The notes under the pieces: model-generated
Told to the model about the DNA's origin: nothing
The model's input: the letters and a program-made list of their open reading frames with translations, nothing else
The model's database searches: none
In this document: in pieces, positions 1-64,000 of the stretch
Layout: every line of letters begins with the position of its first letter
Position numbering within the stretch: position 1 is the first letter of the stretch
Assembly (NCBI RefSeq): GCF_035917675.1
Contig: NZ_CP109104.1
Location: 1,674,001 to 1,738,000 of the forward strand
Direction of reading: 5' to 3'
DNA: 64,000 nt
DNA from: Streptomyces sp. NBC_01775
Lineage (GTDB): Bacteria > Actinomycetota > Actinomycetes > Streptomycetales > Streptomycetaceae
Position numbers and translations under genes: made by a program

Positions 1-2
1 CG

Positions 3-2147
3 GTGCCGGCGGCGGCAGTGGTGCGCGCGGCCCGGGAGTTCGCGCACACGGCCGAGAAGACGCACGGCAGGTGCATGATCGTGATGGGGGCCGGGACCAA
101 CCACTGGTTCCACTCCGACACCATCTACCGCTCCTTCCTCTCACTGCTGCTGCTCACCGGGTGTCAGGGGGTCAACGGCGGCGGCTGGGCGCACTATGTG
201 GGCCAGGAGAAGGTGCGCCCGTTCGCGGGCTGGCAGCAGTTGTCGACCGCGTCGGACTGGGCACGGCCCTCCCGGCAGATGGCCGGCACGCCGTACTGGT
301 ATCTGCACACCGACCAGTGGCGGTACGAGCAGGCACCCGCCGACACGCTCGCCTCACCGGCCGGACGGGGCCTGTTCGCCGGGGCGCACACCGCCGACCT
401 GGTGGCCCGCTCCGCGCGCCAGGGGTGGATGCCCTCCTACCCCACCTTCGCGGCCAACCCGCTCGACCTGGGACGGCGGGTGCTGGAGTCCGGTGACGAC
501 CCGGGCCGCTGGGTCGAGGACGAGCAGGCCGCCGGGCGGCTCGGCTTCGCCTGCGAGGACCCGGACGCGCCCGCCAACTGGCCCCGGGTGCTGACCGTGT
601 GGCGGGCCAACCTGATCGGCTCCTCCGCCAAGGGCAACGAGTTCTTCCTGCGCCACCTGCTCGGCGCCCAGGACAACGCCGAGGCCCAGGACGCCCCGCC
701 CGATGCCCGGCCACGCGAGGTGGCCTGGCACGAGGAGGCTCCGCGCGGAAAGCTGGACCTGCTGCTCGCGCTGGACTTCCGGATGACGTCCACCACCTTG
801 TACGCCGACCTGGTGCTGCCCGCCGCCACCTGGTACGAGAAGCACGACCTGTCGAGTACGGACATGCACCCGTTCGTGCACGCCTTCTCCCCCGCGATCA
901 GCCCGCCGTGGCAGGCGCGTACCGACTTCGAGATCTTCCACGGGCTGGCGGCGAAGCTGAGCGAGCTGGCCGAGGGGCGGCTGGATACCCGGCAGGACCT
1001 GGTCGCCACAGCGCTCCAGCACGACACACCCGACGAGATGCCGCCGCGGGGGCCGACCGGGCCCCGGTACACGCTGGTGGAGCGCGACTACACGGCCGTC
1101 GCCGACCAGTTGGCCGCATTCGGTCCGCGCGCGGACGAGAGCGGCATGCAGGTGCGCGGCGTCACCGTGCACACCCGCGCCGAGAGCCGCTGGCTGTCCG
1201 CACGCTGCGGAACCGCCGCCGGCGGCGCCGCGCGGGGCCGTCCGCTGCTGGATACGGACGTCAAGCTGTGCGAGGCCATCCTGGCCCTGTCGGGGACGAC
1301 CAACGGGCGTATCGCGGCGGAGGGGTTCCGGGCGCTGGCCGAGCGCTGCGGCCCTGACTCGGACCTGGAAGAGCTGGCCGCCGAGGTGGCCGGGCGGCGA
1401 GTGGTCTTCTCCGACACCCAGGCCCGGCCCGTGCAGGTGGGGGCGAGCTTCGAGTGGTCGGGCAAGGAGGGCCCCGAGCGCCGGTACGCGCCGTTCACGG
1501 TCAACACCGAGCACCGCAAGCCTTGGCACACCCTCACCGGGCGCCAGCACTTCTATCTGGACCACGAGTGGATCGCTGAGTTCGGCGAGCAGCTGCCGGT
1601 CTACCGGCCGCCGCTGGACATGGCGGCCCTGGGCCGGCCGCTCGACGGCCGGGCGCAGGACGCGGGCGCGGACGCGGACGCGGGCGAGCGGTCGGTGGCC
1701 GTGCGGTATCTGACCCCGCACTCGAAGTGGTCCATCCACTCCGAGTACCAGGAGAACCTGCTGATGCAGACCCTCGCGCGGGGCGGCCCTGTGATCTGGC
1801 TCAGCCCGCAGGACGCTCAGGCGGTGGGGGTGGCCGACAACGACTGGATCGAGGCGGTCAACGTCAACGGTGTGGTGGTGGCGCGGGCCGTCGTCTCGCA
1901 CCGGATGCCCGAGGGGACCGTGTTCATGTACCACGTGCAGGAGCGCCTGGTGAACGTGCCCAAGTCCGAGGCGACGGGGCGGCGCGGCGGGGTGCACAAC
2001 GCGCTGACCCGGCTGCTGATCAAGCCCACGCATCTGATCGGCGGGCACGCACAGCTCACCTTCGCGCCCAACTACTACGGCCCGACCGGCAACCAGCGCG
2101 ACGCGGTGACCGTCATCCGCCGCCGCTCCCAGGAGGTGACGTACTGA
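3..2147 (+). CDS. narG: Respiratory nitrate reductase alpha subunit, C-terminal part (5' truncated by window edge)
   Basis: Catalytic molybdopterin subunit of membrane-bound nitrate reductase, which reduces nitrate to nitrite with electrons passed from NarI through NarH on the cytoplasmic face. The 714 visible residues are the C-terminal part of a protein usually about 1,200 residues long. The open frame runs off the left edge, so the GTG at position 3 is not a true start. Family-like segments are visible, for example LVLPAATWYEKHDLSSTDMH near residue 275 and the C-terminal molybdopterin-dinucleotide domain ending in NYYGPTGNQRD. The stop codon overlaps the narH start (TGATG), and the AGGAGG before narH lies inside the narG tail. 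Order and overlaps with narH, narJ and narI support a single operon. Confidence 0.95.
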   Translation: MPAAAVVRAAREFAHTAEKTHGRCMIVMGAGTNHWFHSDTIYRSFLSLLLLTGCQGVNGGGWAHYVGQEKVRPFAGWQQLSTASDWARPSRQMAGTPYWYLHTDQWRYEQAPADTLASPAGRGLFAGAHTADLVARSARQGWMPSYPTFAANPLDLGRRVLESGDDPGRWVEDEQAAGRLGFACEDPDAPANWPRVLTVWRANLIGSSAKGNEFFLRHLLGAQDNAEAQDAPPDARPREVAWHEEAPRGKLDLLLALDFRMTSTTLYADLVLPAATWYEKHDLSSTDMHPFVHAFSPAISPPWQARTDFEIFHGLAAKLSELAEGRLDTRQDLVATALQHDTPDEMPPRGPTGPRYTLVERDYTAVADQLAAFGPRADESGMQVRGVTVHTRAESRWLSARCGTAAGGAARGRPLLDTDVKLCEAILALSGTTNGRIAAEGFRALAERCGPDSDLEELAAEVAGRRVVFSDTQARPVQVGASFEWSGKEGPERRYAPFTVNTEHRKPWHTLTGRQHFYLDHEWIAEFGEQLPVYRPPLDMAALGRPLDGRAQDAGADADAGERSVAVRYLTPHSKWSIHSEYQENLLMQTLARGGPVIWLSPQDAQAVGVADNDWIEAVNVNGVVVARAVVSHRMPEGTVFMYHVQERLVNVPKSEATGRRGGVHNALTRLLIKPTHLIGGHAQLTFAPNYYGPTGNQRDAVTVIRRRSQEVTY

Positions 2148-3760
2148 TGCGTGTCATGGCGCAGGTCGCGATGGTCATGAACCTCGACAAGTGCATCGGC
2201 TGCCACACCTGTTCGGTCACCTGCAAGCAGACGTGGACCAACAGGACCGGCACCGAGTACGTGTGGTTCAACAACGTGGAGACCCGGCCGGGGCAGGGCT
2301 ACCCGCGCCGTCACGAGGACCAGGACAAATGGCGCGGCGGCTGGGAGCTCAAACGCGGCCGGCTGGTGCCCCGCTCCGGCGGCCGGGCACGGCGTCTGGC
2401 GCGGCTGTTCGCCAACCCCGAACTGCCCACGCTGGACGACTACTACGAGCCGTGGACCTACGACTACGCGAACCTCACCCAGGCCCCGCTGGGCGACGAC
2501 CTGCCCACCGCGCCACCCCGCTCACAGATCGACGGGCGCACCATGGCCATCGCGGCGGGCCCCAACTGGGACGACGACCTGGGCGGCGGCCCCGAGCACA
2601 CCGCCGGCGACCCGATGCTGGAGAAGATCGGCGACCAGGTGCGGCTGGAGTACGAGCAGGCGTTCATGTTCTACCTGCCGCGGATCTGCGAGCACTGCCT
2701 CAACCCCTCGTGCGTCGCCGTCTGTCCCTCGGGCGCGCTCTACAAGCGCATCGAGGACGGCATCGTCCTGGTGGACCAGGACCGCTGCCGGGGCTGGAGG
2801 ATGTGTGTGTCGGGCTGCCCGTACAAGAAGGTCTACTTCAACCACTCCACCGGCAAGGCGGAGAAGTGCACGCTGTGCTATCCGCGTATCGAGGCGGGTG
2901 AGCCCACCGTCTGCTCGGAGACCTGCGTGGGGCGGCTGCGCTATCTGGGGGTGATCCTCTACGACGCGGACAAGGTCGGCGAGGCCGCGTCCGTCGAAGA
3001 CGAGCAGGACCTGTACGAGGCGCAGTTGGGCTGCTTCCTCGACCCGCACGACCCCGAGGTGGAACGGGCGGCGGCGGACTCCGGCATCCCGCACGACTGG
3101 ATCACCGCAGCGCGCCGCTCGCCGGTCCACGCGCTGATCAGCACGTACAAGGTGGCGCTGCCCCTGCATCCCGAGTACCGCACCATGCCCATGGTCTGGT
3201 ACGTCCCGCCGCTCTCCCCCGTCGTCGACGCGCTGACCCGCACCGGACACGACGGGGAGGACCCGGCGAGCCTGTTCGGCGCCATCGACACCCTGCGCAT
3301 CCCGCTGGCCTACCTGGCCGAACTGTTCACCGCGGGCGACCCGGAACCGGTCGAGGCGGCGCTGTGCCGGCTGGCCGCCATGCGCTCGTACATGCGCGGC
3401 ATCAACCTCGGCGAGCCCCCCGATCCCGGTATCGCCCGCGGGGTCGGCATGGACGAGGCCGGCATCCAGGCGATGTACCGGCTGCTGGCCCTGGCCAAGT
3501 ACGAGGAGCGCTACGTCATCCCGACCAGCTACACCGCCGAGCCGGGCAGCCCCGTGGACGTCGGATGCAGCCTGGAGGAGGCCGGCGGCCCGGGGATGTA
3601 CGACGTCGAAGGGTTCCACACCACACCCCTGCGCGAACCGGCGCCCGAGCCCGCCACCGACCCCGCCGGGGTCTCGCTCAAAGGGCGGGTGAACCTCCTC
3701 GGCTGGAACGGCCGGGGACGGCCGGACGGCCTCTTCCCCCGCCAGGAGGAGAAGGGATGA
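2147..3760 (+). CDS. narH: Respiratory nitrate reductase beta subunit (Fe-S)
   Basis: Iron-sulfur electron-transfer subunit linking cytochrome b NarI to catalytic NarG; 537 residues, the usual NarH size. Four cysteine groups are visible: CIGCHTCSVTC near residue 16, CEHCLNPSCVAVC near residue 183, CRGWRMCVSGCP near residue 217, and CTLC with CSETC near residues 242-262. The third group has Trp where a fourth Cys would be, the hallmark of the [3Fe-4S] cluster in NarH. I chose ATG 2147 because AGGAGG sits about 8 bases upstream and the protein then starts directly before the first ferredoxin motif. A longer open frame from 1727 in the same phase lies inside narG and is not the start. The 3' end overlaps narJ (ATGA). 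Confidence 0.96.
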   Translation: MRVMAQVAMVMNLDKCIGCHTCSVTCKQTWTNRTGTEYVWFNNVETRPGQGYPRRHEDQDKWRGGWELKRGRLVPRSGGRARRLARLFANPELPTLDDYYEPWTYDYANLTQAPLGDDLPTAPPRSQIDGRTMAIAAGPNWDDDLGGGPEHTAGDPMLEKIGDQVRLEYEQAFMFYLPRICEHCLNPSCVAVCPSGALYKRIEDGIVLVDQDRCRGWRMCVSGCPYKKVYFNHSTGKAEKCTLCYPRIEAGEPTVCSETCVGRLRYLGVILYDADKVGEAASVEDEQDLYEAQLGCFLDPHDPEVERAAADSGIPHDWITAARRSPVHALISTYKVALPLHPEYRTMPMVWYVPPLSPVVDALTRTGHDGEDPASLFGAIDTLRIPLAYLAELFTAGDPEPVEAALCRLAAMRSYMRGINLGEPPDPGIARGVGMDEAGIQAMYRLLALAKYEERYVIPTSYTAEPGSPVDVGCSLEEAGGPGMYDVEGFHTTPLREPAPEPATDPAGVSLKGRVNLLGWNGRGRPDGLFPRQEEKG

Positions 3761-4401
3761 GGCACCGGAGCGCCGTGCACCAGGCCGCCTCGCTGCTGCT
3801 GCGGTATCCCGGGCCCGAGTGGGCCGGGCAGCTGGCGGAGGTCACCGACGCGACGGCGGACCTGCCCGGGGAAGAGGCCGCGCTGCTGCGGAACTTCTGC
3901 GCCCGGGTGGCCACGGAGCCGCCGCTGGACTTCTCGGCCCGGTACATCACGGCCTTCGACCGGAGCAGACGGCGCACCTTGCATCTGACGTACTACACGG
4001 ACGGGGACACCCGCCGTCGCGGCGAGTCCCTGCTGCGCTGGCGCACGCTCTACCTGGCACACGGCTGGCAGCCCCCGGACGACGAACTTCCCGACTTCCT
4101 GCCGCTCGCCCTGGAGTTCGCAGCGCGCTGCCCCCGGGCCGGCCGCACGGCGCTCCAGGAGCACCGCGCGGCGCTGGAACTGCTGCGGATGGCGCTGACC
4201 GAGCATCGCAGCCCCTACGCCGACGTGCTGACAGCCGTCTGCCGCACCCTGCCGGGAGCGTCACCGGCCGACCGCGCCGCCGCGCTGCGGCTGGCCCGCG
4301 GTGGCCCGCCGACCGAGACCGTCGGGCTGCTGCCCTTCCTCCCCCGCCTCCCGGAGAGCGCCCCGCCCACCGCCCCGCCCGCCGAAAGGACACCTCGGTG
4401 A
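3757..4401 (+). CDS. narJ: Nitrate reductase assembly chaperone
   Basis: Dedicated chaperone of the TorD/NarJ family that holds immature NarG for molybdenum-cofactor insertion and is not part of the final enzyme; 214 residues. The N-terminus (QAASLLLRYPGPEW) and the central LTYYTDGDTRRRGESLLR segment fit actinobacterial NarJ. ATG 3757 overlaps the narH stop as ATGA, and a GAGGAGAAGG ribosome-binding site precedes it. The gene overlaps narI by four bases (GTGA), so the last three genes are translationally coupled. The 30 C-terminal residues are proline-rich and probably disordered. Confidence 0.93.
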   Translation: MRHRSAVHQAASLLLRYPGPEWAGQLAEVTDATADLPGEEAALLRNFCARVATEPPLDFSARYITAFDRSRRRTLHLTYYTDGDTRRRGESLLRWRTLYLAHGWQPPDDELPDFLPLALEFAARCPRAGRTALQEHRAALELLRMALTEHRSPYADVLTAVCRTLPGASPADRAAALRLARGGPPTETVGLLPFLPRLPESAPPTAPPAERTPR

Positions 4402-5150
4402 ACCACCTGCACACCACGCTGTGGGGCGTGCTCCCCTACCTCGTCGTGGTCCTGCTCGTCGCGGGCACCGCCTGGCGCTACCGCTACGACAGATTCGGCT
4501 TCACCACCCGCTCCAGCCAGCTGCACGAGCACCGGATGCTGCGCGTCGGCGGGCCCCTCTTCCACTACGGCCTGCTCTTCGTCATCGCGGGGCACGTGGT
4601 CGGCCTGGGGATCCCGGAGTCGCTGACCGAGCGCCTCCACTTCCACGAGTGGCTCTACCACCTCAACGCTCTCGCGGTCGGCGGCCTCGCCGGGCTGGCC
4701 ACCCTGGCGGGGCTGGCGATCCTGCTGTACCGGCGGCTGAGCGTGGCCGCCGTGCGCGCCGGGACCAGCCGCAGCGACCGGGCCGTCTACCCCGTGCTGG
4801 CCGCCGTGGTGGTCTGCGGACTGGCCGCGACCGCGACCACGCTGGAGGCCCACCCCTACGACTACCGGCGGGGCGTCTCGGTGTGGTTCCGCTCCCTGTT
4901 CACGCTGGATCCGGACGTCGCCGGGATGTCGCACGCGCCGTTCGTCTACCAACTGCACGCCCTGCTGGCGATGGCGCTCTTCGCGCTGTGGCCCTTCAGC
5001 CGCCTCGTCCACGCGTTCACGGCCCCCGTGGGCTACCTGACCCGGCCCTACATCGTCTACCGCCACCGTCCAGCGCCCTCACCGGCCCCGCACCGCGCCC
5101 CCGGTGAGGGCCCCTCGCCGGCTCGGGCACGCCGGAGCCCTCAGCCATAA
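4398..5150 (+). CDS. narI: Nitrate reductase gamma subunit (cytochrome b)
   Basis: Membrane cytochrome b that oxidises menaquinol and passes electrons to NarH; 250 residues. Hydrophobic segments lie near residues 7-24, 55-75, 93-115, 130-147 and 180-200. Conserved-looking histidines occur in LHEHRM, FHYGLLFVIAGHVVG and VYQLHALLA, as expected for haem ligands. GTG 4398 overlaps the narJ stop. The C-terminal 35 residues, rich in Pro and Arg, exceed the usual family end. No terminator hairpin is obvious before the next gene, and no narK transporter is in the window. Confidence 0.93.
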   Translation: MNHLHTTLWGVLPYLVVVLLVAGTAWRYRYDRFGFTTRSSQLHEHRMLRVGGPLFHYGLLFVIAGHVVGLGIPESLTERLHFHEWLYHLNALAVGGLAGLATLAGLAILLYRRLSVAAVRAGTSRSDRAVYPVLAAVVVCGLAATATTLEAHPYDYRRGVSVWFRSLFTLDPDVAGMSHAPFVYQLHALLAMALFALWPFSRLVHAFTAPVGYLTRPYIVYRHRPAPSPAPHRAPGEGPSPARARRSPQP

Positions 5151-5170
5151 AAGTGGCATCATATCGAATA

Positions 5171-5200
5171 TGGCACCGTGCCGTTCCTGGTACGGTGCCA
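5171..5200. promoter_or_regulatory. Inverted repeat upstream of the TetR gene, likely operator
   Basis: TGGCACCGT (5171-5179) and ACGGTGCCA (5192-5200) form a perfect 9-bp inverted repeat with a 12-base spacer. It ends 2 bases before the ATG of the TetR gene. A second small dyad, CATAT-CGA-ATATG (5160-5172), touches its left edge. Position and symmetry suggest autoregulation by the TetR protein. The site lies so close to the start codon that the message may have almost no leader. Confidence 0.6.
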
Positions 5201-5202
5201 CC

Positions 5203-5778
5203 ATGGCGACCTCGACACCGGACCGGCGGGAACGCAAGAAGGCGGCCACCCGCATGGCACTGGCCGACGCGGCCCTGCGCCTCTTCCTCGAACGCGGGTA
5301 TGACAACGTCACCGTCCGCGAGATCGCGGACGCCGCCGACGTGGCCACGACCACCCTGCTCAAGTACTTCCCGAGCAAGGCGTCTCTCGTCTTCGACAAA
5401 GACTCCGGCCTGGAGGCGGCGCTCATCGCCTCCGTGACCGACCGGCCGGCCGGCGTCTCGGTCCCCGCGGCGCTCCGGGCCCACACCCGAACCCGCGTCG
5501 ACGCCCTCGCCGCACAGGGCCGCGACGACTTCATGGAACTCGTGCGCACCACCCCCGCGCTGAGCGAGTACGCGCACAAGATGTGGAGGCGCCATCAGGG
5601 CGCCCTCGCCCGTGCCGTCGCGAGCGAGCTCGACGCGCCCGACGACGACCCCCGATGCGCCGCGCTGGCCCTCTTCGCCCTGGAAACGTGGGAGCTCGCC
5701 GCGCGCTCCGACGACCCGACCCGTGCCGTCGAGGCGGCCTTCGACCTCCTTGAGCACGGCTGGCACGCCGAGCGCTGA
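5203..5778 (+). CDS. TetR/AcrR family transcriptional regulator
   Basis: One-component repressor of 191 residues. The N-terminal helix-turn-helix is clear: ALRLFLERGYDNVTVREIA, then ADVATTTLLKYFPSKASLVF at about residues 25-65. The C-terminal ligand domain is not recognisable in detail. ATG 5203 follows the palindrome directly and is preferred over upstream in-frame starts that would lie inside the operator. The gene sits 38 bases before an FAD monooxygenase on the same strand, which is the probable regulated partner and suggests an aromatic or polyketide-like ligand. This pairing is inferred from position only. Confidence 0.9.
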   Translation: MATSTPDRRERKKAATRMALADAALRLFLERGYDNVTVREIADAADVATTTLLKYFPSKASLVFDKDSGLEAALIASVTDRPAGVSVPAALRAHTRTRVDALAAQGRDDFMELVRTTPALSEYAHKMWRRHQGALARAVASELDAPDDDPRCAALALFALETWELAARSDDPTRAVEAAFDLLEHGWHAER

Positions 5779-5816
5779 CGGAACCCACCCCCCTCTCATG
5801 ACGTCAAGGAGACAGC

Positions 5817-7244
5817 GTGGACACCGATGTGATCGTGGCCGGGGCGGGGCCCGTCGGGCTCGCGCTGGCGACTGAGCTGGCACCGGCCGGGACGCGGGTC
5901 GTCGTGGTCGAAGGGCTCGCCGAGCGCAGTGGGCAGAGCAAGGCGATGAACCTTCAGCCGCGCACCGCCGAAGTGCTCGATCTGCGCGGATTGTTGTCCC
6001 GCGCCGACGGGCTCTCGATAGGGCGGATCGACGAGGGGCACTTCGCGGGCATCCCGCTGAGCTACGAAGGGCTCGATACGCGGTACCCCTACCAGGTGGG
6101 CATCCTGCAAGGGCGCATAGAAGCCGTGCTTGAGGAGCGGCTCGCCGAACTCGGCGGCGAACTGCGCCGCGGCTGGGAGCTGTCCGGCTTCGAGCAGGAC
6201 GCCGAGGGGGTCACGGTGCGCGGCCCCGAGACGCTGCGGGCGCGCTATCTGGCCGGCTGCGACGGCGGTCGCAGCACCGTACGCGAACTGCTGGGCGTCG
6301 AGTTCCCCGGCACGGAGGCCACGCGGTACACCACCATCACCGACGTCGTCCTCGGCGCGGGCACCGAGGAGCCCCCGACCGGCTGGACAACGATGGGCAG
6401 GACGAGGCGGCGGAGAGCGGACGGGTCGTTCGCGAGTGTCATCCCGATCGGCGAGCCGGGGCTGTACCGGCTGGTCTACTTCGACGGGCTCAGCGAGCGC
6501 ACCGAGGTCACGGGCGAGGAGGTCGCCGCCGCGCTGCGGACCTTCTACGGCGAGGAGTACGAACTGCTGGAGGTCCGGCACGCCTCGCGCTTCAGCGACG
6601 CCTCGCGCCAGGCGGCGAGGTACCGCGCCGGCCGGGTGTTCCTCGCCGGCGACGCCGCGCACATCCATCCGCCCGCCGGCGGCCAGGGGCTCAACCTCGG
6701 GGTGCAGGACGCGCTCAACCTCGGCTGGAAGGTGGCCGCTGTCGTCTCCGGCCGGATGCCGGAGACGCTGCTCGACACGTACCACGCCGAACGGCATCCT
6801 GTCGGCGCCCGCGTCCTGGACAACACCCGCGCGCAGGGCGCCCTGAGCGCCTCCGGCCTTGAGTGCACGGCGCTGCGCAAGGTCCTCGCGGAGCTGCTCG
6901 ACGTCCCGGAGGCGAACCGCGCCATCGCGGCGATGATCACCGGGCCCGACATCGACTACGGAGGCCCCGGCCCCACGGGAACGCGCCTGCCGGACTTCCG
7001 GATCGGCGCGGGATGGGCGAGCGGGCTGTTTCATTCCGGGCACGGCGTGCTGCTCGCGACCGACGAGAGGCACCTCGCCCCGGCGAAGCCGTGGGCCGAT
7101 CGCGTCACGGCGCTGCTCGTCGATGAGCTGCCGTGGCCGGATGTGGAGGCCGCGCTGGTCCGGCCCGATGGTTACGTGTGCTGGACGCCGCCGGGCGAGG
7201 CTGTCTCACCGGCGTTGCGGGCATGGTTCGGCGAAGCCGGCTGA
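5817..7244 (+). CDS. FAD-dependent aromatic monooxygenase (PheA/RdmE-like)
   Basis: Flavoprotein hydroxylase of 475 residues in the group that hydroxylates phenols or polyketide aromatics using NAD(P)H and oxygen. Visible motifs: an N-terminal dinucleotide fold (VIVAGAGPVGLALATEL, residues 4-20), DGGRSTVREL near residue 150, and the FAD ribityl motif GDAAHIHPPAGGQGLNLGVQ near residue 278. A C-terminal thioredoxin-like region typical of this class follows. GTG 5817 is supported by AAGGAGA five bases upstream. No signal peptide or membrane segment. Probably regulated by the TetR gene just upstream. Substrate unknown. Confidence 0.9.
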   Translation: MDTDVIVAGAGPVGLALATELAPAGTRVVVVEGLAERSGQSKAMNLQPRTAEVLDLRGLLSRADGLSIGRIDEGHFAGIPLSYEGLDTRYPYQVGILQGRIEAVLEERLAELGGELRRGWELSGFEQDAEGVTVRGPETLRARYLAGCDGGRSTVRELLGVEFPGTEATRYTTITDVVLGAGTEEPPTGWTTMGRTRRRRADGSFASVIPIGEPGLYRLVYFDGLSERTEVTGEEVAAALRTFYGEEYELLEVRHASRFSDASRQAARYRAGRVFLAGDAAHIHPPAGGQGLNLGVQDALNLGWKVAAVVSGRMPETLLDTYHAERHPVGARVLDNTRAQGALSASGLECTALRKVLAELLDVPEANRAIAAMITGPDIDYGGPGPTGTRLPDFRIGAGWASGLFHSGHGVLLATDERHLAPAKPWADRVTALLVDELPWPDVEAALVRPDGYVCWTPPGEAVSPALRAWFGEAG

Positions 7245-7455
7245 GTACGACGCCGTCGCACCAGCAGAACGCACCTGATGGCCATGCCGTCCCCCGTCGC
7301 CGTCGTGTGCGGAACAGATGTGACGACGCGTCATGGCCCGACGCCTTCCTCGGTCGCGACCGGCCGCTGCCGGATACGCGTCCATCGAAGGCCGCCGCAT
7401 ACGTGCTGTTCGGTGGCCCGTCCCCGGACGAGAGCGGGAGGGACCAGGGCTGGGA

Positions 7456-8007
7456 CTACCTGACGCCGGCCTCGGGCACCCCCAACGCCTGACGCAGATT
7501 CCGCACCGCGTGGTACAGACGCGACTTCACGGTGCCCGGCGGTATGCCGAGCACGACCGACACCTCACGTGTCGACCTGCCGGTGTAGTACGTCTCGTAC
7601 AGCACCTCGCGGTGTGCGGGCGACAGCGACTGGAACGCCTTCGCGAGCACCAGCCCGGAAAGCACCTGGTCGACGTCGTCGGTGTCCGCCAGCACGTCGT
7701 CCAGCCAGGCGGTGCCGTCGACCTCTTTGGGGCGCGCGTTGCGCAGGCGGTAGTCGTCGATGACGAGGTTGCGTGCCACCTTGAACAGCCACGGCCTCAG
7801 ATTCTGGCCACGGCCGCCCGTCAGTTGCTGATTGCGCCAGCACCGCAGCAGCGTCTCCTGCACCACGTCTTCAGCGCGTTGCAGGTCGCCCCCGAGCAGC
7901 TGGAGCACATAACCGTGTAAGGGCCGCGCGTGCTCCTCGTAGAGCGAGCGTGTCTCACGTTCCTGGGCGCTGACCGCGCCGACCGACCCCAAGACAGTCC
8001 AACTCAC
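7456..8007 (-). CDS. ECF-type RNA polymerase sigma factor
   Basis: Alternative sigma factor of 183 residues. Region 2 is at about residues 20-85, with the helix AEDVVQETLLRCWRN and FKVARNLVIDDYR. Region 4 is at about residues 120-175 (LSPAHREVLYETYYTGRSTR, then GIPPGTVKSRLYHAVRNLRQ). GTG 8007 (VSWTVLGS) gives normal ECF length. The frame stays open upstream to 8283, but that extension has no sigma-like content. No anti-sigma factor gene is adjacent. It is convergent with the monooxygenase and lies on the same strand as the next two secretion-related genes upstream. Confidence 0.9.
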   Translation of the reverse strand: MSWTVLGSVGAVSAQERETRSLYEEHARPLHGYVLQLLGGDLQRAEDVVQETLLRCWRNQQLTGGRGQNLRPWLFKVARNLVIDDYRLRNARPKEVDGTAWLDDVLADTDDVDQVLSGLVLAKAFQSLSPAHREVLYETYYTGRSTREVSVVLGIPPGTVKSRLYHAVRNLRQALGVPEAGVR

Positions 8008-8361
8008 AGTGGAATCCCCACGTCCTCGCCCCTTGCGAGGGCGATCTGGCTTTGGGGGCTCGCACGGCGCCCCCCTCACGTGACGGTGAGTCTTGTGAGG
8101 GGAGATCCATGTGGCGTTGACGGCCGATTGCCCCGACGCGAAACCACGCCGCGCGACCCAAAGGGGAACCAATGCCATCAGATCCCCCCAAGCCAGGTGC
8201 TTGTGTGCTTTACGAAAATTTAGATGCGCACCCGGAGGGGGAAGTTCACGGTCAATCACGCCGCATACTGTGACGCTGCTCACAGCAACTCCGATAGGGG
8301 GCCGGGCGCTTCACGTGGCGGGCCGGCGTCAATCGGATGTTGATGCTGCTGGTCAGGGCTG
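8008..8361. other. Intergenic region upstream of the sigma factor gene
   Basis: About 350 bases without a convincing gene. It contains a relatively AT-rich patch (8195-8260) that may hold the sigma-gene promoter and a Crp-like palindrome at 8269-8284. The in-frame upstream extension of the sigma factor crosses it but shows no conserved domain. Confidence 0.5.
8269..8284. promoter_or_regulatory. Crp/FNR-type palindrome TGTGA-N6-TCACA
   Basis: TGTGACGCTGCTCACA is a perfect match to the classical Crp half-site pair with a 6-base spacer. It lies about 260 bases upstream of the ECF sigma gene and 78 bases beyond the stop of the TPR-like gene. Streptomyces encode a Crp protein that recognises a similar GTG-N-CAC dyad. 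Control of the sigma gene is an inference. Confidence 0.45.
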
Positions 8362-9471
8362 TCAACTCTGGTTCGAGAGAGCCTCCAGACACTGCTGCAC
8401 GCGGCTGGGCAGCGACGTGTCGGCCGCTGCCGGTCCGCCGTCCGCAGCGAGCGCGGCCCAGGTGTGGAGCATCGCCCGACCAAGGGTGAGGAGCTGCTCC
8501 GGATCCTGGAGCATCTGCCAGTTGCCGGACGCGCGCTTCAAGTACCCGTACGCGCGGGGGTTGCCCTGCCGGTGGCAGACCCCCGCGAGTTCGAGGTAGA
8601 TCCTCGTGGAACTCGCGTAGTTGCCGCCCAGGCGGGCGACGTACGCCTCCAGGTCGCGGGTCTCCAGGGTGTAGGGGTGTTCCTCGCCGTAGCTGCGCAC
8701 GGCGTGTGCCCGCAGGCGGTAGGCGAGCACCATGGCGCGCTGCGTCTCCCCCTCGGCCGCCGCCCGGTTGATGTGCGTCACGGCCTCCTCCATTTCACCG
8801 GGGATCGTCGGCTTGGCGACGGGAGGTGCGGCGGCGGGAACGTCCGTGGCGGGAGGGGCGGTTACGGCCGGAGGGGCGGTTGCGGCCGGCCCGGGTTGCG
8901 TCGGGTGCGGGTCGGGTGCCGGAGCGGGCGCCGGGGGCTGGGGGGCAGACTCACGGGGCTCCGGCGCGACGGGGCCCGGGGCCTGCGGCGCCGGCACCAC
9001 GGGCAGCTGCGTGGTGGCGTCCGGGTCGGCCGTCCGCACCGGGTCGGCGGGTGCCGTCCGCACCGCGTCAACGGGCTCCGCCTGCACCGGGGCAGCGGGC
9101 TCCGCCAGCCCCGCGTCGGCGGGTTCCGACCGCACCGGGTCGGCGGGCGTCGCGGTCTCCGCCCCGTTGACGAGCATCTGACTCGAACCGTCGGGGGCGA
9201 CCCGGATGTGGGTCGCGTAGCCGTTCTCCCGTAGATCCAGGATGGTCGCGTCGATGGATCCGCCCCGGCCCTGCGCGGCCTGTTGCAGGGCGTCGAGTAC
9301 CGCGACATGGACCTCTCCTCCCTCAGCCACCGGGAGGAGCTCGCCGTTGAGCGCCGCGGAGCCGTTGCTGGAGATGAGGACCTCGAAGCGGGAAGGCGGC
9401 TGCGGCACTCCGTCGTCGTCATGTTGCGCGGCCTGGTGCTGGCGCGCTGGTCTGTTGGGTGTGTGGAGCAT
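8362..9471 (-). CDS. Shared-module / Pro-rich / TPR-like protein of secretion set A
   Basis: About 369 residues with no signal peptide or membrane segment, so probably cytosolic. Three parts: an N-terminal module of about 75 residues (RFEVLISSNGSAALNG to IRVAPDGSSQML); a Pro/Ala-rich linker of about 110 residues; and a C-terminal helical region of about 130 residues (EEAVTHINRAAAEGETQRA, YGEEHPYTLETRDLEAYVAR, AYGYLKRASGNW) resembling a tetratricopeptide fold. Both ends match the protein at 36327-37610 and the N-terminal module also matches the lectin at 26560-28074. I prefer ATG 9471, preceded by GGAGAG, over GTG 9489, which lacks a ribosome-binding site. It follows the transglycosylase-like gene on the same strand. 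Possibly a docking or chaperone factor. Confidence 0.72.
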   Translation of the reverse strand: MLHTPNRPARQHQAAQHDDDGVPQPPSRFEVLISSNGSAALNGELLPVAEGGEVHVAVLDALQQAAQGRGGSIDATILDLRENGYATHIRVAPDGSSQMLVNGAETATPADPVRSEPADAGLAEPAAPVQAEPVDAVRTAPADPVRTADPDATTQLPVVPAPQAPGPVAPEPRESAPQPPAPAPAPDPHPTQPGPAATAPPAVTAPPATDVPAAAPPVAKPTIPGEMEEAVTHINRAAAEGETQRAMVLAYRLRAHAVRSYGEEHPYTLETRDLEAYVARLGGNYASSTRIYLELAGVCHRQGNPRAYGYLKRASGNWQMLQDPEQLLTLGRAMLHTWAALAADGGPAAADTSLPSRVQQCLEALSNQS

Positions 9472-9521
9472 GCGGTGCTCACTCTCCACTCTGTCAGGGT
9501 CGGGACTCTGTCGGGGTCGGG

Positions 9522-10313
9522 TCAGGAGGTCTCGGTGTCGGACGGGTAGTCGGAAGGCGACGGGAATTCGGAGGGGGGCAGGGCCCCGCCGATGCCCTCG
9601 AACCGGGGGAACAGCGATCTGACGCCGAGGACGTAGCTCTGCGCCGAGCTGGTCTCGGGGACGCCCTTGGCCTTCTGTACCGCGTCAAGCCCCACGTCGT
9701 AGGCCGCGAGCGCCAGGTCGAGGACACCTTGGTCTTCCGGGGCCTGCCCGCTGTCCACGATCGGCTTGACCTTCTCGGCCAGCGAGCACAGGTATTTGCC
9801 CTGCGCCATGATCGAGTCCTCGGCGTCGGTCGCCCTGGTCTCGTCGTTGTCGTCCTTGTCCTCGCCGAACTCCTTGAACTTGTCGGGCGGCAGCTGCGAG
9901 ATGCCCTCCTCCCCGTTGTTGCCGCGCATGTCCTTGTTGAAGGAGGACTCGTGCTCGATCTGCGCCGCGATGACCACCGGACCGATGACGTCACAGACCC
10001 CGCCGGCGTCCTTGATGGTCTCCGCCAGGTCCTCGGGGACGGTCTCCTCGTCCAACTCGCCCTTCCCGTCGCCTTGGACCGACTCGGCGACCGCGTCGGA
10101 GTCGATGTCCTCGGACGAGTCCCCGCCGCCTCCGCCGCCGCCGAAGAACAGGATGAGAGCGATGATGGGGGCGAAGAGGACGCCCAGCCCGCCGAAGATG
10201 ATCAGCACGACGCCGATGCCCGCTGCCGCGGGAGGCAGTGCCAGCGACAGGCATCCGCAGCCCATCCCCGCCATCATGGCCGCGTTCCCCCCTGACCCTT
10301 CACTCTCGCTCAT
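9522..10313 (-). CDS. Membrane-anchored lytic transglycosylase-like protein of set A (VirB1-like, degenerate)
   Basis: 263 residues. A strongly hydrophobic Gly-rich segment (residues about 20-60) anchors the protein, followed by an acidic linker. The C-terminal domain (residues about 100-245) aligns with the SLT domain of the protein at 34568-35611. The glutamate of AAQIEHESSFN matches that protein's AAQIAAESGWN, and two cysteines (GVCDVI, YLCSLA) match its pair. Other lysozyme-fold signatures are eroded: GLSQFMP became GISQLPP and AAYNAGPG became AAYDVGLD. In T4SS such proteins open the cell wall for the channel. Whether this copy is still catalytic is open. ATG 10313 is preceded by a GAGGGAGAG purine run. 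Transcribed divergently from the set A core. Confidence 0.7.
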   Translation of the reverse strand: MSESEGSGGNAAMMAGMGCGCLSLALPPAAAGIGVVLIIFGGLGVLFAPIIALILFFGGGGGGGDSSEDIDSDAVAESVQGDGKGELDEETVPEDLAETIKDAGGVCDVIGPVVIAAQIEHESSFNKDMRGNNGEEGISQLPPDKFKEFGEDKDDNDETRATDAEDSIMAQGKYLCSLAEKVKPIVDSGQAPEDQGVLDLALAAYDVGLDAVQKAKGVPETSSAQSYVLGVRSLFPRFEGIGGALPPSEFPSPSDYPSDTETS

Positions 10314-10540
10314 GGGCGCACACCCTCACTCTCCCTCTCTCCTCACCGAACGACACCGAGTTGCCGGAGCGATGAACCACTTCCGCTGAAGTCCCGTTGT
10401 GGCTCTCCGACGGAACGCAACGCGCTTGCAGATCGGAACGGGCCAGAGGCCGAATCAGTTCAACTCGGTTCGATCCGGATCACGGAAGAGCGCGGCAGCA
10501 CACCAATCCATGAGTCAGCACGAGAGGAGGCAGGACGCGC
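10314..10540. promoter_or_regulatory. Divergent promoter region of secretion set A
   Basis: This 227-base gap separates the minus-strand transglycosylase/TPR pair from the plus-strand core operon, so both promoters must lie here. A motif TTCAACTCGGTTCGATC (10459-10475) has a similar counterpart (reverse complement TTGAACCAGTTCGATC, 34540-34555) in the equivalent gap of set B. I see no convincing -35/-10 pair. Confidence 0.45.
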
Positions 10541-11575
10541 ATGAGCGTCCCTCCAAGGGAGCCCGCCGGGGCGCAGATGTGGGTACGCGGGCCGACCGCG
10601 CCTCCGCCCACGGCAGCGCCGCCGGAACCGGCCACGCCGGCCGAGGCGCCGCCCGCGGCAACGCCGCCGGAGCCGGTCGCCCCGGCGGCTGCCCCGACTG
10701 CCCCGGCACCGGCCGCCGCGGCACCCTCGGCACCGGCAGCACCGGCAGCACCGGCCCCGGCCCCGGCACCGGCACCGACCGCCCCGACTGAGGTGCGGGC
10801 ACCAGCCGCACCGACTGAGGTGCGGGCGCCCGTTGCTCCGGCCGCGGTGCCGCCGGAGCAGGTTGCCCCGGCCATGGCCGCGCCTGCGGCGGCGGCTCCG
10901 GCTGCCCCTGCCCAGGTGCCGCCGGAGCCGGCCGTCCTGTTCCGGTCGTCACCGGAACCGGCCGCGCCGTTCCGGTCGTCACCGGAACCGGCTGTCCCGG
11001 CCACAGCGGCGCCGAACCCGGCCGCACCGGCCGCGAGGGCCGCAGCCGTGCCGCGCCCGGCCACCCCTGCCGCGCCGTCACCGGCCAGGGCTTCGCAGTA
11101 CCCGGAACTCGGACTGCCCCCGGCGGGGGGGCATGGCCCGGTCAGCTGGGTCGGTGCGCACGGTGGTGCGGGAACGACCACGCTCGCCGAGGTGGTGGGC
11201 GGCAGTGACCTGGGTCGCCAGTGGCCCGATCCGGCCCTGGGCGAGCCCGGCCAGGTGCTGTTGGTGGCACGGACCCACGGCACCGGCCTGCGGGCGGCGT
11301 CCCGGGCGCTGGACGCCCTGCGCTCGGGGCAGCACCCGGCGGGTGTGGAACTGCTGGCCGTGGTCCTCGTCGCCGACGCGCCCGGGCACCTGCCCTTCCA
11401 GCTTCTCCAGCGAGTCCGTGTGCTGCGTTCCGTCGCGGAAGTGCACCGGGTCCCCTGGGTTCCTGCGTGGCGCGGGGAAAAGCGGTCGGGCGCTGTGCCG
11501 AAGGCCGTTCGCGTACTGGTCGAGTTGGCCGGCACCCAACCCGACAAGCCTGGAAAGCGGGAGAGAAAACGATGA
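10541..11575 (+). CDS. DUF6668-like protein with atypical P-loop, set A
   Basis: 344 residues. Residues 1-185 are a Pro/Ala-rich repeat region (PPEPA, APA, SSPEPA units). The C-terminal 150 residues form a compact domain starting VSWVGAHGGAGTTTLAEV, a ParA/CpaE-like P-loop in which the usual lysine (GKT) is replaced by Thr. It continues with VLLVARTHGTGLRAASRAL and VVLVADAPGHLP. The domain matches 33830-34438. Such lysine-less P-loops occur in CpaE/TadZ-type localisation proteins. A polar-localisation or assembly role is an inference. ATG 10541 follows AGGAGG by 10 bases. First gene of the set A core; the stop overlaps the next start (ATGA). Confidence 0.75.
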   Translation: MSVPPREPAGAQMWVRGPTAPPPTAAPPEPATPAEAPPAATPPEPVAPAAAPTAPAPAAAAPSAPAAPAAPAPAPAPAPTAPTEVRAPAAPTEVRAPVAPAAVPPEQVAPAMAAPAAAAPAAPAQVPPEPAVLFRSSPEPAAPFRSSPEPAVPATAAPNPAAPAARAAAVPRPATPAAPSPARASQYPELGLPPAGGHGPVSWVGAHGGAGTTTLAEVVGGSDLGRQWPDPALGEPGQVLLVARTHGTGLRAASRALDALRSGQHPAGVELLAVVLVADAPGHLPFQLLQRVRVLRSVAEVHRVPWVPAWRGEKRSGAVPKAVRVLVELAGTQPDKPGKRERKR

Positions 11576-11868
11576 CTGTCATGAGCCAACTACCGCAGCT
11601 CCTGGCTGACGATATCCCTCCCTACCAGCCGTCGGGGGAAGCAGCCGAGCAAGCCAACAACCTTATCAATTGGCTTGCCTGGGGTGCCTCGGCGGCCGGC
11701 GTGCTCGGCCTCATCATCGTCGGCGCCAACATGACCCTCCAGTTGCGGGCCGGAGAACCGGGCGAAGGCGCCACGCACTACCGGGGTTTCTTCATCGTGA
11801 TGGTCGCATCGGTCATCGCTACATCCGCCGGACCGATCGTGGAGTGGTTCGGCCCATACACCCCCTGA
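11572..11868 (+). CDS. Small two-helix membrane protein, VirB2/TrbC pilin-like (set A, copy 1)
   Basis: 98 residues. Two hydrophobic helices (about residues 30-52 and 70-90) are joined by a short polar loop carrying LRAGEPGEGATHYRG. Size, topology and position at the head of a T4SS-like operon match pilin/VirB2-like subunits, which are too divergent to identify by sequence alone. No cleavable signal peptide is evident, but the 25-residue hydrophilic N-terminus could be a leader. ATG 11572 overlaps the preceding stop. It resembles the next gene in topology (NxxxWLAWGASAAGVLG versus GLAAWAGTAAGVLG). Confidence 0.7.
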   Translation: MTVMSQLPQLLADDIPPYQPSGEAAEQANNLINWLAWGASAAGVLGLIIVGANMTLQLRAGEPGEGATHYRGFFIVMVASVIATSAGPIVEWFGPYTP

Positions 11869-11942
11869 ATCTCTGTCGCCTGTTCCGGGACAGCATTTCG
11901 CAAAATCACTTGCCAGTTGACAACGAGTCATAGGAGTTTTCG

Positions 11943-12230
11943 ATGAAGAGTGCCCTTCTCCACCTCTACCTGTCCGCTCCAGCCGCCGTTCCGAAGCCGC
12001 AGCGTAAAGCACCGGACGGGCTCAAGGACAAGGTTGACCTGATGCTCGGTCTGGCCGCCTGGGCCGGTACCGCGGCCGGCGTCCTGGGCATTGTGATCAC
12101 CGGCGCGATGATGGGTATTTCTCTGAAGCGTGGCGAAAGCTCCGAACACATGAGCCGACTCGGCATGGTGCTGGGTGGCTGCTGCATCGTCGCCAGCGCG
12201 GGTCCCTTTGCCTCCTGGGTCTTCAAGTGA
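11943..12230 (+). CDS. Small two-helix membrane protein, VirB2/TrbC pilin-like (set A, copy 2)
   Basis: 95 residues, with two hydrophobic segments (about residues 33-55 and 70-92) separated by a polar loop (SLKRGESSEHMS). It is a diverged tandem relative of the preceding gene: AAGVLGIVITGAMMG aligns with AAGVLGLIIVGANMT. TAGGAG 5 bases before ATG 11943 supports the start. The 74-base gap before it holds no gene. Two consecutive pilin-like genes are present in set A but only one in set B. Confidence 0.7.
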   Translation: MKSALLHLYLSAPAAVPKPQRKAPDGLKDKVDLMLGLAAWAGTAAGVLGIVITGAMMGISLKRGESSEHMSRLGMVLGGCCIVASAGPFASWVFK

Positions 12231-12268
12231 CCGGGCCCGCTGACGCATCGAGGCGGAAATGAGTAGCG

Positions 12269-13108
12269 ATGTTCGGACGCAAGAAGGACGTATACGAGGC
12301 GGACGATTCGCCTTTCTATAAGCAGCGGAGCTGGATCTTCTCAGCCGTGTTCCTGGCGACCGCACTGGTCGTCGCGACACTGTCCTACGCGACAAGTTCG
12401 GGCGGCGACACCGCTGATGCCGCACCGCAGCGAAGGACCATGAAGGGACCGCTCTCCACCCACGATTCGAAGCGTGGCGGTCTGGCGGACGACGAGCGGC
12501 CGAAGGGATGCCAGACCGAGGACGAGGACGCGAAGAACACCGAGAACACGGAGAACACGCAGAACACCCAGAACGGGCAGGACCCGGAGAACGGGGCGGA
12601 CACGAGGCGGCCCACAGCCGCGCCGAAGGACGTCGCGTGGAAGAGCCTGAACGGCGCCAGCGTGCCCACCTCCCCGTCGGCCGGACCCACGCGGTACAAC
12701 GGCCCGGTGTGGTGGTGCTTCGCCCGCACACCCATGGGCTCCGTCATGGCGGCCCACAGCATCCTCACGCATATGGGAACTGCCCAATGGCGCCCTGTCG
12801 CAGAACAGCAGCTCGTCAACGGGGAGGGCCGCGACACCTTCATCGCCGGGCGGTCCAAACTCGCTGCGTCGGATGTGGAGAACCAGGACCCCGGGGTCTA
12901 CTCGGGATTCACCGTGGATTCATTCTCGAAGAACGCTGCCAACGTGCGGATCCTCATCAAGGGGGCAGGCGGGGGCTTGGGTTCGACGACGGTTTCCATG
13001 CGGTGGAGCGGCGGCGACTGGAAAGTGAAGCCGCGCCCGAACGGAACCCTCTTCTCCTCGTCCTCCGGCATGGGCGCGAACGGGTTCATCAGATGGGGGG
13101 CGGCCTGA
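12269..13108 (+). CDS. Single-pass anchored protein in VirB8-like position, set A
   Basis: 279 residues. A short basic cytosolic N-terminus is followed by one membrane helix (residues about 22-42), an Asn/Thr/Glu-rich linker with repeated N-T-E and N-T-Q units (about residues 88-105), and an extracytoplasmic domain. That domain (VWWCFARTPMGSVMAAHSIL, GRDTFIAGRSKLA, SMRWSGGDWKV) is homologous to the one at 32663-33478. The topology matches VirB8/TcpC, but I cannot assert the VirB8 fold from sequence. It precedes the VirB6-like gene by one base, so coupling is likely. Confidence 0.65.
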   Translation: MFGRKKDVYEADDSPFYKQRSWIFSAVFLATALVVATLSYATSSGGDTADAAPQRRTMKGPLSTHDSKRGGLADDERPKGCQTEDEDAKNTENTENTQNTQNGQDPENGADTRRPTAAPKDVAWKSLNGASVPTSPSAGPTRYNGPVWWCFARTPMGSVMAAHSILTHMGTAQWRPVAEQQLVNGEGRDTFIAGRSKLAASDVENQDPGVYSGFTVDSFSKNAANVRILIKGAGGGLGSTTVSMRWSGGDWKVKPRPNGTLFSSSSGMGANGFIRWGAA

Positions 13109-13109
13109 C

Positions 13110-14429
13110 ATGAACTGTAGCGATTCAGGAAGTCCGCTGATTGATGCCCTGGTAGGTTTCTTCAAATTCCTGGGCGACCCGATCGGCAGCATCATCAAGG
13201 GCATCGCCGACCTCATCATGGCTGGGGCCCTTGCCGCGTTCGGTGCACTCACAGAGGGCATCCCCACCTTCGCGCCGACGGAGTCGAAGCCGGTCCAGGG
13301 CCAGTTGAACTGGCTTGTTGTCTACACCGCCGTAGGCTCGCTCATCTTCGCCTGTATCCGGATGGCAACGGAGCGAAAGGGCGACGCGGGAACGACCGCG
13401 ATGAAGGGCATGGTTCGGCTCATCCTCGTCGCCGGTGGCAGCACGGCCATCATCACCGCCGCTGCCGCTGTCGGCGACGACTTCGCCAGTCATCTGTACG
13501 AGAGCGCTGTGAAAAAGCAGCTGGAGACCGTGGGTTGCGGCTCCTCGAAAGACATTCCGGCGTTCCTGTACCTGATCCTCGCGTTCCTCTTGCTCCTTGC
13601 CGCCGTCGTGCACGGGATCATGCTCTACATCCGGCTCGCCGTCATGATCGTGCTGTTCGGAACCCTGCCGCTGGCGGCTGCCGCGTCCATGAGCGATTGG
13701 GGCGGCGGATGGTGGCGCAAGCACATCGGCTGGATGATCGCCTGGCTGCTCTACAAACCCGCTGCCGCGCTCGTCATATTCGCGGGAACGACCCTGCTCA
13801 CAGACGGCGACAGAGAGGGCGGCGGCGGGGGGCAGGTTGACAAGATCCACCTCAAGATCGCCGGTATTTGCGTGATGCTCCTGTCCGCCGTGGCCATGCC
13901 CGCACTGCTGAAGCTCATCGTGCCCGCCACGGCGGCGCTCGGGGGCGGGAGCGCCCAGTCCGCGGCCTTCTCGGCTGTCGGGGGCGGACTTGCCACCGGA
14001 GCGAGGGCGATAGCCGGCTCCACCGGATCGTCCGGCGGGGGCGGCAAGTCCGGGTCCGGCGGAGCATCCGGCCCATCCGGCGCCTCGGGCAGCGGAGGCC
14101 AGTCCGGAGCGGGAGGCAGGAGCGGCGCGACAGGACTCTCCAGCGACAGCTCGGGCGGCGGCTCGGGAGGCGGCTCCGGCGGAGGCTCGGGCGGCGGCTC
14201 CGGCGGCGGCTCGGGAGGCGGCTCCGGCGGCGGCGGAGGCGGCTTCGGCGGCGGAGGCGGAGGCGGCCGGGGCGGCGGAGGCCCCAGCGGTGCCACAGCA
14301 GGAAAGGGCGCCGCCGCAGGGCCGGCCGGGATCGCGGCGGAGGCCGCGATCGCCATCGCCACGGGCGCGGCGAAGACCGTGTCCGGAGCGGTGGACGACG
14401 CCGACGGGTCCAAGGGCCACAACCAGTAG
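13110..14429 (+). CDS. VirB6/TrbL-like polytopic channel protein, set A
   Basis: 439 residues. At least six hydrophobic stretches lie between residues 25 and 280, including FLYLILAFLLLLAAVVHGIM and IRLAVMIVLFGTLPLAAAAS. The segment WWRKHIGWMIAWLLYKPAAA is typical of the conserved cytosolic loop in actinobacterial TrbL-like proteins and recurs at 31347-32663 as WFRKSVGWLLAFVLYKPTAA. Residues about 300-400 are Gly/Ser-rich (GGGSGGGS units) and probably cytosolic and disordered. In T4SS this family forms the inner channel with VirB8. ATG 13110 starts one base after the preceding stop. Confidence 0.8.
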   Translation: MNCSDSGSPLIDALVGFFKFLGDPIGSIIKGIADLIMAGALAAFGALTEGIPTFAPTESKPVQGQLNWLVVYTAVGSLIFACIRMATERKGDAGTTAMKGMVRLILVAGGSTAIITAAAAVGDDFASHLYESAVKKQLETVGCGSSKDIPAFLYLILAFLLLLAAVVHGIMLYIRLAVMIVLFGTLPLAAAASMSDWGGGWWRKHIGWMIAWLLYKPAAALVIFAGTTLLTDGDREGGGGGQVDKIHLKIAGICVMLLSAVAMPALLKLIVPATAALGGGSAQSAAFSAVGGGLATGARAIAGSTGSSGGGGKSGSGGASGPSGASGSGGQSGAGGRSGATGLSSDSSGGGSGGGSGGGSGGGSGGGSGGGSGGGGGGFGGGGGGGRGGGGPSGATAGKGAAAGPAGIAAEAAIAIATGAAKTVSGAVDDADGSKGHNQ

Positions 14430-14472
14430 CGCGAACAGCCGTGCCGCGCGGTCCCCCGCGGTCTGTACACAT

Positions 14473-14498
14473 GGCCGCCCCTCAGCTGAGGGGCGGCC
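14473..14498. other. 26-bp perfect palindrome between virB6-like and virB4-N-like genes
   Basis: The half-site GGCCGCCCCTCAG is followed at once by its reverse complement (14473-14498), giving a very stable 13-bp hairpin with no free loop bases. It lies in the only sizeable gap (92 bases) in the second half of the set A operon, with no T tract after it. It may be a partial terminator, an mRNA-stabilising hairpin or a protein site. Confidence 0.6.
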
Positions 14499-14521
14499 GA
14501 ACAGGGAAGGAAGCCATACCC

Positions 14522-16015
14522 ATGTCAACCCATGCCGCGTCGAGTCCCACGTATGGGAACTGGCGCCGGCCGAGGCGGCCGGGGCTGGGCCCCTTCGGCA
14601 TGATCGGCACCGCCGTCATGTTCGGCGGACTCGTCGTGACGCTGCTGGCCTCACTGATCTCGGTCACCGCCGCGCTGGTCGTGCTGGGCCCCCTGGCCCT
14701 CGCACTCGTACCGCTGATGCTCCGGACTCAGGACGGGCGCAACGCCTTCCAGTTGATCGCCGTGCGCATCGGCTGGGCCCGCCGTAAGGCCAAGGGCTCG
14801 ACCACCTACGTCGCGGGACCGATGTCGCAGCGGCCCGCCGGGCGGTTCCAGCCGCCCGGGCTGCTCGGCCGGATGCAGATGTCCGAGGGCAGGGACGCGT
14901 ACGACCGTGACTTCGGCGTGCTGTTCCACCGCAGCCGCAACTTCTACACCATCGTGCTGGGCTGCGAACCCGACGGCGGTTCCCTGGTCGACCCGGACCA
15001 GGTGGACAACTGGGTCGCCTCGTGGGGCGGATGGCTGGCCAGGCTCTCGCACGAAACGGGGCTCCGCGGCGCCTCCGTCATCGTCGAGACGGCGCCCGAC
15101 TCGGGCACCCGGCTCGCGAACGAGGTCCTGCCGCGCCTCTCCCCCGACGCTCCGCCCGCAGCTCGTGCCGTGATGGAGGAGGTCGTCGAGAAGTATCCGT
15201 CGGCCTCCTCCGAGATGCACACGTACATCACGCTCACCTACGGCCTCCCCCCGGCGCAGAAGCTCAAGGAGGAGGAGCTCATCACCGAACTCGCCACCCG
15301 CATCCCGGGACTGCTCTCCGGGCTGGTCGGCGCGGGCGGCGGAGTCGCCTACCCGCTGTCGGCCGAGCGCATCGCCGAGGTCGTACGGGTGGCCTACGAC
15401 CCCGCCGTCGCGGGTGAGGTCCTCAACGCCCGTGCGCAGTACGGCGGCACGGGGCTGGAGTGGGGCGATGCCGGTCCGGCCGCCTGCGTGGAGGATGTCA
15501 CCTCCTACCAGCACGATTCCGGGGTCTCGCGGACCTGGATGCTCACCCTCGCGCCCCGCGGCACCGTACGGGCCAACGTGCTGCGCGGCCTGCTGGAGGC
15601 TTCGCCCGGCACCCGTCGTAAGCGCGTGGCACTGCTCTACCGGCCCATCGACCCCGCGACCTCGGCCCGCATCGTGGAGGCCGACCGGCGGGCGGCCCAG
15701 TTCATGGCCACCTCCGGACGCGGCATGGTCCAGGCACGGGCCGCCTCCGAGATGCGCGCGACCGAGCAGACGGCACAGGAGGAGGCGACCGGTGCCGGAC
15801 TGGTGGAGTTCTCGCTGATGCTCACCGCCACCGTCGACGCCGACGACGAACTGGCCGATGTCAGCGCGGCCATGCGCAACCTCCAGGGAGCGGCACGGCT
15901 GTCGATGCGCCCGGCCGACCGGATGCAGGCGGCGGCCTTCAGCTGCACCCTCCCCGTCGGAATTCTCCCGTGGGAGCTCACACTGATCCCGCGCGATCTC
16001 CGGGAGGCGCTGTGA
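14522..16015 (+). CDS. SCO6880-like protein: PrgI-type membrane domain fused to a VirB4 N-terminal-like domain, set A
   Basis: 497 residues. After TYGNWRRPRRPG, two membrane helices (residues about 20-65) resemble the small PrgI/TcpE component. The rest is soluble and ends with LMLTATVDADDELADVSAAM and MQAAAFSCTLPVGILPW, which reads like the end of the CagE/TrbE/VirB N-terminal domain just before the VirB4 ATPase core. The next gene begins at that point, overlapping by four bases (GTGA). I therefore read the pair as a split VirB4. The match to a family named SCO6880 is from memory. ATG 14522 is preceded by GGAAGGAAG. Homologous to 29861-31360. Confidence 0.78.
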   Translation: MSTHAASSPTYGNWRRPRRPGLGPFGMIGTAVMFGGLVVTLLASLISVTAALVVLGPLALALVPLMLRTQDGRNAFQLIAVRIGWARRKAKGSTTYVAGPMSQRPAGRFQPPGLLGRMQMSEGRDAYDRDFGVLFHRSRNFYTIVLGCEPDGGSLVDPDQVDNWVASWGGWLARLSHETGLRGASVIVETAPDSGTRLANEVLPRLSPDAPPAARAVMEEVVEKYPSASSEMHTYITLTYGLPPAQKLKEEELITELATRIPGLLSGLVGAGGGVAYPLSAERIAEVVRVAYDPAVAGEVLNARAQYGGTGLEWGDAGPAACVEDVTSYQHDSGVSRTWMLTLAPRGTVRANVLRGLLEASPGTRRKRVALLYRPIDPATSARIVEADRRAAQFMATSGRGMVQARAASEMRATEQTAQEEATGAGLVEFSLMLTATVDADDELADVSAAMRNLQGAARLSMRPADRMQAAAFSCTLPVGILPWELTLIPRDLREAL

Positions 16016-17595
16016 GTGCGCGCGCCGGCAAGAGCCGGCAGGAGACGAGCAAGGGCCGCTCGGGGCAGGCGAAAGCGCCGCGCAGGGAGCGGATGGCCCC
16101 CTCGCGCGGCTGGCCGGGGCCCGGCGGCGGCCAGGTCGGCGGCATGGACCCGCCCACGATGTGGCGCGCGACCACCGTGCAGGCGTGCGGACTGTGGCCC
16201 TTCGCCGCGGGCTCGGGCGCGCCCATGTCCGGCGTCCCGCTGGGACAGCACCTGCACACCGGCGCCACGGTGTGCGGCGACCCGCTCTCGTGGTTCACCC
16301 GGGCGCGCTACATCTCCAACCCGTCGCTGTTCATGCTCGGCATGCCCGGCCTCGGCAAGTCCACCCTGATCAACCGCATGCTCATCGGCCTGTCGGCGAC
16401 GGGCGTGGTGCCGCTGGTCCTCGGCGACCTCAAGCCCGACTACGCGGACACCGTGCGCGCCCTGGGCGGTCAGGTGATCTCCCTCGGGCGTGGCATGGGC
16501 GGCATCAACCTGCTGGACCCGGGCGCCATGGGCGAGGTCGCGGCCAAGATCGGCGGATCAGCGGGCCAGGCGCTGCTGTCCGAGGCGCACGGACGTGTGC
16601 TGAACATGGTCGCGGCACTGATCACCATCGTCCGCAACCGCCCCATGGAGGACCACGAGCAGGCGGTGTTGTCGGCCGTGCTGCACCACCTGCGCGAGCG
16701 GACACCGCAGGGCCGGACCGTAGTGCTGCCCGATGTGCTGAGGGTGCTCGACGAAGGGCCGGACCGGGTCCGGGCCGTGACCCTGGACCGTGGTGACGAC
16801 TCCCGGTACCGCGACGCCGTCGACCCGCTGCACCGCTCGCTGCTCGGCATTCTGGACGGGCCGCTGGGCGACACCTTCGCCTCCGAGACCTCGACCCGGG
16901 TCAACCTCAACTCACCCGCGGTGTGCATCGACATCTCCCGGATCGGGGAGGCGGACACCCAGCTCACCGCGGCGGCGATGCTGGCGGCGTGGTCCGACGG
17001 GCTCGGCGCGGTGGCGGCGTCCCACGCGCTGGCCGACGCGGGCCTCGCACCGCGGCGCTGGTTCTTCACCGTGCTCGACGAGCTGTGGCGGCCGTTGCGT
17101 GCCGCCACGGGCATCGTCGACCGTATCGACGCGCTCACCCGCCTCAACCGTACGCTCGGCCTGGGCGATGCCAAGATCACGCACACCCTCAAGGACGCGG
17201 AGTCGCTGGGCTCCGAATCCGACAAGGCCAAGGCGCGCGGCTTCGTCGAACGCGCGGGCATGGTCGTCTGCGCCGGCCTGCCCCGGGCCGAGATGGAGGA
17301 GCTGGGCAAGATCGTCGGCCTGTCCCAGCGGGAGATCGAACTGGTCTCCACCTGGTCCTCGCCGCCGGGCTGGGGCATGACCGGGGACCATGAGGAACCG
17401 CCCGGCCGAGGCCGTTTCCTCGTCAAGGTGGGCGGCCGGCCCGGCATCCCGATCAGGGTCGCCATCACCGACACCGAGCGCCATCTGCACGACACCAACA
17501 CCCGCTGGGTGCAAAACCAGCATCCCGGTACGCAGGCGACCGAGCAGATCCCCGGGGGCGATGCCGCGCCGGGGCAGGACTGGAGGATCGCATGA
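16012..17595 (+). CDS. VirB4-like ATPase, C-terminal half, set A
   Basis: 527 residues; T4SS motor ATPase. It starts at the stretch that in full-length VirB4 joins the two halves: VQACGLWPFAAGSGAPMSGV, GQHLHTGATVCGDP. Walker A is GMPGLGKST near residue 110, the strand LVLGDLKPDY follows, and Walker B is FFTVLDELW near residue 351. The late THTLKDAESL and FVERAGMVVCAGLP segments match VirB4. Full-length VirB4 is about 800 residues; the missing N-terminal part is supplied by the previous gene. GTG 16012, with GGGAGG just upstream, fits the overlap. Homologous along its length to 28338-29846. Confidence 0.87.
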   Translation: MSARAGKSRQETSKGRSGQAKAPRRERMAPSRGWPGPGGGQVGGMDPPTMWRATTVQACGLWPFAAGSGAPMSGVPLGQHLHTGATVCGDPLSWFTRARYISNPSLFMLGMPGLGKSTLINRMLIGLSATGVVPLVLGDLKPDYADTVRALGGQVISLGRGMGGINLLDPGAMGEVAAKIGGSAGQALLSEAHGRVLNMVAALITIVRNRPMEDHEQAVLSAVLHHLRERTPQGRTVVLPDVLRVLDEGPDRVRAVTLDRGDDSRYRDAVDPLHRSLLGILDGPLGDTFASETSTRVNLNSPAVCIDISRIGEADTQLTAAAMLAAWSDGLGAVAASHALADAGLAPRRWFFTVLDELWRPLRAATGIVDRIDALTRLNRTLGLGDAKITHTLKDAESLGSESDKAKARGFVERAGMVVCAGLPRAEMEELGKIVGLSQREIELVSTWSSPPGWGMTGDHEEPPGRGRFLVKVGGRPGIPIRVAITDTERHLHDTNTRWVQNQHPGTQATEQIPGGDAAPGQDWRIA

Positions 17596-19463
17596 GAGCA
17601 GGCGGGGGAGGTATGGACCCGCGCGATATGGCCCCATGGGCGATCGTGGCGGTCACGGTGCTGGCCCTGTTGACATCCGGGGGCGTGTGGTTCGGCGGGA
17701 CGCTGGGGGCCGCGCTGAGCGGCGCGGGCTGGCAGTCCCCGTCGTTCTCCATCATGCTGCTCGCGACACTGGTCATGGACGGCTCCAGGGAGCTGTGGCC
17801 GGACGCGTCGCCCGTCGCGGTGTACACCGGCATCGTCGTGGTCTTCGGGGCGGCCACGGCCGCGGTCGTCATTCCCATCTGGAAGATCGTGAGCAGGTCC
17901 ACCTCGAAGACCAAGGGCCTGGCCGGGCGGCGGGAGATGGCCGCGATGTGCCCCGAGGGCATCGCGGAACGCGCCCGGGACCTGCGCCCCTCCATCAAGA
18001 ACGAGCCCCATCTGCATCCGGACGACACCGGCAATCTGCTCGGCGACCTGGAGCCGAACGGTCCCGAACTGCGCTCCTCCTTCGAGGACGTGGAGCTCGA
18101 CCTGATGGCTCCCCGTGCGGGCAAGTCCACCGGTATCGCCGTCCCACGGGTGCTGCGGGCCCGCGGGGCTGTGCTGCTGACCTCCAACAAGTCCGACGTC
18201 TACACCGTCACCCGGGCCGAACGCACCCGTACCGGCACCGTGTGGACGTTCGACCCGCAGGGCATCGCCCACACTCCCCGGGGGATGTGGTGGGACATGC
18301 TGGCCGACTGCCAGACCATCGAGGGTGCCCGCCGTCTGGGCGGGCACTTCGTCGCCTCCGTCAACGACGACGCGTCGAAGAAGGACTTCTGGATCTCCGC
18401 GGCCCAGAACACGCTCACCGCGCTGTTCCTGGCCGCGGCGCGCGGCAAGGCATCCGTCATCGACCTGCTCGGCTGGCTCGCCGACCCCGCCGACCGCACC
18501 CCGGTCGACCTGTTGCGGGACGCCGACATGCCCGCCATGGCCGACCAGCTCCAGGGCACCGTGCGCGGCGCTGTCGAGACCCGTGACGGCATCTACGAGA
18601 CGGCCCGGCAGTGCGTGGCCTGCCTGCTCGACCCGGAGATCGCCGCCTGGGTCACGCCCGACCCCACGCTCCCCGAGTTCCGCCCGCACGAGCACGCGAT
18701 CAGCCGCGACACCCTCTACCTGCTCTCCAAGGACGGCGGAGGCTCCGCCGCCGGCGTCATCGCCGGTCTCGCCGATGCCACCTTGCGGGCCGGGGTGATC
18801 GCCGCCGAGCGGATGGGCGGCCGGCTCGATCCGCCGATGACCGCGGTGCTGGACGAGGCCGCCAACGTCTGCCGGATCTCCGACCTTCCCGACCTCTACA
18901 GCCACCTCGGCTCCCGCGGCATCAACGTCGTGACGCTGCTGCAGAGCTACCGTCAGGGCGCCCGGGTGTGGGGCGAGGCCGGTATGGACGCGCTGTGGAG
19001 CGCCGCCACCGTCAAGCTCCTCGGTGCCGGCCTCGACGACGCCGATTTCGTGGACAAGGTCTCCAAACTCGTCGGCCAGCACGACGTGAAGACGGACTCC
19101 TACTCCAAGAGCAGGGACGGCGGCTCCCGTTCGGTCTCCTACCGCCTGGACCCGATCCTGCCGCCGGACAAGATCCGTGCCCTTCCCAAGGGCACCGCTC
19201 TCCTGCTCGCCACCGGCGTCCGCCCCGCGCTGATCCGGCTGCGCCCCTGGTACAAGGAGCCGGGCGCGGGCGCGATTTCCGCGGCGGCCAAGGCCGAGGT
19301 GGAGGCGATCACCGAGCGGGCGTCCCAGGCGTGGCGGAGGAAGAACGGGCTCGACCTGAACATCGAGAACACCGGGCTCCCCGGGTACAGCGCCATCCCC
19401 GGGCTCCCCGACGGCGCTCTCGCGTGGCACAAGGAAGCGGCCCCCGGCACTACGGGCGCCTGA
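17592..19463 (+). CDS. VirD4/TraG-like type IV coupling ATPase, set A
   Basis: 623 residues. Two N-terminal membrane helices (about residues 12-35 and 75-98) are followed by a large cytosolic ATPase domain. Walker A is APRAGKSTG near residue 174, Walker B is MTAVLDEAANV near residue 416, and INVVTLLQSYRQGARVWG is the arginine-containing segment typical of VirD4. Coupling proteins select substrates and deliver them to the channel. ATG 17592 overlaps the VirB4-like stop. It is the last gene of the set A operon, followed by a hairpin. Set B has no equivalent in this window. Confidence 0.88.
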   Translation: MRAGGGGMDPRDMAPWAIVAVTVLALLTSGGVWFGGTLGAALSGAGWQSPSFSIMLLATLVMDGSRELWPDASPVAVYTGIVVVFGAATAAVVIPIWKIVSRSTSKTKGLAGRREMAAMCPEGIAERARDLRPSIKNEPHLHPDDTGNLLGDLEPNGPELRSSFEDVELDLMAPRAGKSTGIAVPRVLRARGAVLLTSNKSDVYTVTRAERTRTGTVWTFDPQGIAHTPRGMWWDMLADCQTIEGARRLGGHFVASVNDDASKKDFWISAAQNTLTALFLAAARGKASVIDLLGWLADPADRTPVDLLRDADMPAMADQLQGTVRGAVETRDGIYETARQCVACLLDPEIAAWVTPDPTLPEFRPHEHAISRDTLYLLSKDGGGSAAGVIAGLADATLRAGVIAAERMGGRLDPPMTAVLDEAANVCRISDLPDLYSHLGSRGINVVTLLQSYRQGARVWGEAGMDALWSAATVKLLGAGLDDADFVDKVSKLVGQHDVKTDSYSKSRDGGSRSVSYRLDPILPPDKIRALPKGTALLLATGVRPALIRLRPWYKEPGAGAISAAAKAEVEAITERASQAWRRKNGLDLNIENTGLPGYSAIPGLPDGALAWHKEAAPGTTGA

Positions 19464-19470
19464 CCTGCCC

Positions 19471-19502
19471 GGGTGGCCCGGCTGAGCCAAGCCGGGCCAC
19501 CC
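19471..19502. terminator. Terminator hairpin of the set A operon
   Basis: GGGTGGCCCGGCT (19471-19483) pairs perfectly with AGCCGGGCCACCC (19490-19502) around a 6-base loop. It starts 8 bases after the stop of the coupling-protein gene. There is no T tract, as is common in Streptomyces. It may also serve the convergent DUF418 gene. Confidence 0.75.
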
Positions 19503-19546
19503 ACGGGCATCTCCGGGCCACCCACCGGCCCCCGCACCGGCACCGG

Positions 19547-20833
19547 TCAGGGCCTGCGGCCCCGGGTCACCGTGTGCAGGATCCGTTCGACCGGTCCGTA
19601 CCGCACGCGGCCCATCAGCCGGCTGCTGAACATCAGTTGAGCCGCGTAGAGGACGCAGCACCCGGCCAGCACGGTCGCCGTGCCGGCCCGGCCGTACAGC
19701 GCGAGGCCGTAGCCGGTGAAGACCAGCGCCATGACCAGCGACTGCGTCAGATAGTTGGTGAGCGCCATCCGGCCGGCCGGGGCCAGCAGGTTCCCGATGC
19801 CCCGGCCATGGCGCGTGCTCAGCAACAGCAACAGCCCGCAGGCGTACGCGGCGGTCAGCGCCGGGGCGGTGAGCACCTCGACGGCCATGCCGACATCGCT
19901 CCAGCGCGGCTCCAGCGGCCCCTTGCCGCACATCGCCGAGAACACGCTCCCGGCCAGGCCGACCGGCAGTCCGTATCCGATCAGCCGCAGCAGCTGCGGG
20001 CGATACCGGTGGGATTCGGCAAGCACCCCGCGCCTGCCCGCGGCCAGGCCCACCAGGAAGGCCGCCAGAAGGTGGGGCGCGTAGAGAAGATCTCCGCCGA
20101 GCAGTTCGCGCCACTGCCGCAGATTGGCGTGGAGGACGGACACCGGATCACCCCGGTAGGCCGCCACGCTCTCCTCCGGGCCTGCGACGCCGGCCGGTCC
20201 GGAGGCAGCGAGGGCGAGGAGACCCTGGCCGAGCAACAGGACGCTGAGAGCGACAACAAGCCAGATCGCGGCCCGTACCACCGTGCGCGGCGCGGCGTTG
20301 CGTGCGGCGAACAGGACGAGGCCCAGCACCGCGTACGTCATGAGGATGTCGCCCGGGAACAACACCACGGCATGCGCGATGCCGAGGAGGAACAGGCAGA
20401 GCAGCCGCCGCAGATGCCGCGAGGCGAACCCGGCCCCGTCCCGTTCGGCCGCGCGCGCCTGGAGGGTGAAGCTGTACCCGAAGAGGAAGGAGAACAGCAG
20501 GTAGAACTTCCCGCTGACCAGCGCGGTGACGAGCCAGGCGGCCACCTGGTCGGCCGCTGAGGCGGAAGGCCCCTCGCCGGCGCTGTACGGACCGGCCATG
20601 ACCTCGACGTTGACCAGCAGGATGCCCAGCAGCGCGAAGCCACGCAGGGCATCGACGTCCCGGATGCGCCGCGACGTCGCGGGGGCCGCTGGTGTCGTTG
20701 TCTCGGTTGCGGACAATGCCCTCGTCGCCTTTCCACGGTGCTGCGCGGCATGCGCTTCGAGGGCCATCACGGGGTCCGCGCCGAAAGGGTTCAACCAGCG
20801 ATGTGTGGTCGGCGGCGACCAATGTTGAACCAT
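19547..20833 (-). CDS. DUF418-family polytopic membrane protein
   Basis: 428 residues with about ten hydrophobic segments. After a polar N-terminus of about 60 residues the family signature appears: DVDALRGFALLGILLVNV, then FSFLFGYSFTLQARAAERDG and RRLLCLFLLGIAHAV. The C-terminal DUF418 part contains NLLAPAGRMALTNYLTQSLV and MGRVRYGPVERILHTVTRGR. The biochemical role of the family is unknown; it resembles acyltransferase-3 membrane proteins. ATG 20833 is preceded by GGAG; ATG 20767 is an alternative. It lies between the two secretion sets but has no evident link to them. Confidence 0.85.
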   Translation of the reverse strand: MVQHWSPPTTHRWLNPFGADPVMALEAHAAQHRGKATRALSATETTTPAAPATSRRIRDVDALRGFALLGILLVNVEVMAGPYSAGEGPSASAADQVAAWLVTALVSGKFYLLFSFLFGYSFTLQARAAERDGAGFASRHLRRLLCLFLLGIAHAVVLFPGDILMTYAVLGLVLFAARNAAPRTVVRAAIWLVVALSVLLLGQGLLALAASGPAGVAGPEESVAAYRGDPVSVLHANLRQWRELLGGDLLYAPHLLAAFLVGLAAGRRGVLAESHRYRPQLLRLIGYGLPVGLAGSVFSAMCGKGPLEPRWSDVGMAVEVLTAPALTAAYACGLLLLLSTRHGRGIGNLLAPAGRMALTNYLTQSLVMALVFTGYGLALYGRAGTATVLAGCCVLYAAQLMFSSRLMGRVRYGPVERILHTVTRGRRP

Positions 20834-20947
20834 TCCGGCCTGGTCTCCGTACGTAAGGACAACTTCTCACGCGGAGCTCAGCGCGGAGCCCGATACGGAG
20901 TCCTACCACCATGACGGGGCTCCCTGCCGTCCAGGAAGGGATCCTGC

Positions 20948-22213
20948 ATGCCACGGAAGTCCAGACGAGAGCGGAGAAGTGACGCCCGGGAGAACCCGAT
21001 CCCCGGAGCCTTCCCCACGTCACCATCCAGTTCGTCGGTCGGTTCGTCGGCCCGTTCGTCGGTCCATTCGTCGGTCCATTCGTCGGTCCATTCGTCGGGC
21101 AGATCGTCGGGCCGTTCGTCGGGCAGATCATCAGAGGACCGCTTCGACCAATTCGAGACTCGCCGGATCTCACCGGCCGCCTCGGTGGCCAGCAGTCACT
21201 CCAGCCGCCGCAGCCAACAAGAAGTTGGCCGGAGCCCGGCGACCCGCTCGAACGACGCCATCGACATCGTCGCCCTTGCGGAGGAGGCCCTCCGTCACCA
21301 GGAACGACTGCCCCGCGAGCGCGCCCCCTCGGTGTCGACAGTCGGCAGCTCGGACAACGAGGGGCAGTCGCAGGACCCGTGGTACCACCCCGCGACCAAG
21401 ACCTGGCACTGCGTGCAGGGCTCCACGGTCTATACCGCTTTCCACGACAGAGCCCAGCAGGCGTGGAAGTGGGGCGTGGACCACCCGGACCATGTCTCGG
21501 CAGTCATTTCGGCAACCACCCTTGGGAGCCTGGCGGTCGGCGCCCTCGCCCAGCCCCCGGCTGAGCAGACCATGAACTGGGCCACGGTGGTCAAAGGCTT
21601 CGGCGGCATCTCCTTGGGCGCACTGGTTCCCCTGCACCAGTGGGCGCGGACCGAAAACCCGACCTGGGCGCAGAGATCAGCCGCCACACTGAATGCGGTG
21701 GGGCAGGGGGTCTTCGGCCTTGGCCTCACCGGCCTGGTTCAGAATCGCACCGCGGCATGGGCCGCCGTGGGCTTCGGCCCCTTGGTCGCTGCGGTGACCA
21801 GCGGGGCATACCCCTGGCTCGCACGGCAACCGGCCGGCCTGCCCTACAGCAATCAAGAGGCCGCTGCCTACCGACTGCACTCCTCCGCGGCTTCCCACCT
21901 CGCGGGAGTGCGGACTCCGCCGGGAAGCCCCATTCGGGAGAACATCCCGCTCGCAGATCTTCAGCCGTCCACCCACCGACACCACAGCCACACTCGCCAC
22001 ACCCCCACGCAACCCATCGACGCGCAACCGGTCTACAGACAGCCCGCGGACCCGCGACAGGTGGCATACGCCGCCAACAGCCTCCGCGCGGGGGAGTCAA
22101 CAAGTTCAGGTGTGCGCCGTCAGCCACTGGATGCCCCTTACCCACCGCCGGGCCAATTCCAGCCGCGGGACCAGCAGCTCCGGGGGCGCGGCCTCGGCGG
22201 GGGCCGGAAGTGA
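20948..22213 (+). CDS. Ser-rich repeat protein with hydrophobic core, unknown function
   Basis: 421 residues that I do not recognise. Residues 1-15 are basic (PRKSRRERRSDAR). Residues about 24-60 are a Ser-Ser-x-x tetrapeptide repeat. Residues 130-150 contain PWYHPATKTWHCVQGSTVYT. Residues about 175-300 carry four or so moderately hydrophobic helices (VSAVISATTLGSLAVGALA, AAWAAVGFGPLVAAVTSG). The C-terminus is His/Pro/Gln-rich and disordered. ATG 20948 has GGAAGGGA upstream. It stands alone between the secretion sets, mirrored by the equally unusual gene at 25366-26349. A substrate or effector of the export system is one possibility, with no direct evidence. Confidence 0.65.
   Translation: MPRKSRRERRSDARENPIPGAFPTSPSSSSVGSSARSSVHSSVHSSVHSSGRSSGRSSGRSSEDRFDQFETRRISPAASVASSHSSRRSQQEVGRSPATRSNDAIDIVALAEEALRHQERLPRERAPSVSTVGSSDNEGQSQDPWYHPATKTWHCVQGSTVYTAFHDRAQQAWKWGVDHPDHVSAVISATTLGSLAVGALAQPPAEQTMNWATVVKGFGGISLGALVPLHQWARTENPTWAQRSAATLNAVGQGVFGLGLTGLVQNRTAAWAAVGFGPLVAAVTSGAYPWLARQPAGLPYSNQEAAAYRLHSSAASHLAGVRTPPGSPIRENIPLADLQPSTHRHHSHTRHTPTQPIDAQPVYRQPADPRQVAYAANSLRAGESTSSGVRRQPLDAPYPPPGQFQPRDQQLRGRGLGGGRK
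21031..21132 (+). repeat. 12-bp in-frame tandem repeat (about 8.5 copies)
   Basis: Units of the form TTCGTCGGNCNR repeat from 21031 to 21132, encoding Ser-Ser-Val-His and Ser-Ser-Gly-Arg tetrapeptides. The three central units (TTCGTCGGTCCA) are identical, so slippage-driven length variation is likely. Confidence 0.85.
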
Positions 22214-22266
22214 CAGCAAGAAGGACATTGAAGTACCAGTGGCAATAGGCATGGCATGACATGCGG

Positions 22267-22301
22267 CTGTCCGGCGGTTCTGAAGCCCCACCGCCGGACA
22301 G
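22267..22301. terminator. Terminator hairpin after the Ser-rich repeat gene
   Basis: CTGTCCGGCGG (22267-22277) pairs perfectly with CCGCCGGACAG (22291-22301) around a 13-base loop, 54 bases after the stop of the Ser-rich gene and before the regulator. No T tract. Confidence 0.65.
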
Positions 22302-22410
22302 TCCCCACTGCGTCCCGGCCGGTGAACAGGACGCCGCCCGCGGGTTACCGGCGCATCACAAATGGCTGAGAGCGGTTCCGGATCGTTCACACGTCGGTAG
22401 AGTCGCACGC

Positions 22411-25317
22411 GTGAACGTGAGTGATGCGAACCCTCTGCGAGTCGCCGTTTTAGGAGCTGTCCGGGCCTGGCGCGCCGAACAGGAACTGGCGCTTGGATCC
22501 CCGCAGCAGCGGGCGGTGCTGGCGGCGTTGTTGTTGCGGCGGGGGCGCCCCACCACCATCGGTGAGCTGGTCGACGCGATCTGGGGGGAGGCGCCGCCGT
22601 CGGGCGCTGTGACCGTTGTCCGTACGTACGTCTCCCGGCTGCGCAAGGTGCTGGAGCCGAGGCGGGCGGCGGGCGAGGCCCCGCAGGTGATCGTCTCGGT
22701 GGCCGACGGTTACCGTGTCGACGTCCCCCAAGACGCCCTGGATCTGGCCGTGTTCGAGCGACGGGTGGCCGAGGCGAAGAAGCTCCGTACCTCGGGCGAC
22801 CTCACCGCGGCCGGGGAACTGCTGCACGCCGCGCTGGAGGTGTGGGAAGGCAAGCCGCTGGCCGGGCTCCCCGGGCCACTGGCCGAGGCGGAGCGGTATC
22901 GGCTCGACGAGCAGTGGCTCAACGCGCTCGAAGCCCGCCTGGACGTCGACCTCGAACTGGGCCGCCACGAGGGAGTGGCCGCCGAGCTGGCCTCGCTGAC
23001 CGCTGAACACCCGCTGCGCGAGCGCCTGTGCGAGCTGCTCATGCTGGCGCTGTACCGGTCCGGCCGTCAGGTCGAGGCACTGGCGGTCTACCGCAAGGCA
23101 AAGGACACGCTGGTCGCGGAGCTGGGTATCGAGCCCGGCCCGGCCGTGCTGGAACTGCACGCCCGCATCCTCGCCGCCGACCCGACGCTGCGTGCCCCCG
23201 CCCCGTCGGAGAAGGCCGCCTCGCCGCCCTCGCCCGCCGACCCGGCCACCCCGCCCACCACACACGCGGCCCGCCCTGCGCACCTGCCGGCCGACCTGCC
23301 GGTCTTCACCGGCCGGGACACCGAACTCGCCCAGACCCACGCCCTGCTGCCGCGCGGGGGAAAGCGCCCGACCGCCGTGGTGATCAGCGCGATCGGCGGC
23401 ATGGCGGGTGTCGGCAAGACCACCTTGGCGGTGCACTGGGCGCACGAGATCGCCCATCGCTTCCCGGACGGCCAGCTGTACGTCAATCTGCGCGGCTTCG
23501 ATCCGACCAGCTCGGCCATGCCGCCGGACGAGGCCATCCACACCTTCCTCGACGCGCTCGGCGTGCCGCCCCAGCAGATGCCCGGCAGGCTCGACGCCCG
23601 AGCGGCGCTGTACCGCAGCCTCCTCGCCGACCGGCAGGTGCTGCTCCTGCTGGACAACGCCCGCGACACCGAACAGGTCCGGCCCCTGTTGCCCACCGGC
23701 CCCGGCTGCCTGGCGATCGTCACCAGCCGCAACCAGCTCACCGGGCTGATCGCCAACGACGGGGCGCAACCGCTGACGCTGAACCCCCTCCCCCTCGCCG
23801 AGGCCCGGGACTTCATCGCCCGCCGTATCGGCGCCGGGCGGCTGGCAGCGGAACCGCAGGCGGCGGACGAGATCGTGGCCCGCTGCGCCCGGCTGCCGCT
23901 GGCCCTGGCAATCGTCGCCTCCCGTGCCGCCACCCACCCCAGCTTCCCGCTCCACGCCATCGCCGACGAACTGCGCGAGAGCCACGGCAGCCTGGACGCC
24001 TTCACGGGAGGTGACATCAGCACCGATGTACGGGCGGTGTTCTCCTGGTCGTACCAGGCGCTGTCCGCCCCGGCGGCCCGGCTGTTCCAGCTGCTGGCCG
24101 TGCACACGGGCCCCGACATCTCCACTCCCGCCGCGGCCAGCCTCGCGGGGCTCACCGTCCGCGAGACCCGCGGCCTGCTCGGCGAGCTCACTCACGCGCA
24201 CCTGCTCACCGAGCACTTCCCCGGCCGCTACACCTTCCACGATCTGCTGCGTATCTACGCCACCGAATGCGCCCACTCCGAGGAGGAGACGGCAGCCGAC
24301 CGGGAGCGGGCTGTGGAGCGGATCCTCACCTGGTACCTGCACACCGCGCACGCCGCCTCGCAGTTCCTCACCCCCCAGCGCCCCAGCGTCCCCCTCGCCC
24401 CGTTGCCTCCCGACTGCCGGCCGTTGACGTTCACCACCTACGACCAGGCGCTGAACTGGTGCGTGGCCGAGCGGGCCAATCTCGTCGCAGCGGTCGATCA
24501 CGCGGCCACAGCCGAGCCCGGCATCGCCTGGCGGCTGACCGCCGCTCTTTGGGGGTTCTTCTACCTGCGCAGCCATACGCACGACTGGCACTCCACGAAT
24601 CAGACGGCCCTGTCGGCCGCTCGCGGCGCCCACGACCGGGCGGGGGAGGCGGAGTGCCTCTGCGGACTGGCCAACGCCCTCACCGTGATGGGCCGCTTCG
24701 ACGAGGCCATCGACTCTCACCTCCAGGCACTGCCCATCTACACCGAGCTCGGCGACCAGCGCGGCTGCTCGCGGGTCACGGGCAACCTCGGCGACGTCCT
24801 GCTGAGGGCCGGCCGGATCGAGGAGGCGATCACGCACTTCCACCAGACGCTGGAGACCGACCGCACCCTTGGCCACCGCTGGGGCGAGGGGATCGTCTTG
24901 AACAACCTCGGTGAAGCCTACGTTCGGCTCGGCCGGTACGAGGAGGCCTGCGACCATCTGAGGCAGGCGCTGAGCGTCCAACGCACCATCAACAACCGCT
25001 GGGTCGAGGGCGTCACGCTGGTCCACCTCGGCACCGTCTACCAGCAGCTCCAGCGGTACGACGACGCGGCCGAGCACTTTCACCTGGCGCTTGAGGCACA
25101 CCGGAGCGTCGGCAACCGATGGGGCGAGGCCAACACCATCGGCCTCCTCGCCGAAGTCCATCTCGCCGTCGGCGAGCCGGACGCCGCCCGCACGAACTGG
25201 GATCAGGCGCTGAAGCTGCTGGAGGAGTTCGACCATCCGGACGCGGAAGATATCCGTGACAAGCTGCGCGGACTGGACGAGGCCGGGGGACAGGGCGCCG
25301 AGGAATCCACCAGCTGA
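22411..25317 (+). CDS. AfsR/SARP-family regulator with NB-ARC and TPR domains
   Basis: 968 residues. Domains in order: winged-helix DNA-binding domain (residues about 5-95, RVAVLGAVRAW to TYVSRLRKVLEP); bacterial transcriptional activation domain (about 100-250, ending LGIEPGPAVLELHARIL); Pro-rich linker; NB-ARC ATPase with P-loop GGMAGVGKTTLA near residue 330 and LLLLDNARD near 410; and a C-terminal TPR array (about 740-950, units such as RIEEAITHFHQTLETDRTLG). AfsR-type proteins activate secondary-metabolite or developmental genes in response to phosphorylation and nucleotide binding. GTG 22411 gives the normal N-terminus. A TAGAGT box 7 bases upstream suggests a leaderless transcript. It sits at the centre of the mirrored secretion sets and may control them. 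Confidence 0.9.
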   Translation: MNVSDANPLRVAVLGAVRAWRAEQELALGSPQQRAVLAALLLRRGRPTTIGELVDAIWGEAPPSGAVTVVRTYVSRLRKVLEPRRAAGEAPQVIVSVADGYRVDVPQDALDLAVFERRVAEAKKLRTSGDLTAAGELLHAALEVWEGKPLAGLPGPLAEAERYRLDEQWLNALEARLDVDLELGRHEGVAAELASLTAEHPLRERLCELLMLALYRSGRQVEALAVYRKAKDTLVAELGIEPGPAVLELHARILAADPTLRAPAPSEKAASPPSPADPATPPTTHAARPAHLPADLPVFTGRDTELAQTHALLPRGGKRPTAVVISAIGGMAGVGKTTLAVHWAHEIAHRFPDGQLYVNLRGFDPTSSAMPPDEAIHTFLDALGVPPQQMPGRLDARAALYRSLLADRQVLLLLDNARDTEQVRPLLPTGPGCLAIVTSRNQLTGLIANDGAQPLTLNPLPLAEARDFIARRIGAGRLAAEPQAADEIVARCARLPLALAIVASRAATHPSFPLHAIADELRESHGSLDAFTGGDISTDVRAVFSWSYQALSAPAARLFQLLAVHTGPDISTPAAASLAGLTVRETRGLLGELTHAHLLTEHFPGRYTFHDLLRIYATECAHSEEETAADRERAVERILTWYLHTAHAASQFLTPQRPSVPLAPLPPDCRPLTFTTYDQALNWCVAERANLVAAVDHAATAEPGIAWRLTAALWGFFYLRSHTHDWHSTNQTALSAARGAHDRAGEAECLCGLANALTVMGRFDEAIDSHLQALPIYTELGDQRGCSRVTGNLGDVLLRAGRIEEAITHFHQTLETDRTLGHRWGEGIVLNNLGEAYVRLGRYEEACDHLRQALSVQRTINNRWVEGVTLVHLGTVYQQLQRYDDAAEHFHLALEAHRSVGNRWGEANTIGLLAEVHLAVGEPDAARTNWDQALKLLEEFDHPDAEDIRDKLRGLDEAGGQGAEESTS

Positions 25318-25365
25318 CGGCTCTCGGTGAAGGGGCCGGGGGAGTCGTTGAGGTAACGGCACTTA

Positions 25366-26349
25366 TCAGCCCCGCCCCAGCGCTCTGGGCGAATGGGCCC
25401 GCGCTATCTTCCTGGCGGGAAGAGTCGCCGAATCTCCCGGCCCTCCCTCCGCACCCCTCTTCCTCTTCAGGCCTTCAGGCTGAAGCCCGCGCGCCGCGGC
25501 GGCGCGACCGGCCTGGAGGTCCGCCTGCTTCTGCTTGTCGGACGTCGCCTGCCTGTGATGGGCCGCGTTGGCGAGCTTCGCCACGTTGGGCAGGTTGTTG
25601 GTGTCGTACGCCCTCTTGTAGAAGGGATTCTTGTTGATCAACTCCAGTGCGGCGTTCTGCACCGCCAGCTGTCGCGCTTTGCCTAGTGGCGTCTTGGCGA
25701 GTTCCTCGTAGCGCTGGTAGGCCGGATTCTGGAGGGGCTGTCGCTGCCTCTGGGAGGGCTGCGGCGGGCCCTGCTGGTACCCCTGGAAAAGCTGCTGGTA
25801 CCCCTGGGAGAACTGCTGGGGCTGCGGCGGCCCCTGCTGGTATCCCGGAGGGCCCTGCCGGTACCCCTGGGAGAACTGCTGGGGCTGCGGCGGGCCCTGC
25901 TGGTACCCCGGAAGGAATGGCTGGTCCTGCTGGTGCTGCTGGTACGGCGGAGGGGGCTGCTCGAACCGCTGGTAGGGCTCCTCGCCAGTCACCAGAGACC
26001 TGACGCCCTCCCGCATGTCGCCCCGCGCGTTCCGCAACGACTGCCGTATGGAGCGGATCATTGAGGCTATTCGCCCCGTTCCGGCGCCACGGGACCGGCT
26101 CTGTTCCTCTTCCTGGTTCTCCTGTTCGGCATGCGCCATGTCGCCGGCCACCATTTGCTGGGCCAGCATCCGGTCGCCTGAGATCTGCGAGGCGTTGCTC
26201 TCCTCGGAGCGCATCTGCCGGGCCAAGGTGTCATCGGCGCGAATCTGCCCGTTGCGACTCTGCGCGGCGATACGCATGTCGTGTTGGAGCATTTCCTGCG
26301 CGAGCCGCTTGGCGTCGAAGGCGGGCTGCTGATCGGCCGGCGGTGGCAT
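25366..26349 (-). CDS. Gln/Pro-rich repeat protein, unknown function
   Basis: 327 residues that I do not recognise. Residues 1-85 are polar and helical, with a repeated heptad-like pattern (RLAQEMLQHDMRIAAQSRNG, DDTLARQMRSEE, DRMLAQQMVAGDMAHAEQE) that may be a coiled coil. Residues about 140-215 are GYQQGPPQPQQFSQ repeats. The C-terminus (TPLGKARQLAVQNAALELIN, KRAYDTNNLPNVAKLANAAH) is helical and basic, with a KRKR cluster. No signal peptide or membrane helix. AGGAGG lies about 10 bases before ATG 26349. Low-complexity make-up and position match the gene at 20948-22213; both could be substrates or accessory factors of the secretion sets. No function is assigned. Confidence 0.65.
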   Translation of the reverse strand: MPPPADQQPAFDAKRLAQEMLQHDMRIAAQSRNGQIRADDTLARQMRSEESNASQISGDRMLAQQMVAGDMAHAEQENQEEEQSRSRGAGTGRIASMIRSIRQSLRNARGDMREGVRSLVTGEEPYQRFEQPPPPYQQHQQDQPFLPGYQQGPPQPQQFSQGYRQGPPGYQQGPPQPQQFSQGYQQLFQGYQQGPPQPSQRQRQPLQNPAYQRYEELAKTPLGKARQLAVQNAALELINKNPFYKRAYDTNNLPNVAKLANAAHHRQATSDKQKQADLQAGRAAAARGLQPEGLKRKRGAEGGPGDSATLPARKIARAHSPRALGRG

Positions 26350-26491
26350 AGGAACCGTCCTCCTTGTCGTAGCGACCGATGCTTCTGTAGAACACGGGCC
26401 GTCGGGGACACCGGTTCACTCGCGTGCCGAAAAAAGTCAGAGTGAGCCGTGCGTGGCATCCATACGCCATGGTTCGAGGTACGACGCCGGC

Positions 26492-26513
26492 CCTGAGCCG
26501 CTGCGGGCTCAGG
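26492..26513 (-). terminator. Likely terminator downstream of the lectin gene
   Basis: CCTGAGCC (26492-26499) and GGCTCAGG (26506-26513) form an 8-bp perfect stem with a 6-base loop, 47 bases beyond the stop of the lectin gene. The rest of 26350-26559 would hold the promoter of the Gln/Pro-rich gene. I see no other feature there. Confidence 0.5.
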
Positions 26514-26559
26514 ACTGACGCCGTCTCAGAGCTGACGCCGGCTCAAGGCCGGTGCCCGT

Positions 26560-28074
26560 TCACACTTTCCGGAAGCGCCACTGGTGGTCGCCCTTGTCGC
26601 TACAGCCGAAAATCGTGAGGCGGGCGTGGGGATCCTGTCCCCGGTCGGCCACATCGAGGCACAGGTTGCCGCTCTGCTCGTTGCGAATGAAGTACGTCCC
26701 GTTGGACCGCCTGTCGAACCACCACAGCTGGTTGTCCCCGATGGAACCGCAGTGGGCCTCGTTCACCGGTGTGGTGTTCGGGGCGGGGCCGCGGCCGGGA
26801 AGGTCCAGGCACAGGTTGTCCTTGACATTGCGGATCAGATAGAGGTTGGCGCCGTCGGGCCCCGTACCTTTTCCACGGAGGTCCAGGCTCCACCGCTGGT
26901 TGTCGCTGCTGGACGTGTTGCAAGGGCCTTGCTGGACCTGGCCCAGCGGCCTGCCCTCGTTGATGCCGGGGATGTCCAGGCACTTGCGGGTATACCGGTT
27001 CAAGACCGTGATGGTCCCGGAGGGGATGGTGGCCTTGTCCACGGCTGCCTTGGGCTTGTTTCCCGGCCTGTCACCGTCGCCGCTCGGGGGTTTCGTCGGG
27101 TCCGACTCGTCGGAACCCTCGTCTCCGGAATCCTCGCTTCCTGAGTCGCGAGACTCCGAACCACCAGCGGACTTCGACTTCTTCTTGTCCTTCTTGGACG
27201 GTTCGGGCTCGGACTTGGGGGTCCCGGAAGGAGACCCGGTGGGGAATCCCGGCGAGGACGGGCGCACTGTGCCCGACGGGCCGCCGTGCTTCTTGTTCTT
27301 CGGACCGTCTTCGGTCTTCTGAGTCGCCCCGCTCGCCGTCTCGTCACCGCCCGAACCGGCTATCGCCAGTGGAGTCGTGACGAGCGCAGCCACCGCCACG
27401 GCCGTCGCGGCGACGACCCACGGCTTCTTGAGCAGACTGCTCGCCTCGAACTCCTCGTCCGACCCGCGCGTTCCCCCCTTCCCTTTCCCACCGACGCCGC
27501 CGGCAGAGATCCGGGGAATCGACGGCCTCGGAATCGACGGCCTCGGAATCGACGGCCTCGGAATCGAGGGCCTCGGAATCGACGGCGCGGGGATCCCCCG
27601 TTTGGGCGGCTCCTCGGACGCCGACGCGTTCAGGTGTCCCGGTGCGCCGGGCGTCTTCTCCTCCCCGGCCGCCTTGACGTCTCCGGCCGACGGGCCGGCC
27701 ACGGCCTCGGCCGTGCCGGTCCCGGCCGCCGTGCCGGCCGCCGCTGCCGGGCCGTCCCCGGAGGACGAGCCGTCGCCTCCGGCCGGGGACCCGGCGCCCT
27801 CCTCCAGGACCCGGCTGGAGCCGTCCGGGGCGACCTCGATGTGCACGGCATAGCCCGTCGAGGGGTTGGCGATGGCCGCCGTGACGGTGGCCTCGCGGAC
27901 GTGCGCATACCCCTGGAGCGTGTCGAGTATCGCGCTGTCGAGCGGCTGGTCTCCCAGTACCGGGATCGGCTCACCGTCGATGGTGGCGGCACCGTCACCG
28001 GTGATGACCACCTTGAAGGGGGCAGGCTGCCCCGGTGGCGCCCCCGACAACTGCATTTCTCCGTCCTCGCTCAT
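26560..28074 (-). CDS. Membrane-anchored protein: shared N-terminal module plus ricin B-type lectin domain
   Basis: 504 residues. The N-terminal module (residues about 15-90, FKVVITGDGAATIDG to IEVAPDGSSRVL) is shared with the TPR-like proteins at 8362 and 36327. Then come an Ala/Gly linker, five I-P-R-P-S repeats, one membrane helix (PWVVAATAVAVAALVTTPLA) preceded by basic LLKKP, and a charged Ser/Lys/Asp linker. The C-terminal beta-trefoil lectin carries three QxW-like motifs (DNQRWSLD, DNQLWWFD, DHQWRFRK). The charge pattern puts the module inside the cell and the lectin outside, probably binding glycans. ATG 28074 has AGGAAG nine bases upstream; the longer GTG 28113 form lacks one. It follows the set B core with a 263-base gap that holds no other gene. 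Confidence 0.8.
   Translation of the reverse strand: MSEDGEMQLSGAPPGQPAPFKVVITGDGAATIDGEPIPVLGDQPLDSAILDTLQGYAHVREATVTAAIANPSTGYAVHIEVAPDGSSRVLEEGAGSPAGGDGSSSGDGPAAAAGTAAGTGTAEAVAGPSAGDVKAAGEEKTPGAPGHLNASASEEPPKRGIPAPSIPRPSIPRPSIPRPSIPRPSIPRISAGGVGGKGKGGTRGSDEEFEASSLLKKPWVVAATAVAVAALVTTPLAIAGSGGDETASGATQKTEDGPKNKKHGGPSGTVRPSSPGFPTGSPSGTPKSEPEPSKKDKKKSKSAGGSESRDSGSEDSGDEGSDESDPTKPPSGDGDRPGNKPKAAVDKATIPSGTITVLNRYTRKCLDIPGINEGRPLGQVQQGPCNTSSSDNQRWSLDLRGKGTGPDGANLYLIRNVKDNLCLDLPGRGPAPNTTPVNEAHCGSIGDNQLWWFDRRSNGTYFIRNEQSGNLCLDVADRGQDPHARLTIFGCSDKGDHQWRFRKV
27515..27589. repeat. 15-bp in-frame tandem repeat in the lectin gene
   Basis: Five copies of GGAATCGACGGCCTC (plus-strand reading), the fourth and fifth with changes. 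They encode the I-P-R-P-S spacer before the membrane helix. Near identity suggests recent expansion. Confidence 0.85.
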
Positions 28075-28337
28075 ATGAACCCACTTCCTGACGTTCGCTT
28101 GCAAGGAACTCACAAGTCGAAACGGCCACTTGGGCGGATCGGTTCAGACCCGGCCCGAGTGCCCGGCATCCACCGCGCACGCTGAGGTCCGGGCCCGGCC
28201 GCCAATCGGGTGGTGGGTGGTGGCCGGGCCCGGTTTCTCGAAGGCCGCCGTGGGGGGGGAACGACCTCGTGTCCCTCTCTACGGCGCGAGCGGCGGGACG
28301 GTTCAGTCCACCGCTGCCGCACCTCGCGCGACCTGGC

Positions 28338-29846
28338 TCACTTGTTCCACCTCTTGTTGGTGTTGTTGACCGCCAACTCCCCCGGTGTCAGGTCCACATG
28401 GAGCGGGATCCCGGGGCGGCTGCCGACCTTGATGAGGAAGTTGCCGAGGCCCGGCGGGTCGGCCTGGCGGCTGCGGGCGCTGTCCCACGCCGGGGGCGTC
28501 GACCAGTCCACGAGCAGCCGCTTCTCGACCTCCGTCAGCTCCACCACCTGGGAGAGTTGGGGCATCTCGGCCGGCGGCAGGCCCGCGCAGACCACCATGC
28601 CCGAGCGTTCCACGAAGCCCTTGGCCTTGATGCGGTCCTCCTCCGTGGGCAGGGCGAGCAGGTCACCGATGGTGTGGGTGACCATGGCCAGGCCCACGCC
28701 GCGCTGGCGGTCCAGGCGGGTGAGGGCGTTGACGCGGTCGACCAGGCCCCGGCCGGCTTGCAGCACCCGCCACAGCTCGTCCATGACCAGGAAGTAGTTG
28801 CGCTGCGGCTCCAGCCCGGCATCCGCGAGGGCGTGCGCGGCGGAGACCGCGCCGAAGCCGTAGGACCAGCAGGACAGCAGCGCGGCGGCCTGGAGCACGG
28901 TCTCGCTGTCGTCGATGTTGCTGATGTCGAAGCACACCGGCCGGTCGAGCTTCATCGGCTCCGTCGTCGGGCGGGCGAAGGAGTCGCCCAGCAGGCCGTC
29001 CCCCAGCAGCGCCGTGAGTGAGGCTTCCAGGTTCTCGGTGATGTCCCAGTACCGCGAGATGTCGCCGCGGTCGAGGGCGACGGAGCGCAGCGTCTCCGGG
29101 GCGTCCTTGATGACCTGCACCAGGTCCGCGAGCACCGGCGTCTTGTCGGGGCCGTGCCGGTCGTCGAGGATGTCGAGCGCCGCGGCCAGGAGCGTCTCCT
29201 CGCGGTCGGTCGGCGGCTCGCCGCGCAGAATGGTCACCAGTGCCGAGACCATGTGGAGGCGGCGGCTGTTGGTGCCGGCGATGAGTTGACGGCGCGCGGA
29301 GCCGGTGAGGCGGGCAGCCGCCGCGGTGGACTCGCCGGGGTCGAGGACGTTGAGGTGCCCGCGCCCCCGGCCCAGGCTGATGACCTGCCCGCCGATCTCC
29401 CTGATCAGGTCGACGTAGTCGGGCTTGAGGTCGCCGAAGATGAGCGGGTGGACGCCGTAGCCGGACAGGCCGAGCGCCATCCGCCGCACCACGGTGGACT
29501 TGCCGAGCCCGGGGCGGCCGAGCACGAACATCGAGGGGTTGGCGAGCAGGCCCGTGCGCATGAACCAGCTCACCGGGTCGCAGCACACCGTGGCCCCGGA
29601 GTCCAGGTCGCGGCCGAGCGGCACTCCGACCATGGGGGTTCCGGCACCGGCGCCGAACGGCCACAGGCCGCAGACCTGTACGGAGGTGCCACGCCATTCG
29701 GGAGCGGGGTCGACGTAGCCGACCGTGCCGCCGCCCCGGCCGGGCCAGCCCCGCGCCGTGGGCTGCGGTCGGCGGGCGGGATCGGGCTGGCCCGCGCGGG
29801 CCTTGTCGGGCTTGCGTGCCCGGGTCTTCTCTGCCTTGCGTGCCAT
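28338..29846 (-). CDS. VirB4-like ATPase, C-terminal half, set B
   Basis: 502 residues, homologous along its whole length to 16012-17595. It begins with a basic tail (ARKAEKTRARKPDKARAG), then VQVCGLWPFGAGAGTPMVGV. Walker A is GRPGLGKSTVV near residue 110, LIFGDLKPDY follows, and Walker B is YFLVMDELWR near residue 350. The late VTHTIGDLLAL and FVERSGMVVCAGLP segments match set A. ATG 29846 follows GGAGG by 6 bases and lies 14 bases after the upstream stop. As in set A it lacks the N-terminal VirB4 half. No coupling-protein gene follows it. Confidence 0.86.
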   Translation of the reverse strand: MARKAEKTRARKPDKARAGQPDPARRPQPTARGWPGRGGGTVGYVDPAPEWRGTSVQVCGLWPFGAGAGTPMVGVPLGRDLDSGATVCCDPVSWFMRTGLLANPSMFVLGRPGLGKSTVVRRMALGLSGYGVHPLIFGDLKPDYVDLIREIGGQVISLGRGRGHLNVLDPGESTAAAARLTGSARRQLIAGTNSRRLHMVSALVTILRGEPPTDREETLLAAALDILDDRHGPDKTPVLADLVQVIKDAPETLRSVALDRGDISRYWDITENLEASLTALLGDGLLGDSFARPTTEPMKLDRPVCFDISNIDDSETVLQAAALLSCWSYGFGAVSAAHALADAGLEPQRNYFLVMDELWRVLQAGRGLVDRVNALTRLDRQRGVGLAMVTHTIGDLLALPTEEDRIKAKGFVERSGMVVCAGLPPAEMPQLSQVVELTEVEKRLLVDWSTPPAWDSARSRQADPPGLGNFLIKVGSRPGIPLHVDLTPGELAVNNTNKRWNK

Positions 29847-29860
29847 CGGGTCCTCCAGAG

Positions 29861-31360
29861 CTACATCGCGTCGCGAACGGTCTGCGGCAGGGCGGTGTGC
29901 AGCGGCAGCACCAGGCCCAGTGGAAGTGCCGCGGCGAACGCGGCGGCCTGCGAGCCGTAGACGGGCCGCACCGCGATACGCGCCGCGGGCGCCAGGTTGT
30001 CCACCGCGGCGCCCGCCCGGGGCAGGTCCTCGGCCGAGTCGACGGTGGCGGTGATCAGCATTCCGAACTGGATCAGCCCGTGTCCCTGGGCCTGTTCCTC
30101 GGCCGCCTTCCTCGCCGCCACCACCTCCGCGTCGTCGCTCGCGCGTCCGATCGGCGACTGCTGGGCGGTGAACAGGGCGTTCTTGTAGTCCTGTTGGACA
30201 ACGCGGGCGCTCTCGGCCCGGCTGTGCGGGCGGTACAGCAGGGTGACCCGCTTGCGGGCGATGTCGCGGTTGGGCTGCACCAGACCGGTCAGTACGTTGG
30301 AGAGCACCTCGCCCTGGGGGGCCTGGGTCATGGCCCAGGTGACGCTGTAGACCCCGTCGTGCCGGTAGTGGTCCCACGCCTCCTCGGCCGCTGTGGGGCC
30401 CGCCTCGTCCCAGGTCAGCCCGCTGCCGCCGGCGGCGCGCGCCTCCTCCACCAGCTGCGCGACGGTCGGGTCGTAGGCGACCCGCACCGCCTCCGCGAGC
30501 TCGGTCGTCGTCATCGGGACGGCCGTTCCGGCGCCGGTCATGGACAGCCCGGCGGTCAGCCCCGGCAGGCGGGTGCCGATGTGGACCGCCATGTCCTCGA
30601 AGTTGCGCCGCGGGGCGCCGGCGCGGGCCGCGCCGGAGTACGTCAACGCGATCCGGGTGCTGATCTGTGCCGAGCCGCTGGGGTAGGCGGCGAGCACGTC
30701 CCGGAGCATCTCCCGCGCCAGATCCGGGGCGTCATCGACGGAGTTGTGGTGAATCTCCTGGTGGAGCCGGACGCCGGAGTCGGGGGCCGTCTCCACGGTG
30801 ACGCCGACGGCGACGAGTCCCGGTTCCGTGCCCAGCGCCGACAGCCACTGGCCCCAGTGGGCCACCCAGGTGTCGACCTGCCGCTCGTCGACCAGGGCCG
30901 CACCGTCCGCGTCGCAGGACAGGACGACGGTGTGGTGGTTGGTCGCCGGAATGCTGATCACGGCGAAGGGGCGGCCGTAGCCGTCCTGCGCCTCGTTCAG
31001 GGAGGATTGCGCGGCCAGACCGGGCAGCCGGCAGGTGCCGTCCCCGGCCCGGCCCACCGGGCCCGAGCGGTACAGGTTGCCGCCGGAGGAAACGGTGCGC
31101 CGCCAGGCCAGCCGGACCGCGACGCGCTGCATCAGCGTACGGCCGTGCCGGTCGCGTACGGCCAGCGGAGCCATGGCCGCCGCCAGTACGACGGCCAGCA
31201 CCACCGCGGCCCAGATGGAGAACAGCGTGGTGAGGACGACGGCGATCAGACCGCCGAACACCAGCAAGGTCGCCCCCAGGGACAAGCCCCGCAGTCCGGA
31301 GGTGCGCGGCTTGCGGAAGTTGCCGTAGGTGCGCGGGGTGTGTACTTCAATCGCTGCCAC
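29861..31360 (-). CDS. SCO6880-like protein: PrgI-type membrane domain plus VirB4 N-terminal-like domain, set B
   Basis: About 499 residues, the partner of 14522-16015. It has the same TYGNFRKPRTSG start, two membrane helices (about residues 25-70), and the same ending pattern (GMLITATVDSAEDLPRAGAA, QAAAFAAALPLGLVLP). I chose GTG 31360 because AGAGGGA precedes it and the N-terminus then aligns with the set A copy. ATG 31381, seven codons upstream, is the alternative. The gene overlaps the end of the VirB6-like gene. It probably supplies the VirB4 N-terminal function together with 28338-29846. Confidence 0.77.
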   Translation of the reverse strand: MAAIEVHTPRTYGNFRKPRTSGLRGLSLGATLLVFGGLIAVVLTTLFSIWAAVVLAVVLAAAMAPLAVRDRHGRTLMQRVAVRLAWRRTVSSGGNLYRSGPVGRAGDGTCRLPGLAAQSSLNEAQDGYGRPFAVISIPATNHHTVVLSCDADGAALVDERQVDTWVAHWGQWLSALGTEPGLVAVGVTVETAPDSGVRLHQEIHHNSVDDAPDLAREMLRDVLAAYPSGSAQISTRIALTYSGAARAGAPRRNFEDMAVHIGTRLPGLTAGLSMTGAGTAVPMTTTELAEAVRVAYDPTVAQLVEEARAAGGSGLTWDEAGPTAAEEAWDHYRHDGVYSVTWAMTQAPQGEVLSNVLTGLVQPNRDIARKRVTLLYRPHSRAESARVVQQDYKNALFTAQQSPIGRASDDAEVVAARKAAEEQAQGHGLIQFGMLITATVDSAEDLPRAGAAVDNLAPAARIAVRPVYGSQAAAFAAALPLGLVLPLHTALPQTVRDAM

Positions 31361-32663
31361 GGGATTCCCTCTGCTGGTCATCGTTGTATCGGTGAGTCGT
31401 TGGCGTGGAGGAGATCAGCTCCTCATCAGGGGGGCCTTCGGATTCCGGCTGCTCCTCGGAGCGGTCCCGCACGGCCACCGGAGGCGCTTGCCGGGCGCGC
31501 TCGTTGACGGTGGCCGCTGTGTACTCGCCGCCCGTGGCCGTGGTCGGCCCCCCGGAACCGGGCGCGGACCGGCCCCCTCTGCCCGCGGTGCTGTGCGCAC
31601 CGGTGGCGTCGGTCCGTCCTCCGACCACGGTGGCCCCGGAGACCGATCGGCCGGCGGCGAGACCGCGCAGATGCGGAACGGTCTGCGCGCCGGTGGCCAC
31701 GGTCTGGCCGCCGCTGCCGGCACCGGACTTGGCGCCGCGCCCCATCCCCGAGAGCGTCGTCTGCGCGACGGGGGCCGCGAGCCGTAGCAGCGCGGGCAGG
31801 GTGAAGCAGGCCAGCACCAGCAGGACGACACCGGAGACCATGGAGATGATCTCGTTGCCCTCTCCGCCTTGTTCCTGGCCGCCGGTCATCGAGAAGGCTG
31901 CCGCGTACACGATCGCGGCGGTCGGCTTGTAGAGCACGAAGGCCAGCAGCCAGCCCACGGACTTGCGGAACCAGGCCCGGCCGGCCGGGGTGGCGCTCGC
32001 CGCGGCGGACAGCGGGAGCGTGCCGGCGAGGATCACCAGCATGGCCACCCGGACGATCATGAGGGCGATCTGGGCCAGGCTGGCGCAGATCACCAGCAGA
32101 GACATGATCAGGACCAGGAACGAGGAATCCGCGTCCCCGAGGGAGAGCATGGCCGAGACGCGGTTGTCGAACTCGGTCACACACTGCTGGACCGGCTGGC
32201 CGTCCGGGCTGATCTGCTTGCAGCCCATGGACCTGTCGATGATCCAGACGCTGAACTTGTCCCCCGCCACGGTCAGCAGATTGACGGCGGCCACCCCGGC
32301 CGAGGAGACGACGATCAGGTTCAGCAGGCCTTGCAGGGCCTGCCTGCCGGGTTCGCTGCGGCGCTGCCAGGCGATGTGCCCGGCCGCGATGAGCAGGCAC
32401 AGCACGGCGGTGAACGAGGTGAACCACAAGGTGGAGCCGTGCAGGAACGCCGCAGGCCCGGTGTCGTAGCTGAGGTCGGGGGACTTGATGTCCGTCCACG
32501 CGCTGCCGAGCGCCTTGACGGTGGAGCCCGCCGCCTTGGCGGCGCTGTCCACGATGTTGTCGAACGCGCTGTCGCCGAGGTCCTTCGGGCCCGTGCCCTC
32601 CCCCTCGCCCACGCAGTAGCCGCCCACGGTGGGGCGCACAAAGCCGAAGTCGCAGCCCGCCAT
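31347..32663 (-). CDS. VirB6/TrbL-like polytopic channel protein, set B
   Basis: 438 residues. Hydrophobic segments include WFTSFTAVLCLLIAAGHIAW, LNLIVVSSAGVAAVNLL, SSFLVLIMSLLVICASLAQI, VAMLVILAGTLPLSAAAS and VSGVVLLVLACFTLPALL. The WFRKSVGWLLAFVLYKPTAA segment matches the set A copy. The C-terminal 130 residues are a polar Gly/Thr/Ala-rich tail, shorter and less glycine-pure than in set A. ATG 32663 overlaps the upstream stop (TGATG). The extracytoplasmic N-terminal part has several cysteines (GCDFGF, GGYCVGEG, MGCKQ, QQCVTE). Confidence 0.8.
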   Translation of the reverse strand: MAGCDFGFVRPTVGGYCVGEGEGTGPKDLGDSAFDNIVDSAAKAAGSTVKALGSAWTDIKSPDLSYDTGPAAFLHGSTLWFTSFTAVLCLLIAAGHIAWQRRSEPGRQALQGLLNLIVVSSAGVAAVNLLTVAGDKFSVWIIDRSMGCKQISPDGQPVQQCVTEFDNRVSAMLSLGDADSSFLVLIMSLLVICASLAQIALMIVRVAMLVILAGTLPLSAAASATPAGRAWFRKSVGWLLAFVLYKPTAAIVYAAAFSMTGGQEQGGEGNEIISMVSGVVLLVLACFTLPALLRLAAPVAQTTLSGMGRGAKSGAGSGGQTVATGAQTVPHLRGLAAGRSVSGATVVGGRTDATGAHSTAGRGGRSAPGSGGPTTATGGEYTAATVNERARQAPPVAVRDRSEEQPESEGPPDEELISSTPTTHRYNDDQQRESRGSD

Positions 32664-33478
32664 CACACACCACCCCAGCTGACGTATCCGGCGAGGGAGT
32701 CGACCGCGGTGGGCGCCGTCGGGTCGGCCGGGTACTCCAGCCGCCAGTCCCCGTCCTTCCACAGCACCGTCGTCGTCGCGGCCTGCATCCGGCCGTCCGG
32801 GAACCGCCACACTGTCTGGATCACCGCCGTGCTGCTGGTGTACGTGACGAACTTGAAGCCGGCGATCTGCCCCTGTCCCGCGCCGTCCTGGGACTTGGGG
32901 TCCGCCGTGCTCTCCGACTTGGTCCGTGCGGCGATGTAGGACTTCCGGCCCGCGCCGACGGTCTGAGCACGCGTCACCTTCAGCCAGTCGTCGGCGGCCA
33001 GGTACCGCACGCTGATCTGGCTGGTCGCCAGCAGGGCGCCGACGGGGGTGTGCGCGTAACAGCGCGCGACGTCCTCGTCCATCACGGCCGGGCCCGCGGC
33101 CTTCGACGCGGGAAGGGCGACGGTGTGGAACAGCTTCCAGCCCACGCCCTTGGGCGCCGCGGTGGGCACGTCCCTTTGCCGGTCCGCCAGTCGGGGACAT
33201 GACGCGCCGCCGCCGTCCGTGGACACCGACGGCGGCGATTCCGTGGCGCCATCGCCCGGCTGCGGTGTCCCCGTCTCCGACGCCGAGGCGGCGGTGGAGC
33301 CGTCACCCCGGCCGGAGGAGTCGGAGGTGAAGAGGACCACCGACCCGATGACGACTACGAAGCCGATGAACGCGGCTGCGAGGACGAAGCCGCTCCGCAG
33401 CCACGGGCTGCGCGGCTCGTCGGTGCCTGCGCGGTCCGCGGGCTCTGCCATGTCCCTCCCCATCCCTGAGATCCGCAT
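32663..33478 (-). CDS. Single-pass anchored protein in VirB8-like position, set B
   Basis: 271 residues: one N-terminal membrane helix (FVLAAAFIGFVVVIGSVVLF, residues about 30-50), a Ser/Thr/Pro/Gly-rich linker, then a domain homologous to 12269-13108 (VARCYAHTPVGALLATSQIS, GRKSYIAARTKSES, TTTVLWKDGDWRLEY). Topology and place before the VirB6-like gene suggest a VirB8/TcpC-like channel part; the fold is unproven. ATG 33478 has GGGAG five bases upstream; ATG 33451 with GGGGAGGG is an alternative start. Confidence 0.65.
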   Translation of the reverse strand: MRISGMGRDMAEPADRAGTDEPRSPWLRSGFVLAAAFIGFVVVIGSVVLFTSDSSGRGDGSTAASASETGTPQPGDGATESPPSVSTDGGGASCPRLADRQRDVPTAAPKGVGWKLFHTVALPASKAAGPAVMDEDVARCYAHTPVGALLATSQISVRYLAADDWLKVTRAQTVGAGRKSYIAARTKSESTADPKSQDGAGQGQIAGFKFVTYTSSTAVIQTVWRFPDGRMQAATTTVLWKDGDWRLEYPADPTAPTAVDSLAGYVSWGGV

Positions 33479-33508
33479 GTGCTCTCCCAGCTAATTACTG
33501 ACGCGCCG

Positions 33509-33817
33509 TCAGACCAGCGCGCCGACGACGCCGGAGGCGGAGCCGACGAGCACGCATGCCCCCAGCACCAGGCCCAGCCCCTTGACGTGCTCGCGACCGC
33601 CGCCCTTCGAGTGGTCGACGGCCATGCGCGCGGCGACGCCGAAGATGCCCGCGACACACAGCGCGGTGACGGTCCAGGCCACCCACTTGAGCACCGTCAC
33701 CAGGCCGTCGGCTCCGGGCGGCGCCGCGCCGCCGCCGACGTCCGGAGGGCCGGAGGGGGCCGCGAGGTAGGTGAGGTGATGCGAGGCGTCCGAGACGGCC
33801 GCCAACAGACTGGACAT
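33509..33817 (-). CDS. Small two-helix membrane protein, pilin-like, set B
   Basis: 102 residues. A 40-residue Gly/Pro-rich N-terminus is followed by two hydrophobic helices (VLKWVAWTVTALCVAGIFGV and LGLVLGACVLVGSASGVVGA) with a polar loop (MAVDHSKGGGREHVK). Topology and place match the two set A pilin-like proteins; sequence identity is low. GGGGAAAA precedes ATG 33817. It lies 12 bases after the DUF6668-like stop. Confidence 0.68.
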   Translation of the reverse strand: MSSLLAAVSDASHHLTYLAAPSGPPDVGGGAAPPGADGLVTVLKWVAWTVTALCVAGIFGVAARMAVDHSKGGGREHVKGLGLVLGACVLVGSASGVVGALV

Positions 33818-33829
33818 GCGGTTTTCCCC

Positions 33830-34438
33830 TTACGCGGGTCGGATGAGTCGGGTCAGGTCGCGCGCCAGTGACGCGCATTCCTTGGGCGGATCCGCCGTGG
33901 GCGGATCTCCGAGCCGCCACGGCTCCACCCACGGGATCTCCCACAGCCGGGGCACGGCGCCGGACACGAGGTTCACCAGGTCCCGCAGGACCCGGGGGCG
34001 GCGCCCGGGAGCGTCGGCGACGACGACCAGCCCGAGCAGTTCGACGCCGGTGACCATCTGCGAGGCCCACTGCCCCGCGGCGTTCTGCACGGCCTTGAGG
34101 CCGCTCGCGCTCGAGCGCGCGACGAGCACCACCGGCTGCGGAACATCGGACGCGGGCCAGGCGCGGCCCGCGTCCCGGCCGCCGGGCACCGCCTGCTCCA
34201 GCGTGGTGACCCCGGCGCCGCCGTGGACGCCCAGCCACCACCACCCGGTACCCGCGGCCGGCTGCGGCGCGGCGACGGGCAACACGTTCGCGGGCCGCGG
34301 CACCCCGGCCTGGGGTGCCGCTGGACCGGTCAGCGCCTTCAACACGTCCTGAACCGATCGCTGCGGCTCCCCGTTGTTGCCCTCCGAAGGGCGGGTCGGC
34401 GACAGCCAGGGGTTGGGAGCCGGCGCATCCCCGGCCAT
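33830..34438 (-). CDS. DUF6668-like protein with atypical P-loop, set B
   Basis: 202 residues, homologous to the C-terminal domain of 10541-11575: WWWLGVHGGAGVTTLEQAV, VVLVARSSASGLKAVQNAAG, LGLVVVADAPGRRPRVLRDL, WEIPWVEPWRLG. Again the P-loop lysine is replaced (GVTT). It lacks the long Pro/Ala region of the set A copy, having only a 60-residue polar lead. ATG 34438 follows AAGGGAG by 5 bases; the longer open frame to 34555 crosses the promoter gap. First gene of the set B core. Confidence 0.76.
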   Translation of the reverse strand: MAGDAPAPNPWLSPTRPSEGNNGEPQRSVQDVLKALTGPAAPQAGVPRPANVLPVAAPQPAAGTGWWWLGVHGGAGVTTLEQAVPGGRDAGRAWPASDVPQPVVLVARSSASGLKAVQNAAGQWASQMVTGVELLGLVVVADAPGRRPRVLRDLVNLVSGAVPRLWEIPWVEPWRLGDPPTADPPKECASLARDLTRLIRPA

Positions 34439-34567
34439 GGCATCTCCCTTCGACTCGAGCTCAGCGCCACGAATCACTACATAAATTGACAAAAATTTCC
34501 AAGCACAGGTTTCGACTACGAGCCCTCTTACGGACTCTCGATCGAACTGGTTCAAGGGGGGTTGCAG
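34439..34567. promoter_or_regulatory. Divergent promoter region of secretion set B
   Basis: A 129-base gap between the minus-strand core and the plus-strand hydrolase operon. It has an unusually AT-rich block (34476-34500) with TTGACA and the small dyad AAATT-N6-AATTT. The GATCGAACTGGTTCAA motif (34540-34555) resembles one in the set A promoter gap. AAGGGGGG (34555-34562) is the ribosome-binding site of the hydrolase gene. Confidence 0.5.
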
Positions 34568-35611
34568 ATGACCACGGCCACGGTGAGATGGGCGGGGGGT
34601 GTCATCGCTGTACTACTCGCCCTGCTGGTCGGCCTGACCGTGGTGGCGGCGGCCGACGAGGAGGAAACCGGCACTCCCGTGGGGCTCGTCAACGGGGCGC
34701 TCGACATCAAGAGCATTCCGCCGGAGTACGCGGAGTGGGTCGAGCGCGCCGGCAAGGAGTGCAAAGAGGTCAGCGCGCCGCTGGTCGCCGCGCAGATCGC
34801 GGCCGAGTCCGGCTGGAATCCCAAGGCGGAGAGTCCCGTCGGGGCCCAGGGGCTGAGCCAGTTCATGCCCGGCACGTGGAAGACGTGGGGGGTGGACGCG
34901 GCGGGCAAGGACGGCAGTGCCGAACCTGACGGCACAGCCGACCCGTTCACCCCGGGCGACGCCATCATGACCCAGGCCCGCTACGACTGCTGGCTCGCGG
35001 GCAAGGTCAAGGAGATGGGGTTGAAGGACGACCCCACGCGGCTGCTGCTCGCCGCCTACAACGCGGGTCCCGGCGCGATCGAGCAATTCGGCGGCGTGCC
35101 CCTGTACCCGGAGACGCAGAGCTACGTCACGAAGATCATCGCTTCGATGGCCGAGTACTCCGGCGGCGGCGCGGGCGGCAAGATCGAGAAGGGCGGACCG
35201 TTCGGCGACCGGGTGGTGGCCTACGCCAAGAAGTGGCTCGGCACCCCCTACGCGTGGGGCGGCGGTGGTCCGGAAGGTCCCGGGCGGGGCTTCGCGCAGG
35301 GCGCGAACACGGTCGGCTTCGACTGCTCCAGCCTGGTCCAGTACGCGGTCTACCGCGCGAGCGACGGCAAGACGATGCCGCCCCGCACCTCCCAGGTCCA
35401 GGTCACGGCGGGCAAGCCGGTATCCCGTGACGAGATGCAGCCGGGCGACGTGATCGGATTCGCCCTGCACGGCAGCTACGACCACATCGGCATCTACCTC
35501 GGAAACGGGCAGTTCATCCACGCGCCGAAGACCGGCGACGTGGTCAAGATCAGCCAACTCGACGACAGCTACTACGCCAGCAAGCCCCAGAAGGTGAGGC
35601 GGTTCGGATGA
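34568..35611 (+). CDS. Bifunctional cell-wall hydrolase: SLT transglycosylase plus NlpC/P60, set B
   Basis: 347 residues. An N-terminal membrane anchor (residues about 8-30) is followed by an SLT lysozyme-fold domain (about 50-185; catalytic Glu in AAQIAAESGWN, then GLSQFMPGTWKTWG and AAYNAGPGAIEQFG). A Gly-rich hinge leads to an NlpC/P60 endopeptidase domain (about 215-347; catalytic Cys in FDCSSLVQYA near 256, His in YDHIGIYLG near 306). It would cut both glycan strands and stem peptides so the secretion channel can cross the wall, as VirB1/TcpG-type proteins do. ATG 34568, with AAGGGGGG six bases upstream, is preferred to TTG 34562. It overlaps the lipoprotein gene (ATGA). Confidence 0.9.
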   Translation: MTTATVRWAGGVIAVLLALLVGLTVVAAADEEETGTPVGLVNGALDIKSIPPEYAEWVERAGKECKEVSAPLVAAQIAAESGWNPKAESPVGAQGLSQFMPGTWKTWGVDAAGKDGSAEPDGTADPFTPGDAIMTQARYDCWLAGKVKEMGLKDDPTRLLLAAYNAGPGAIEQFGGVPLYPETQSYVTKIIASMAEYSGGGAGGKIEKGGPFGDRVVAYAKKWLGTPYAWGGGGPEGPGRGFAQGANTVGFDCSSLVQYAVYRASDGKTMPPRTSQVQVTAGKPVSRDEMQPGDVIGFALHGSYDHIGIYLGNGQFIHAPKTGDVVKISQLDDSYYASKPQKVRRFG

Positions 35612-36297
35612 CTGCTCATGGTTCGCGCGCCACGACCGTGAGGACGTTCGCACTCGCGCTCACACTCACACTCGCCGTAGCCGGCTGCGGTGGCGGCGGG
35701 GACGACGGCGACGGCGGTGGCAAGGCGCGCGCGGACGCGTCCGCCTCGTCCGGGACTTCCTCCCCCGCCCCCGAAACCGGCACCGGAAAGCCCTCGTCCC
35801 CGCCCGCTCCCAGCACAACCGCCCCCTCGCCCAGCAGTTCCGGGGGCACCCCCAAGGGGGGCATCCCAAAGCCCGGTGACGTCGACCAGGGCGACGCCGA
35901 CGCGGTCGGCGAGGGGACGCTCAAGGCGATGTGGACGTCCGACACCACCATCGACAGCGGCCCGCAGGACGCCACTGTGCGCACAGCGGACGCGGGGTGG
36001 CTGAGTGAGAAGTACGAGAAGCAACTGCGCGGGCACCGCTCCCGTTCGGCTCCCGGCGCCCAGTGGGAGAAGTGGACACACCACCGTGCCTACACCAAGG
36101 TCGAGGTGGCGAAGACCGAGGACGCGGCAAGGCCGGACGACACCGACACCGAGGCCTGGCGGCAGTGGACCGTCACCACCACCCCGCACGGCCGGGATGG
36201 CTGGAAGCCCAAGCCCACCACTGTCGCGGCGTACGTGCAGCTCGTCCGGTCGGCTCCCGACGCGGATTGGCGGGTCGCCGGCGTTACTGTGCAATAG
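35608..36297 (+). CDS. Secreted lipoprotein of set B
   Basis: 229 residues with a lipoprotein signal (FALALTLTLAVAGC; lipidated Cys near residue 28) and a disordered Ser/Pro/Gly linker to about residue 95. The C-terminal domain (GEGTLKAMWTSDTTIDSG, DAGWLSEKYEKQLRGHRSRS, TTVAAYVQLVRSAPDADWRV) has the size and pattern of an NTF2-like/VirB8-type fold, but I cannot confirm this. ATG 35608 overlaps the hydrolase stop, so the two are co-translated. Set A has no counterpart. Likely sits on the outer face of the membrane beside the hydrolase. Confidence 0.8.
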   Translation: MTAHGSRATTVRTFALALTLTLAVAGCGGGGDDGDGGGKARADASASSGTSSPAPETGTGKPSSPPAPSTTAPSPSSSGGTPKGGIPKPGDVDQGDADAVGEGTLKAMWTSDTTIDSGPQDATVRTADAGWLSEKYEKQLRGHRSRSAPGAQWEKWTHHRAYTKVEVAKTEDAARPDDTDTEAWRQWTVTTTPHGRDGWKPKPTTVAAYVQLVRSAPDADWRVAGVTVQ

Positions 36298-36326
36298 CCA
36301 GGCGAGTCTCACCCGAAGGGAGTTCC

Positions 36327-37610
36327 ATGCCCACCACGTACGAACCCTCTGAGGTACCCGCCTGGCCGGTGTACTCCTTCGACGTCCAGCACAGCGGCCG
36401 GGTGGCCGTCTCCGGCCCGCTCCTTCCCGCGTCCGAGCACCCCACCCGCGCCTCGGCCATCGAGGACGTCGTCGCCGCGGCCGTCAGGCTGGGCCGGCCG
36501 GTGCGGGCCGCGGCCACCGAGCCGGACGGCACCGTGTGGCAGCTGGTCATCTCGCCCGACGGGTCGGTGGGCGAGATGTCCGGCGGCCCGCAGCGCGGCA
36601 AGTCACAGCGCGGCAAGTCACCGAAGAAGCGCAACGCCCATACGCCCAGCCGCGCTCCCGCACCCGGCCGCCCCCAAGTCCCCGGCCGCACACAGGACAT
36701 GGGAGCCGCCCAGAGTCCGGGCGCGGCCGTCCAGCACCCGGGCGCCGCCGTCCAGAACACCGGCGGCGCTGTCCAGCACCCGGCCGCACAGCCGGCACCC
36801 ACGCCCGACCCGGCGCCGGAACCGGCCCCGGCCGCCGCACCGGCACCGGCACCCGCACCCGCACCCGCACCCGCACCCGCACCCGACCCAGTCCTGGCAG
36901 CCCCTCCCGAACCAGCCCCGGCGCCCGCTCCCGAACCAGCCCTGGCCGCTGCTCCCGTACCCACGCCCGCACCCGACCCGGCCCCGGCCGCCGCCCCCGT
37001 ACCCACGCCAGCACCCGAACCCACTCCCCACCCGGCCCTGGCCGCCGTTCTCTCCCCCGCACCCGCTCCCGCTCCCGACCCTGCCCCTGCCCCTGCCCCT
37101 GCCCCTGCCCCTCAGCAGAGCTTGCCGGAGGCTCCCAGCTCCCTCGCCGAGGCTGTGTCCCGCCTCGACACACACGCCGCGGCGGGCCGTATGGACCAGG
37201 CCGTCGCCCTCGCCGTAAAGCTGGATGAGCAAGCCGCCGGCGCGCTGGGCCTGTCCCACCCCGACGCCCTGCGCGTCCGCGAGGCGCGGGCACGCATCGC
37301 CGGACTGGCCGGAGACCCCGTCGGCGGAGTGCGGCTGTACCGCGATGTCGCCGAGCGCTGGCACTATCAGGGGGCCTCCGAAGAGGCCGAGTCGGTAGCG
37401 GGCCGCGCCCACGCGCTGTGGCTTGAGATCTCCGACCTGGAGACGGCGGTGTCCGCCGGGGTCGCCATGGTGCGGATGCGCAACCAGATACCGGGCGAGG
37501 GCGGCAGCGCGTTCGCCGCCGTCCTGGATTACCAGACCCAGCTCGAAGCAGCCCGGGACGCCGCCGGCCGTGCCCACCCATCCCCTCAGCAGCACCTCAC
37601 ACCGATGTAG
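36327..37610 (+). CDS. Shared-module / Pro-rich / TPR-like protein of secretion set B
   Basis: 427 residues, the partner of 8362-9471. The N-terminal module (YSFDVQHSGRVAVSG to LVISPDGSVGEM, residues about 12-85) is followed by a Pro/Ala-rich linker of about 170 residues with long P-A-P-A-P runs. The C-terminal helical region (LAEAVSRLDTHAAAGRMDQA, GLSHPDALRVREARARIAG, GGVRLYRDVAERWHYQG) resembles TPR repeats. No membrane segment or signal. ATG 36327 follows GAAGGGAG. Third gene of a plus-strand operon with the wall hydrolase and lipoprotein, as its homologue pairs with the set A transglycosylase-like gene. The role is unknown; a docking factor is plausible. Confidence 0.72.
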   Translation: MPTTYEPSEVPAWPVYSFDVQHSGRVAVSGPLLPASEHPTRASAIEDVVAAAVRLGRPVRAAATEPDGTVWQLVISPDGSVGEMSGGPQRGKSQRGKSPKKRNAHTPSRAPAPGRPQVPGRTQDMGAAQSPGAAVQHPGAAVQNTGGAVQHPAAQPAPTPDPAPEPAPAAAPAPAPAPAPAPAPAPDPVLAAPPEPAPAPAPEPALAAAPVPTPAPDPAPAAAPVPTPAPEPTPHPALAAVLSPAPAPAPDPAPAPAPAPAPQQSLPEAPSSLAEAVSRLDTHAAAGRMDQAVALAVKLDEQAAGALGLSHPDALRVREARARIAGLAGDPVGGVRLYRDVAERWHYQGASEEAESVAGRAHALWLEISDLETAVSAGVAMVRMRNQIPGEGGSAFAAVLDYQTQLEAARDAAGRAHPSPQQHLTPM

Positions 37611-37664
37611 GGAGAACGGGGTGACCCGAAAGCGCCCGCTCGAGCGTGCCGTGCGGCCGGCAGC

Positions 37665-39446
37665 TCAGCGGGCCTTCTTGGTGACCACGAACCGGTCGAT
37701 GACCAGGTAGTCGATCTCGGTGGCGAGGAAGCACTCCAACGCGTCCCGCGGCGAGCACACGATGGGCTCACCGGCCACGTTGAAGGAGGTGTTGAGGAGG
37801 CAGGGCACGTCGGTCCGCGCCGTGAAGGTCCGCAACAGCTCGGTGAGCGCGGGGTTCTGCCGCTCGTCGACTGTCTGGACCCGCGCCGTACCGTCCACGT
37901 GGCAGGCTCCGGGAATCCGCTCCCGGTACTCCTCCCGCACCGGGAAGACGAACGTCATGTAGGCGGACGAGGTCTTCTTGCCCAGTTCGAAGACGCGTGG
38001 AGCCTCGGATTCGAGGACGACGGGCGCGAACGGGCGGAAGGGCTCCCGGTGTTTCACCCGCAGGTTGATGACATCCTTGATGTCGGGGAAGGCCGGGTTG
38101 GCGAGGATGCTACGGCTCCCCAGGGCGCGCGGCCCGAACTCGGCGCGGCCCTGGAACCAGCCCACGACGTTCTTCCCCGCCAGCAGCTCCGCCGTTGTCG
38201 CGGCGACCGAGGTGGCGTCGGGCTCTTCCCGCCACTCGACGCGATCGGCGTGCTCCGCCAGCGCGTCCAGGATGTGCGTCTCGTCGTACGCGGGCCCCAG
38301 GTAGGGGGTGGTGACCGCGGCGGTGGGCCGGTTCCTGAGACCGGCGGTGTACACGGCCGCGCCGATGGCGACGCCCGGGTCGCTGGCCCCGAAGCTGACC
38401 TCCATGCCGGTGAACGACGACCTCTCCAACATCTTCGTGTTGGCCACGCAGTTGAGTGCCAGACCGCCCTCGAAGAGGAGGGTGTCCAGGCTGGAGGCCG
38501 CGGTCAGCGTCCGCAGCTGATGGGCGGTGACGGCCTCGGCCATGTGCTGTGCGAATCCCGCGACCTTGACCCGGAAGTCGAACTCCTCACGCTTCTCGCC
38601 GTCGCCGCCGAACAGGTCGTCGAACAGGGCGTAGTAGGCCCCGATGTCCCGGGGGACGGAGATCGTGTACGAGCCGTTCTCGTGCAGCCGCACGACGCGT
38701 TCGAGCAAGGGGTTGTGCCGCGGCGTCGGGCCGTACGCGGCCAGTCCCATGACCTTGTACTCGTCGTTGTTGGGAACGAACCCCAGGTAGCGGGTGATCC
38801 TCCCGTAGGCCACGCCGAGCGAGCTGGTCATGTCGACGGTGCTCTCGTCGAAGAGGCGGACCACGCCGTTGCGCAGCTCGCCCATGACGGAGGACAGGGT
38901 CTCCGCCCGGCCGTCGCTCACCAGGAAGGCGGCGTCGCCCCCGCCGGCCAGGTAGGCGCCGCACATGAGGTGGGCAAGGTGATGGGGCACCAGGGCGAGC
39001 TTGTTGGGGTCCAGTTCGTAGCCGGTGCGTTGGACGAAGTCGCCGTGGACCGCGTCGCGGCTGAGCATGTCGGTGTAGAGCTCACCGGTGCTCCGTAGAG
39101 CCTCGAACTTGGCCGTGACCGGCATATCGGCCTGGCATATCTGCGAAATCATCTCCTCGGCCACAGTCGGGGAAAAGCGCCAGGGGAAAGCGAAGACGTC
39201 CACCTGGTCGAGGCCGACACCGGCGAAGTCCAGACACCACTTGATCGCGTTCGCAGGGAAATCGGAGGTCTTCTTGATCCGGCTCAGCCGCTCCTCCTCG
39301 ACCGCCGCGACCACCTCGCCGTCGATCGACAGGGCCGCCGCGGCGTCGTGTCCTACCAGGAGATTGCGGCCGACACCGGTCGCCCCGTACAGCCGCCCGA
39401 AGAGTTCCGCACCTCTGGTGAAACCGTTGTAACCGAGCACGATCAC
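37665..39446 (-). CDS. NodU/CmcH-family O-carbamoyltransferase
   Basis: 593 residues. These enzymes transfer a carbamoyl group from carbamoyl phosphate, through a carbamoyl-adenylate, to hydroxyls of small molecules such as nodulation factors, cephamycin or tobramycin. Visible signatures: GHDAAAALSIDGEVVAAVEE near the N-terminus, LVPHHLAHLMCGAYLAGG (metal-binding His), GRAEFGPRALGSRSILANP, and the C-terminal YrdC-like and Kae1-like layout ending LLNTSFNVAGEPIVCSP. I chose GTG 39446 because GGGGGAGG lies 8 bases upstream; GTG 39467 is an in-frame alternative. No other natural-product gene is adjacent, so its substrate is unknown. Confidence 0.92.
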   Translation of the reverse strand: MIVLGYNGFTRGAELFGRLYGATGVGRNLLVGHDAAAALSIDGEVVAAVEEERLSRIKKTSDFPANAIKWCLDFAGVGLDQVDVFAFPWRFSPTVAEEMISQICQADMPVTAKFEALRSTGELYTDMLSRDAVHGDFVQRTGYELDPNKLALVPHHLAHLMCGAYLAGGGDAAFLVSDGRAETLSSVMGELRNGVVRLFDESTVDMTSSLGVAYGRITRYLGFVPNNDEYKVMGLAAYGPTPRHNPLLERVVRLHENGSYTISVPRDIGAYYALFDDLFGGDGEKREEFDFRVKVAGFAQHMAEAVTAHQLRTLTAASSLDTLLFEGGLALNCVANTKMLERSSFTGMEVSFGASDPGVAIGAAVYTAGLRNRPTAAVTTPYLGPAYDETHILDALAEHADRVEWREEPDATSVAATTAELLAGKNVVGWFQGRAEFGPRALGSRSILANPAFPDIKDVINLRVKHREPFRPFAPVVLESEAPRVFELGKKTSSAYMTFVFPVREEYRERIPGACHVDGTARVQTVDERQNPALTELLRTFTARTDVPCLLNTSFNVAGEPIVCSPRDALECFLATEIDYLVIDRFVVTKKAR

Positions 39447-39556
39447 TGTCTCAGCCTCCCCCAGCACAACAGCAGTGGCAGGTGCAACAGGCTAGGTGGC
39501 AGGCCCACTTGGGGATAGATGTGATGCACGAAGCCGGTGGGGGAGGCTGTTGGCGG

Positions 39557-40966
39557 CTATCCCTCGCTCACCACACCCAGCGTCTCCAGGATCCCGTAGA
39601 CGCCGACACCGAGGATGGCGAGGCTGCTGACGACCAGCGCCGCGGTCAGCCAGGGGTTGTTGCGGAAGCGCTTCGGCACGCCGGTGTAGCGGAGTCTCCA
39701 GACGGCGACGACCACGGCGAGCAGGAAGACGCCGCCGCCGATGCCGCCGATCTGCACCATCAGAACCGGGGACTGGATCCACAGGAAGATGCACATCCAC
39801 ACCGGGGGCAGGCAGCAGGTGAGGATACGGATGGTGCGGGTGCGCGAGCGCATGTCGTGCCAGTCGACCACTCCGAGCAGACCGAGGGTGTTGGTCCACA
39901 AGCGGGGGACGCTGGCCGACGAGGCGACGGTGACCGAGAAGAGGACGGCGATCGCGCCGGCCAGGAACAGGTACTCGGCCCATGGCCCGAGCGTGTCGGT
40001 GTAGATGCGCGACAGCGTGGTGATCATGTCGTTGCCCTCGGGCATCAGGCCCTGCGGATGGAGCACCGAGGCGCCGATCACGTAGAAGGACAGGGTGCAG
40101 ATGGTGCACACGAGCCAGGAGACGGCCACGTCGAGCCGCATGACCTTGAGCCAGCCCTCGGCCCGCCGGGCGCGCTCCTCGCTGCCGTCGTCGGGGCCGG
40201 TCCAGCGGGCGTAGCCCTTCTCCAGGCACCAGTACGTGTACGTCGTCATCTCATCGGCGCCGACGCCGGTGATGCCGAACATGGCGAGTGCTATGCCGAC
40301 CGTGCCCGCCGGTATCTGGAAACTCAGTCCGCCGGCCAGTTGCTCAGTGCCGTATCCGAAGGCGGTGAGCGGCAGGGCGAGTGCCAGGCCGAGGGTGATG
40401 ACTGTCTTGAGCGTGATGCCGACGACCTCGACCCGCTCCACGACGTGGTACTTGCCCGTCTGAAGGATGAGGATGGCGCCGCCGGTGACGATCAGGGCCC
40501 AGATGGTCAGGGACGACGTGCTCAGCGCCGCCCCGTGGATCGGCAGCAGGATCGAGCAGGCCGCCGCGGTGCCGCCGATGATGCCGCCGCGCTGGAACAT
40601 CTTGGCGAAATCCATGCCGATCCAGACCCAGTTGATCCAGCTCAGCCGGCCGATCCGGGGGCCGACGTCACGGAAGCCGTCGAGCGCGGGGCGGCCGTTG
40701 AGGATGGTCCAGCGGGCCAGTTCCATCTGCACCCACACCTTGACCCCGGTCGAGACGATCACCAGCCACAGCAACGCGAACCCGGCCTTCGCGCCGAGCG
40801 AGGTGGTGGTGATCAGTTCACCTGAGCCGACGACGGCAGCGGACAGTACAAGACCGGGGCCGAGCTTGCGCAGCCGGTCGCGGAAGGTCTCGGGGGCGGG
40901 GCGGGCGTCTTCGGCGCGCAGAGCGTACGGATCGGCCTGCGCGGGCGGGGGTGCGGTGGTCGTCAC
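39557..40966 (-). CDS. Nramp-like membrane transporter lacking the canonical metal-binding motifs
   Basis: 469 residues with about eleven membrane helices. The Nramp fold is suggested by KLGPGLVLSAAVVGSGELIT near residue 35 and the long helices after it. Canonical Nramp metal ligands are absent: TM1 has VVGSGE instead of DPGN, and TM6 reads AMFGITGVGADEMTTYTYWC with no MPH motif. This subgroup is often annotated as a metal transporter by homology. Its place among acid-sugar catabolic genes suggests it may instead import the organic substrate. ATG 40966. The 160 bases upstream hold a 7-bp hairpin (40987-41004) and no gene. Confidence 0.82.
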   Translation of the reverse strand: MTTTAPPPAQADPYALRAEDARPAPETFRDRLRKLGPGLVLSAAVVGSGELITTTSLGAKAGFALLWLVIVSTGVKVWVQMELARWTILNGRPALDGFRDVGPRIGRLSWINWVWIGMDFAKMFQRGGIIGGTAAACSILLPIHGAALSTSSLTIWALIVTGGAILILQTGKYHVVERVEVVGITLKTVITLGLALALPLTAFGYGTEQLAGGLSFQIPAGTVGIALAMFGITGVGADEMTTYTYWCLEKGYARWTGPDDGSEERARRAEGWLKVMRLDVAVSWLVCTICTLSFYVIGASVLHPQGLMPEGNDMITTLSRIYTDTLGPWAEYLFLAGAIAVLFSVTVASSASVPRLWTNTLGLLGVVDWHDMRSRTRTIRILTCCLPPVWMCIFLWIQSPVLMVQIGGIGGGVFLLAVVVAVWRLRYTGVPKRFRNNPWLTAALVVSSLAILGVGVYGILETLGVVSEG

Positions 40967-41126
40967 GGGGGTGTTCCTTTGCTGATTCCGGCGCCGTCGC
41001 CGGAGCGGAGGGGAGAGAAGCGGAACAAGGGGGACGGAGAGAACCGGGGACGGGGAGAAGAGCCGCGGAGAAGGGGTGCGGCGAGGGGGACGGAAGACCG
41101 ACGGGTCGGTCGGAGGCCGGCCCGGG

Positions 41127-42086
41127 TCAGCCCACCGCGTGCTGCGGGGGCTCTCCGGCGAGGACGCGGACGATGTCCTCGGCGACCATCAGTCCCATCG
41201 CGCGGTTGGCCTGGGGAGTGCAGGCGGCCATGTGGGAGGTGAGGGTCACGTTGGGCGCGGTGCGCAGCACGTGGCCGGCCGGGAGGGGTTCCACCGCGAA
41301 GGCGTCGAGCGCGGCGGCGGCCAGCCGGCCGGAGTGCAGGGCCTCGGCCAGCGCGTCGCTGTCGACGAGCCCGCCACGGGCGGCGTTGACCACGATCGCG
41401 CCGGGCTTCATGGCAGCCAGCCGGGCGGCGTTCAGCAGGGGCTCTCCGGCGGGCGGGAGGTGCAGGGTGACGATGTCGGCCCGGGACAGCGCCGCGTCGA
41501 GCGGGACCGGTTCGGCCCCTGCCGTGGATACCGCGTCGTCGGGGACGTGCGGGTCGTGCGCGAGTACGCGCATGCCGAACGCCCGCGCGTAGCCGCCGAC
41601 GAGACGGCCGATCCGGCCGAAGCCCACGAGGCCCAGGCACCTGCCGTACAGCTCGGGGCCGAAGAGCTTGGGCCAGCGCCCCTCGGCCACCGCGGTGTGC
41701 GAGGCGGTGATGCGACGGGCGGCGTCGAGGATGAGGCCGAAGGTGTACTCGGCCACGGCACGGGAGTTGGAGCCGGGTGCGCAGACGACGGGGATCCCCC
41801 GGTCGCGGGCGGCGTCGAGGTCGATCGTGTCGGTGCCCACGCCGTGCTTGGCGATGACCTTCAGGCGCGGCGCCGCGTCCATGACCTCGGCGGTGACCGG
41901 GTCCATGCCGGCGACGAGCGCGTCGGCGCCGGATATCCGCTCCAGCAGCTCGTGGTACGGCAGCGCGTCGTCCTGGTAGGGGCGGACCGGTCCCGCGCCG
42001 CTCTCGGCGAGCAGCGTCCACGGGTCCGGCGAGTGCCGTGCGAAGGTCGGCGTGGTGATGAGGGTGGTGCGCCCCGGGGAGGTCAT
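41127..42086 (-). CDS. D-isomer-specific 2-hydroxyacid dehydrogenase
   Basis: 319 residues of the phosphoglycerate-dehydrogenase/hydroxypyruvate-reductase family, using NAD(P). NAD-binding GFGRIGRLVGGYARAFG is near residue 155, the catalytic Arg is in VNAARGGLVD near 232, Glu in AFAVEPLP, and His in LTSHMAA near 285. It interconverts a 2-keto acid and a 2-hydroxy acid, a fitting step in acid-sugar breakdown. Its start overlaps the stop of the aldolase gene (ATGA), so the two are coupled. The substrate is not readable from sequence. Confidence 0.9.
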   Translation of the reverse strand: MTSPGRTTLITTPTFARHSPDPWTLLAESGAGPVRPYQDDALPYHELLERISGADALVAGMDPVTAEVMDAAPRLKVIAKHGVGTDTIDLDAARDRGIPVVCAPGSNSRAVAEYTFGLILDAARRITASHTAVAEGRWPKLFGPELYGRCLGLVGFGRIGRLVGGYARAFGMRVLAHDPHVPDDAVSTAGAEPVPLDAALSRADIVTLHLPPAGEPLLNAARLAAMKPGAIVVNAARGGLVDSDALAEALHSGRLAAAALDAFAVEPLPAGHVLRTAPNVTLTSHMAACTPQANRAMGLMVAEDIVRVLAGEPPQHAVG

Positions 42087-42874
42087 GCGCCGGTGTTCCG
42101 GTCCGTGGTGCTCCGGGCGGTGTCGAGGTGTGCGGCGGCGGCCTGCTGGAGGTGGACGACGTCGGCCGCGACGCTGGCGAAGGTGAAGCCCTCGTCGAGG
42201 CGGCGGGCGGCGCTCGCGCCGTCGGCGTTGTGGATGCCGGCGGCGATCCCCGCGGCCTCGGCGGCCTCGCGGATCCGCGCCAGGGCCGCCTCGAACTCCT
42301 CGGCCAGGTCCGGGTCCGTCGAGGTCCGGCCGCCGAGGGCGAGGCGCAGGTCGGAGGGGCCCACGTAGATGCCGTCGAGGCCGGGGGTGGCGCAGATCTC
42401 CTCGACGTTGGCGAGCCCGTCGGCTGTTTCGATCATGGCGAGGACGGCGGTCTGCTCGTGGGTGCCGGCCGGGTCGGGGCCGATCCGCAGCTGCGCCCGC
42501 ATGGGCCCGTACGAGCGGCGGCCGTGCGGCGGATAGCGCACGGCGGCGACCGCGTCGGCGGCGTCCCGCGCGGTGTCGATGAGCGGCACGATGACGGCGG
42601 CGGCCCCGGCGTCGAGGGCGCGGCCTATGTACGTGATGTCGTTGGCCTCGACGCGGACCAGGCCGACGGCGGTGGAGCCCCGGGTGTCGGTGGCGATGAG
42701 GTTGTTGAGGAGACCTTGGTAGCCGAAGAGGCCGTGCTGGGCGTCGAAGGCGAGGTAGTCGTATCCGAGCCGGGCGAGGCGTTCGGCGGCGACGGGTGAG
42801 TCGAGCAACGACCAGTAGCCGATGAGGCGCTGGCGGTCGCGCAGGGCGGCGGTGAAGTGCGCGGCGGTGGTCAT
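42083..42874 (-). CDS. HpcH/HpaI-family aldolase
   Basis: 263 residues, class II metal-dependent aldolase type that cleaves 2-keto-3-deoxy or 4-hydroxy-2-keto acids to pyruvate or a related keto acid plus an aldehyde. Metal and substrate motifs: YLAFDAQHGLFGYQ near residue 40, AMIETADGLANVEEI near 148, and GLDGIYVGPSDLRLALG near 170. The first motif has Gln where many relatives have Glu (AQHG versus LEHG). Likely works with the coupled dehydrogenase in the acid-sugar pathway. Confidence 0.9.
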   Translation of the reverse strand: MTTAAHFTAALRDRQRLIGYWSLLDSPVAAERLARLGYDYLAFDAQHGLFGYQGLLNNLIATDTRGSTAVGLVRVEANDITYIGRALDAGAAAVIVPLIDTARDAADAVAAVRYPPHGRRSYGPMRAQLRIGPDPAGTHEQTAVLAMIETADGLANVEEICATPGLDGIYVGPSDLRLALGGRTSTDPDLAEEFEAALARIREAAEAAGIAAGIHNADGASAARRLDEGFTFASVAADVVHLQQAAAAHLDTARSTTDRNTGA

Positions 42875-42953
42875 GACGGGTTCTCCGGACGGGGAGGGCG
42901 GGAAGGGAGGGGAAGAGCGGAGACGGCGGGGGAACGGGGCCGTTGGGCCGGGG

Positions 42954-43955
42954 TCAGCGGTTGTAGGCGGGCATCGGGCCGCGCAGCGTGGCGCCGACCG
43001 CGTCGCACGCGGCGGTCACGTCCGTGGGCAGCGGGCCGGCCTGCGCGGCGGCGATGTTGGCCCGCAGGTGGTCGACCTTGGAGCCGCCGAGGAGGAGTGC
43101 GTCGGTGGAGGGCCGCTCCAGCAGCCAGCGCAGGGCGATTTCGGTGAGCGGGATGCCCGCCTCGTCGGCGACGGCGGCCAGTTGCCCCACAGCGGTGAAC
43201 AGGTCCTCCTGCCAGTATCGCTGCTTGTACATCCGGGCGAGCTTCGAGTCGCCGAAGCGGCCGGTGGCAGGGTGCGCGTCGAAGCGGTGCCGGCCGGTGA
43301 GGAGGCCGCCGCCGAGCGGGTTGTAGACCATGGTGCGCAGCTCGCTGACGGCCGCGTACTCGACGTATTCCTCCTCGATCCTGCGGGCGAGGAGGTTGTG
43401 CAACTGCTGGGCGACGACGGGGCGCGGCGCGCCGGTCTCATCGGCGACGCGGGTCAGCTCCGAGATCTGCCAGGCGGCGTAGTTGGAGACCCCCAGCGCG
43501 CGGATCTTCCCCTCGGCCACGAACTCCGCGACGGTCGCCAGCGTCTCGGCCGGCGGCGTACGGCGGTCGGGCTGGTGGAGGTAGAAGAGGTCCACGTGAT
43601 CGGTGCCGAGCCGCTTGAGGCTGCCTTCGAGAGCGGCGCGCAGCCCGGCCGGGGAGAGGGGAGGGTGCTCGCCCTGGTCGGGGTGGGGGATGCCGGCCTT
43701 GGTGGCGAGCACGATCCGGTCACGCCGTCGGGGCAGCACTTCGGCGAGGATCCGCTCGCTCTCGCCGCCCGCGTAGCCGTTGGCGGTGTCGACGCCGGTG
43801 ATACCCGCGTCGAGGGCGGCGTCCAGCATCGCTGCGGCGCCGTCGCGATCGACGGTGTCGCCGAACGTCATGGTGCCCAGGACCAGTCGGGACAGGGGTA
43901 CGGGGACGGTGGGCAGAGCGATGCTCTGAGGGCCGGGACGGGTGCCGGTGCTCAC
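42954..43955 (-). CDS. Aldo/keto reductase
   Basis: 333 residues. A (beta/alpha)8 NADPH-dependent oxidoreductase with LVLGTMTFG near the start, DTANGYAGGESERIL (Asp and Tyr of the catalytic tetrad), VLATKAGI (Lys), and HVDLFYLHQPDRRTP (His). C-terminal cofactor region LLLGGSKVDHLRANI. GTG 43955 with GGAAGGAA upstream is the start; the longer frame to 44102 enters the divergent promoter. First gene of the minus-strand catabolic operon, divergent from the kinase gene. Confidence 0.9.
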   Translation of the reverse strand: MSTGTRPGPQSIALPTVPVPLSRLVLGTMTFGDTVDRDGAAAMLDAALDAGITGVDTANGYAGGESERILAEVLPRRRDRIVLATKAGIPHPDQGEHPPLSPAGLRAALEGSLKRLGTDHVDLFYLHQPDRRTPPAETLATVAEFVAEGKIRALGVSNYAAWQISELTRVADETGAPRPVVAQQLHNLLARRIEEEYVEYAAVSELRTMVYNPLGGGLLTGRHRFDAHPATGRFGDSKLARMYKQRYWQEDLFTAVGQLAAVADEAGIPLTEIALRWLLERPSTDALLLGGSKVDHLRANIAAAQAGPLPTDVTAACDAVGATLRGPMPAYNR

Positions 43956-44051
43956 GAGCGGTTCCTTCCGGTACGGGGGCCGTGCCGTGCGCCGCCCGCC
44001 CCTCGGGTGGTTGGCGACGGTCGTTGTCGCGTGGGGCACGCTTGCATGGGC

Positions 44052-44081
44052 TGCGCGTTTCGCGCAAGAGTCTCGCGCGAA
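44052..44081. promoter_or_regulatory. Double CG-rich palindromes in the divergent promoter, likely DeoR operator
   Basis: TGCGCG-TTT-CGCGCA (44052-44066) is a perfect inverted repeat. TTCGCGC (44059-44065) and GCGCGAA (44075-44081) form another with a 9-base spacer, and the theme recurs to 44087 (CGCGAATCGCGCA). The site sits between the aldo/keto reductase and kinase genes (gap 43956-44238), where one regulator could control both operons. The DeoR protein encoded at 46728 is the natural candidate. Confidence 0.55.
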
Positions 44082-44238
44082 TCGCGCAGACTGTGCCATC
44101 ATCGGGCCTCATCGGCACCGCGGCCCCCCAGGTGTCTGCGTGCCGTGTGCACGTCCCTTGCGGGCTCGGTGCGTGTGCGCTTCCCCGCGCGCGGGGCTCG
44201 CGTGCGCACAACCCCCACGGGGCTTGAAGGAGGTTCTC

Positions 44239-45684
44239 GTGTGCCCTTGGAACGGCACGTCGTCGGTTGTGGCGCTCGCCGACGACCTGTCCGGAGCGGC
44301 TGAGGTGGCCGCGCTGCTCCGGATGCCCGCCCGGCTGGCGCTGGACCCGTCGGGCGTACGGGCACCCCGGGCCGCCGGTGAGGCCGTGGTCGCGGACCTC
44401 GACTCGCGCCAGACGGACGGTGACGCCGCGGCTGCGGCCGTGCGTGCGGTGCTGGCCAGAACAGGGGGCGTCGGCTCGCCCCCGCGGAGGGCCGCGCACA
44501 CCGCCGAAGCACCGAGCGGGCCGAGCGAGCTGAGCGGGCGGGTCCTCTGGTACAAGAAGTCCGACTCGCTGCTGCGGGGACATGTGGGAGCCGAGGCCGT
44601 CGCGTTCGCGGAGGGGGCCGAGGCCGTCGTGGTGGCCATGGCCCTGCCCGCCGGGGGGCGGGTGGTGCGCGAAGGCGTGCTCCACATCGGGGGCGTACCG
44701 CTGCACGAGAGCGACGCCTGGCGCGCCGAGGGGCGCCCGGCGCCCCGCTCCTTGGCCGAGGCCCTCGCGCCACTGCCCACCGCCGGCCTCCCGGTCGAGT
44801 CCGTACGGCAGGGAGTCCGCGGCCTTGCCGACCGGCTGAAGGCCGTGGCCGCGCGCGGGCTCCACCCCGTGTGCGACGCCGAGACCGATGCGGACCTGAC
44901 GGTGATCGCCGAGGCCGCGCTCTCGCTCGGGCCGGGGTACCGGCTGTTGGGAAGCGGCGGGCTGGCGGCGTCCCTCGGCCGGCTCATCGGAACGGGCACG
45001 GTCGCCGAAACCGACACGGTCGCCGGAACGGGCACGGTCGCCGGAACAGGCGCGGCCGTCGGAATCGGCACGGTCGCCGGAACAGGCACGGTCGCGCTGG
45101 AGGAAGCCGTCCCCGCCGCTCCGCGCCCCCTGCTCGTCGTCGCCGGAAGCGCGGAGCCCGTGGTGGGCACGCAGGTCGCACAGCTGGTGGCGGGCGGAGC
45201 GCGGCATGTGGTGCTGGCACCCCGGACGCTGACCTGCGGGGAGCCCGTACCGCTGCCGCCCCTCAGCGCCGACGCCGTCACCGTGGTCTCGATCGACGGG
45301 ACCGGCGGGATCCGCCCGGACCGGGCACGGCGGCTGGTGAACGGGCTGGCGCGAGCGGTGGCGGCCCTGCCCGGACGTCCGGACCTGGTGCTCACCGGAG
45401 GAGAGACCGCCCGTCGCGTGCTCGACGCCGTGGGGATCACGACGCTGCGGCCGGTCGGGGAGATCCACCACGGCGCCGTGCACTGCCGGACCGCCGACGG
45501 GCGGTCGGTCGTCACCCGCCCGGGCAGCTTCGGGGGCCCTGACTCCCTTCTCCGGATCGCGACCGCACTCCGGCCCCGGCTCCAGCCCCCGTCCCCATCC
45601 CCGCCGTCGCCGACTTCCCCGCCGTCCCCATCGCCGCCGCCCACGCCCCCAACCGCACTCCCACATCAAGGAGTTACACAGTGA
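44239..45684 (+). CDS. DUF1537 four-carbon acid sugar kinase (DtnK/OtnK-like)
   Basis: 481 residues. This family phosphorylates threonate, erythronate or 2-oxo-tetronate with ATP. N-terminal ALADDLSGAAEVAALL matches the family's ADDLTGA motif, followed by LWYKKSDSLLRGHVGAE near residue 98. C-terminal nucleotide domain: LVVAGSAEPVVGTQV, LVLTGGETARRVLDAVGI, TRPGSFGGPDSL. Residues about 250-285 are an inserted T-V-A-G-T-G repeat, and the last 35 are a Pro/Ser tail; neither is usual for the family. GTG 44239 with AAGGAGG five bases upstream. Overlaps the pdxA-like gene (GTGA). Confidence 0.9.
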   Translation: MCPWNGTSSVVALADDLSGAAEVAALLRMPARLALDPSGVRAPRAAGEAVVADLDSRQTDGDAAAAAVRAVLARTGGVGSPPRRAAHTAEAPSGPSELSGRVLWYKKSDSLLRGHVGAEAVAFAEGAEAVVVAMALPAGGRVVREGVLHIGGVPLHESDAWRAEGRPAPRSLAEALAPLPTAGLPVESVRQGVRGLADRLKAVAARGLHPVCDAETDADLTVIAEAALSLGPGYRLLGSGGLAASLGRLIGTGTVAETDTVAGTGTVAGTGAAVGIGTVAGTGTVALEEAVPAAPRPLLVVAGSAEPVVGTQVAQLVAGGARHVVLAPRTLTCGEPVPLPPLSADAVTVVSIDGTGGIRPDRARRLVNGLARAVAALPGRPDLVLTGGETARRVLDAVGITTLRPVGEIHHGAVHCRTADGRSVVTRPGSFGGPDSLLRIATALRPRLQPPSPSPPSPTSPPSPSPPPTPPTALPHQGVTQ

Positions 45685-46685
45685 ACGCGCAGCAGCCCCT
45701 CCCCCTGATCGGTCTCACCATGGGTGACGGCACCGGCGTCGGGCCCGAGGTGATCGTGCCGGCGGTGCTGGACACCGGGACACTGGGCCGGTGCCGGCCC
45801 GTGGTGATCGGTGACGCCGCCCGGCTGCGGGAGGCGGCGGGGGTACTCGGCACCGACTGCGAGGTCGTGGCCGTGGAATCGCCTGCCGAGGCCGAGTTCA
45901 CCCCCCGCCGGATCAACGTCGTCGATCTCGGACTGCTGCCCGCCGGCCTGCCGTGGGGCACGCTGTCCGCCGAGGCGGGCAACGCCGCGTACGAGTACGT
46001 CAAGCGCGCCGCGGAACTGGCGGTGGCGGGCGAGATCGACGGAATCTGCACCGCGCCGCTCAACAAGGAGGCGCTGCACGCCGCCGGGCACCTCTACCCC
46101 GGCCACACCGAACTGCTGGCCCACCTCACCGGGGTCGAGGAGGTGTCGATGATGCTGTCCACCGAGAAGGTGAAGGTCATTCACGTCACCACGCACATCG
46201 GTCTGATCGACGCGGTGCGGCGGATCGAGCCGGGGCTGGTCGAGCGGACCGTGCGCCGCGGCCACGAGGCCCTGGTCCGGGCCGGCCGGCCGAACCCCGT
46301 CATCGGTGTCTGCGGCATCAACCCGCACGCCGGCGAGAACGGGCTGTTCGGCTACGGCGAGGAGGAGGAGAAGATCGTGCCGGCGCTGGAGAAGCTGCGC
46401 GAGGCAGGCATCGACGCACGCGGCCCGCTCCCCGCCGACACCGCCTTCTTCCTGGCCTCCCGCGGCGACTACGACCTCATCGTGGCGATGTACCACGACC
46501 AGGGCCACGGGCCGGTGAAGGTGCTCGGCATCGAGGCGGGGGTCAACCTCACCGTCGGCCTCCCGGTGATCCGCACCTCCGTGGACCACGGCACCGCCTT
46601 CGACATCGCCGGTACGGGCAAGGCCGAGGCCGGTAGCATGATCGAGGCGCTGCGGCAGGCCGCGCACATGTCCACCGCCGGCTGA
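45681..46685 (+). CDS. pdxA2: PdxA2-like 4-phospho-threonate/erythronate dehydrogenase
   Basis: 334 residues of the PdxA family. In DUF1537 clusters the PdxA2 form oxidises the phosphorylated acid sugar, which then decarboxylates to dihydroxyacetone phosphate. Start PLIGLTMGDGTGVGPEVI; metal-binding histidines in GHTELLAHLTG near residue 153, MYHDQGHGPVKVLG near 271, and VDHGTAFDIAGTG near 299. GTG 45681 overlaps the kinase stop, with AAGGAG upstream. Pairing with the kinase, not with pyridoxine genes, supports a catabolic role over vitamin B6 synthesis. Confidence 0.92.
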   Translation: MNAQQPLPLIGLTMGDGTGVGPEVIVPAVLDTGTLGRCRPVVIGDAARLREAAGVLGTDCEVVAVESPAEAEFTPRRINVVDLGLLPAGLPWGTLSAEAGNAAYEYVKRAAELAVAGEIDGICTAPLNKEALHAAGHLYPGHTELLAHLTGVEEVSMMLSTEKVKVIHVTTHIGLIDAVRRIEPGLVERTVRRGHEALVRAGRPNPVIGVCGINPHAGENGLFGYGEEEEKIVPALEKLREAGIDARGPLPADTAFFLASRGDYDLIVAMYHDQGHGPVKVLGIEAGVNLTVGLPVIRTSVDHGTAFDIAGTGKAEAGSMIEALRQAAHMSTAG

Positions 46686-46695
46686 ACCCACGTAC

Positions 46696-46729
46696 CGCGA
46701 AGGACACTTGATCGCGAAGGACACTTGAT
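46696..46729 (+). repeat. Tandem 17-bp duplication over the deoR ribosome-binding site
   Basis: CGCGAAGGACACTTGAT occurs twice, head to tail (46696-46712 and 46713-46729). The second copy supplies the GAAGGA ribosome-binding site and the first two bases of the deoR ATG. The first copy lacks the start because the next base is C. Confidence 0.9.
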
Positions 46730-47540
46730 GCAGCCCATAGGATCCCAGGACCGGCGCGAGGAGATCCTGCGACTCGCCACCACCACGGGCCTGGCCGGCG
46801 TCGAGGAGCTGTCGCAGCACTTCGGCGTGACCGCCTCCACCATCCGCCGTGACCTCGCCCGGCTCACCGCCGACGGCCGGCTCGCCCGCACGTACGGCGG
46901 GGCGATGGCGCTCACCGCGCATCCCGAGTCGTCACTGCGGCAGCGCACGGGTGAGGCGTACGCACAGAAACGGGCGATCGCCCGGTGGGCGGCGGGGCGG
47001 GTGCAGCCGGGTGAGACGGTGCTGCTGGACGCCGGGTCGACGGTGGGTGCGCTGGCGCACGAGCTGCGCACGGTGAAGGACCTCACCGTGGCCACGACCG
47101 GGCTGACAGCGCTGCACGTGCTGGCGGATGTCGAGACCCTCCACGTGGAGTGCCTGGGCGGGACGCTGCGTCCGCTCAGCCAGGCGTTCGTGGGCCCGCT
47201 GACCGAGGCGGCCCTGGAGCGGATGACGTTCGACCGGGTCTTCCTCTCCGCGGACGGCGTGACGGCGGACGGCGGGATCTGTGAGGCGGATCTGCGGCAG
47301 ACCCGGCTCAAGGAGCTGATGGCCCGCCGCGCCACGCACACCTACGTCCTCGCTCACGCGGCGAAGCTGGGCCGGGCCCCCTTCCACGCGTGGGCCACCC
47401 TGCCGTCCGGCTGGACGCTGGTCACGGACTGGGAGGCGGCCCCCGCGCAGGAGAAGGCGTTCACCGAGCGCGGTGTACGGGTGGTGCGGGCCGAGCCGGT
47501 CGAAGAGCTGGTGCCGACGCCCGGCTCCCCCGGGCCCTGA
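46728..47540 (+). CDS. DeoR-family transcriptional regulator
   Basis: 270 residues. N-terminal winged helix (RREEILRLATTTGLAGVEEL, FGVTASTIRRDLARLTADGR, TYGGA; residues about 8-65), then the sugar-phosphate sensor domain (TVLLDAGSTVGALAHEL, VECLGGTLRPLSQAFVGP, LSADGVTADGGICEADL). It probably represses the acid-sugar operons until a phosphorylated intermediate binds. ATG 46728 is 42 bases after the pdxA2-like stop, so it may be the last gene of that operon. TTG 46725 directly before it is less likely. Confidence 0.9.
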   Translation: MQPIGSQDRREEILRLATTTGLAGVEELSQHFGVTASTIRRDLARLTADGRLARTYGGAMALTAHPESSLRQRTGEAYAQKRAIARWAAGRVQPGETVLLDAGSTVGALAHELRTVKDLTVATTGLTALHVLADVETLHVECLGGTLRPLSQAFVGPLTEAALERMTFDRVFLSADGVTADGGICEADLRQTRLKELMARRATHTYVLAHAAKLGRAPFHAWATLPSGWTLVTDWEAAPAQEKAFTERGVRVVRAEPVEELVPTPGSPGP

Positions 47541-47652
47541 GCGCCCTGTCGGTGCGGGCCGGCGGGGTGTCGATACGGACCGGCGGGCTGTTCGTGCGGG
47601 CGGGCCCGACAGCGCAGCAGTGTCGACCAGCAGAAGTGTCGGCCAGGAGCAC

Positions 47653-47688
47653 CGTGCCGCCCGCCGGGCACATCCGGCGGGCGGCACG
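47653..47688. terminator. Bidirectional terminator hairpin between deoR and sulfatase genes
   Basis: CGTGCCGCCCGCCGG (47653-47667) pairs perfectly with CCGGCGGGCGGCACG (47674-47688) around a 6-base loop. It lies between two convergent genes, 112 bases past the deoR stop and 21 bases past the sulfatase stop. No T tract. Confidence 0.8.
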
Positions 47689-47709
47689 TTCGGTCCGAGT
47701 GCCGAACCG

Positions 47710-49368
47710 CTATTTCTGAAGCTGTGAGGCAGCCTCACAGTCCTTCGCGCCTCGACAGCTCTTCAGCGCGGTCAGCGTCTTGTGCAGGGAGGTCCGCTGT
47801 TTCTCCGACATGTCCCTTGCCCGGTTCTTGAGCTGGTGGGGGTCGGTGTCGGTCCGGTAGTACTCCCGGTCTCCCCCGGCGTATTCGACGTAGAGCTCCT
47901 TCGAGGTACGGAGCGCCTCGTAGTCGGGCGGATTGCCGCTGTTGTCGGGAGCCGCGTCCGGATCAGCCTTCTTGGACTTCGCACGATGGTGCTCGACAAG
48001 CGCGGCCTGGCGCCATCGGTCGGGCTTTTGTCCCCGCAGCAGACCGGCGAGGCTCCGCCCGTCGACGGTCGAAGCCGGCTTCTCCCCCGCCAGGTCCTGG
48101 AAGGTCGGGCTGAGATCGGTGTTCTCGGCCAGCTGCGAGATCTTCTTGCCTTCCGGCACGCCAGGGCCCGTGACCATCAGGGGCACCTTGATGTCGGTGT
48201 CATAGGCGGTCTGCTTGCCCGGCCTGAGCCGGTGCTCACCCATGTGGAAGCCGTTGTCCGACCCGAACACGAAGTACGTGTCGTCCGCCAGCCCCTTCTT
48301 TTTCAGCTGGTCCTGAAGACGGCCGACCATGTCGTCCACCGCCTGGACGGAGCGCACCCGCTTGGCGAACTTCCGGTCGATCTCCGCCTTGTCCTCGGGG
48401 GTCAGGGGCTTGATGGACTTCTGCCACTTCGGGGCGGGCGTGGGCGCCTTGTCGAACGCGGCGGTCCGCGGTGCCTTGAGGTTCTGGAAGGTGTTCTCAT
48501 CGCGGGGCGCGGGGGTTGCCGGGCCGTGCGGAGCGAAGGTGGCCACTTCCAGTATGAAGGGCTTCTTCGATTTCTCCGAGGTGTTCACGAAGGAGGCTGC
48601 CTTGTCGGACAGCACGTCCGTCAGGTAGTCCTTCGGGGCGCTGCCGTACGGGACGACCTTGCCGTTCTCGTTGAGGTCGTAGTCGAACTCCTTGTATCCG
48701 TCGCCGGCGACATCCCATTCGTCCCAGCCGGTCGGCACGTGGGAGGCGGAGGCAACGGCAGAGGCACCGCGCCCGGCGACGCCGTCAGCGGCAGCGTCCA
48801 GCTGACGCTTGCCGCCCTTCCCCTGCTTGCCCTGCCGGACTGCTCCCTGCCGGACGCCCTTCGAGCCTCCCTTGCGGACTCCCTTGTCCTTCTTGCCGTC
48901 CGGCCAGTAACCGTTGAGGTACTTGCCCATGAAACCGGTCCGGTAGCCGGCGTCCTGAAGGGCGGAACCGAAGCACCTCTTCGCGTTGCCGTTCTTCTTG
49001 AAGGCTCCGTACCCGCCGTCTTCACCGCTGTTCGTGAAGACTCCGGTGTTGTGCGGATACTGGCCCGTGAGGATCGACGAACGGGAGGGACAGCACAGCG
49101 AGTCGGTGGCGAAGAAGTTCGTAAAACTTGCGCCCTCTTCTTTCATCTTCCGCACGTGCGGCATGTACTTCACGAGATTTTCCGAGAAGTCATCGGTGAG
49201 GACGTAGACGATGTTGGGCTTCGATCTCTTCGCGACACCTTCGGACGACGCCATTTCTTGATCCGCCCGGCTCGCGACCGACTCTCCGGAACACGAGCCC
49301 AGCAACGCCGCGGCCAGGACGGCGCACAATCCGGCCACAGCCCTGCGGCGGTGACGTGAGACGAGCAT
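47710..49368 (-). CDS. Secreted lipoprotein sulfatase
   Basis: 552 residues. Signal peptide with lipobox LLGSC (Cys26), then a type I sulfatase domain. The formylglycine site is CCPSRSSILTGQ (Cys92, motif C-x-P-S-R), PNIVYVLTDDFS gives the first metal Asp pair, and VFGSDNGFHMGEHRL near residue 375 the second metal site. It would hydrolyse sulfate esters of glycans outside the cell after FGE modification. Residues about 160-200 are an unusual Lys/Gly-rich insert (GKKDKGVRKGGSKG). ATG 49368 with GGAGGA seven bases upstream is chosen over ATG 49410. Confidence 0.9.
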   Translation of the reverse strand: MLVSRHRRRAVAGLCAVLAAALLGSCSGESVASRADQEMASSEGVAKRSKPNIVYVLTDDFSENLVKYMPHVRKMKEEGASFTNFFATDSLCCPSRSSILTGQYPHNTGVFTNSGEDGGYGAFKKNGNAKRCFGSALQDAGYRTGFMGKYLNGYWPDGKKDKGVRKGGSKGVRQGAVRQGKQGKGGKRQLDAAADGVAGRGASAVASASHVPTGWDEWDVAGDGYKEFDYDLNENGKVVPYGSAPKDYLTDVLSDKAASFVNTSEKSKKPFILEVATFAPHGPATPAPRDENTFQNLKAPRTAAFDKAPTPAPKWQKSIKPLTPEDKAEIDRKFAKRVRSVQAVDDMVGRLQDQLKKKGLADDTYFVFGSDNGFHMGEHRLRPGKQTAYDTDIKVPLMVTGPGVPEGKKISQLAENTDLSPTFQDLAGEKPASTVDGRSLAGLLRGQKPDRWRQAALVEHHRAKSKKADPDAAPDNSGNPPDYEALRTSKELYVEYAGGDREYYRTDTDPHQLKNRARDMSEKQRTSLHKTLTALKSCRGAKDCEAASQLQK

Positions 49369-49762
49369 GAGCGATTCCTCCATTGTGCGGGTGCAGGAGA
49401 TTTCGACCATGCTAGGAGGGCCATTCGAATTCAGCGAGGGATGGCGATATTATTCCGGATTTCCCGCAGCGGACCCGGAATAAGTCTCCGGCGCGAGGCG
49501 AAGGGATTAACGCCATCTGAGGCCGGCCGACTGGAGGACGCGCCGGATTGAATACCGACAGTCCATTGGTCTTGGAGACCGACCGCTGGTCTTGACCAGG
49601 CACGGCCGATGGCCACAAGCGCGAAGCCCGCCGCTTCCGCGCACACGGTAATCGACGGCGGGCGGGGCCACGCGGCCGATACGGCCGACGCAGCCCTCCA
49701 ACTGCCCCCGTCAAGGCGGTTCAACCGCTCGCCAGGACGGTTCAACCTGCCACCGGTTGAAC
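49369..49762. other. Intergenic region upstream of the sulfatase gene
   Basis: 394 bases without a gene. TTATTCCGG (49450-49458) and CCGGAATAA (49475-49483) make a perfect 9-bp inverted repeat with a 16-base spacer, about 80-115 bases before the sulfatase ATG, a likely operator. TGGTCTTG occurs twice near 49565-49596. At the far end is a terminator (49740-49762). Nothing else recognised. Confidence 0.5.
49740..49762 (-). terminator. Terminator hairpin of the small lipoprotein gene
   Basis: GTTCAACC (49740-49747) pairs with GGTTGAAC (49755-49762), loop of 7 bases, directly after the stop codon of the minus-strand lipoprotein gene. A further GGTTCAACC copy lies at 49718-49726. Confidence 0.6.
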
Positions 49763-50404
49763 TCAGCCGACCGAGAGGCCGAGGTCGGTCACGTACCAGC
49801 CGTTCGCCACACGGGATACCTTGACCTGGACGTCGACCTGCCCCTTTTCCACTCCCTGGGAGTTGGAGACGACGATGGCGTTGAGGGACTGTCCGTCGAC
49901 GGTGATCCGCTCTCCGTCGACCTTCGCCGTCGAACCCGACGGCCGGACCGCGCCGACGTTCACCTGCGGAGGATTGCGCGGCTGTTCAGGGGTGAACGTG
50001 GTGTGGAAACGGCTCAGCCGCTTCTTCGCCTCCTTCGCCTCTGCCTCGTTCTTGCCACACTTCCCCACGGCCTTCGGCTCCGCGTCCGAGGTGCCGCCGG
50101 GCGATACCACCATGACCTCGCACGCCTCGTCGGGCTTGTTCTCGACGACCGCTGTCACCCACCGGGTGACAGCCTCCTGCGCGGAGGACGCCTTGCCGAA
50201 CTTCCCCTGTCCCGCCCCAGGCCGAGCCTTCGAGGAACCGGCGTCCCGCGACGAATCCTCCGCGGCCTTGGTGCGTGAGGGCTTCGCCTTCCCGGAGTCG
50301 TCCTTCTTGTCATCCGTGCAACCGGACACGAACGGCGCGACTGCCACCAGGCAGGTACCGGCGACCAAGCCGACCGCCCTCTTCTTCGAATTTCGTGATG
50401 CCAT
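49763..50404 (-). CDS. Small secreted lipoprotein, unknown function
   Basis: 213 residues with a lipobox signal (VGLVAGTCLVAVAPFVSGC, Cys near residue 29) and a charged Lys/Ser/Asp linker to about residue 75. The small C-terminal domain (SAQEAVTRWVTAVVENKPDE, RLSRFHTTFTPE, VQVKVSRVANGWYVTDLGL) has the look of an NTF2-like extracytoplasmic domain. ATG 50404 puts the signal peptide at the N-terminus. It stands alone downstream of a two-component system on the same strand. Function not assigned. Confidence 0.8.
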   Translation of the reverse strand: MASRNSKKRAVGLVAGTCLVAVAPFVSGCTDDKKDDSGKAKPSRTKAAEDSSRDAGSSKARPGAGQGKFGKASSAQEAVTRWVTAVVENKPDEACEVMVVSPGGTSDAEPKAVGKCGKNEAEAKEAKKRLSRFHTTFTPEQPRNPPQVNVGAVRPSGSTAKVDGERITVDGQSLNAIVVSNSQGVEKGQVDVQVKVSRVANGWYVTDLGLSVG

Positions 50405-50608
50405 GCCTTCACACTCTCTCGCTGAACTCGCTCGCTGTACGCCCTCGCACGGGCGTCGGGCCCCCCGCACGGGCGCGCCGACGCGATCTCAGCTCATGAA
50501 CCTGAGTGAGTCGCGGCGGGGGCCGGTCCTCCAAGTCATGGTCTGCGACGTTGAGTTCGGCAGCGTGCCCGTCCGCCGATACCACGGACACGGCGGCTTC
50601 CCGGTTCA

Positions 50609-50636
50609 TGACATAGCTGACATGACGTAGCTGACA
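50609..50636. repeat. Tandem 14-bp direct repeat upstream of the lipoprotein gene
   Basis: TGACATAGCTGACA (50609-50622) is followed directly by TGACGTAGCTGACA (50623-50636), 13 of 14 bases identical. It lies about 205 bases upstream of the lipoprotein ATG in the gap after the kinase gene (50405-50701). A tandem repeat in such a place can be a response-regulator box, but no partner is shown. I see no gene in this gap. Confidence 0.5.
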
Positions 50637-50701
50637 GTGGTGCGGGTGTCGACGTCCCTGACGGGGATGCGGGCCGCGGTCGGTCAACGGGTAAGGGCCG
50701 G

Positions 50702-52207
50702 TCAGCGCGTCATACGGGGATCCTGGCGTCCCGTGGCAGCCGTCAGCCAGTCCCGGCGCATCAGGGGCAGGGTCTGCTCCACGGCACAGGTGTCCGTGAC
50801 AGGTAGCCATACCTCGAAGCGTGCGCCGGGCTGCCCGTCCGGGCGATCCTGTACGGCGATCCGGCCTTGGTGCAAGGTGATCTGCTGGGCGACCAGAGTC
50901 AGCCCGAGGCCGGAGCCGGGGCTGTTGGGGCCTCGGCGGAAGCGTTCGAAGACCTCTTCGCGCCGCGCGGCGGGGATACCGGGCCCGCGATCGTCCACAG
51001 TGAGCAGCGCTGCCGGACGGTGCGGGTCGCCGGAGGGGTGCAGAGTCACTTCGATGCGGGCGTGACCACTCTCCGTGCGGCCGTGTGTCCAGGCGTTGGC
51101 CAGCAGGTTGTCCACGGCAGAGCGCAGCCCCTGCTCCCAGCCCTGGACCAGCAGTCCCGAGGTGACACGTACGGACACCGCGACGTCCGGGTGTGCGCGG
51201 CGCAGGTCGGAGACCGCGTCCTCCACCACCTCGGCCAGGTCCAGAGGCGTGAACGAGTCCGCCTCGACCAGGTCGCCCTGGCCGAGAGTCTTGAGCATCA
51301 CCAGCAGCCCGAGCAGCCGGGTGTGTTCACGCCCCAGATCATCCAGCACCTCGGCCCGGTCGACGGCGTTCAGATCGGCGTGCGCGGTGAGGATGTCGAG
51401 GTTGGTCCGCATGCTCATCAGCGGAGTACGCAGCTCGTGGGAGGCAGCCGCGGTGAACGAGCGAGCCGTGGCCAGTGCCTCGCTGGTGCGGGCCACCTGT
51501 TCGTCGTAGCGGGCGAACACGGTCTGCACCGTGTGGGCCAGGTCGTCGACCTCGGTGATACGGGTCGGCGTGTGCTCCAGGCGCGTGGCGCTGTTCCTGG
51601 GGTCCAGGCCGCTGGTGCGGCGCTGGAGTCGTCGTAGCGGGAAGACCGCCCGGGCGGAGATCGCCCAGGCGATGACTCCGGCCGACGGCGCGGCCAGCAG
51701 CGTGACCATCACGACGCGCTTGCGTACCAAGGACAGCTCCGCCTGGTAGGCGCTGTCCGGGGCGAAGATCCACAGATTCGGCTCGCTCCCCTCCTCCGCG
51801 GTGTAGACGCGTCGCGACAGCACGTGCCAGGTCTTGCCGCCGGAATTCACGGTGACCAGGAGCGGAGCACGGTCGGGCAGCCGGACGGCGCTGTCGGGCT
51901 GCGGACCGGCCGAGAGCGTGCCGTCCGGGCCGGTCAGCCGGATCCCCATGTCCCGTGCGGAATCGACCAGCCGCCGCCGGGAGTTTTCGGCGACGACCGG
52001 CTGATCGTCCTCGCGGGCGTGCAGGAACCTGTTGGCGTTCACGGCGACGGCTGTCGCACGGGCGCGCAGTTGTGCCTTCTGGTGCGCGCGCAGGTCGTTG
52101 GAGACCAGGTGCAGCAGCAGCCAACTGACGGCCAGGACGAGAAGGGGGACACTCACGCCCACTGCGAGCGCGAGGCGGGTGGACAGCCGTATACCCCTCC
52201 CCCTCAC
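50702..52207 (-). CDS. Two-component sensor histidine kinase
   Basis: 501 residues. Membrane helix about residues 10-33, an extracytoplasmic sensor segment, and a second helix (VVMVTLLAAPSAGVIAWAIS, about residue 175) followed by HAMP. The H-box is FTAAASHELRTPLMSMRTNL near residue 240, the N-box VDNLLANAWTHG, and the G-boxes VDDRGPGIP and GSGLGLTLV. GTG 52207 overlaps the response-regulator stop (GTGA) and is preceded by GGGGGAGGGG. Longer frames upstream run back into the regulator gene. Partner of 52204-52938. Confidence 0.93.
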   Translation of the reverse strand: MRGRGIRLSTRLALAVGVSVPLLVLAVSWLLLHLVSNDLRAHQKAQLRARATAVAVNANRFLHAREDDQPVVAENSRRRLVDSARDMGIRLTGPDGTLSAGPQPDSAVRLPDRAPLLVTVNSGGKTWHVLSRRVYTAEEGSEPNLWIFAPDSAYQAELSLVRKRVVMVTLLAAPSAGVIAWAISARAVFPLRRLQRRTSGLDPRNSATRLEHTPTRITEVDDLAHTVQTVFARYDEQVARTSEALATARSFTAAASHELRTPLMSMRTNLDILTAHADLNAVDRAEVLDDLGREHTRLLGLLVMLKTLGQGDLVEADSFTPLDLAEVVEDAVSDLRRAHPDVAVSVRVTSGLLVQGWEQGLRSAVDNLLANAWTHGRTESGHARIEVTLHPSGDPHRPAALLTVDDRGPGIPAARREEVFERFRRGPNSPGSGLGLTLVAQQITLHQGRIAVQDRPDGQPGARFEVWLPVTDTCAVEQTLPLMRRDWLTAATGRQDPRMTR

Positions 52208-52938
52208 GCCCCTCCCCCGTACGACCCGTCCGCCCGGTCCGCCCGGTCCGCCCGGTCCGCCCGCAGGACGAAGCCGACCCCGCGCACGGTGTGCAGCAGC
52301 CGGGGGCGTCCGTCGGCTTCCAGCTTGCGTCGCAGATAGCTGACGAAGGTGTCCACCACGTCCGTGCGCACCTGGAAGTCGTAGCCCCACACCCGGTCCA
52401 TCAACTGGTCGCGGGTCAGGACGATCCCGGCGTTGCGGGCCAGGACCTCCAGCAGCTCGAACTCGCGACGCGTCAGGTTCAGCCGCCGGTGGCCCACGGA
52501 CGCCTCGCGGGTGGCCGGCTCCAGCACCAGGGCGCCAACTCGTACCTGGTCGAGGTCGGTTGGCGGGCGGCGGCGCAGCAGGGCGCGCAACCGCAGCTCC
52601 AGCTCCTGCAAGGCGAAGGGTTTGACCAGGTAGTCGTCTCCGCCCGCTTGCAGCCCGGCGACCCGGTCCTCGACCTCGTCCAGGGCTGAGAGCATCAGCA
52701 CCGGCACGTCGTCACCGGCGTCGCGCAGGGTGCGGCACACGTCGATACCGCTCAGGTCGGGCATGCAGATGTCCAGTACGACGATGTCGGGGTGGTCGGC
52801 GTGCAGTACGTCGAGCGCGGCGTGGCCGCCGTCGGCCAGCGTCACTCTGAAGCCGCTGAGCTGTAGTCCTCTCTCCAGTGAGCGCCGGGTGGCCTCGTCG
52901 TCATCGGCTACGAGCACCCGTCCGGCCCTACCGGTCAT
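52204..52938 (-). CDS. OmpR-family response regulator
   Basis: 244 residues. Receiver domain (VLVADDDEATRRSLERGL, phosphorylatable Asp in IVVLDICMPDLSG near residue 55, Lys in YLVKPFALQE) and a C-terminal winged helix (LNLTRREFELLEVLARN, VVDTFVSYLRRKLE). The tail carries four Arg-Ala-Asp units encoded by a 9-bp tandem repeat (52226-52264). ATG 52938 with GGAGGGAC upstream. Co-translated with the kinase; targets unknown. Confidence 0.93.
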   Translation of the reverse strand: MTGRAGRVLVADDDEATRRSLERGLQLSGFRVTLADGGHAALDVLHADHPDIVVLDICMPDLSGIDVCRTLRDAGDDVPVLMLSALDEVEDRVAGLQAGGDDYLVKPFALQELELRLRALLRRRPPTDLDQVRVGALVLEPATREASVGHRRLNLTRREFELLEVLARNAGIVLTRDQLMDRVWGYDFQVRTDVVDTFVSYLRRKLEADGRPRLLHTVRGVGFVLRADRADRADRADGSYGGGA

Positions 52939-53020
52939 GCGTCCCTCCGCTCGATGGTCGTGGGCAAGCCTCGGCCGGCCGTTCCGGGGCACGATGCTAT
53001 GCGGCGTGGGGCCCCTCCGC

Positions 53021-54286
53021 TCATGGGGCCACTGGCGACAGCGGCACCGGGCCGAGAACACCGGCGGGCTGTTGGTGCAGAAGCAGGGCGACGGCGCCGA
53101 GAGCGGCACCCACGTCGCCGAGAGCGGCCGTGCGCACACGGGGCGGTGTCCGCGAACCTCGGCAGGTCATGTTCGCGTCCAACTCCCGCCGCAGCGGGTC
53201 CATCAGAGCCGGACCGGTGTCGGCCAGCTCGCCGCCCAGGACGATGACGCCGGGGCCGAAGGCGTTGCTCAGGTCGGCCAGCACCTTGCCGACATGGGCG
53301 CCGGCCCGTGCCAGCACCGAGCGCGCGGCCCGGTCGCCCGCGTCCAGCGCGGCCACCAGTTGCGGCACGTCCGTGGCGGACCCGTGGGCGTCGAGCACGG
53401 CCCCGATCGATGCCACGGTCTCCAGGCATCCCACGCGACCGCATACGCAAGGCGCGCCGTCCGGGTCGACGGTGATGTGGCCGAACTGCCCCGACATCCC
53501 GTGGGCGCCACGGTGCAGCGCTCCGCCCACCATGAGGCCGCCTCCGACGCTGTGTGACAGACACAGGTACAGGACGTCCTGCTCGTCCACGGCCGCGCCC
53601 CACGTCCGCTCGGCGAGCGTGGCCAGCCGGGTGTTGCTGTCGAGGCAGGCCCGCATGCCGAACCTCTCGCTCACCAGCGCCGACACGGCGCTCCGGCGGT
53701 GCGCACCGGGTGAGTCGTCCTCCGGCGGGCCGACCGGGGCGGTCACCCCCACGCCGATGCCGTTGAGCGCGTCCAGCCGCAAGTCGCCACCGGTCAGTGT
53801 GCGGGTCAGCCGTCGTGCGACGTCGACACGCTCCTCCCACGACGCTTCGGGGCCGTGCGGCTCCCTCGTGCTGCTGATGCTCCCGTGTGCCGTGGTCAAC
53901 GCCGCCACCCGTACCGCCTGCCGCGCGAAGTCGATACCGATCAGGTCGGCGGCCCCGGCGTTCAAGGACAGCCTCTCCGCCGGGCGGCCCCGCTTGCGGC
54001 CCTCGGCCTTCGGTACGGAAGCGATCACGGCGCCGCTGTCCCTGAGTGAGCCGACCACGTCGTAGAGCGTGGTGCGCGACAAGCCGCAGAGATTTCCCAA
54101 GTCGCCCCGGGTCAGCGGCCCGTGGCTGCGCAGCAGCCCCAGGACCAGATCCTCGTGCGTTCTCCGTGACCGCGACGTCCGGCCTCGTTGGCGCGCTGTC
54201 CGCGGAGCCAGGGGGGAGCGCGTGATGGCTGTCGTTGTTGACCGGGCGTGCCCCTCCGGGGGACGCAGTACCTGTCGGCTTGGCAT
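53021..54286 (-). CDS. ROK-family transcriptional regulator
   Basis: 421 residues. N-terminal winged helix (DLVLGLLRSHGPLTRGDLGN, GLSRTTLYDVVGSLRDSG, GRKRGRPAERL; about residues 45-105) joined to a sugar-kinase-like ROK domain. The zinc motif is CVCGRVGCLE near residue 280. Sugar-kinase residues are visible in IGIDFARQAVRVAAL and GGELADTGPAL. Such proteins repress sugar-utilisation genes, and the downstream-oriented arabinofuranosidase gene at 54672 is a plausible target. ATG 54286 lacks a clear ribosome-binding site, so the start is uncertain. Confidence 0.88.
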   Translation of the reverse strand: MPSRQVLRPPEGHARSTTTAITRSPLAPRTARQRGRTSRSRRTHEDLVLGLLRSHGPLTRGDLGNLCGLSRTTLYDVVGSLRDSGAVIASVPKAEGRKRGRPAERLSLNAGAADLIGIDFARQAVRVAALTTAHGSISSTREPHGPEASWEERVDVARRLTRTLTGGDLRLDALNGIGVGVTAPVGPPEDDSPGAHRRSAVSALVSERFGMRACLDSNTRLATLAERTWGAAVDEQDVLYLCLSHSVGGGLMVGGALHRGAHGMSGQFGHITVDPDGAPCVCGRVGCLETVASIGAVLDAHGSATDVPQLVAALDAGDRAARSVLARAGAHVGKVLADLSNAFGPGVIVLGGELADTGPALMDPLRRELDANMTCRGSRTPPRVRTAALGDVGAALGAVALLLHQQPAGVLGPVPLSPVAP

Positions 54287-54671
54287 GGGGGGAAGTTAGG
54301 AGCTGTTCTTGTGAGATCTCTGTGAGATCCCTCGGCGCTCAGTAGCGGGGCCGCGGAATCTCCACGCGTCACCGCCGGCAGCTCGCCGAAGCGGACAGCG
54401 GCCCAAGGGTGCAGCCCCTCGCTCCCGGCTCTGGCCGGGTGCCGCTGGAGTCCGGCAAGGGTGATCAGTCATGGCGCTGCTCTTCCTTGTCTTTCCTGGA
54501 AGCGTTTCGCGCTCGTCGTTCCTGGAAGCGTTTCGCGCCAGCGTGGCACGAGCGACCGACACCCGTTCAGGGAAGGCTGACGGAGCGACCGGTCCCACAC
54601 GATCTCGCCGCCGGCGGAGGGCGCGGGCTGCCGCGTCGTCACCGAAGGGGTGCCCCGCCTCCTCGCTGGGT
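54287..54671. other. Intergenic region with a 20-bp direct repeat and LacI-like operator cores
   Basis: 385 bases without a gene, upstream of the ROK gene. TTCCTGGAAGCGTTTCGCGC occurs twice exactly (54493-54512 and 54519-54538), 26 bases apart. The core GAAGCGTTTC in each resembles LacI/GalR operators (GAAACGTTTC type), suggesting cooperative binding. Nothing else recognised. Confidence 0.6.
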
Positions 54672-56621
54672 TCAGCGCGCGGCGCAGCGCAGCAGCGTCA
54701 CGGAGTGTGCCGTGAACGTCCAGCTGAATTCCTGGGAGCGCAGTACTGCCTTCGTCTTCTCGATACCGACGGCGTGCGGGTGCCGGGCATCGTTGAAGTC
54801 GTCGTAGCTGTCTCCGGACACCACGGAGACCTCCACCGAGCCGGCGTGGCGGAACTGCTCCGGTTGGATCCGAGCCTTGATGTCCTTGTCCGGTGAGCGG
54901 TTGACCACGACGATGCCCAGCGCACCGTCGTCATCGATGGCCGCCGTCGCCGTCAACGCGGAGTAGGACGAGCCCAGCACCGTCTCTCGCGCCGACACCT
55001 TCACGTTGTCCCGTACCCCGGTCTCCACCGCGTGGCCCCCTCCGTGGAAGAAACCGCGCAACTGCTCGCGCACGAGCGCGTCAGGGGTGCGGATGAAGCC
55101 GGGAGCGCCGCCCAGCAGGGTCCGGGACACACCGGGCCTCTCACCGATCAGGTCGTTGCCGGCCGTCCACGGGATCCCGGCAGCGGTGAACCGGGCCCAT
55201 TGGGAAGCCATGTAGAGGGCGTGCGACATCGCGTACGCGTACTCGGGGTACGCCTTCGTGTTCCGCTTTCCCCCGAAGAACAGTGCCCCGCATTCGGAGA
55301 CGGCGACATACGCGTCGTCCTTGCCGTACTTACGCACGTCGGCCTGTAGGTCGGTGACCATTTTACCGGCGGCGAGCTCGCCGATCATCTGGAAGTCGTG
55401 ACCCGCGCGCTTGTCCGGGAAGCTGGAGATCTTCAGGTCACGGGAGAAATCGGTGTACGGGTGGATGCTCACGCCGTCGTATTCGTCGGCGTGGCCATGC
55501 TTCGCCATGAGCCGGGGAAAGCTCAATGCGGTCGTGTACTCGCCCGAGTCGATGGAGGCCCAGCACGCCAGCACGTCGATCGTCGCGTCGGCGGCCTTCA
55601 TCGCCTTGTAGAAGTCCACGAATCCGGCGTGCGGTCCCGAATCGTAGTCGACGGTGATCTTCGCGCCTTCGGGCGGAATGCGCCCGTGCCGGCCGTCACC
55701 GAAACAGATGGTTCCGCTGCCCGGCTCGAAGGTGTACACACGGTCCCTGGCGTTCGCCGAGGAGAGGTCGTCGACCTGGTGCCAGGACACTCGGTTGACA
55801 TGGACGGCCTGGCTCTCGGGGACCACGGGCGGATACCGGACGGTGAAGGTCTGGTCGGGCTCGCCGTCGCTCACCCCCGCCTCGGGACGGTGATCGGCCG
55901 GTTTCGCGGCCGGTTGCCTCCTCTGCCGCTGCGTACCTCCGAAGGCGTACTGCCGCAAGGCTGTCTTGTCGTCGGCGCTCATCCAGTAGCGCTGGTGCTT
56001 GCCGAAGAGTTCGTTGCCGATCTCCCAGTGCCGCACCCGGTAGGGCTCCGGATGGCCGTTCTCGGCCCGCAGATCACCCCATTTTGTGCCCTCCGGGGCA
56101 TTCATGTACGCGACCCAGTCCGCGATCTCATCCGGCGTCGAGCCGACGAACGGCGCCATGATCTGCGGGGTGAGATCGGCTGCCTTGACGAACGCCATGT
56201 ATTCGTCCGGCCCGTACCCGCTGTCCACCGGCGCACCCTGCTTGCCCTCGACCTGCCCGGTACGGTCCGCCTGGGGGCCTATGGCGCCTTGCCAGTTGAA
56301 CAAGTTGGAGGACGTTCCTCCCGGATAGCGCACGAGCCCGACGCCGCTTTGCTTCACCTTTTTGACGACGTCCGGGTCCGGGGCGTTCTCCTTGGCGTCC
56401 CACATGCCGAAGCCGTCGTCGTACCACTTGGCGCCGTTGACACCCGTCATGAGCGGGCTGACCTTCGGTCCACCGGCACCCGCGTCGATCGCGATGACCG
56501 GACCCGACGACGGTGTCTCGTCGTCGCCGCCCGGGATGACGTCGACATCACACCCCACCACGGTGGTGCCCACGGCGAGTGCTGCCGCGCCCTGCAGAAA
56601 ACCACGGCGCTTGATGCCCAT
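54672..56621 (-). CDS. Secreted GH51-like alpha-L-arabinofuranosidase with an inserted module
   Basis: 649 residues. The N-terminal RRGFLQGAAALAVGTTVVGC is a twin-arginine-like, lipobox-like export signal. The catalytic TIM barrel has VRYPGGTSSNLFNWQGAIGP, the acid/base in HWEIGNELFG near residue 200, and a nucleophile candidate in AVSECGALFFGG near 440. It ends with a beta domain (VVVNRSPDKDIKARIQPEQF). Residues about 270-325 are an extra module (YTFEPGSGTICFGDGRHGRI, PPEGAKITVDYDSG) placed between the acid and nucleophile strands. ATG 56621 is supported by AGGAGG 8 bases upstream. Likely cleaves arabinose side chains; exact specificity unknown. Confidence 0.82.
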   Translation of the reverse strand: MGIKRRGFLQGAAALAVGTTVVGCDVDVIPGGDDETPSSGPVIAIDAGAGGPKVSPLMTGVNGAKWYDDGFGMWDAKENAPDPDVVKKVKQSGVGLVRYPGGTSSNLFNWQGAIGPQADRTGQVEGKQGAPVDSGYGPDEYMAFVKAADLTPQIMAPFVGSTPDEIADWVAYMNAPEGTKWGDLRAENGHPEPYRVRHWEIGNELFGKHQRYWMSADDKTALRQYAFGGTQRQRRQPAAKPADHRPEAGVSDGEPDQTFTVRYPPVVPESQAVHVNRVSWHQVDDLSSANARDRVYTFEPGSGTICFGDGRHGRIPPEGAKITVDYDSGPHAGFVDFYKAMKAADATIDVLACWASIDSGEYTTALSFPRLMAKHGHADEYDGVSIHPYTDFSRDLKISSFPDKRAGHDFQMIGELAAGKMVTDLQADVRKYGKDDAYVAVSECGALFFGGKRNTKAYPEYAYAMSHALYMASQWARFTAAGIPWTAGNDLIGERPGVSRTLLGGAPGFIRTPDALVREQLRGFFHGGGHAVETGVRDNVKVSARETVLGSSYSALTATAAIDDDGALGIVVVNRSPDKDIKARIQPEQFRHAGSVEVSVVSGDSYDDFNDARHPHAVGIEKTKAVLRSQEFSWTFTAHSVTLLRCAAR

Positions 56622-56675
56622 TACGGGTACCTCCTGGGGCGCGAGAAAATCTCGAAAGGAAAAGCGGGAACACCC

Positions 56676-56720
56676 GCCGTACGGAGCCCGCCGTACGGAA
56701 CCCCTGCCGTACGGAACCCC
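56676..56720. promoter_or_regulatory. Triple CCGTACGG repeat upstream of the arabinofuranosidase gene
   Basis: GCCGTACGGARCCC occurs three times (palindromes at 56677-56684, 56691-56698, 56707-56714), with spacings of 14 and 16 bases, 55-100 bases upstream of the ATG. Regularly spaced identical palindromes suggest a multi-site operator for a sugar-responsive regulator. Confidence 0.5.
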
Positions 56721-57393
56721 GCCGGAGCACGGCGGCCCGGCCATCCGGGCGCGACCGCCGAGAACAACGTCTCCGCGCTCGCCGAATCCGGCGAAGGCGC
56801 CCCGCAGAGTCGCGACAGCCGGCCGCGAGAGGAAATCCACCCTGCTGTTCCTCGACGCGCGAGGCGGACCGGCACTGCTCGGCGCCCTCGCGCCTCAGAA
56901 GATGGCGGTCGGGCTGACCGGCCCTCCGCCTGGCATCACACGCCGTTCCAGCCGCTGCCCCGGGTAGAGCAGTCCGTCCGTGCCTGACACGCCAACGCGT
57001 GAAGGTGCGTCGAGCGCGGATGGTGGTGGGCAACCACCAGCACATCCGCCGTCGCCGCCCGGGACCCGGTATACGCCATCACCTGCTGGACCGGTGACGC
57101 ATCCGTGGTGGATGGCGCGAAGGGGCCGCTGATGAGCGGCGTCGGCGACCGCCTCCATGTGTCGTGCTTCCATCAGAGGTACTTCCATCAGCTCCGCCCT
57201 GTCATCGTTCCGCCGGGGCAGGTCAACGCGACCGCGTCCCCGCTCGCCATCCCGTCGGCATCGGCCAATGACTGTTCATGGCCCACGAAAAGCGGGGAGA
57301 CTTCTTGAGCAAGCGTCGTCAGTCGCATCTCGCCCGCCGGGGGCCGATCATAGGACGGGCAGTCCCGGATTAATTCACTCTGGCGTCGGAAAA

Positions 57394-57420
57394 TTCTCCG
57401 GGCGAACATCGCCCGGAGAA
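57394..57420 (-). terminator. Orphan terminator-like hairpin, minus strand
   Basis: TTCTCCGGGCG (57394-57404) pairs perfectly with CGCCCGGAGAA (57410-57420), loop of 5 bases. Read on the minus strand the stem is followed by a short T run (TTTTCC), the form of a factor-independent terminator. No minus-strand gene ends here. Confidence 0.5.
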
Positions 57421-57619
57421 ATAGGATGACCCCTGGAAATTCCTTCCTGTCGTCCTTACGATCCGCGAATGAACGAAACACAGTACGAGGCGCATAAAGT
57501 CCGAGGGCTTATCCCTCGACATGGACGCGTGTACCGGGCACTGTGCCCCACCATCGGGGGGCACCTCGGCCCGAGCCACCGCGCGGGGTGCGGGGTGCCG
57601 GGTGCGGACTGATCGCTCC

Positions 57620-57979
57620 ATGACGCAATTTCGTTCCGGCGGCGCCGGGGACCCGCACTGCGATGTATCGCTCCAGCTCGCCTTCGCCCTGTTGGGCAAG
57701 CGCTGGAACGGCCTGATAATCGCCGCGCTCTCCGACGGGCCGACGGGTTTCGCCACGCTGCGCCGCACCGTGTCCGGCATCAGCGAACGTATGCTCACCG
57801 ACCGCTTGGGCGAGCTGACAGATGCGGGGCTGGCCGTCCGAGAGGTGGAGGCAGGTCCCCCGCCCCGCGTCCGTTACACGCTCACCGCCAACGGCCACGC
57901 CCTGCTCCCTGTCCTGGATGTGCTGGCCGCCTGGGCGGCATCCCACCTGTCCGACCACCTCGACGGTGGCGGAGGGTAA
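57620..57979 (+). CDS. HxlR-family transcriptional regulator
   Basis: 119 residues with one winged-helix domain. CDVSLQLAFALLGKRWNGLI is the typical opening (CPV...LLGGKW in relatives), followed by LRRTVSGISERMLTDRLGEL and VRYTLTANGHALLPVLDVLA. The protein ends soon after the last helix with GGGG. It converges on, and abuts, the truncated LysR gene, so its extreme C-terminus may be altered. ATG 57620 is chosen by family length; GTG 57602 is an alternative. Target unknown. Confidence 0.85.
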   Translation: MTQFRSGGAGDPHCDVSLQLAFALLGKRWNGLIIAALSDGPTGFATLRRTVSGISERMLTDRLGELTDAGLAVREVEAGPPPRVRYTLTANGHALLPVLDVLAAWAASHLSDHLDGGGG

Positions 57980-58334
57980 CGACATCGAGCTCGACCTCGG
58001 GGTGCGCGCGATGGAAGTCGCGCAGCAGGTCGGCCGGGGCGAGCCGGCGGCCGATCACGTCGACGCGCAGCGCGTGGCGGCAGGGACGGACGGAGGCGAT
58101 TGCCCGCGCTTCGGCCCGGAGGAGATCGCGGGCGTGAGGCAGGAACGCCTGCCCGTCGACGGTGAGCTCCGCTCCGCGCGCGGTGCGGGCGAACAGCCGC
58201 ACGCCTAGGATCTTCTCCAGCGTGGCGATCCGTTTGGAGACGGCCTGCTGGGTGATCGACAACTCCGCGGCAGCGTCCTGGAACCGCCCCGCGTCCGTGA
58301 TGGCCACGAAGGTGCGGACAACATCGAGATCCAC
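57882..58334 (-). pseudogene. LysR-family regulator, 3' truncated
   Basis: From GTG 58334 (VDLDVVRTFVAITDAGRFQD) a normal LysR helix-turn-helix is present (AAELSITQQAVSKRIATLEK, LFARTARGAELTVDGQAFL), then the first strand of the ligand domain (LRDFHRAHPEVELDVVTL). Family similarity stops near 57980, where the frame runs antisense through the HxlR gene to a stop at 57882. About 180 residues of effector domain are missing. The gene is divergent from the MFS gene, which it presumably once controlled. It could still make a DNA-binding stub. Confidence 0.8.
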
Positions 58335-58476
58335 GCCCGCGACGCTACGTGCACAACAAATGGTTGTGCCTTCGTGGCGAACCGGTTGTTTGATCTCGCC
58401 CTCCACCACTCGCTTTGATGCCGGTGGCCGGCGTGGGGTTGCTCGGATCGGCGAGACGGCGAGGGGTGCGTTGGAT

Positions 58477-59721
58477 ATGGCGGGTGGACGGGCGCTGGGG
58501 CGGCGGTTCGGGTGGTTGTGGGCGGCGTACGCGGTCAGCTCGTACGGCACAGGGTTCGGTTTCGGTGCGTTTCCCTTGATCGCGGTCCTCGTGCTGGAGT
58601 CCGGGCCGACCCAGGTGGCGGCGCTGGCTGCCGCGGGACGGGCCGTGGGAGCCGTGGTGGCGGTGCCGCTCGGCCCGTGGGTGGAGTTCCGCCGCAAGCG
58701 GCCGGTCATGGTGGCGATGGATCTGATCCGGTTCGCGGCGTTGATGAGCGTCCCCGCCGCGTTCGCGCTCGGCCGGCTCACCTTCAGCCAGCTCCTCGTC
58801 GTCTCCGTCGTCGTCGCCGCGGCCGACATCGCCTTCAAGTCGGCCAGCGGTGCGTATCTGAAGGCGCTCGTGCCACGGGAGGACCTGCTCATCGCGAACG
58901 GCCGCTTCGAGTCCACGACGTGGACCGCGACCGCGGTCGGACCGCCGCTCGGCGGGGCCGCGATCGCGGTCTTCGGCCCGGTGACGACCGTGGTTGCCGA
59001 CGCGGTCAGCTATCTGCTCTCGGCGCTGGGCATCCGCGCCATCGGCGGGAGGGAACCACTCCCCTCGCGGACCGTCACACCGCGGCTGCGAGCACGCGAT
59101 CTGCTCGAAGGGTGGCGCCACATCCTCGCCCACCCCACGCTGCGCCCGCTGTTCCTCAACTCGATCGTGGTCAACGGCCTGATCATGGCCTCCGGGCCGC
59201 TGCTCGCCGTGCTCCTGCTGGACCGCCTCGGGTTCGCGCCCTGGCAGTACGGCCTCGTCTTCGCGGCCCCTTGCGTCGGTGGCCTCGTCGGCTCACGCCT
59301 CGCGCACCGGCTCGTGGCGCGGTTCGGGCAGCACAAGGTGTTGCTCACCGCCGGAACGCTGCGCGCGTGCTGGCCTCTCGGGCTGGCGTTCGTCCAGCCA
59401 GGTGTCCCGGGGATCGTGCTCGTCATCGCCGTCCAACTCGGCCTGGTGACCTGCTGCGGCGTGTTCAACCCGGTGCTGGCCACCTGCCGGCTCGACCACA
59501 CCGACCCCGACCGGGTCGCCCGGACCCTGTCCGCCTGGTCGGTCAGCAGCAGCGCTGCCATCGCGGCCCTGACCGCCGTGTGGGGACTGCTCGCCGCCAT
59601 CACCAGCGCCCGCACCGCGATCGCCGTCGCCGGAGTCCTCCTCCTCACCACCCCGCTGCTGCTCCCGCGCCGCGAGAACGCGCCCCGGAACACGGGGAAA
59701 CGGGCCGCGAGCCGCACCTGA
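58477..59721 (+). CDS. MFS transporter (drug-efflux type)
   Basis: 414 residues with about eleven to twelve membrane helices. Features include GPWVEFRRKRPVMVAMDLIR in the loop after helix 2 (the MFS motif A position), FESTTWTATAVGPPLGGAAI, and a central loop around residue 190 (GGREPLPSRTVTPRLRARDL). This layout matches actinobacterial exporters of the enterobactin/macrolide-efflux group. ATG 58477 has GAGGGG ten bases upstream. It is complete, but its divergent LysR neighbour and its convergent phosphotransferase neighbour are both broken. Confidence 0.87.
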   Translation: MAGGRALGRRFGWLWAAYAVSSYGTGFGFGAFPLIAVLVLESGPTQVAALAAAGRAVGAVVAVPLGPWVEFRRKRPVMVAMDLIRFAALMSVPAAFALGRLTFSQLLVVSVVVAAADIAFKSASGAYLKALVPREDLLIANGRFESTTWTATAVGPPLGGAAIAVFGPVTTVVADAVSYLLSALGIRAIGGREPLPSRTVTPRLRARDLLEGWRHILAHPTLRPLFLNSIVVNGLIMASGPLLAVLLLDRLGFAPWQYGLVFAAPCVGGLVGSRLAHRLVARFGQHKVLLTAGTLRACWPLGLAFVQPGVPGIVLVIAVQLGLVTCCGVFNPVLATCRLDHTDPDRVARTLSAWSVSSSAAIAALTAVWGLLAAITSARTAIAVAGVLLLTTPLLLPRRENAPRNTGKRAASRT

Positions 59722-60520
59722 CACGCCGCAGCTCGACAGCGTTCCCGAAGCACACGGCGTGATGCCTCAGCCTTCTTCCAGCACCGGCCGGCAGCAGGTT
59801 CCACGCCGGGAACAGATCGCAGGCCGGGTCGCCCGCCCCCGCGCACCCGAAGTCGATCACAGCACTCAGCCTGCCGCCGTCGACCAGCAGATTGCCCGGC
59901 ATCAGATCGGCGTGCAGCCACACCGGCGGCCCCGCCCATCCGGGCGCCCGCAGCGCGTCCTCCCATACGGCGGCCACGGCGTCGCAGTCGACGCCCTCCT
60001 CCGGAATTCCGCGCAGCTGCTCGATCGCCGCCCGGGTCTCCGCGTCGAGCGAGGCGACCGGCCCGCCCCGGTGTGCCTTCGGCGCGGCCGGCAAGGTGAT
60101 GCTCCGCATCGCCGCCACGAACGCGGCCAGGTCCTCGGCCAGCAGCTCGGGCTCGCTCAGTGCCCCCGCTTCGGGATGCTCGCCTGCCAGCCACCGGTAG
60201 ACCGACCACGGCCACGAGTACCCCTGCGCCGGCTCCCCGGCTCCGAGCACCTCGGGGATGGGCGTGGGCAGTCGGGGCGCGAGGCGAGGCAGCCACTCCT
60301 GCTCCCTCGCCACGTCCTCGGCCCCCTCCCGCCCCAGCGGCAGCCGTACGACCTTGTCGTCGCCCAGCCGGTACACGGCATTGACCGTGCCGCCGGACGG
60401 CCACCGCTCCACCACCGGTCCGGCCCACTGGGAAAATTGCCCGGCGATCAACCGCCGTACAAGGCCGTCGTCAATCGGATGCGTACCGGAGTGCGTCCCC
60501 CCTGCGCTCATGGGCGTCAT
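59645..60520 (-). pseudogene. Aminoglycoside-phosphotransferase-like (APH) gene, 3' truncated
   Basis: From ATG 60520 the protein follows the APH/choline-kinase family: SGGTVNAVYRLGDDKVVRLP, the Brenner motif in VWLHADLMPGNLLVDGG, and the metal-binding SAVIDFGCAGAGDPACDLFP. After AWNLLPAGAG (about 59783) the family sequence stops and the frame continues with unrelated Arg-rich residues that overlap the MFS gene end. About 60-70 C-terminal residues are lost. The catalytic core is present, so some activity cannot be excluded. Substrate unknown. Confidence 0.75.
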
Positions 60521-60690
60521 CCGAGCACCGGACGCCGACGAGCGTCAACTGCCTTTCCCCCCTGCACCTTCGGCGTGCCGCCTGCTGTACGCCACCCGCT
60601 GTCCCGACGGCGGATCACCCAGGTCATCGGACGGGTGACCCGGAACCCCTCCCCCGCCGCCGGCTGATACCGGGCCCGACGCGGGTGCGT

Positions 60691-61710
60691 TCAGCGGCCG
60701 GTGCCGAGGTGCGCGAGGAAGTCGAGCAGCGCGGCGTTGACTTCACCGGGGCGTTCCTGCTGCGTCCAGTGACCGCAGCCCGGCAGTGTGACCTCGGAGT
60801 GGAGCCTGGGCGCGGTCTTGCGGAGTGCCGCGCGGATTCTGCTCGCGTCCCCGAGGGACGTGACCATGTCGTGGTCGCCCACGACGTAGAGCGCCGGCAC
60901 GTCGATGCCGCGGCCCCGGAAAGGCGCGAGGAGTTCGTTGTTGCGTTCGATGTTCCGGTACCAGTTGAGGGGGCCGGTGAAGGCGCGCTCGCCGTGGCGG
61001 GCGTAGTCGTCGGCGAAAGCCTGGATGTCCTGCTCGGTGAGCCAGCCCGGCAGGGTGGCGGGCTCCGGCAGGGTGTCCAGGAGAGTCCGGCCCTCGGGGA
61101 TGATCCACGGGCGGGGCCTGGCGCTTCGCGGGTTGTCGCCGGACGCGCCGAACAGGACACGGCGGAAGGTCCCCGGCAAGTCCTTGGCCAGTTCGGCGTC
61201 CGCGACCCCGGGCTGCTGGAAGTAGTTCTGGTAGAAGCCCTCGCCGTACTTGGCGCGGGTGACCGAGGGCGGAGCCATTCCGCCGGGCAGGATCGGCGGG
61301 ACGCTGAGCCCGGCCACAGCACGCACGACGTCCGGCCGCAGCATGGCCGTCACCCAGGCGACCGGCGCGCCCCAGTCGTGACCCACGACGACCGCCTGCT
61401 CCTCCCCCAGCTCCCGCACCAGGCCGATCACGTCGCCGACCAGGTGAAGCAGCGTGTACGACCCGACGTCCTGCGGCTGCTGGCTGCGGGCGTAGCCGCG
61501 CTGGTCGGGCGCCACGACCCGGTAGCCGGCCGCAGCGAGCGGGCCGAACTGGTGCCGCCAGGAATACCAGCTCTCGGGCCAGCCGTGCAGCAGCACCACC
61601 AGCGGTCCCTCGCCCTGCTCCGCGATGTGCAGCCGGACTCCGTTGACGTCGATGAAGCGGTGGTTGAGCGAGCCGTCCACGGGGCGCCTCTCCTTGGATT
61701 CGGCGGACAC
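60691..61710 (-). CDS. Alpha/beta hydrolase, epoxide-hydrolase-like
   Basis: 339 residues. Oxyanion motif HGWPESWYSW near residue 43, nucleophile Asp in VVVGHDWGAPVAW near 112 (Asp rather than Ser, as in epoxide hydrolases and dehalogenases), and the catalytic His in PGCGHWTQQERP near 314. The cap region holds LNWYRNIERN, whose Tyr fits the ring-opening tyrosine pair. Soluble with no signal. GTG 61710 gives the normal family N-terminus (HRFIDVNGVRLHIAEQGEGP). It opens epoxides to diols; the natural substrate is unknown. It stands alone between the broken phosphotransferase and a kinase gene. Confidence 0.9.
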   Translation of the reverse strand: MSAESKERRPVDGSLNHRFIDVNGVRLHIAEQGEGPLVVLLHGWPESWYSWRHQFGPLAAAGYRVVAPDQRGYARSQQPQDVGSYTLLHLVGDVIGLVRELGEEQAVVVGHDWGAPVAWVTAMLRPDVVRAVAGLSVPPILPGGMAPPSVTRAKYGEGFYQNYFQQPGVADAELAKDLPGTFRRVLFGASGDNPRSARPRPWIIPEGRTLLDTLPEPATLPGWLTEQDIQAFADDYARHGERAFTGPLNWYRNIERNNELLAPFRGRGIDVPALYVVGDHDMVTSLGDASRIRAALRKTAPRLHSEVTLPGCGHWTQQERPGEVNAALLDFLAHLGTGR

Positions 61711-61828
61711 AGCCGCTACCTTGCCAGCCGCGGGAAGAGCGCGGCCAGTCCCCCCCCTAGAGTCGATATGACAGCCGACCGCTTCGAGTCCGCTCCGCCA
61801 CGACCTCCCCCGGGCCGGGGGCGTTCCG

Positions 61829-63043
61829 TCATGGGCGAGCCATGGGGCGGTGGGGGAACAGCACGCGGACGGTGAGGCCGCCGTCGTGGTTCGCCGTCGC
61901 GCGGGTGTCCGCGCCATGGGCACGGGCGATCGAGGCGACGATCGAGAGACCCAGGCCCGCGCCGCCGTCCGACGGGTCCTGGCGCCGGCCGCGTTCCTCC
62001 GCGCGGCGGAAGGGCTCGAAGAGGCGCGGTACGTCTGCGGACGGCACCTTCGGCCCCGTGTTGGCGACCTCCAGGCCGACCTCACCGACGCGTACGCGGA
62101 CGGTGCCGCCGGGGTGGTTGTAGCGCAGGCCGTTGGAGACGAGGTTGTGGACGGTGTGTTCGAGGAGGACCGGGTCGCCATCGACGGACAGCGGCTCCGC
62201 CGTCTCCACGTGCAGCGTGACGGAGCGCCGTGCCGCTTCGTCACGCAGCCCTTCCGCGCAGCGGGCCGTGATGTCGTGCAGTGCGACCTGCTCGGAGCGT
62301 TGCAGCTGCCGGTCGGACACGGCGAGCAGCAGGAGGGACTCGATCAGGCGCTCGCTGTCTTCGGCGTTCTCGATCAGTTTGCGCCGCATGCGGGTGACCT
62401 TCTCCGGAGGCGGGTCGTCCGCGAGGCCGATCTCGGCGGCGGCGCGCTGGACGGCGAGTGAGGTGCGCAGTTCGTGTGCGGCGTTGGCCGCGAAGCGCTG
62501 GCGGGCCGCGACGAGGTGCTCGATCCTGTCGAGCATCTGGTCGAAGGTGTCGGCCAGTTCCTTGAGTTCGCCGCCGCGGGACTTGAGGTCGAGCCGTTCG
62601 TGCAGGTTGGCGCCCGAGAGCTGCCGGGCCCTGGCGGTGATGACGCCGACGGGGTGCAGCACGCGGCCCGCCATCCACCAGGCGAGCGCGGCGAAGACGA
62701 GGGTGAAGACGGCCAGGGACACGGCGGAGACGGTCAGCAGGCGGCTCAGCGCCGCGTCGCCCGCGACGTTGCTCACCTCCCTGGTCACATGGATATCCCC
62801 GCCGCGGACCAGTCCCTCGGTCCGCGACGGCTGTGCGCGGCCGAAATGGGTGCCCGCGGAGGGCTTCGACATCGGTGTCGCCTTCCTGACCGCCGTGCCG
62901 ATACGGGAGTCGAGACTCTCCCGCACGAGGAAGTAGACGAGCCCGGTCAGGAGGGTGCCCGCCAGGACCAGCAGTCCGGTGTAGAGGGCGGTGAGACGTG
63001 TGCGCTCGCTGTTCCATACGCGGCCCCGTCCGTCGCTGTTCAA
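61829..63043 (-). CDS. Two-component sensor histidine kinase with an altered H-box
   Basis: 404 residues. Two membrane helices (about residues 18-40 and 105-127) bracket a short extracytoplasmic loop, followed by HAMP, dimerisation and ATPase domains. The H-box reads AANAAHELRTSLAVQRAAAE near residue 190, with Ser where nearly all relatives have Pro. N-box HNLVSNGLRYNHPGG and G-box GAGLGLSIVASIA are normal. TTG 63043 overlaps the stop of the response regulator (TTGA), indicating coupling. The partner is 63040-63786. Confidence 0.92.
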   Translation of the reverse strand: MNSDGRGRVWNSERTRLTALYTGLLVLAGTLLTGLVYFLVRESLDSRIGTAVRKATPMSKPSAGTHFGRAQPSRTEGLVRGGDIHVTREVSNVAGDAALSRLLTVSAVSLAVFTLVFAALAWWMAGRVLHPVGVITARARQLSGANLHERLDLKSRGGELKELADTFDQMLDRIEHLVAARQRFAANAAHELRTSLAVQRAAAEIGLADDPPPEKVTRMRRKLIENAEDSERLIESLLLLAVSDRQLQRSEQVALHDITARCAEGLRDEAARRSVTLHVETAEPLSVDGDPVLLEHTVHNLVSNGLRYNHPGGTVRVRVGEVGLEVANTGPKVPSADVPRLFEPFRRAEERGRRQDPSDGGAGLGLSIVASIARAHGADTRATANHDGGLTVRVLFPHRPMARP

Positions 63044-63786
63044 CGGGCCGCTCCGTCCGGTCCCGGGCCCGGGCCGGACTCCGCGCCGGGTTCTGTGCCG
63101 GATCTCGTGTCAGGTTTCGTGCCGGGGTCCGCTTCGAGCCGGTATCCGGAGCCGGGTACCGTCTCGATCAGCGGCGGGTCGCCGAGCTTGGTGCGGAGCT
63201 TGGAGAGGGTCACCCGGACCGCGTTCGTGCGGTAGCTGGTGTCCTCCTCCCACACCTGCTCGATCAGATCCTCGCCGCTGACCACCGCGCCGTCGGCCCG
63301 CAGCAGCGTCTCCAGCACGGCGAACTCCTTGCGGGACAGGGAGAGATAGCGGCCGTCCCGGCTGACCTGACGCCTGGCGGTGTCCAGAGCCAGCCCCGCC
63401 CGTTCCAGTACGGGCGGCAGCGCGGGCTGGGCACGGCGCCCGAGGGCGATGACGCGGGCCAGCAACTCGTCGTACGCGAACGGCTTGCTGAGGTAGTCGT
63501 CCGCGCCCAGGCCGAGGCCGGCCACCCGGTCCCGTACGTCTCCGGCGGCGGTCAGCATCAGGATGCGGGTGAGCAGCCGCTGCTGTACGACCCGGCGGCA
63601 TACCTCGTCGCCGTGCAGCCGAGGCAGGTCGCGGTCGAGGACGAGGACGTCGTACGCGCCGAAGCGGAGCTTGTGCAGCGCGGCTTGGCCGTCGTGTGCC
63701 ACATCCACGGCGACGGCGTCCCGCCGCAGCCCCTCGGCGATCATCTCGGCCAGAAATTCCTCGTCCTCCACCAACAGCACACGCAT
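63040..63786 (-). CDS. OmpR-family response regulator
   Basis: 248 residues. Receiver domain (VLLVEDEEFLAEMIAEGL, Asp in VLVLDRDLPRLHGDE near residue 51, Lys in YLSKPFAYDE) and a winged helix (LSLSRKEFAVLETLLRADGA, RTNAVRVTLSKLRTKLGDPP). The tail of about 25 residues is Gly/Pro/Ser-rich. ATG 63786. The gap 63787-63920 separates it from a divergent gene at the window end and must hold both promoters. Confidence 0.93.
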   Translation of the reverse strand: MRVLLVEDEEFLAEMIAEGLRRDAVAVDVAHDGQAALHKLRFGAYDVLVLDRDLPRLHGDEVCRRVVQQRLLTRILMLTAAGDVRDRVAGLGLGADDYLSKPFAYDELLARVIALGRRAQPALPPVLERAGLALDTARRQVSRDGRYLSLSRKEFAVLETLLRADGAVVSGEDLIEQVWEEDTSYRTNAVRVTLSKLRTKLGDPPLIETVPGSGYRLEADPGTKPDTRSGTEPGAESGPGPGPDGAAR

Positions 63787-63920
63787 GGGCCCCTGTATAT
63801 CCGAGGAGGGGGTTTCGTCGGTGTAAACGGAATCGCTGAGAGAAACGAAAGGCGCTTCTGCGGGACGTTCATCGCGTTCGTGTTGACCGCACGATCACCG
63901 TTGTTCGCGAGGAGACCGCC

Positions 63921-64000
63921 ATGCAGAAGTCGCCCCTGAAGCCGTCGCTGACGCCGTCGCTGAAGCCTGCCGAAGCCGTAACGGAGCGTTCGGGCCGTTC
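63921..64000 (+). CDS. Start of an unidentified gene cut by the window end
   Basis: ATG 63921 is preceded by GAGGAG six bases upstream, a good ribosome-binding site. The visible 26 residues begin QKSPLKPSLTPSLKPAEAV, a polar Pro/Lys/Ser-rich N-terminus. It is divergent from the two-component operon. Too little is present to name it. Confidence 0.55.
   Translation, partial: MQKSPLKPSLTPSLKPAEAVTERSGR

Follow-up and report, generated by a model that had tools for sequence, protein, structure and literature searches.

Type IV secretion systems (T4SS) are export machines whose normal job is the transfer of DNA between cells. The chromosome of Streptomyces sp. NBC_01775 carries two sets of genes related to such machines (set A, 8362-19463; set B, 28338-37610) in opposite orientations, which raises the question of what a doubled system of this kind would transport when no DNA-handling enzyme is found alongside it. 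The window (the whole 64,000-nucleotide stretch analysed) holds, between the two sets, genes for a DUF418 protein, an AfsR-type regulator, two low-complexity proteins (rep1 and rep2) and a lectin protein. A sigma factor gene (7456-7908), outside the range covered by an earlier note on this DNA, adjoins the A-TPR gene in paired loci and in many A loci of other species. The genes are as follows:

7456..7908, minus strand: ECF-type sigma factor (Pfam Sigma70_r2 1.1e-14, with r4; larger ORF 7456-8283)
8362..9471, minus: A-TPR protein, with N-domain, Pro-rich linker and TPR-like end (TPR_12 0.0038, weak, below cut-off)
9522..10313, minus: SLT transglycosylase, VirB1-like (PF01464 4.8e-9; one hydrophobic segment)
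10541..11575, plus: DUF6668 protein, set A (PF20373 3.7e-11; degenerate P-loop-like GAHGGAGTTT)
11572..11868, plus: pilin-like protein 1, set A (two hydrophobic segments; orthologues in other loci)
11943..12230, plus: pilin-like protein 2, set A (two hydrophobic segments; orthologues in other loci)
12269..13108, plus: VirB8-position protein, set A (one hydrophobic segment; no match in a Pfam search; aligns with the B homologue modelled as NTF2-like)
13110..14429, plus: VirB6-like polytopic membrane protein, set A (seven hydrophobic segments)
14522..16015, plus: set A member of the SCO6880 family, predicted to be the N-terminal half of VirB4 as a detached protein (NF042935 2.5e-154)
16012..17595, plus: VirB4-like motor (ATPase half), set A (Walker A GMPGLGKS; VirB4 model 2.9e-9, below curated cut-off)
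17592..19463, plus: VirD4-like coupling protein, the sole one in the locus (TraG-D_C 2.6e-32; T4SS-DNA_transf 1.7e-21)
19547..20716, minus: DUF418 membrane protein (PF04235 9.1e-36; often adjoins VirD4 in A loci)
20948..22213, plus: rep1, Ser-rich near-orphan, candidate substrate (hydrophobic segment, basic tail; C20 net charge +4)
22261..25317, plus: AfsR/SARP-type regulator (BTAD 5.9e-45; NB-ARC, TPR)
25366..26349, minus: rep2, Gln/Pro-rich orphan, candidate substrate (basic tail; C20 net charge +5)
26560..28113, minus: protein with N-domain, hydrophobic segment and ricin-B lectin (RicinB_lectin_2 2.8e-19)
28338..29846, minus: VirB4-like motor, set B (Walker A GRPGLGKS; followed by the lectin gene instead of VirD4)
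29861..31360, minus: set B member of the SCO6880 family, predicted to be the N-terminal half of VirB4
31347..32663, minus: VirB6-like polytopic membrane protein, set B (six hydrophobic segments)
32663..33478, minus: VirB8-position protein, set B (NTF2-like in predicted model and fold comparison)
33509..33817, minus: single pilin-like protein, set B (two hydrophobic segments)
33830..34438, minus: DUF6668 protein, set B (PF20373 5.8e-10)
34568..35611, plus: SLT + NlpC/P60 cell-wall hydrolase, set B (PF00877 5.6e-24; PF01464 1.3e-12)
35608..36297, plus: small putative lipoprotein, an additional gene of set B, conserved in B loci (label guessed from its start; no match in a Pfam search)
36327..37610, plus: B-TPR protein, with N-domain, Pro-rich linker and TPR-like end (no match in a Pfam search)

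The paralogues of the two sets are strongly diverged (blastp): VirB4-like motors share 54% identity over 451 aa, SCO6880-family proteins 42% over 491 aa, DUF6668 proteins 40% over 95 aa, SLT proteins 33% over 172 aa, pilins 32% over 88 aa, TPR proteins 32% over 110 aa, VirB8-position proteins 30% over 175 aa and VirB6-like proteins 28% over 229 aa. Divergence of 28-54% identity is far too large for an assembly duplicate or a recent duplication, both of which are ruled out; with the window falling within one contig (9.06 Mb) of a two-contig genome, the earlier note was right to treat the sets as genuine paralogues. Its description of B as a repeat of A holds for the homologous core, but B has no VirD4, a single pilin, an added small gene and, on its SLT protein, an NlpC/P60 domain that the A protein does not carry. 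The shared centre that it proposed does contain AfsR-type, lectin and low-complexity genes, though the two low-complexity genes are near-orphans.

Comparison of the core proteins with T4SS profiles gave a clear answer for VirD4, the coupling ATPase, which is present in set A only. The motors of both sets match VirB4 models at 1e-5 to 1e-9, under curated cut-offs (against the PDB, VirB4 4ag5 is the top match, weak at 0.024), and the VirB6-like proteins, with six to seven hydrophobic segments, match no family; the VirB6 and VirB8 labels are based on topology, position and common fold. VirB1-type wall hydrolases are represented by the SLT proteins of both sets. The predicted fold of the B copy of the SCO6880-family protein, to which the A copy is 42% identical, corresponds to the N-terminal half of R388 VirB4 in a fold search, and a sequence search against the PDB gave nothing. 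VirB4 is thus predicted to be split into a membrane-attached N-terminal half and a separate motor, and the SCO6880 family gains a likely role as that half. Structural likeness also links the family to a component of ESX (type VII) systems; an alignment to ESX-3 (6umm) was set aside (rmsd 14.6).

Across 392 genomes, many of them among fragmented assemblies, set A was found in 43, set B in 14 and both in 10, where 1.5 would be expected. A and B are linked in all 10, lying within 20 kb in each of the seven with both on one contig and showing a B_tpr-sigma-A_tpr junction in the other three; S. qinglanensis and S. luteolifulvus are among the paired species. In a tree of hits with at least 380 aligned residues from selected loci among these genomes, A forms one clade (100/99) and B another (99/97), and paired genomes co-cluster in both. 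A and B are therefore old, separate clades, and their pairing is old and co-inherited. The core ORFs of the window are open and their order recurs in many species. The linkage is general, but the mirror-image arrangement is one of two: cores face inward in four related genomes, the order seen here, and point outward in G100, G373 and G236, with the same implied in G030, G212 and G368. This divergent order rules out mirror symmetry as a conserved rule. A simple circular permutation of one element was not adopted, because the order of the afsR and lectin genes differs too.

VirD4 follows VirB4 in all eight stand-alone relatives of B, but is seen in none of the 14 closest B loci (for L160, the sequence stops 45 bases further along). 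A single VirD4 match was obtained in six of the 10 paired genomes, by a search that misses distant VirD4s such as the one at 6.13 Mb. Being without VirD4, B falls short of a full second system, and it may use that of A. The lack of VirD4 after B in resolvable pairs would also fit two independent exporters that are simply neighbours, with separate substrates and B running without a coupling protein. In four of the 14 genomes with B, A gave no match. Of these, G140 and G224 possess a VirD4 of their own and in G253 no such VirD4 adjoins B, whereas G153 is a fragmentary assembly (91% complete, 810 contigs) with a 69% VirD4 fragment, so that A may be present unseen. That B so often occurs with A, and linked to it, points to dependence, and independent operation is judged unlikely.

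The centre of the locus holds the candidate substrates. No recognisable domain was found in rep1 or rep2 by domain scan. Among 7992 candidates sharing most words, the database relatives of rep1 are one 99% copy and one 42% relative, with a 27% tblastn match in L156, and the homologue search for rep2 returned nothing beyond rep2 itself. In an exploratory analysis, 12 of 13 proteins in this slot, hand-picked from a 15-locus listing and earlier views after several tails were known, have a C20 net charge of at least +3, against 15% of 935 called genes, a background that may contain some slot genes. The L156a tail (-2) is contrary to this pattern, and slot ORFs such as one of 910 aa in L163 and one of 391 aa in L158 lie outside the selection. 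AfsR/SARP-type relatives occur in many A and A+B loci. The lectin protein, A-TPR and B-TPR have an inner N-domain in common (hhalign of A-TPR: 100% with the lectin protein, 93.6% with B-TPR), and in some other A loci the outer lectin domain is replaced by a ChW-like one (L056: ChW 8.8e-11).

Such swaps, with the orphan slot genes, suggest an outward role and speak against a membrane machine with a developmental role, of the kind represented by CmdA-F (SCO4126-4131), which would serve the cell's own chromosome segregation or sporulation and export nothing. CmdB is reported to be VirB4-like, to reside at the membrane and to be required for normal sporulation, and similarity to cmdB, C and D is described for SCO6878, 6880 and 6881 (PMC2782261). 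However, SCO6878 and SCO6881 null mutants have no sporulation phenotype according to unpublished data cited there (PMC2782261), and A occurs in only 43 of the 392 genomes, unlike a core developmental function; a developmental machine seems improbable. The host's own cmdB may be represented by a match of 24% at C1:4983825.

The earlier note had seen no relaxase or integrase, and wider searches agree. No PF03432 relaxase lies near A or B in 29 genomes searched, including all 10 paired ones, and no PF08751 relaxase in 16 genomes searched, including five of the 10; these profiles cover two relaxase families. Tyrosine integrases (PF00589) are absent within 50 kb in eight genomes, as far as contigs extend, and the nearest in the host is ~290 kb away. 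In a Mob_Pre search, the controls gave no match. Control relaxases match L164, L165, L168, L067 and L069, whereas none of the A, B or paired stretches is matched. In L164, L165 (near-copies) and L168, three of the eight stand-alone relatives, VirD4 is adjoined by a MOBP relaxase and MobC; the two control relaxases gave no match in the available stretches of the other five (L166, L167, L169, L170 and L172) or of the B loci that carry a VirD4 in G140, G224, G366 and G252. A relaxase link in every stand-alone relative was thus not borne out, and since the link is not universal, the paired loci are not necessarily set apart by relaxase loss.

This count slightly raises the probability of a DNA-transfer machine that mobilises DNA in trans, via relaxases encoded elsewhere on a plasmid or ICE. 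Relaxases do occur in the host: C2 encodes both TrwC and MOBP types, and C1 has one of the MOBP type at 8.79 Mb. Outside A/B loci, the VirD4s most similar to that of A (49-64%) are located at distances of 10-26 kb from MOBP relaxases in G000, G131, G140 and G368. Yet eight of 16 A- or B-bearing genomes searched for both relaxase families have neither, and the relaxase adjoining VirD4 in some stand-alone relatives has no counterpart in A or paired loci, which leaves transfer in trans distinctly unlikely. A decayed integrated conjugative plasmid or ICE, to which conjugative ancestry, near-orphan genes and the missing relaxase and B-type VirD4 might point, can be set aside as highly improbable, given open core ORFs in the same order in many species, missing parts that are absent from relatives too, an old pairing and the integrase result; neither a nearby relaxase nor absent synteny, the signs of a plasmid remnant named by the earlier note, was encountered as far as checked.

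The reading preferred here, held at a little short of an even chance and lowered slightly by the three-in-eight relaxase link, is a relaxase-unlinked chromosomal T4SS in which two ancient cores form one unit with a single, A-linked VirD4 and a MOBP-type conjugative origin. Because no DNA-handling enzyme was found alongside and the docking protein is present in one set only, the pair looks re-purposed for protein export. The suggestion of a chromosomal secretion system thus gains from the conserved, linked pairing without a relaxase and loses from the incompleteness of B; protein export is what we infer. Both cores would derive from conjugative (MOBP-type) elements, each contributing a cell-wall hydrolase, pilins, VirB6- and VirB8-like proteins and a split VirB4. 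Once the system was switched on by the sigma factor and AfsR-type regulator, the hydrolases would open the wall and both cores would be built into the membrane. A target surface may be held by the anchored lectin/ChW protein, which has its inner domain in common with both TPR proteins, and VirD4 would hand unfolded, basic-tailed island proteins (rep1, rep2 and positional equivalents) to the channels. A more specific version, a two-engine T4SS in which a single coupling protein supplies both diverged channels, or else one mixed A/B channel, and intrinsically disordered, basic-tailed proteins leave a monoderm mycelial bacterium for targets set by the swappable lectin/ChW surface protein, is possible, if rather doubtful. 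Full-text literature searching found no description of a paired A+B system in titles or abstract openings. The locus offers a testable case of an old, co-inherited double T4SS with one coupling protein, no linked relaxase and candidate substrates nearby.

Among known systems, the closest are the stand-alone B relatives of S. fildesensis and Microbacteriaceae, monoderm conjugative T4SS with the same order DUF6668-(pilin)-VirB8-VirB6-SCO6880-VirB4, followed by VirD4-DUF4913 (VirD4 in 8/8, MOBP relaxase and MobC in 3/8); the window differs in having two cores, no relaxase and no B-type VirD4. R388 VirB4 (TrwK) is a single protein, whereas this locus has one gene for the N-terminal half, which has its own hydrophobic start, and another for the motor. 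Structural likeness to EccE of ESX type VII systems is shown by the SCO6880-family protein, with no other ESX components among the locus proteins scanned. CmdABCDEF (SCO4126-4131) and SCO6871-6884 of Streptomyces coelicolor, compared by description only, likewise combine a chromosomal VirB4-like ATPase with SCO6880-like neighbours; the available part of the source mentions neither a paired arrangement nor a lectin protein or a slot for cargo genes (PMC2782261). The 89K system of Streptococcus suis, for which the accessible portion of the report mentions no twin core, sits on a pathogenicity island and is a monoderm (Gram-positive) T4SS reported to export an effector protein (PMC12857230).

Gene calls, translations and Pfam and NCBIfam scans bear out the layout proposed in an earlier note, with type IV secretion (T4SS)-like set A to the left of set B, except that the VirD4 assigned to set B is absent. 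The window lies at 1.674-1.738 Mb in a 9.06 Mb contig (genome 9.34 Mb, two contigs) and includes:

7456-7908, ECF-type sigma factor gene (sigma), beside the TPR gene of set A
8362-19463, set A: TPR, SLT, DUF6668, pilins, VirB8-position, VirB6-like, SCO6880, VirB4-like motor and VirD4
20948-22213, rep1, Ser-rich, low complexity
25366-26349, rep2, Gln/Pro-rich, low complexity
28338-37610, set B, a related core in opposite orientation to A

The centre contains, in order, DUF418, rep1, an AfsR/SARP regulator, rep2 and a lectin protein, and the A and B paralogues are 28-54% identical. The DUF6668 protein of set A (10541-11575) has a P-loop like that of ParA/MinD but degenerate, GAHGGAGTTT, with the lysine missing. 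Respiratory nitrate reductase-like genes occupy positions 1-5150, left of the locus; none of the flanking genes tested turned up next to the loci of G131 and G083, two other genomes with both sets.

The A motor, queried against 392 genomes of the genus, matched 50 (E <= 1e-110). By listed identities, A is present in 43 (42 at >= 80%, one at 69%) and B in 14 (52-57% to the A motor), with distant B-like copies (49-51%) in three more. Ten genomes carry both, against 1.5 expected under independence (hypergeometric P 7e-8, kinship ignored). Seven pairs share a contig within 20 kb; the other three are in broken assemblies, yet the junction of B TPR, sigma and A TPR genes is visible. The inward mirror order described in the note holds for the own genome, G131, G083 and G292, which make up a single species clade in an rpoB comparison of 30 genomes (94-99% nucleotide identity), but not elsewhere: the cores face outward in G100, sister to these four in that comparison, and in the remaining, scattered pairs. 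The outward junction also occurs in L156, a record titled Kitasatospora aureofaciens, and named B loci include those of S. smyrnaeus, S. qinglanensis, S. luteolifulvus and S. aurantiacus. Of 393 genomes drawn class-wide, 47 matched the A motor (E <= 1e-90); outside the genus, a single match reached 80% (G468), and none of the non-Streptomyces genomes drawn held both types.

A tree of VirB4 (58 rows) resolves A as one clade (31 rows, support 100/99) and B as another (15 rows, 99/97). The inward four group together in both, as do the outward six, B-only G153 being among the B rows. The divergence of the cores predates the separation of the sampled Streptomyces species, and A and B seem to have been passed on as a pair. 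G100 carries a second B-type core (C1:1332001-1352000), giving three cores versus a single VirD4 match (E <= 1e-20). Three more T4SS loci of the SCO6880 type lie elsewhere in the own genome (C1:8812001-8832000, C1:6122001-6142000 and C2:90001-125000), and its contig C2 carries TrwC and MOBP relaxases.

The note had seen neither relaxase nor integrase, and searches for two relaxase families and for tyrosine integrases agree. Neither PF03432 (29 genomes, including all ten paired) nor PF08751 (16, five paired) matched near A or B; each hit lay at least about 170 kb off or on another contig, which in fragmented assemblies is no proof of distance. Of the 16 genomes in which both families were sought, eight had neither. 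Control relaxases and MobC had no match in the window or any A or paired stretch examined. Eight stand-alone B relatives were found (S. fildesensis, Streptomyces sp. PH10-H1, two Cryobacterium, Curtobacterium, two Clavibacter and Acaricomes), and in three a relaxase and a MobC-type gene come after VirB4, VirD4 and DUF4913 (PF03432 in L168; tblastn homologues in L164 and L165, which are near-copies). The control relaxases matched two more distant T4SS loci (G150, G094), but, within the stretches examined, neither the other five relatives nor those B loci that carry VirD4 (G140, G224, G366 and G252). Eight genomes show no tyrosine integrase within 50 kb, as far as contigs extend; in the own genome the closest one is about 290 kb away.

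An N-terminal domain is common to A-TPR, the lectin protein and B-TPR (hhalign 100%, 93.6%, 95.9%), followed in the lectin protein by a hydrophobic segment and an outer domain. Pfam identifies the latter as ricin-B in the window and as ChW in G124; similarity indicates ricin-B in G131, G083 and G100, and ChW in G009 and G090. A thaumatin and glycosyl hydrolase (PF11790) protein, possibly a glucan-directed partner, adjoins some loci (G083, G100, G124 and G009). Such proteins lie at L043:5049-6626 and from L163:11525 onward.

Basic C-terminal tails mark T4SS substrates, and rep1, rep2 and the proteins at the same position in other genomes are candidates. Relatives of rep1 were a 99% copy and a 42% match in S. 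axinellae (protein search, 7992 candidates scored), with a weak match in L156 (27%); rep2 had none in the protein search. Other genomes have different, disordered-looking proteins in this slot. Those of G292, G083 and L154 are probably real genes, because they are 42-50% alike across most of their length. Net charge over the last 20 residues was at least +3 in 12 of 13 hand-picked slot proteins (exception L156a, -2) versus 15% of the 935 genes called in the loci, an exploratory comparison since several tails had been seen beforehand.

Only one VirD4 match was found in six of the ten paired genomes (E <= 1e-20; more distant VirD4s escape this search). The coupling protein of A may come from another lineage than B-type VirD4s, because its closest relatives outside these loci (49-64% identity) have MOBP relaxases 10-26 kb away in G000 (the own genome), G131, G140 and G368, whereas its identity to the B-type VirD4s in G140 and G224 is 38%. 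DUF4913 occurs near VirD4 in many A loci, but neither the window nor G131 has it.

We tentatively favour, at a little under even chances, a domesticated exporter: A's VirD4 would recruit proteins for both cores, sigma and AfsR would exert control and the lectin or ChW protein would engage a surface. A Cmd-like developmental machine, a pair of independent exporters and a DNA-transfer machine acting in trans are each less probable. No account of the paired locus was found in the titles and abstract openings searched; in one review (PMC12857230), Streptomyces conjugation is described as TraB-based and dedicated Gram-positive exporters are called an open question. VirD4 was not seen after VirB4 in the 14 closest B loci, one stretch (L160) stopping 45 bases on and so being uninformative. 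VirD4 and DUF4913 directly follow VirB4 in all eight stand-alone B relatives, whereas set B of the window has VirB4 without VirD4.
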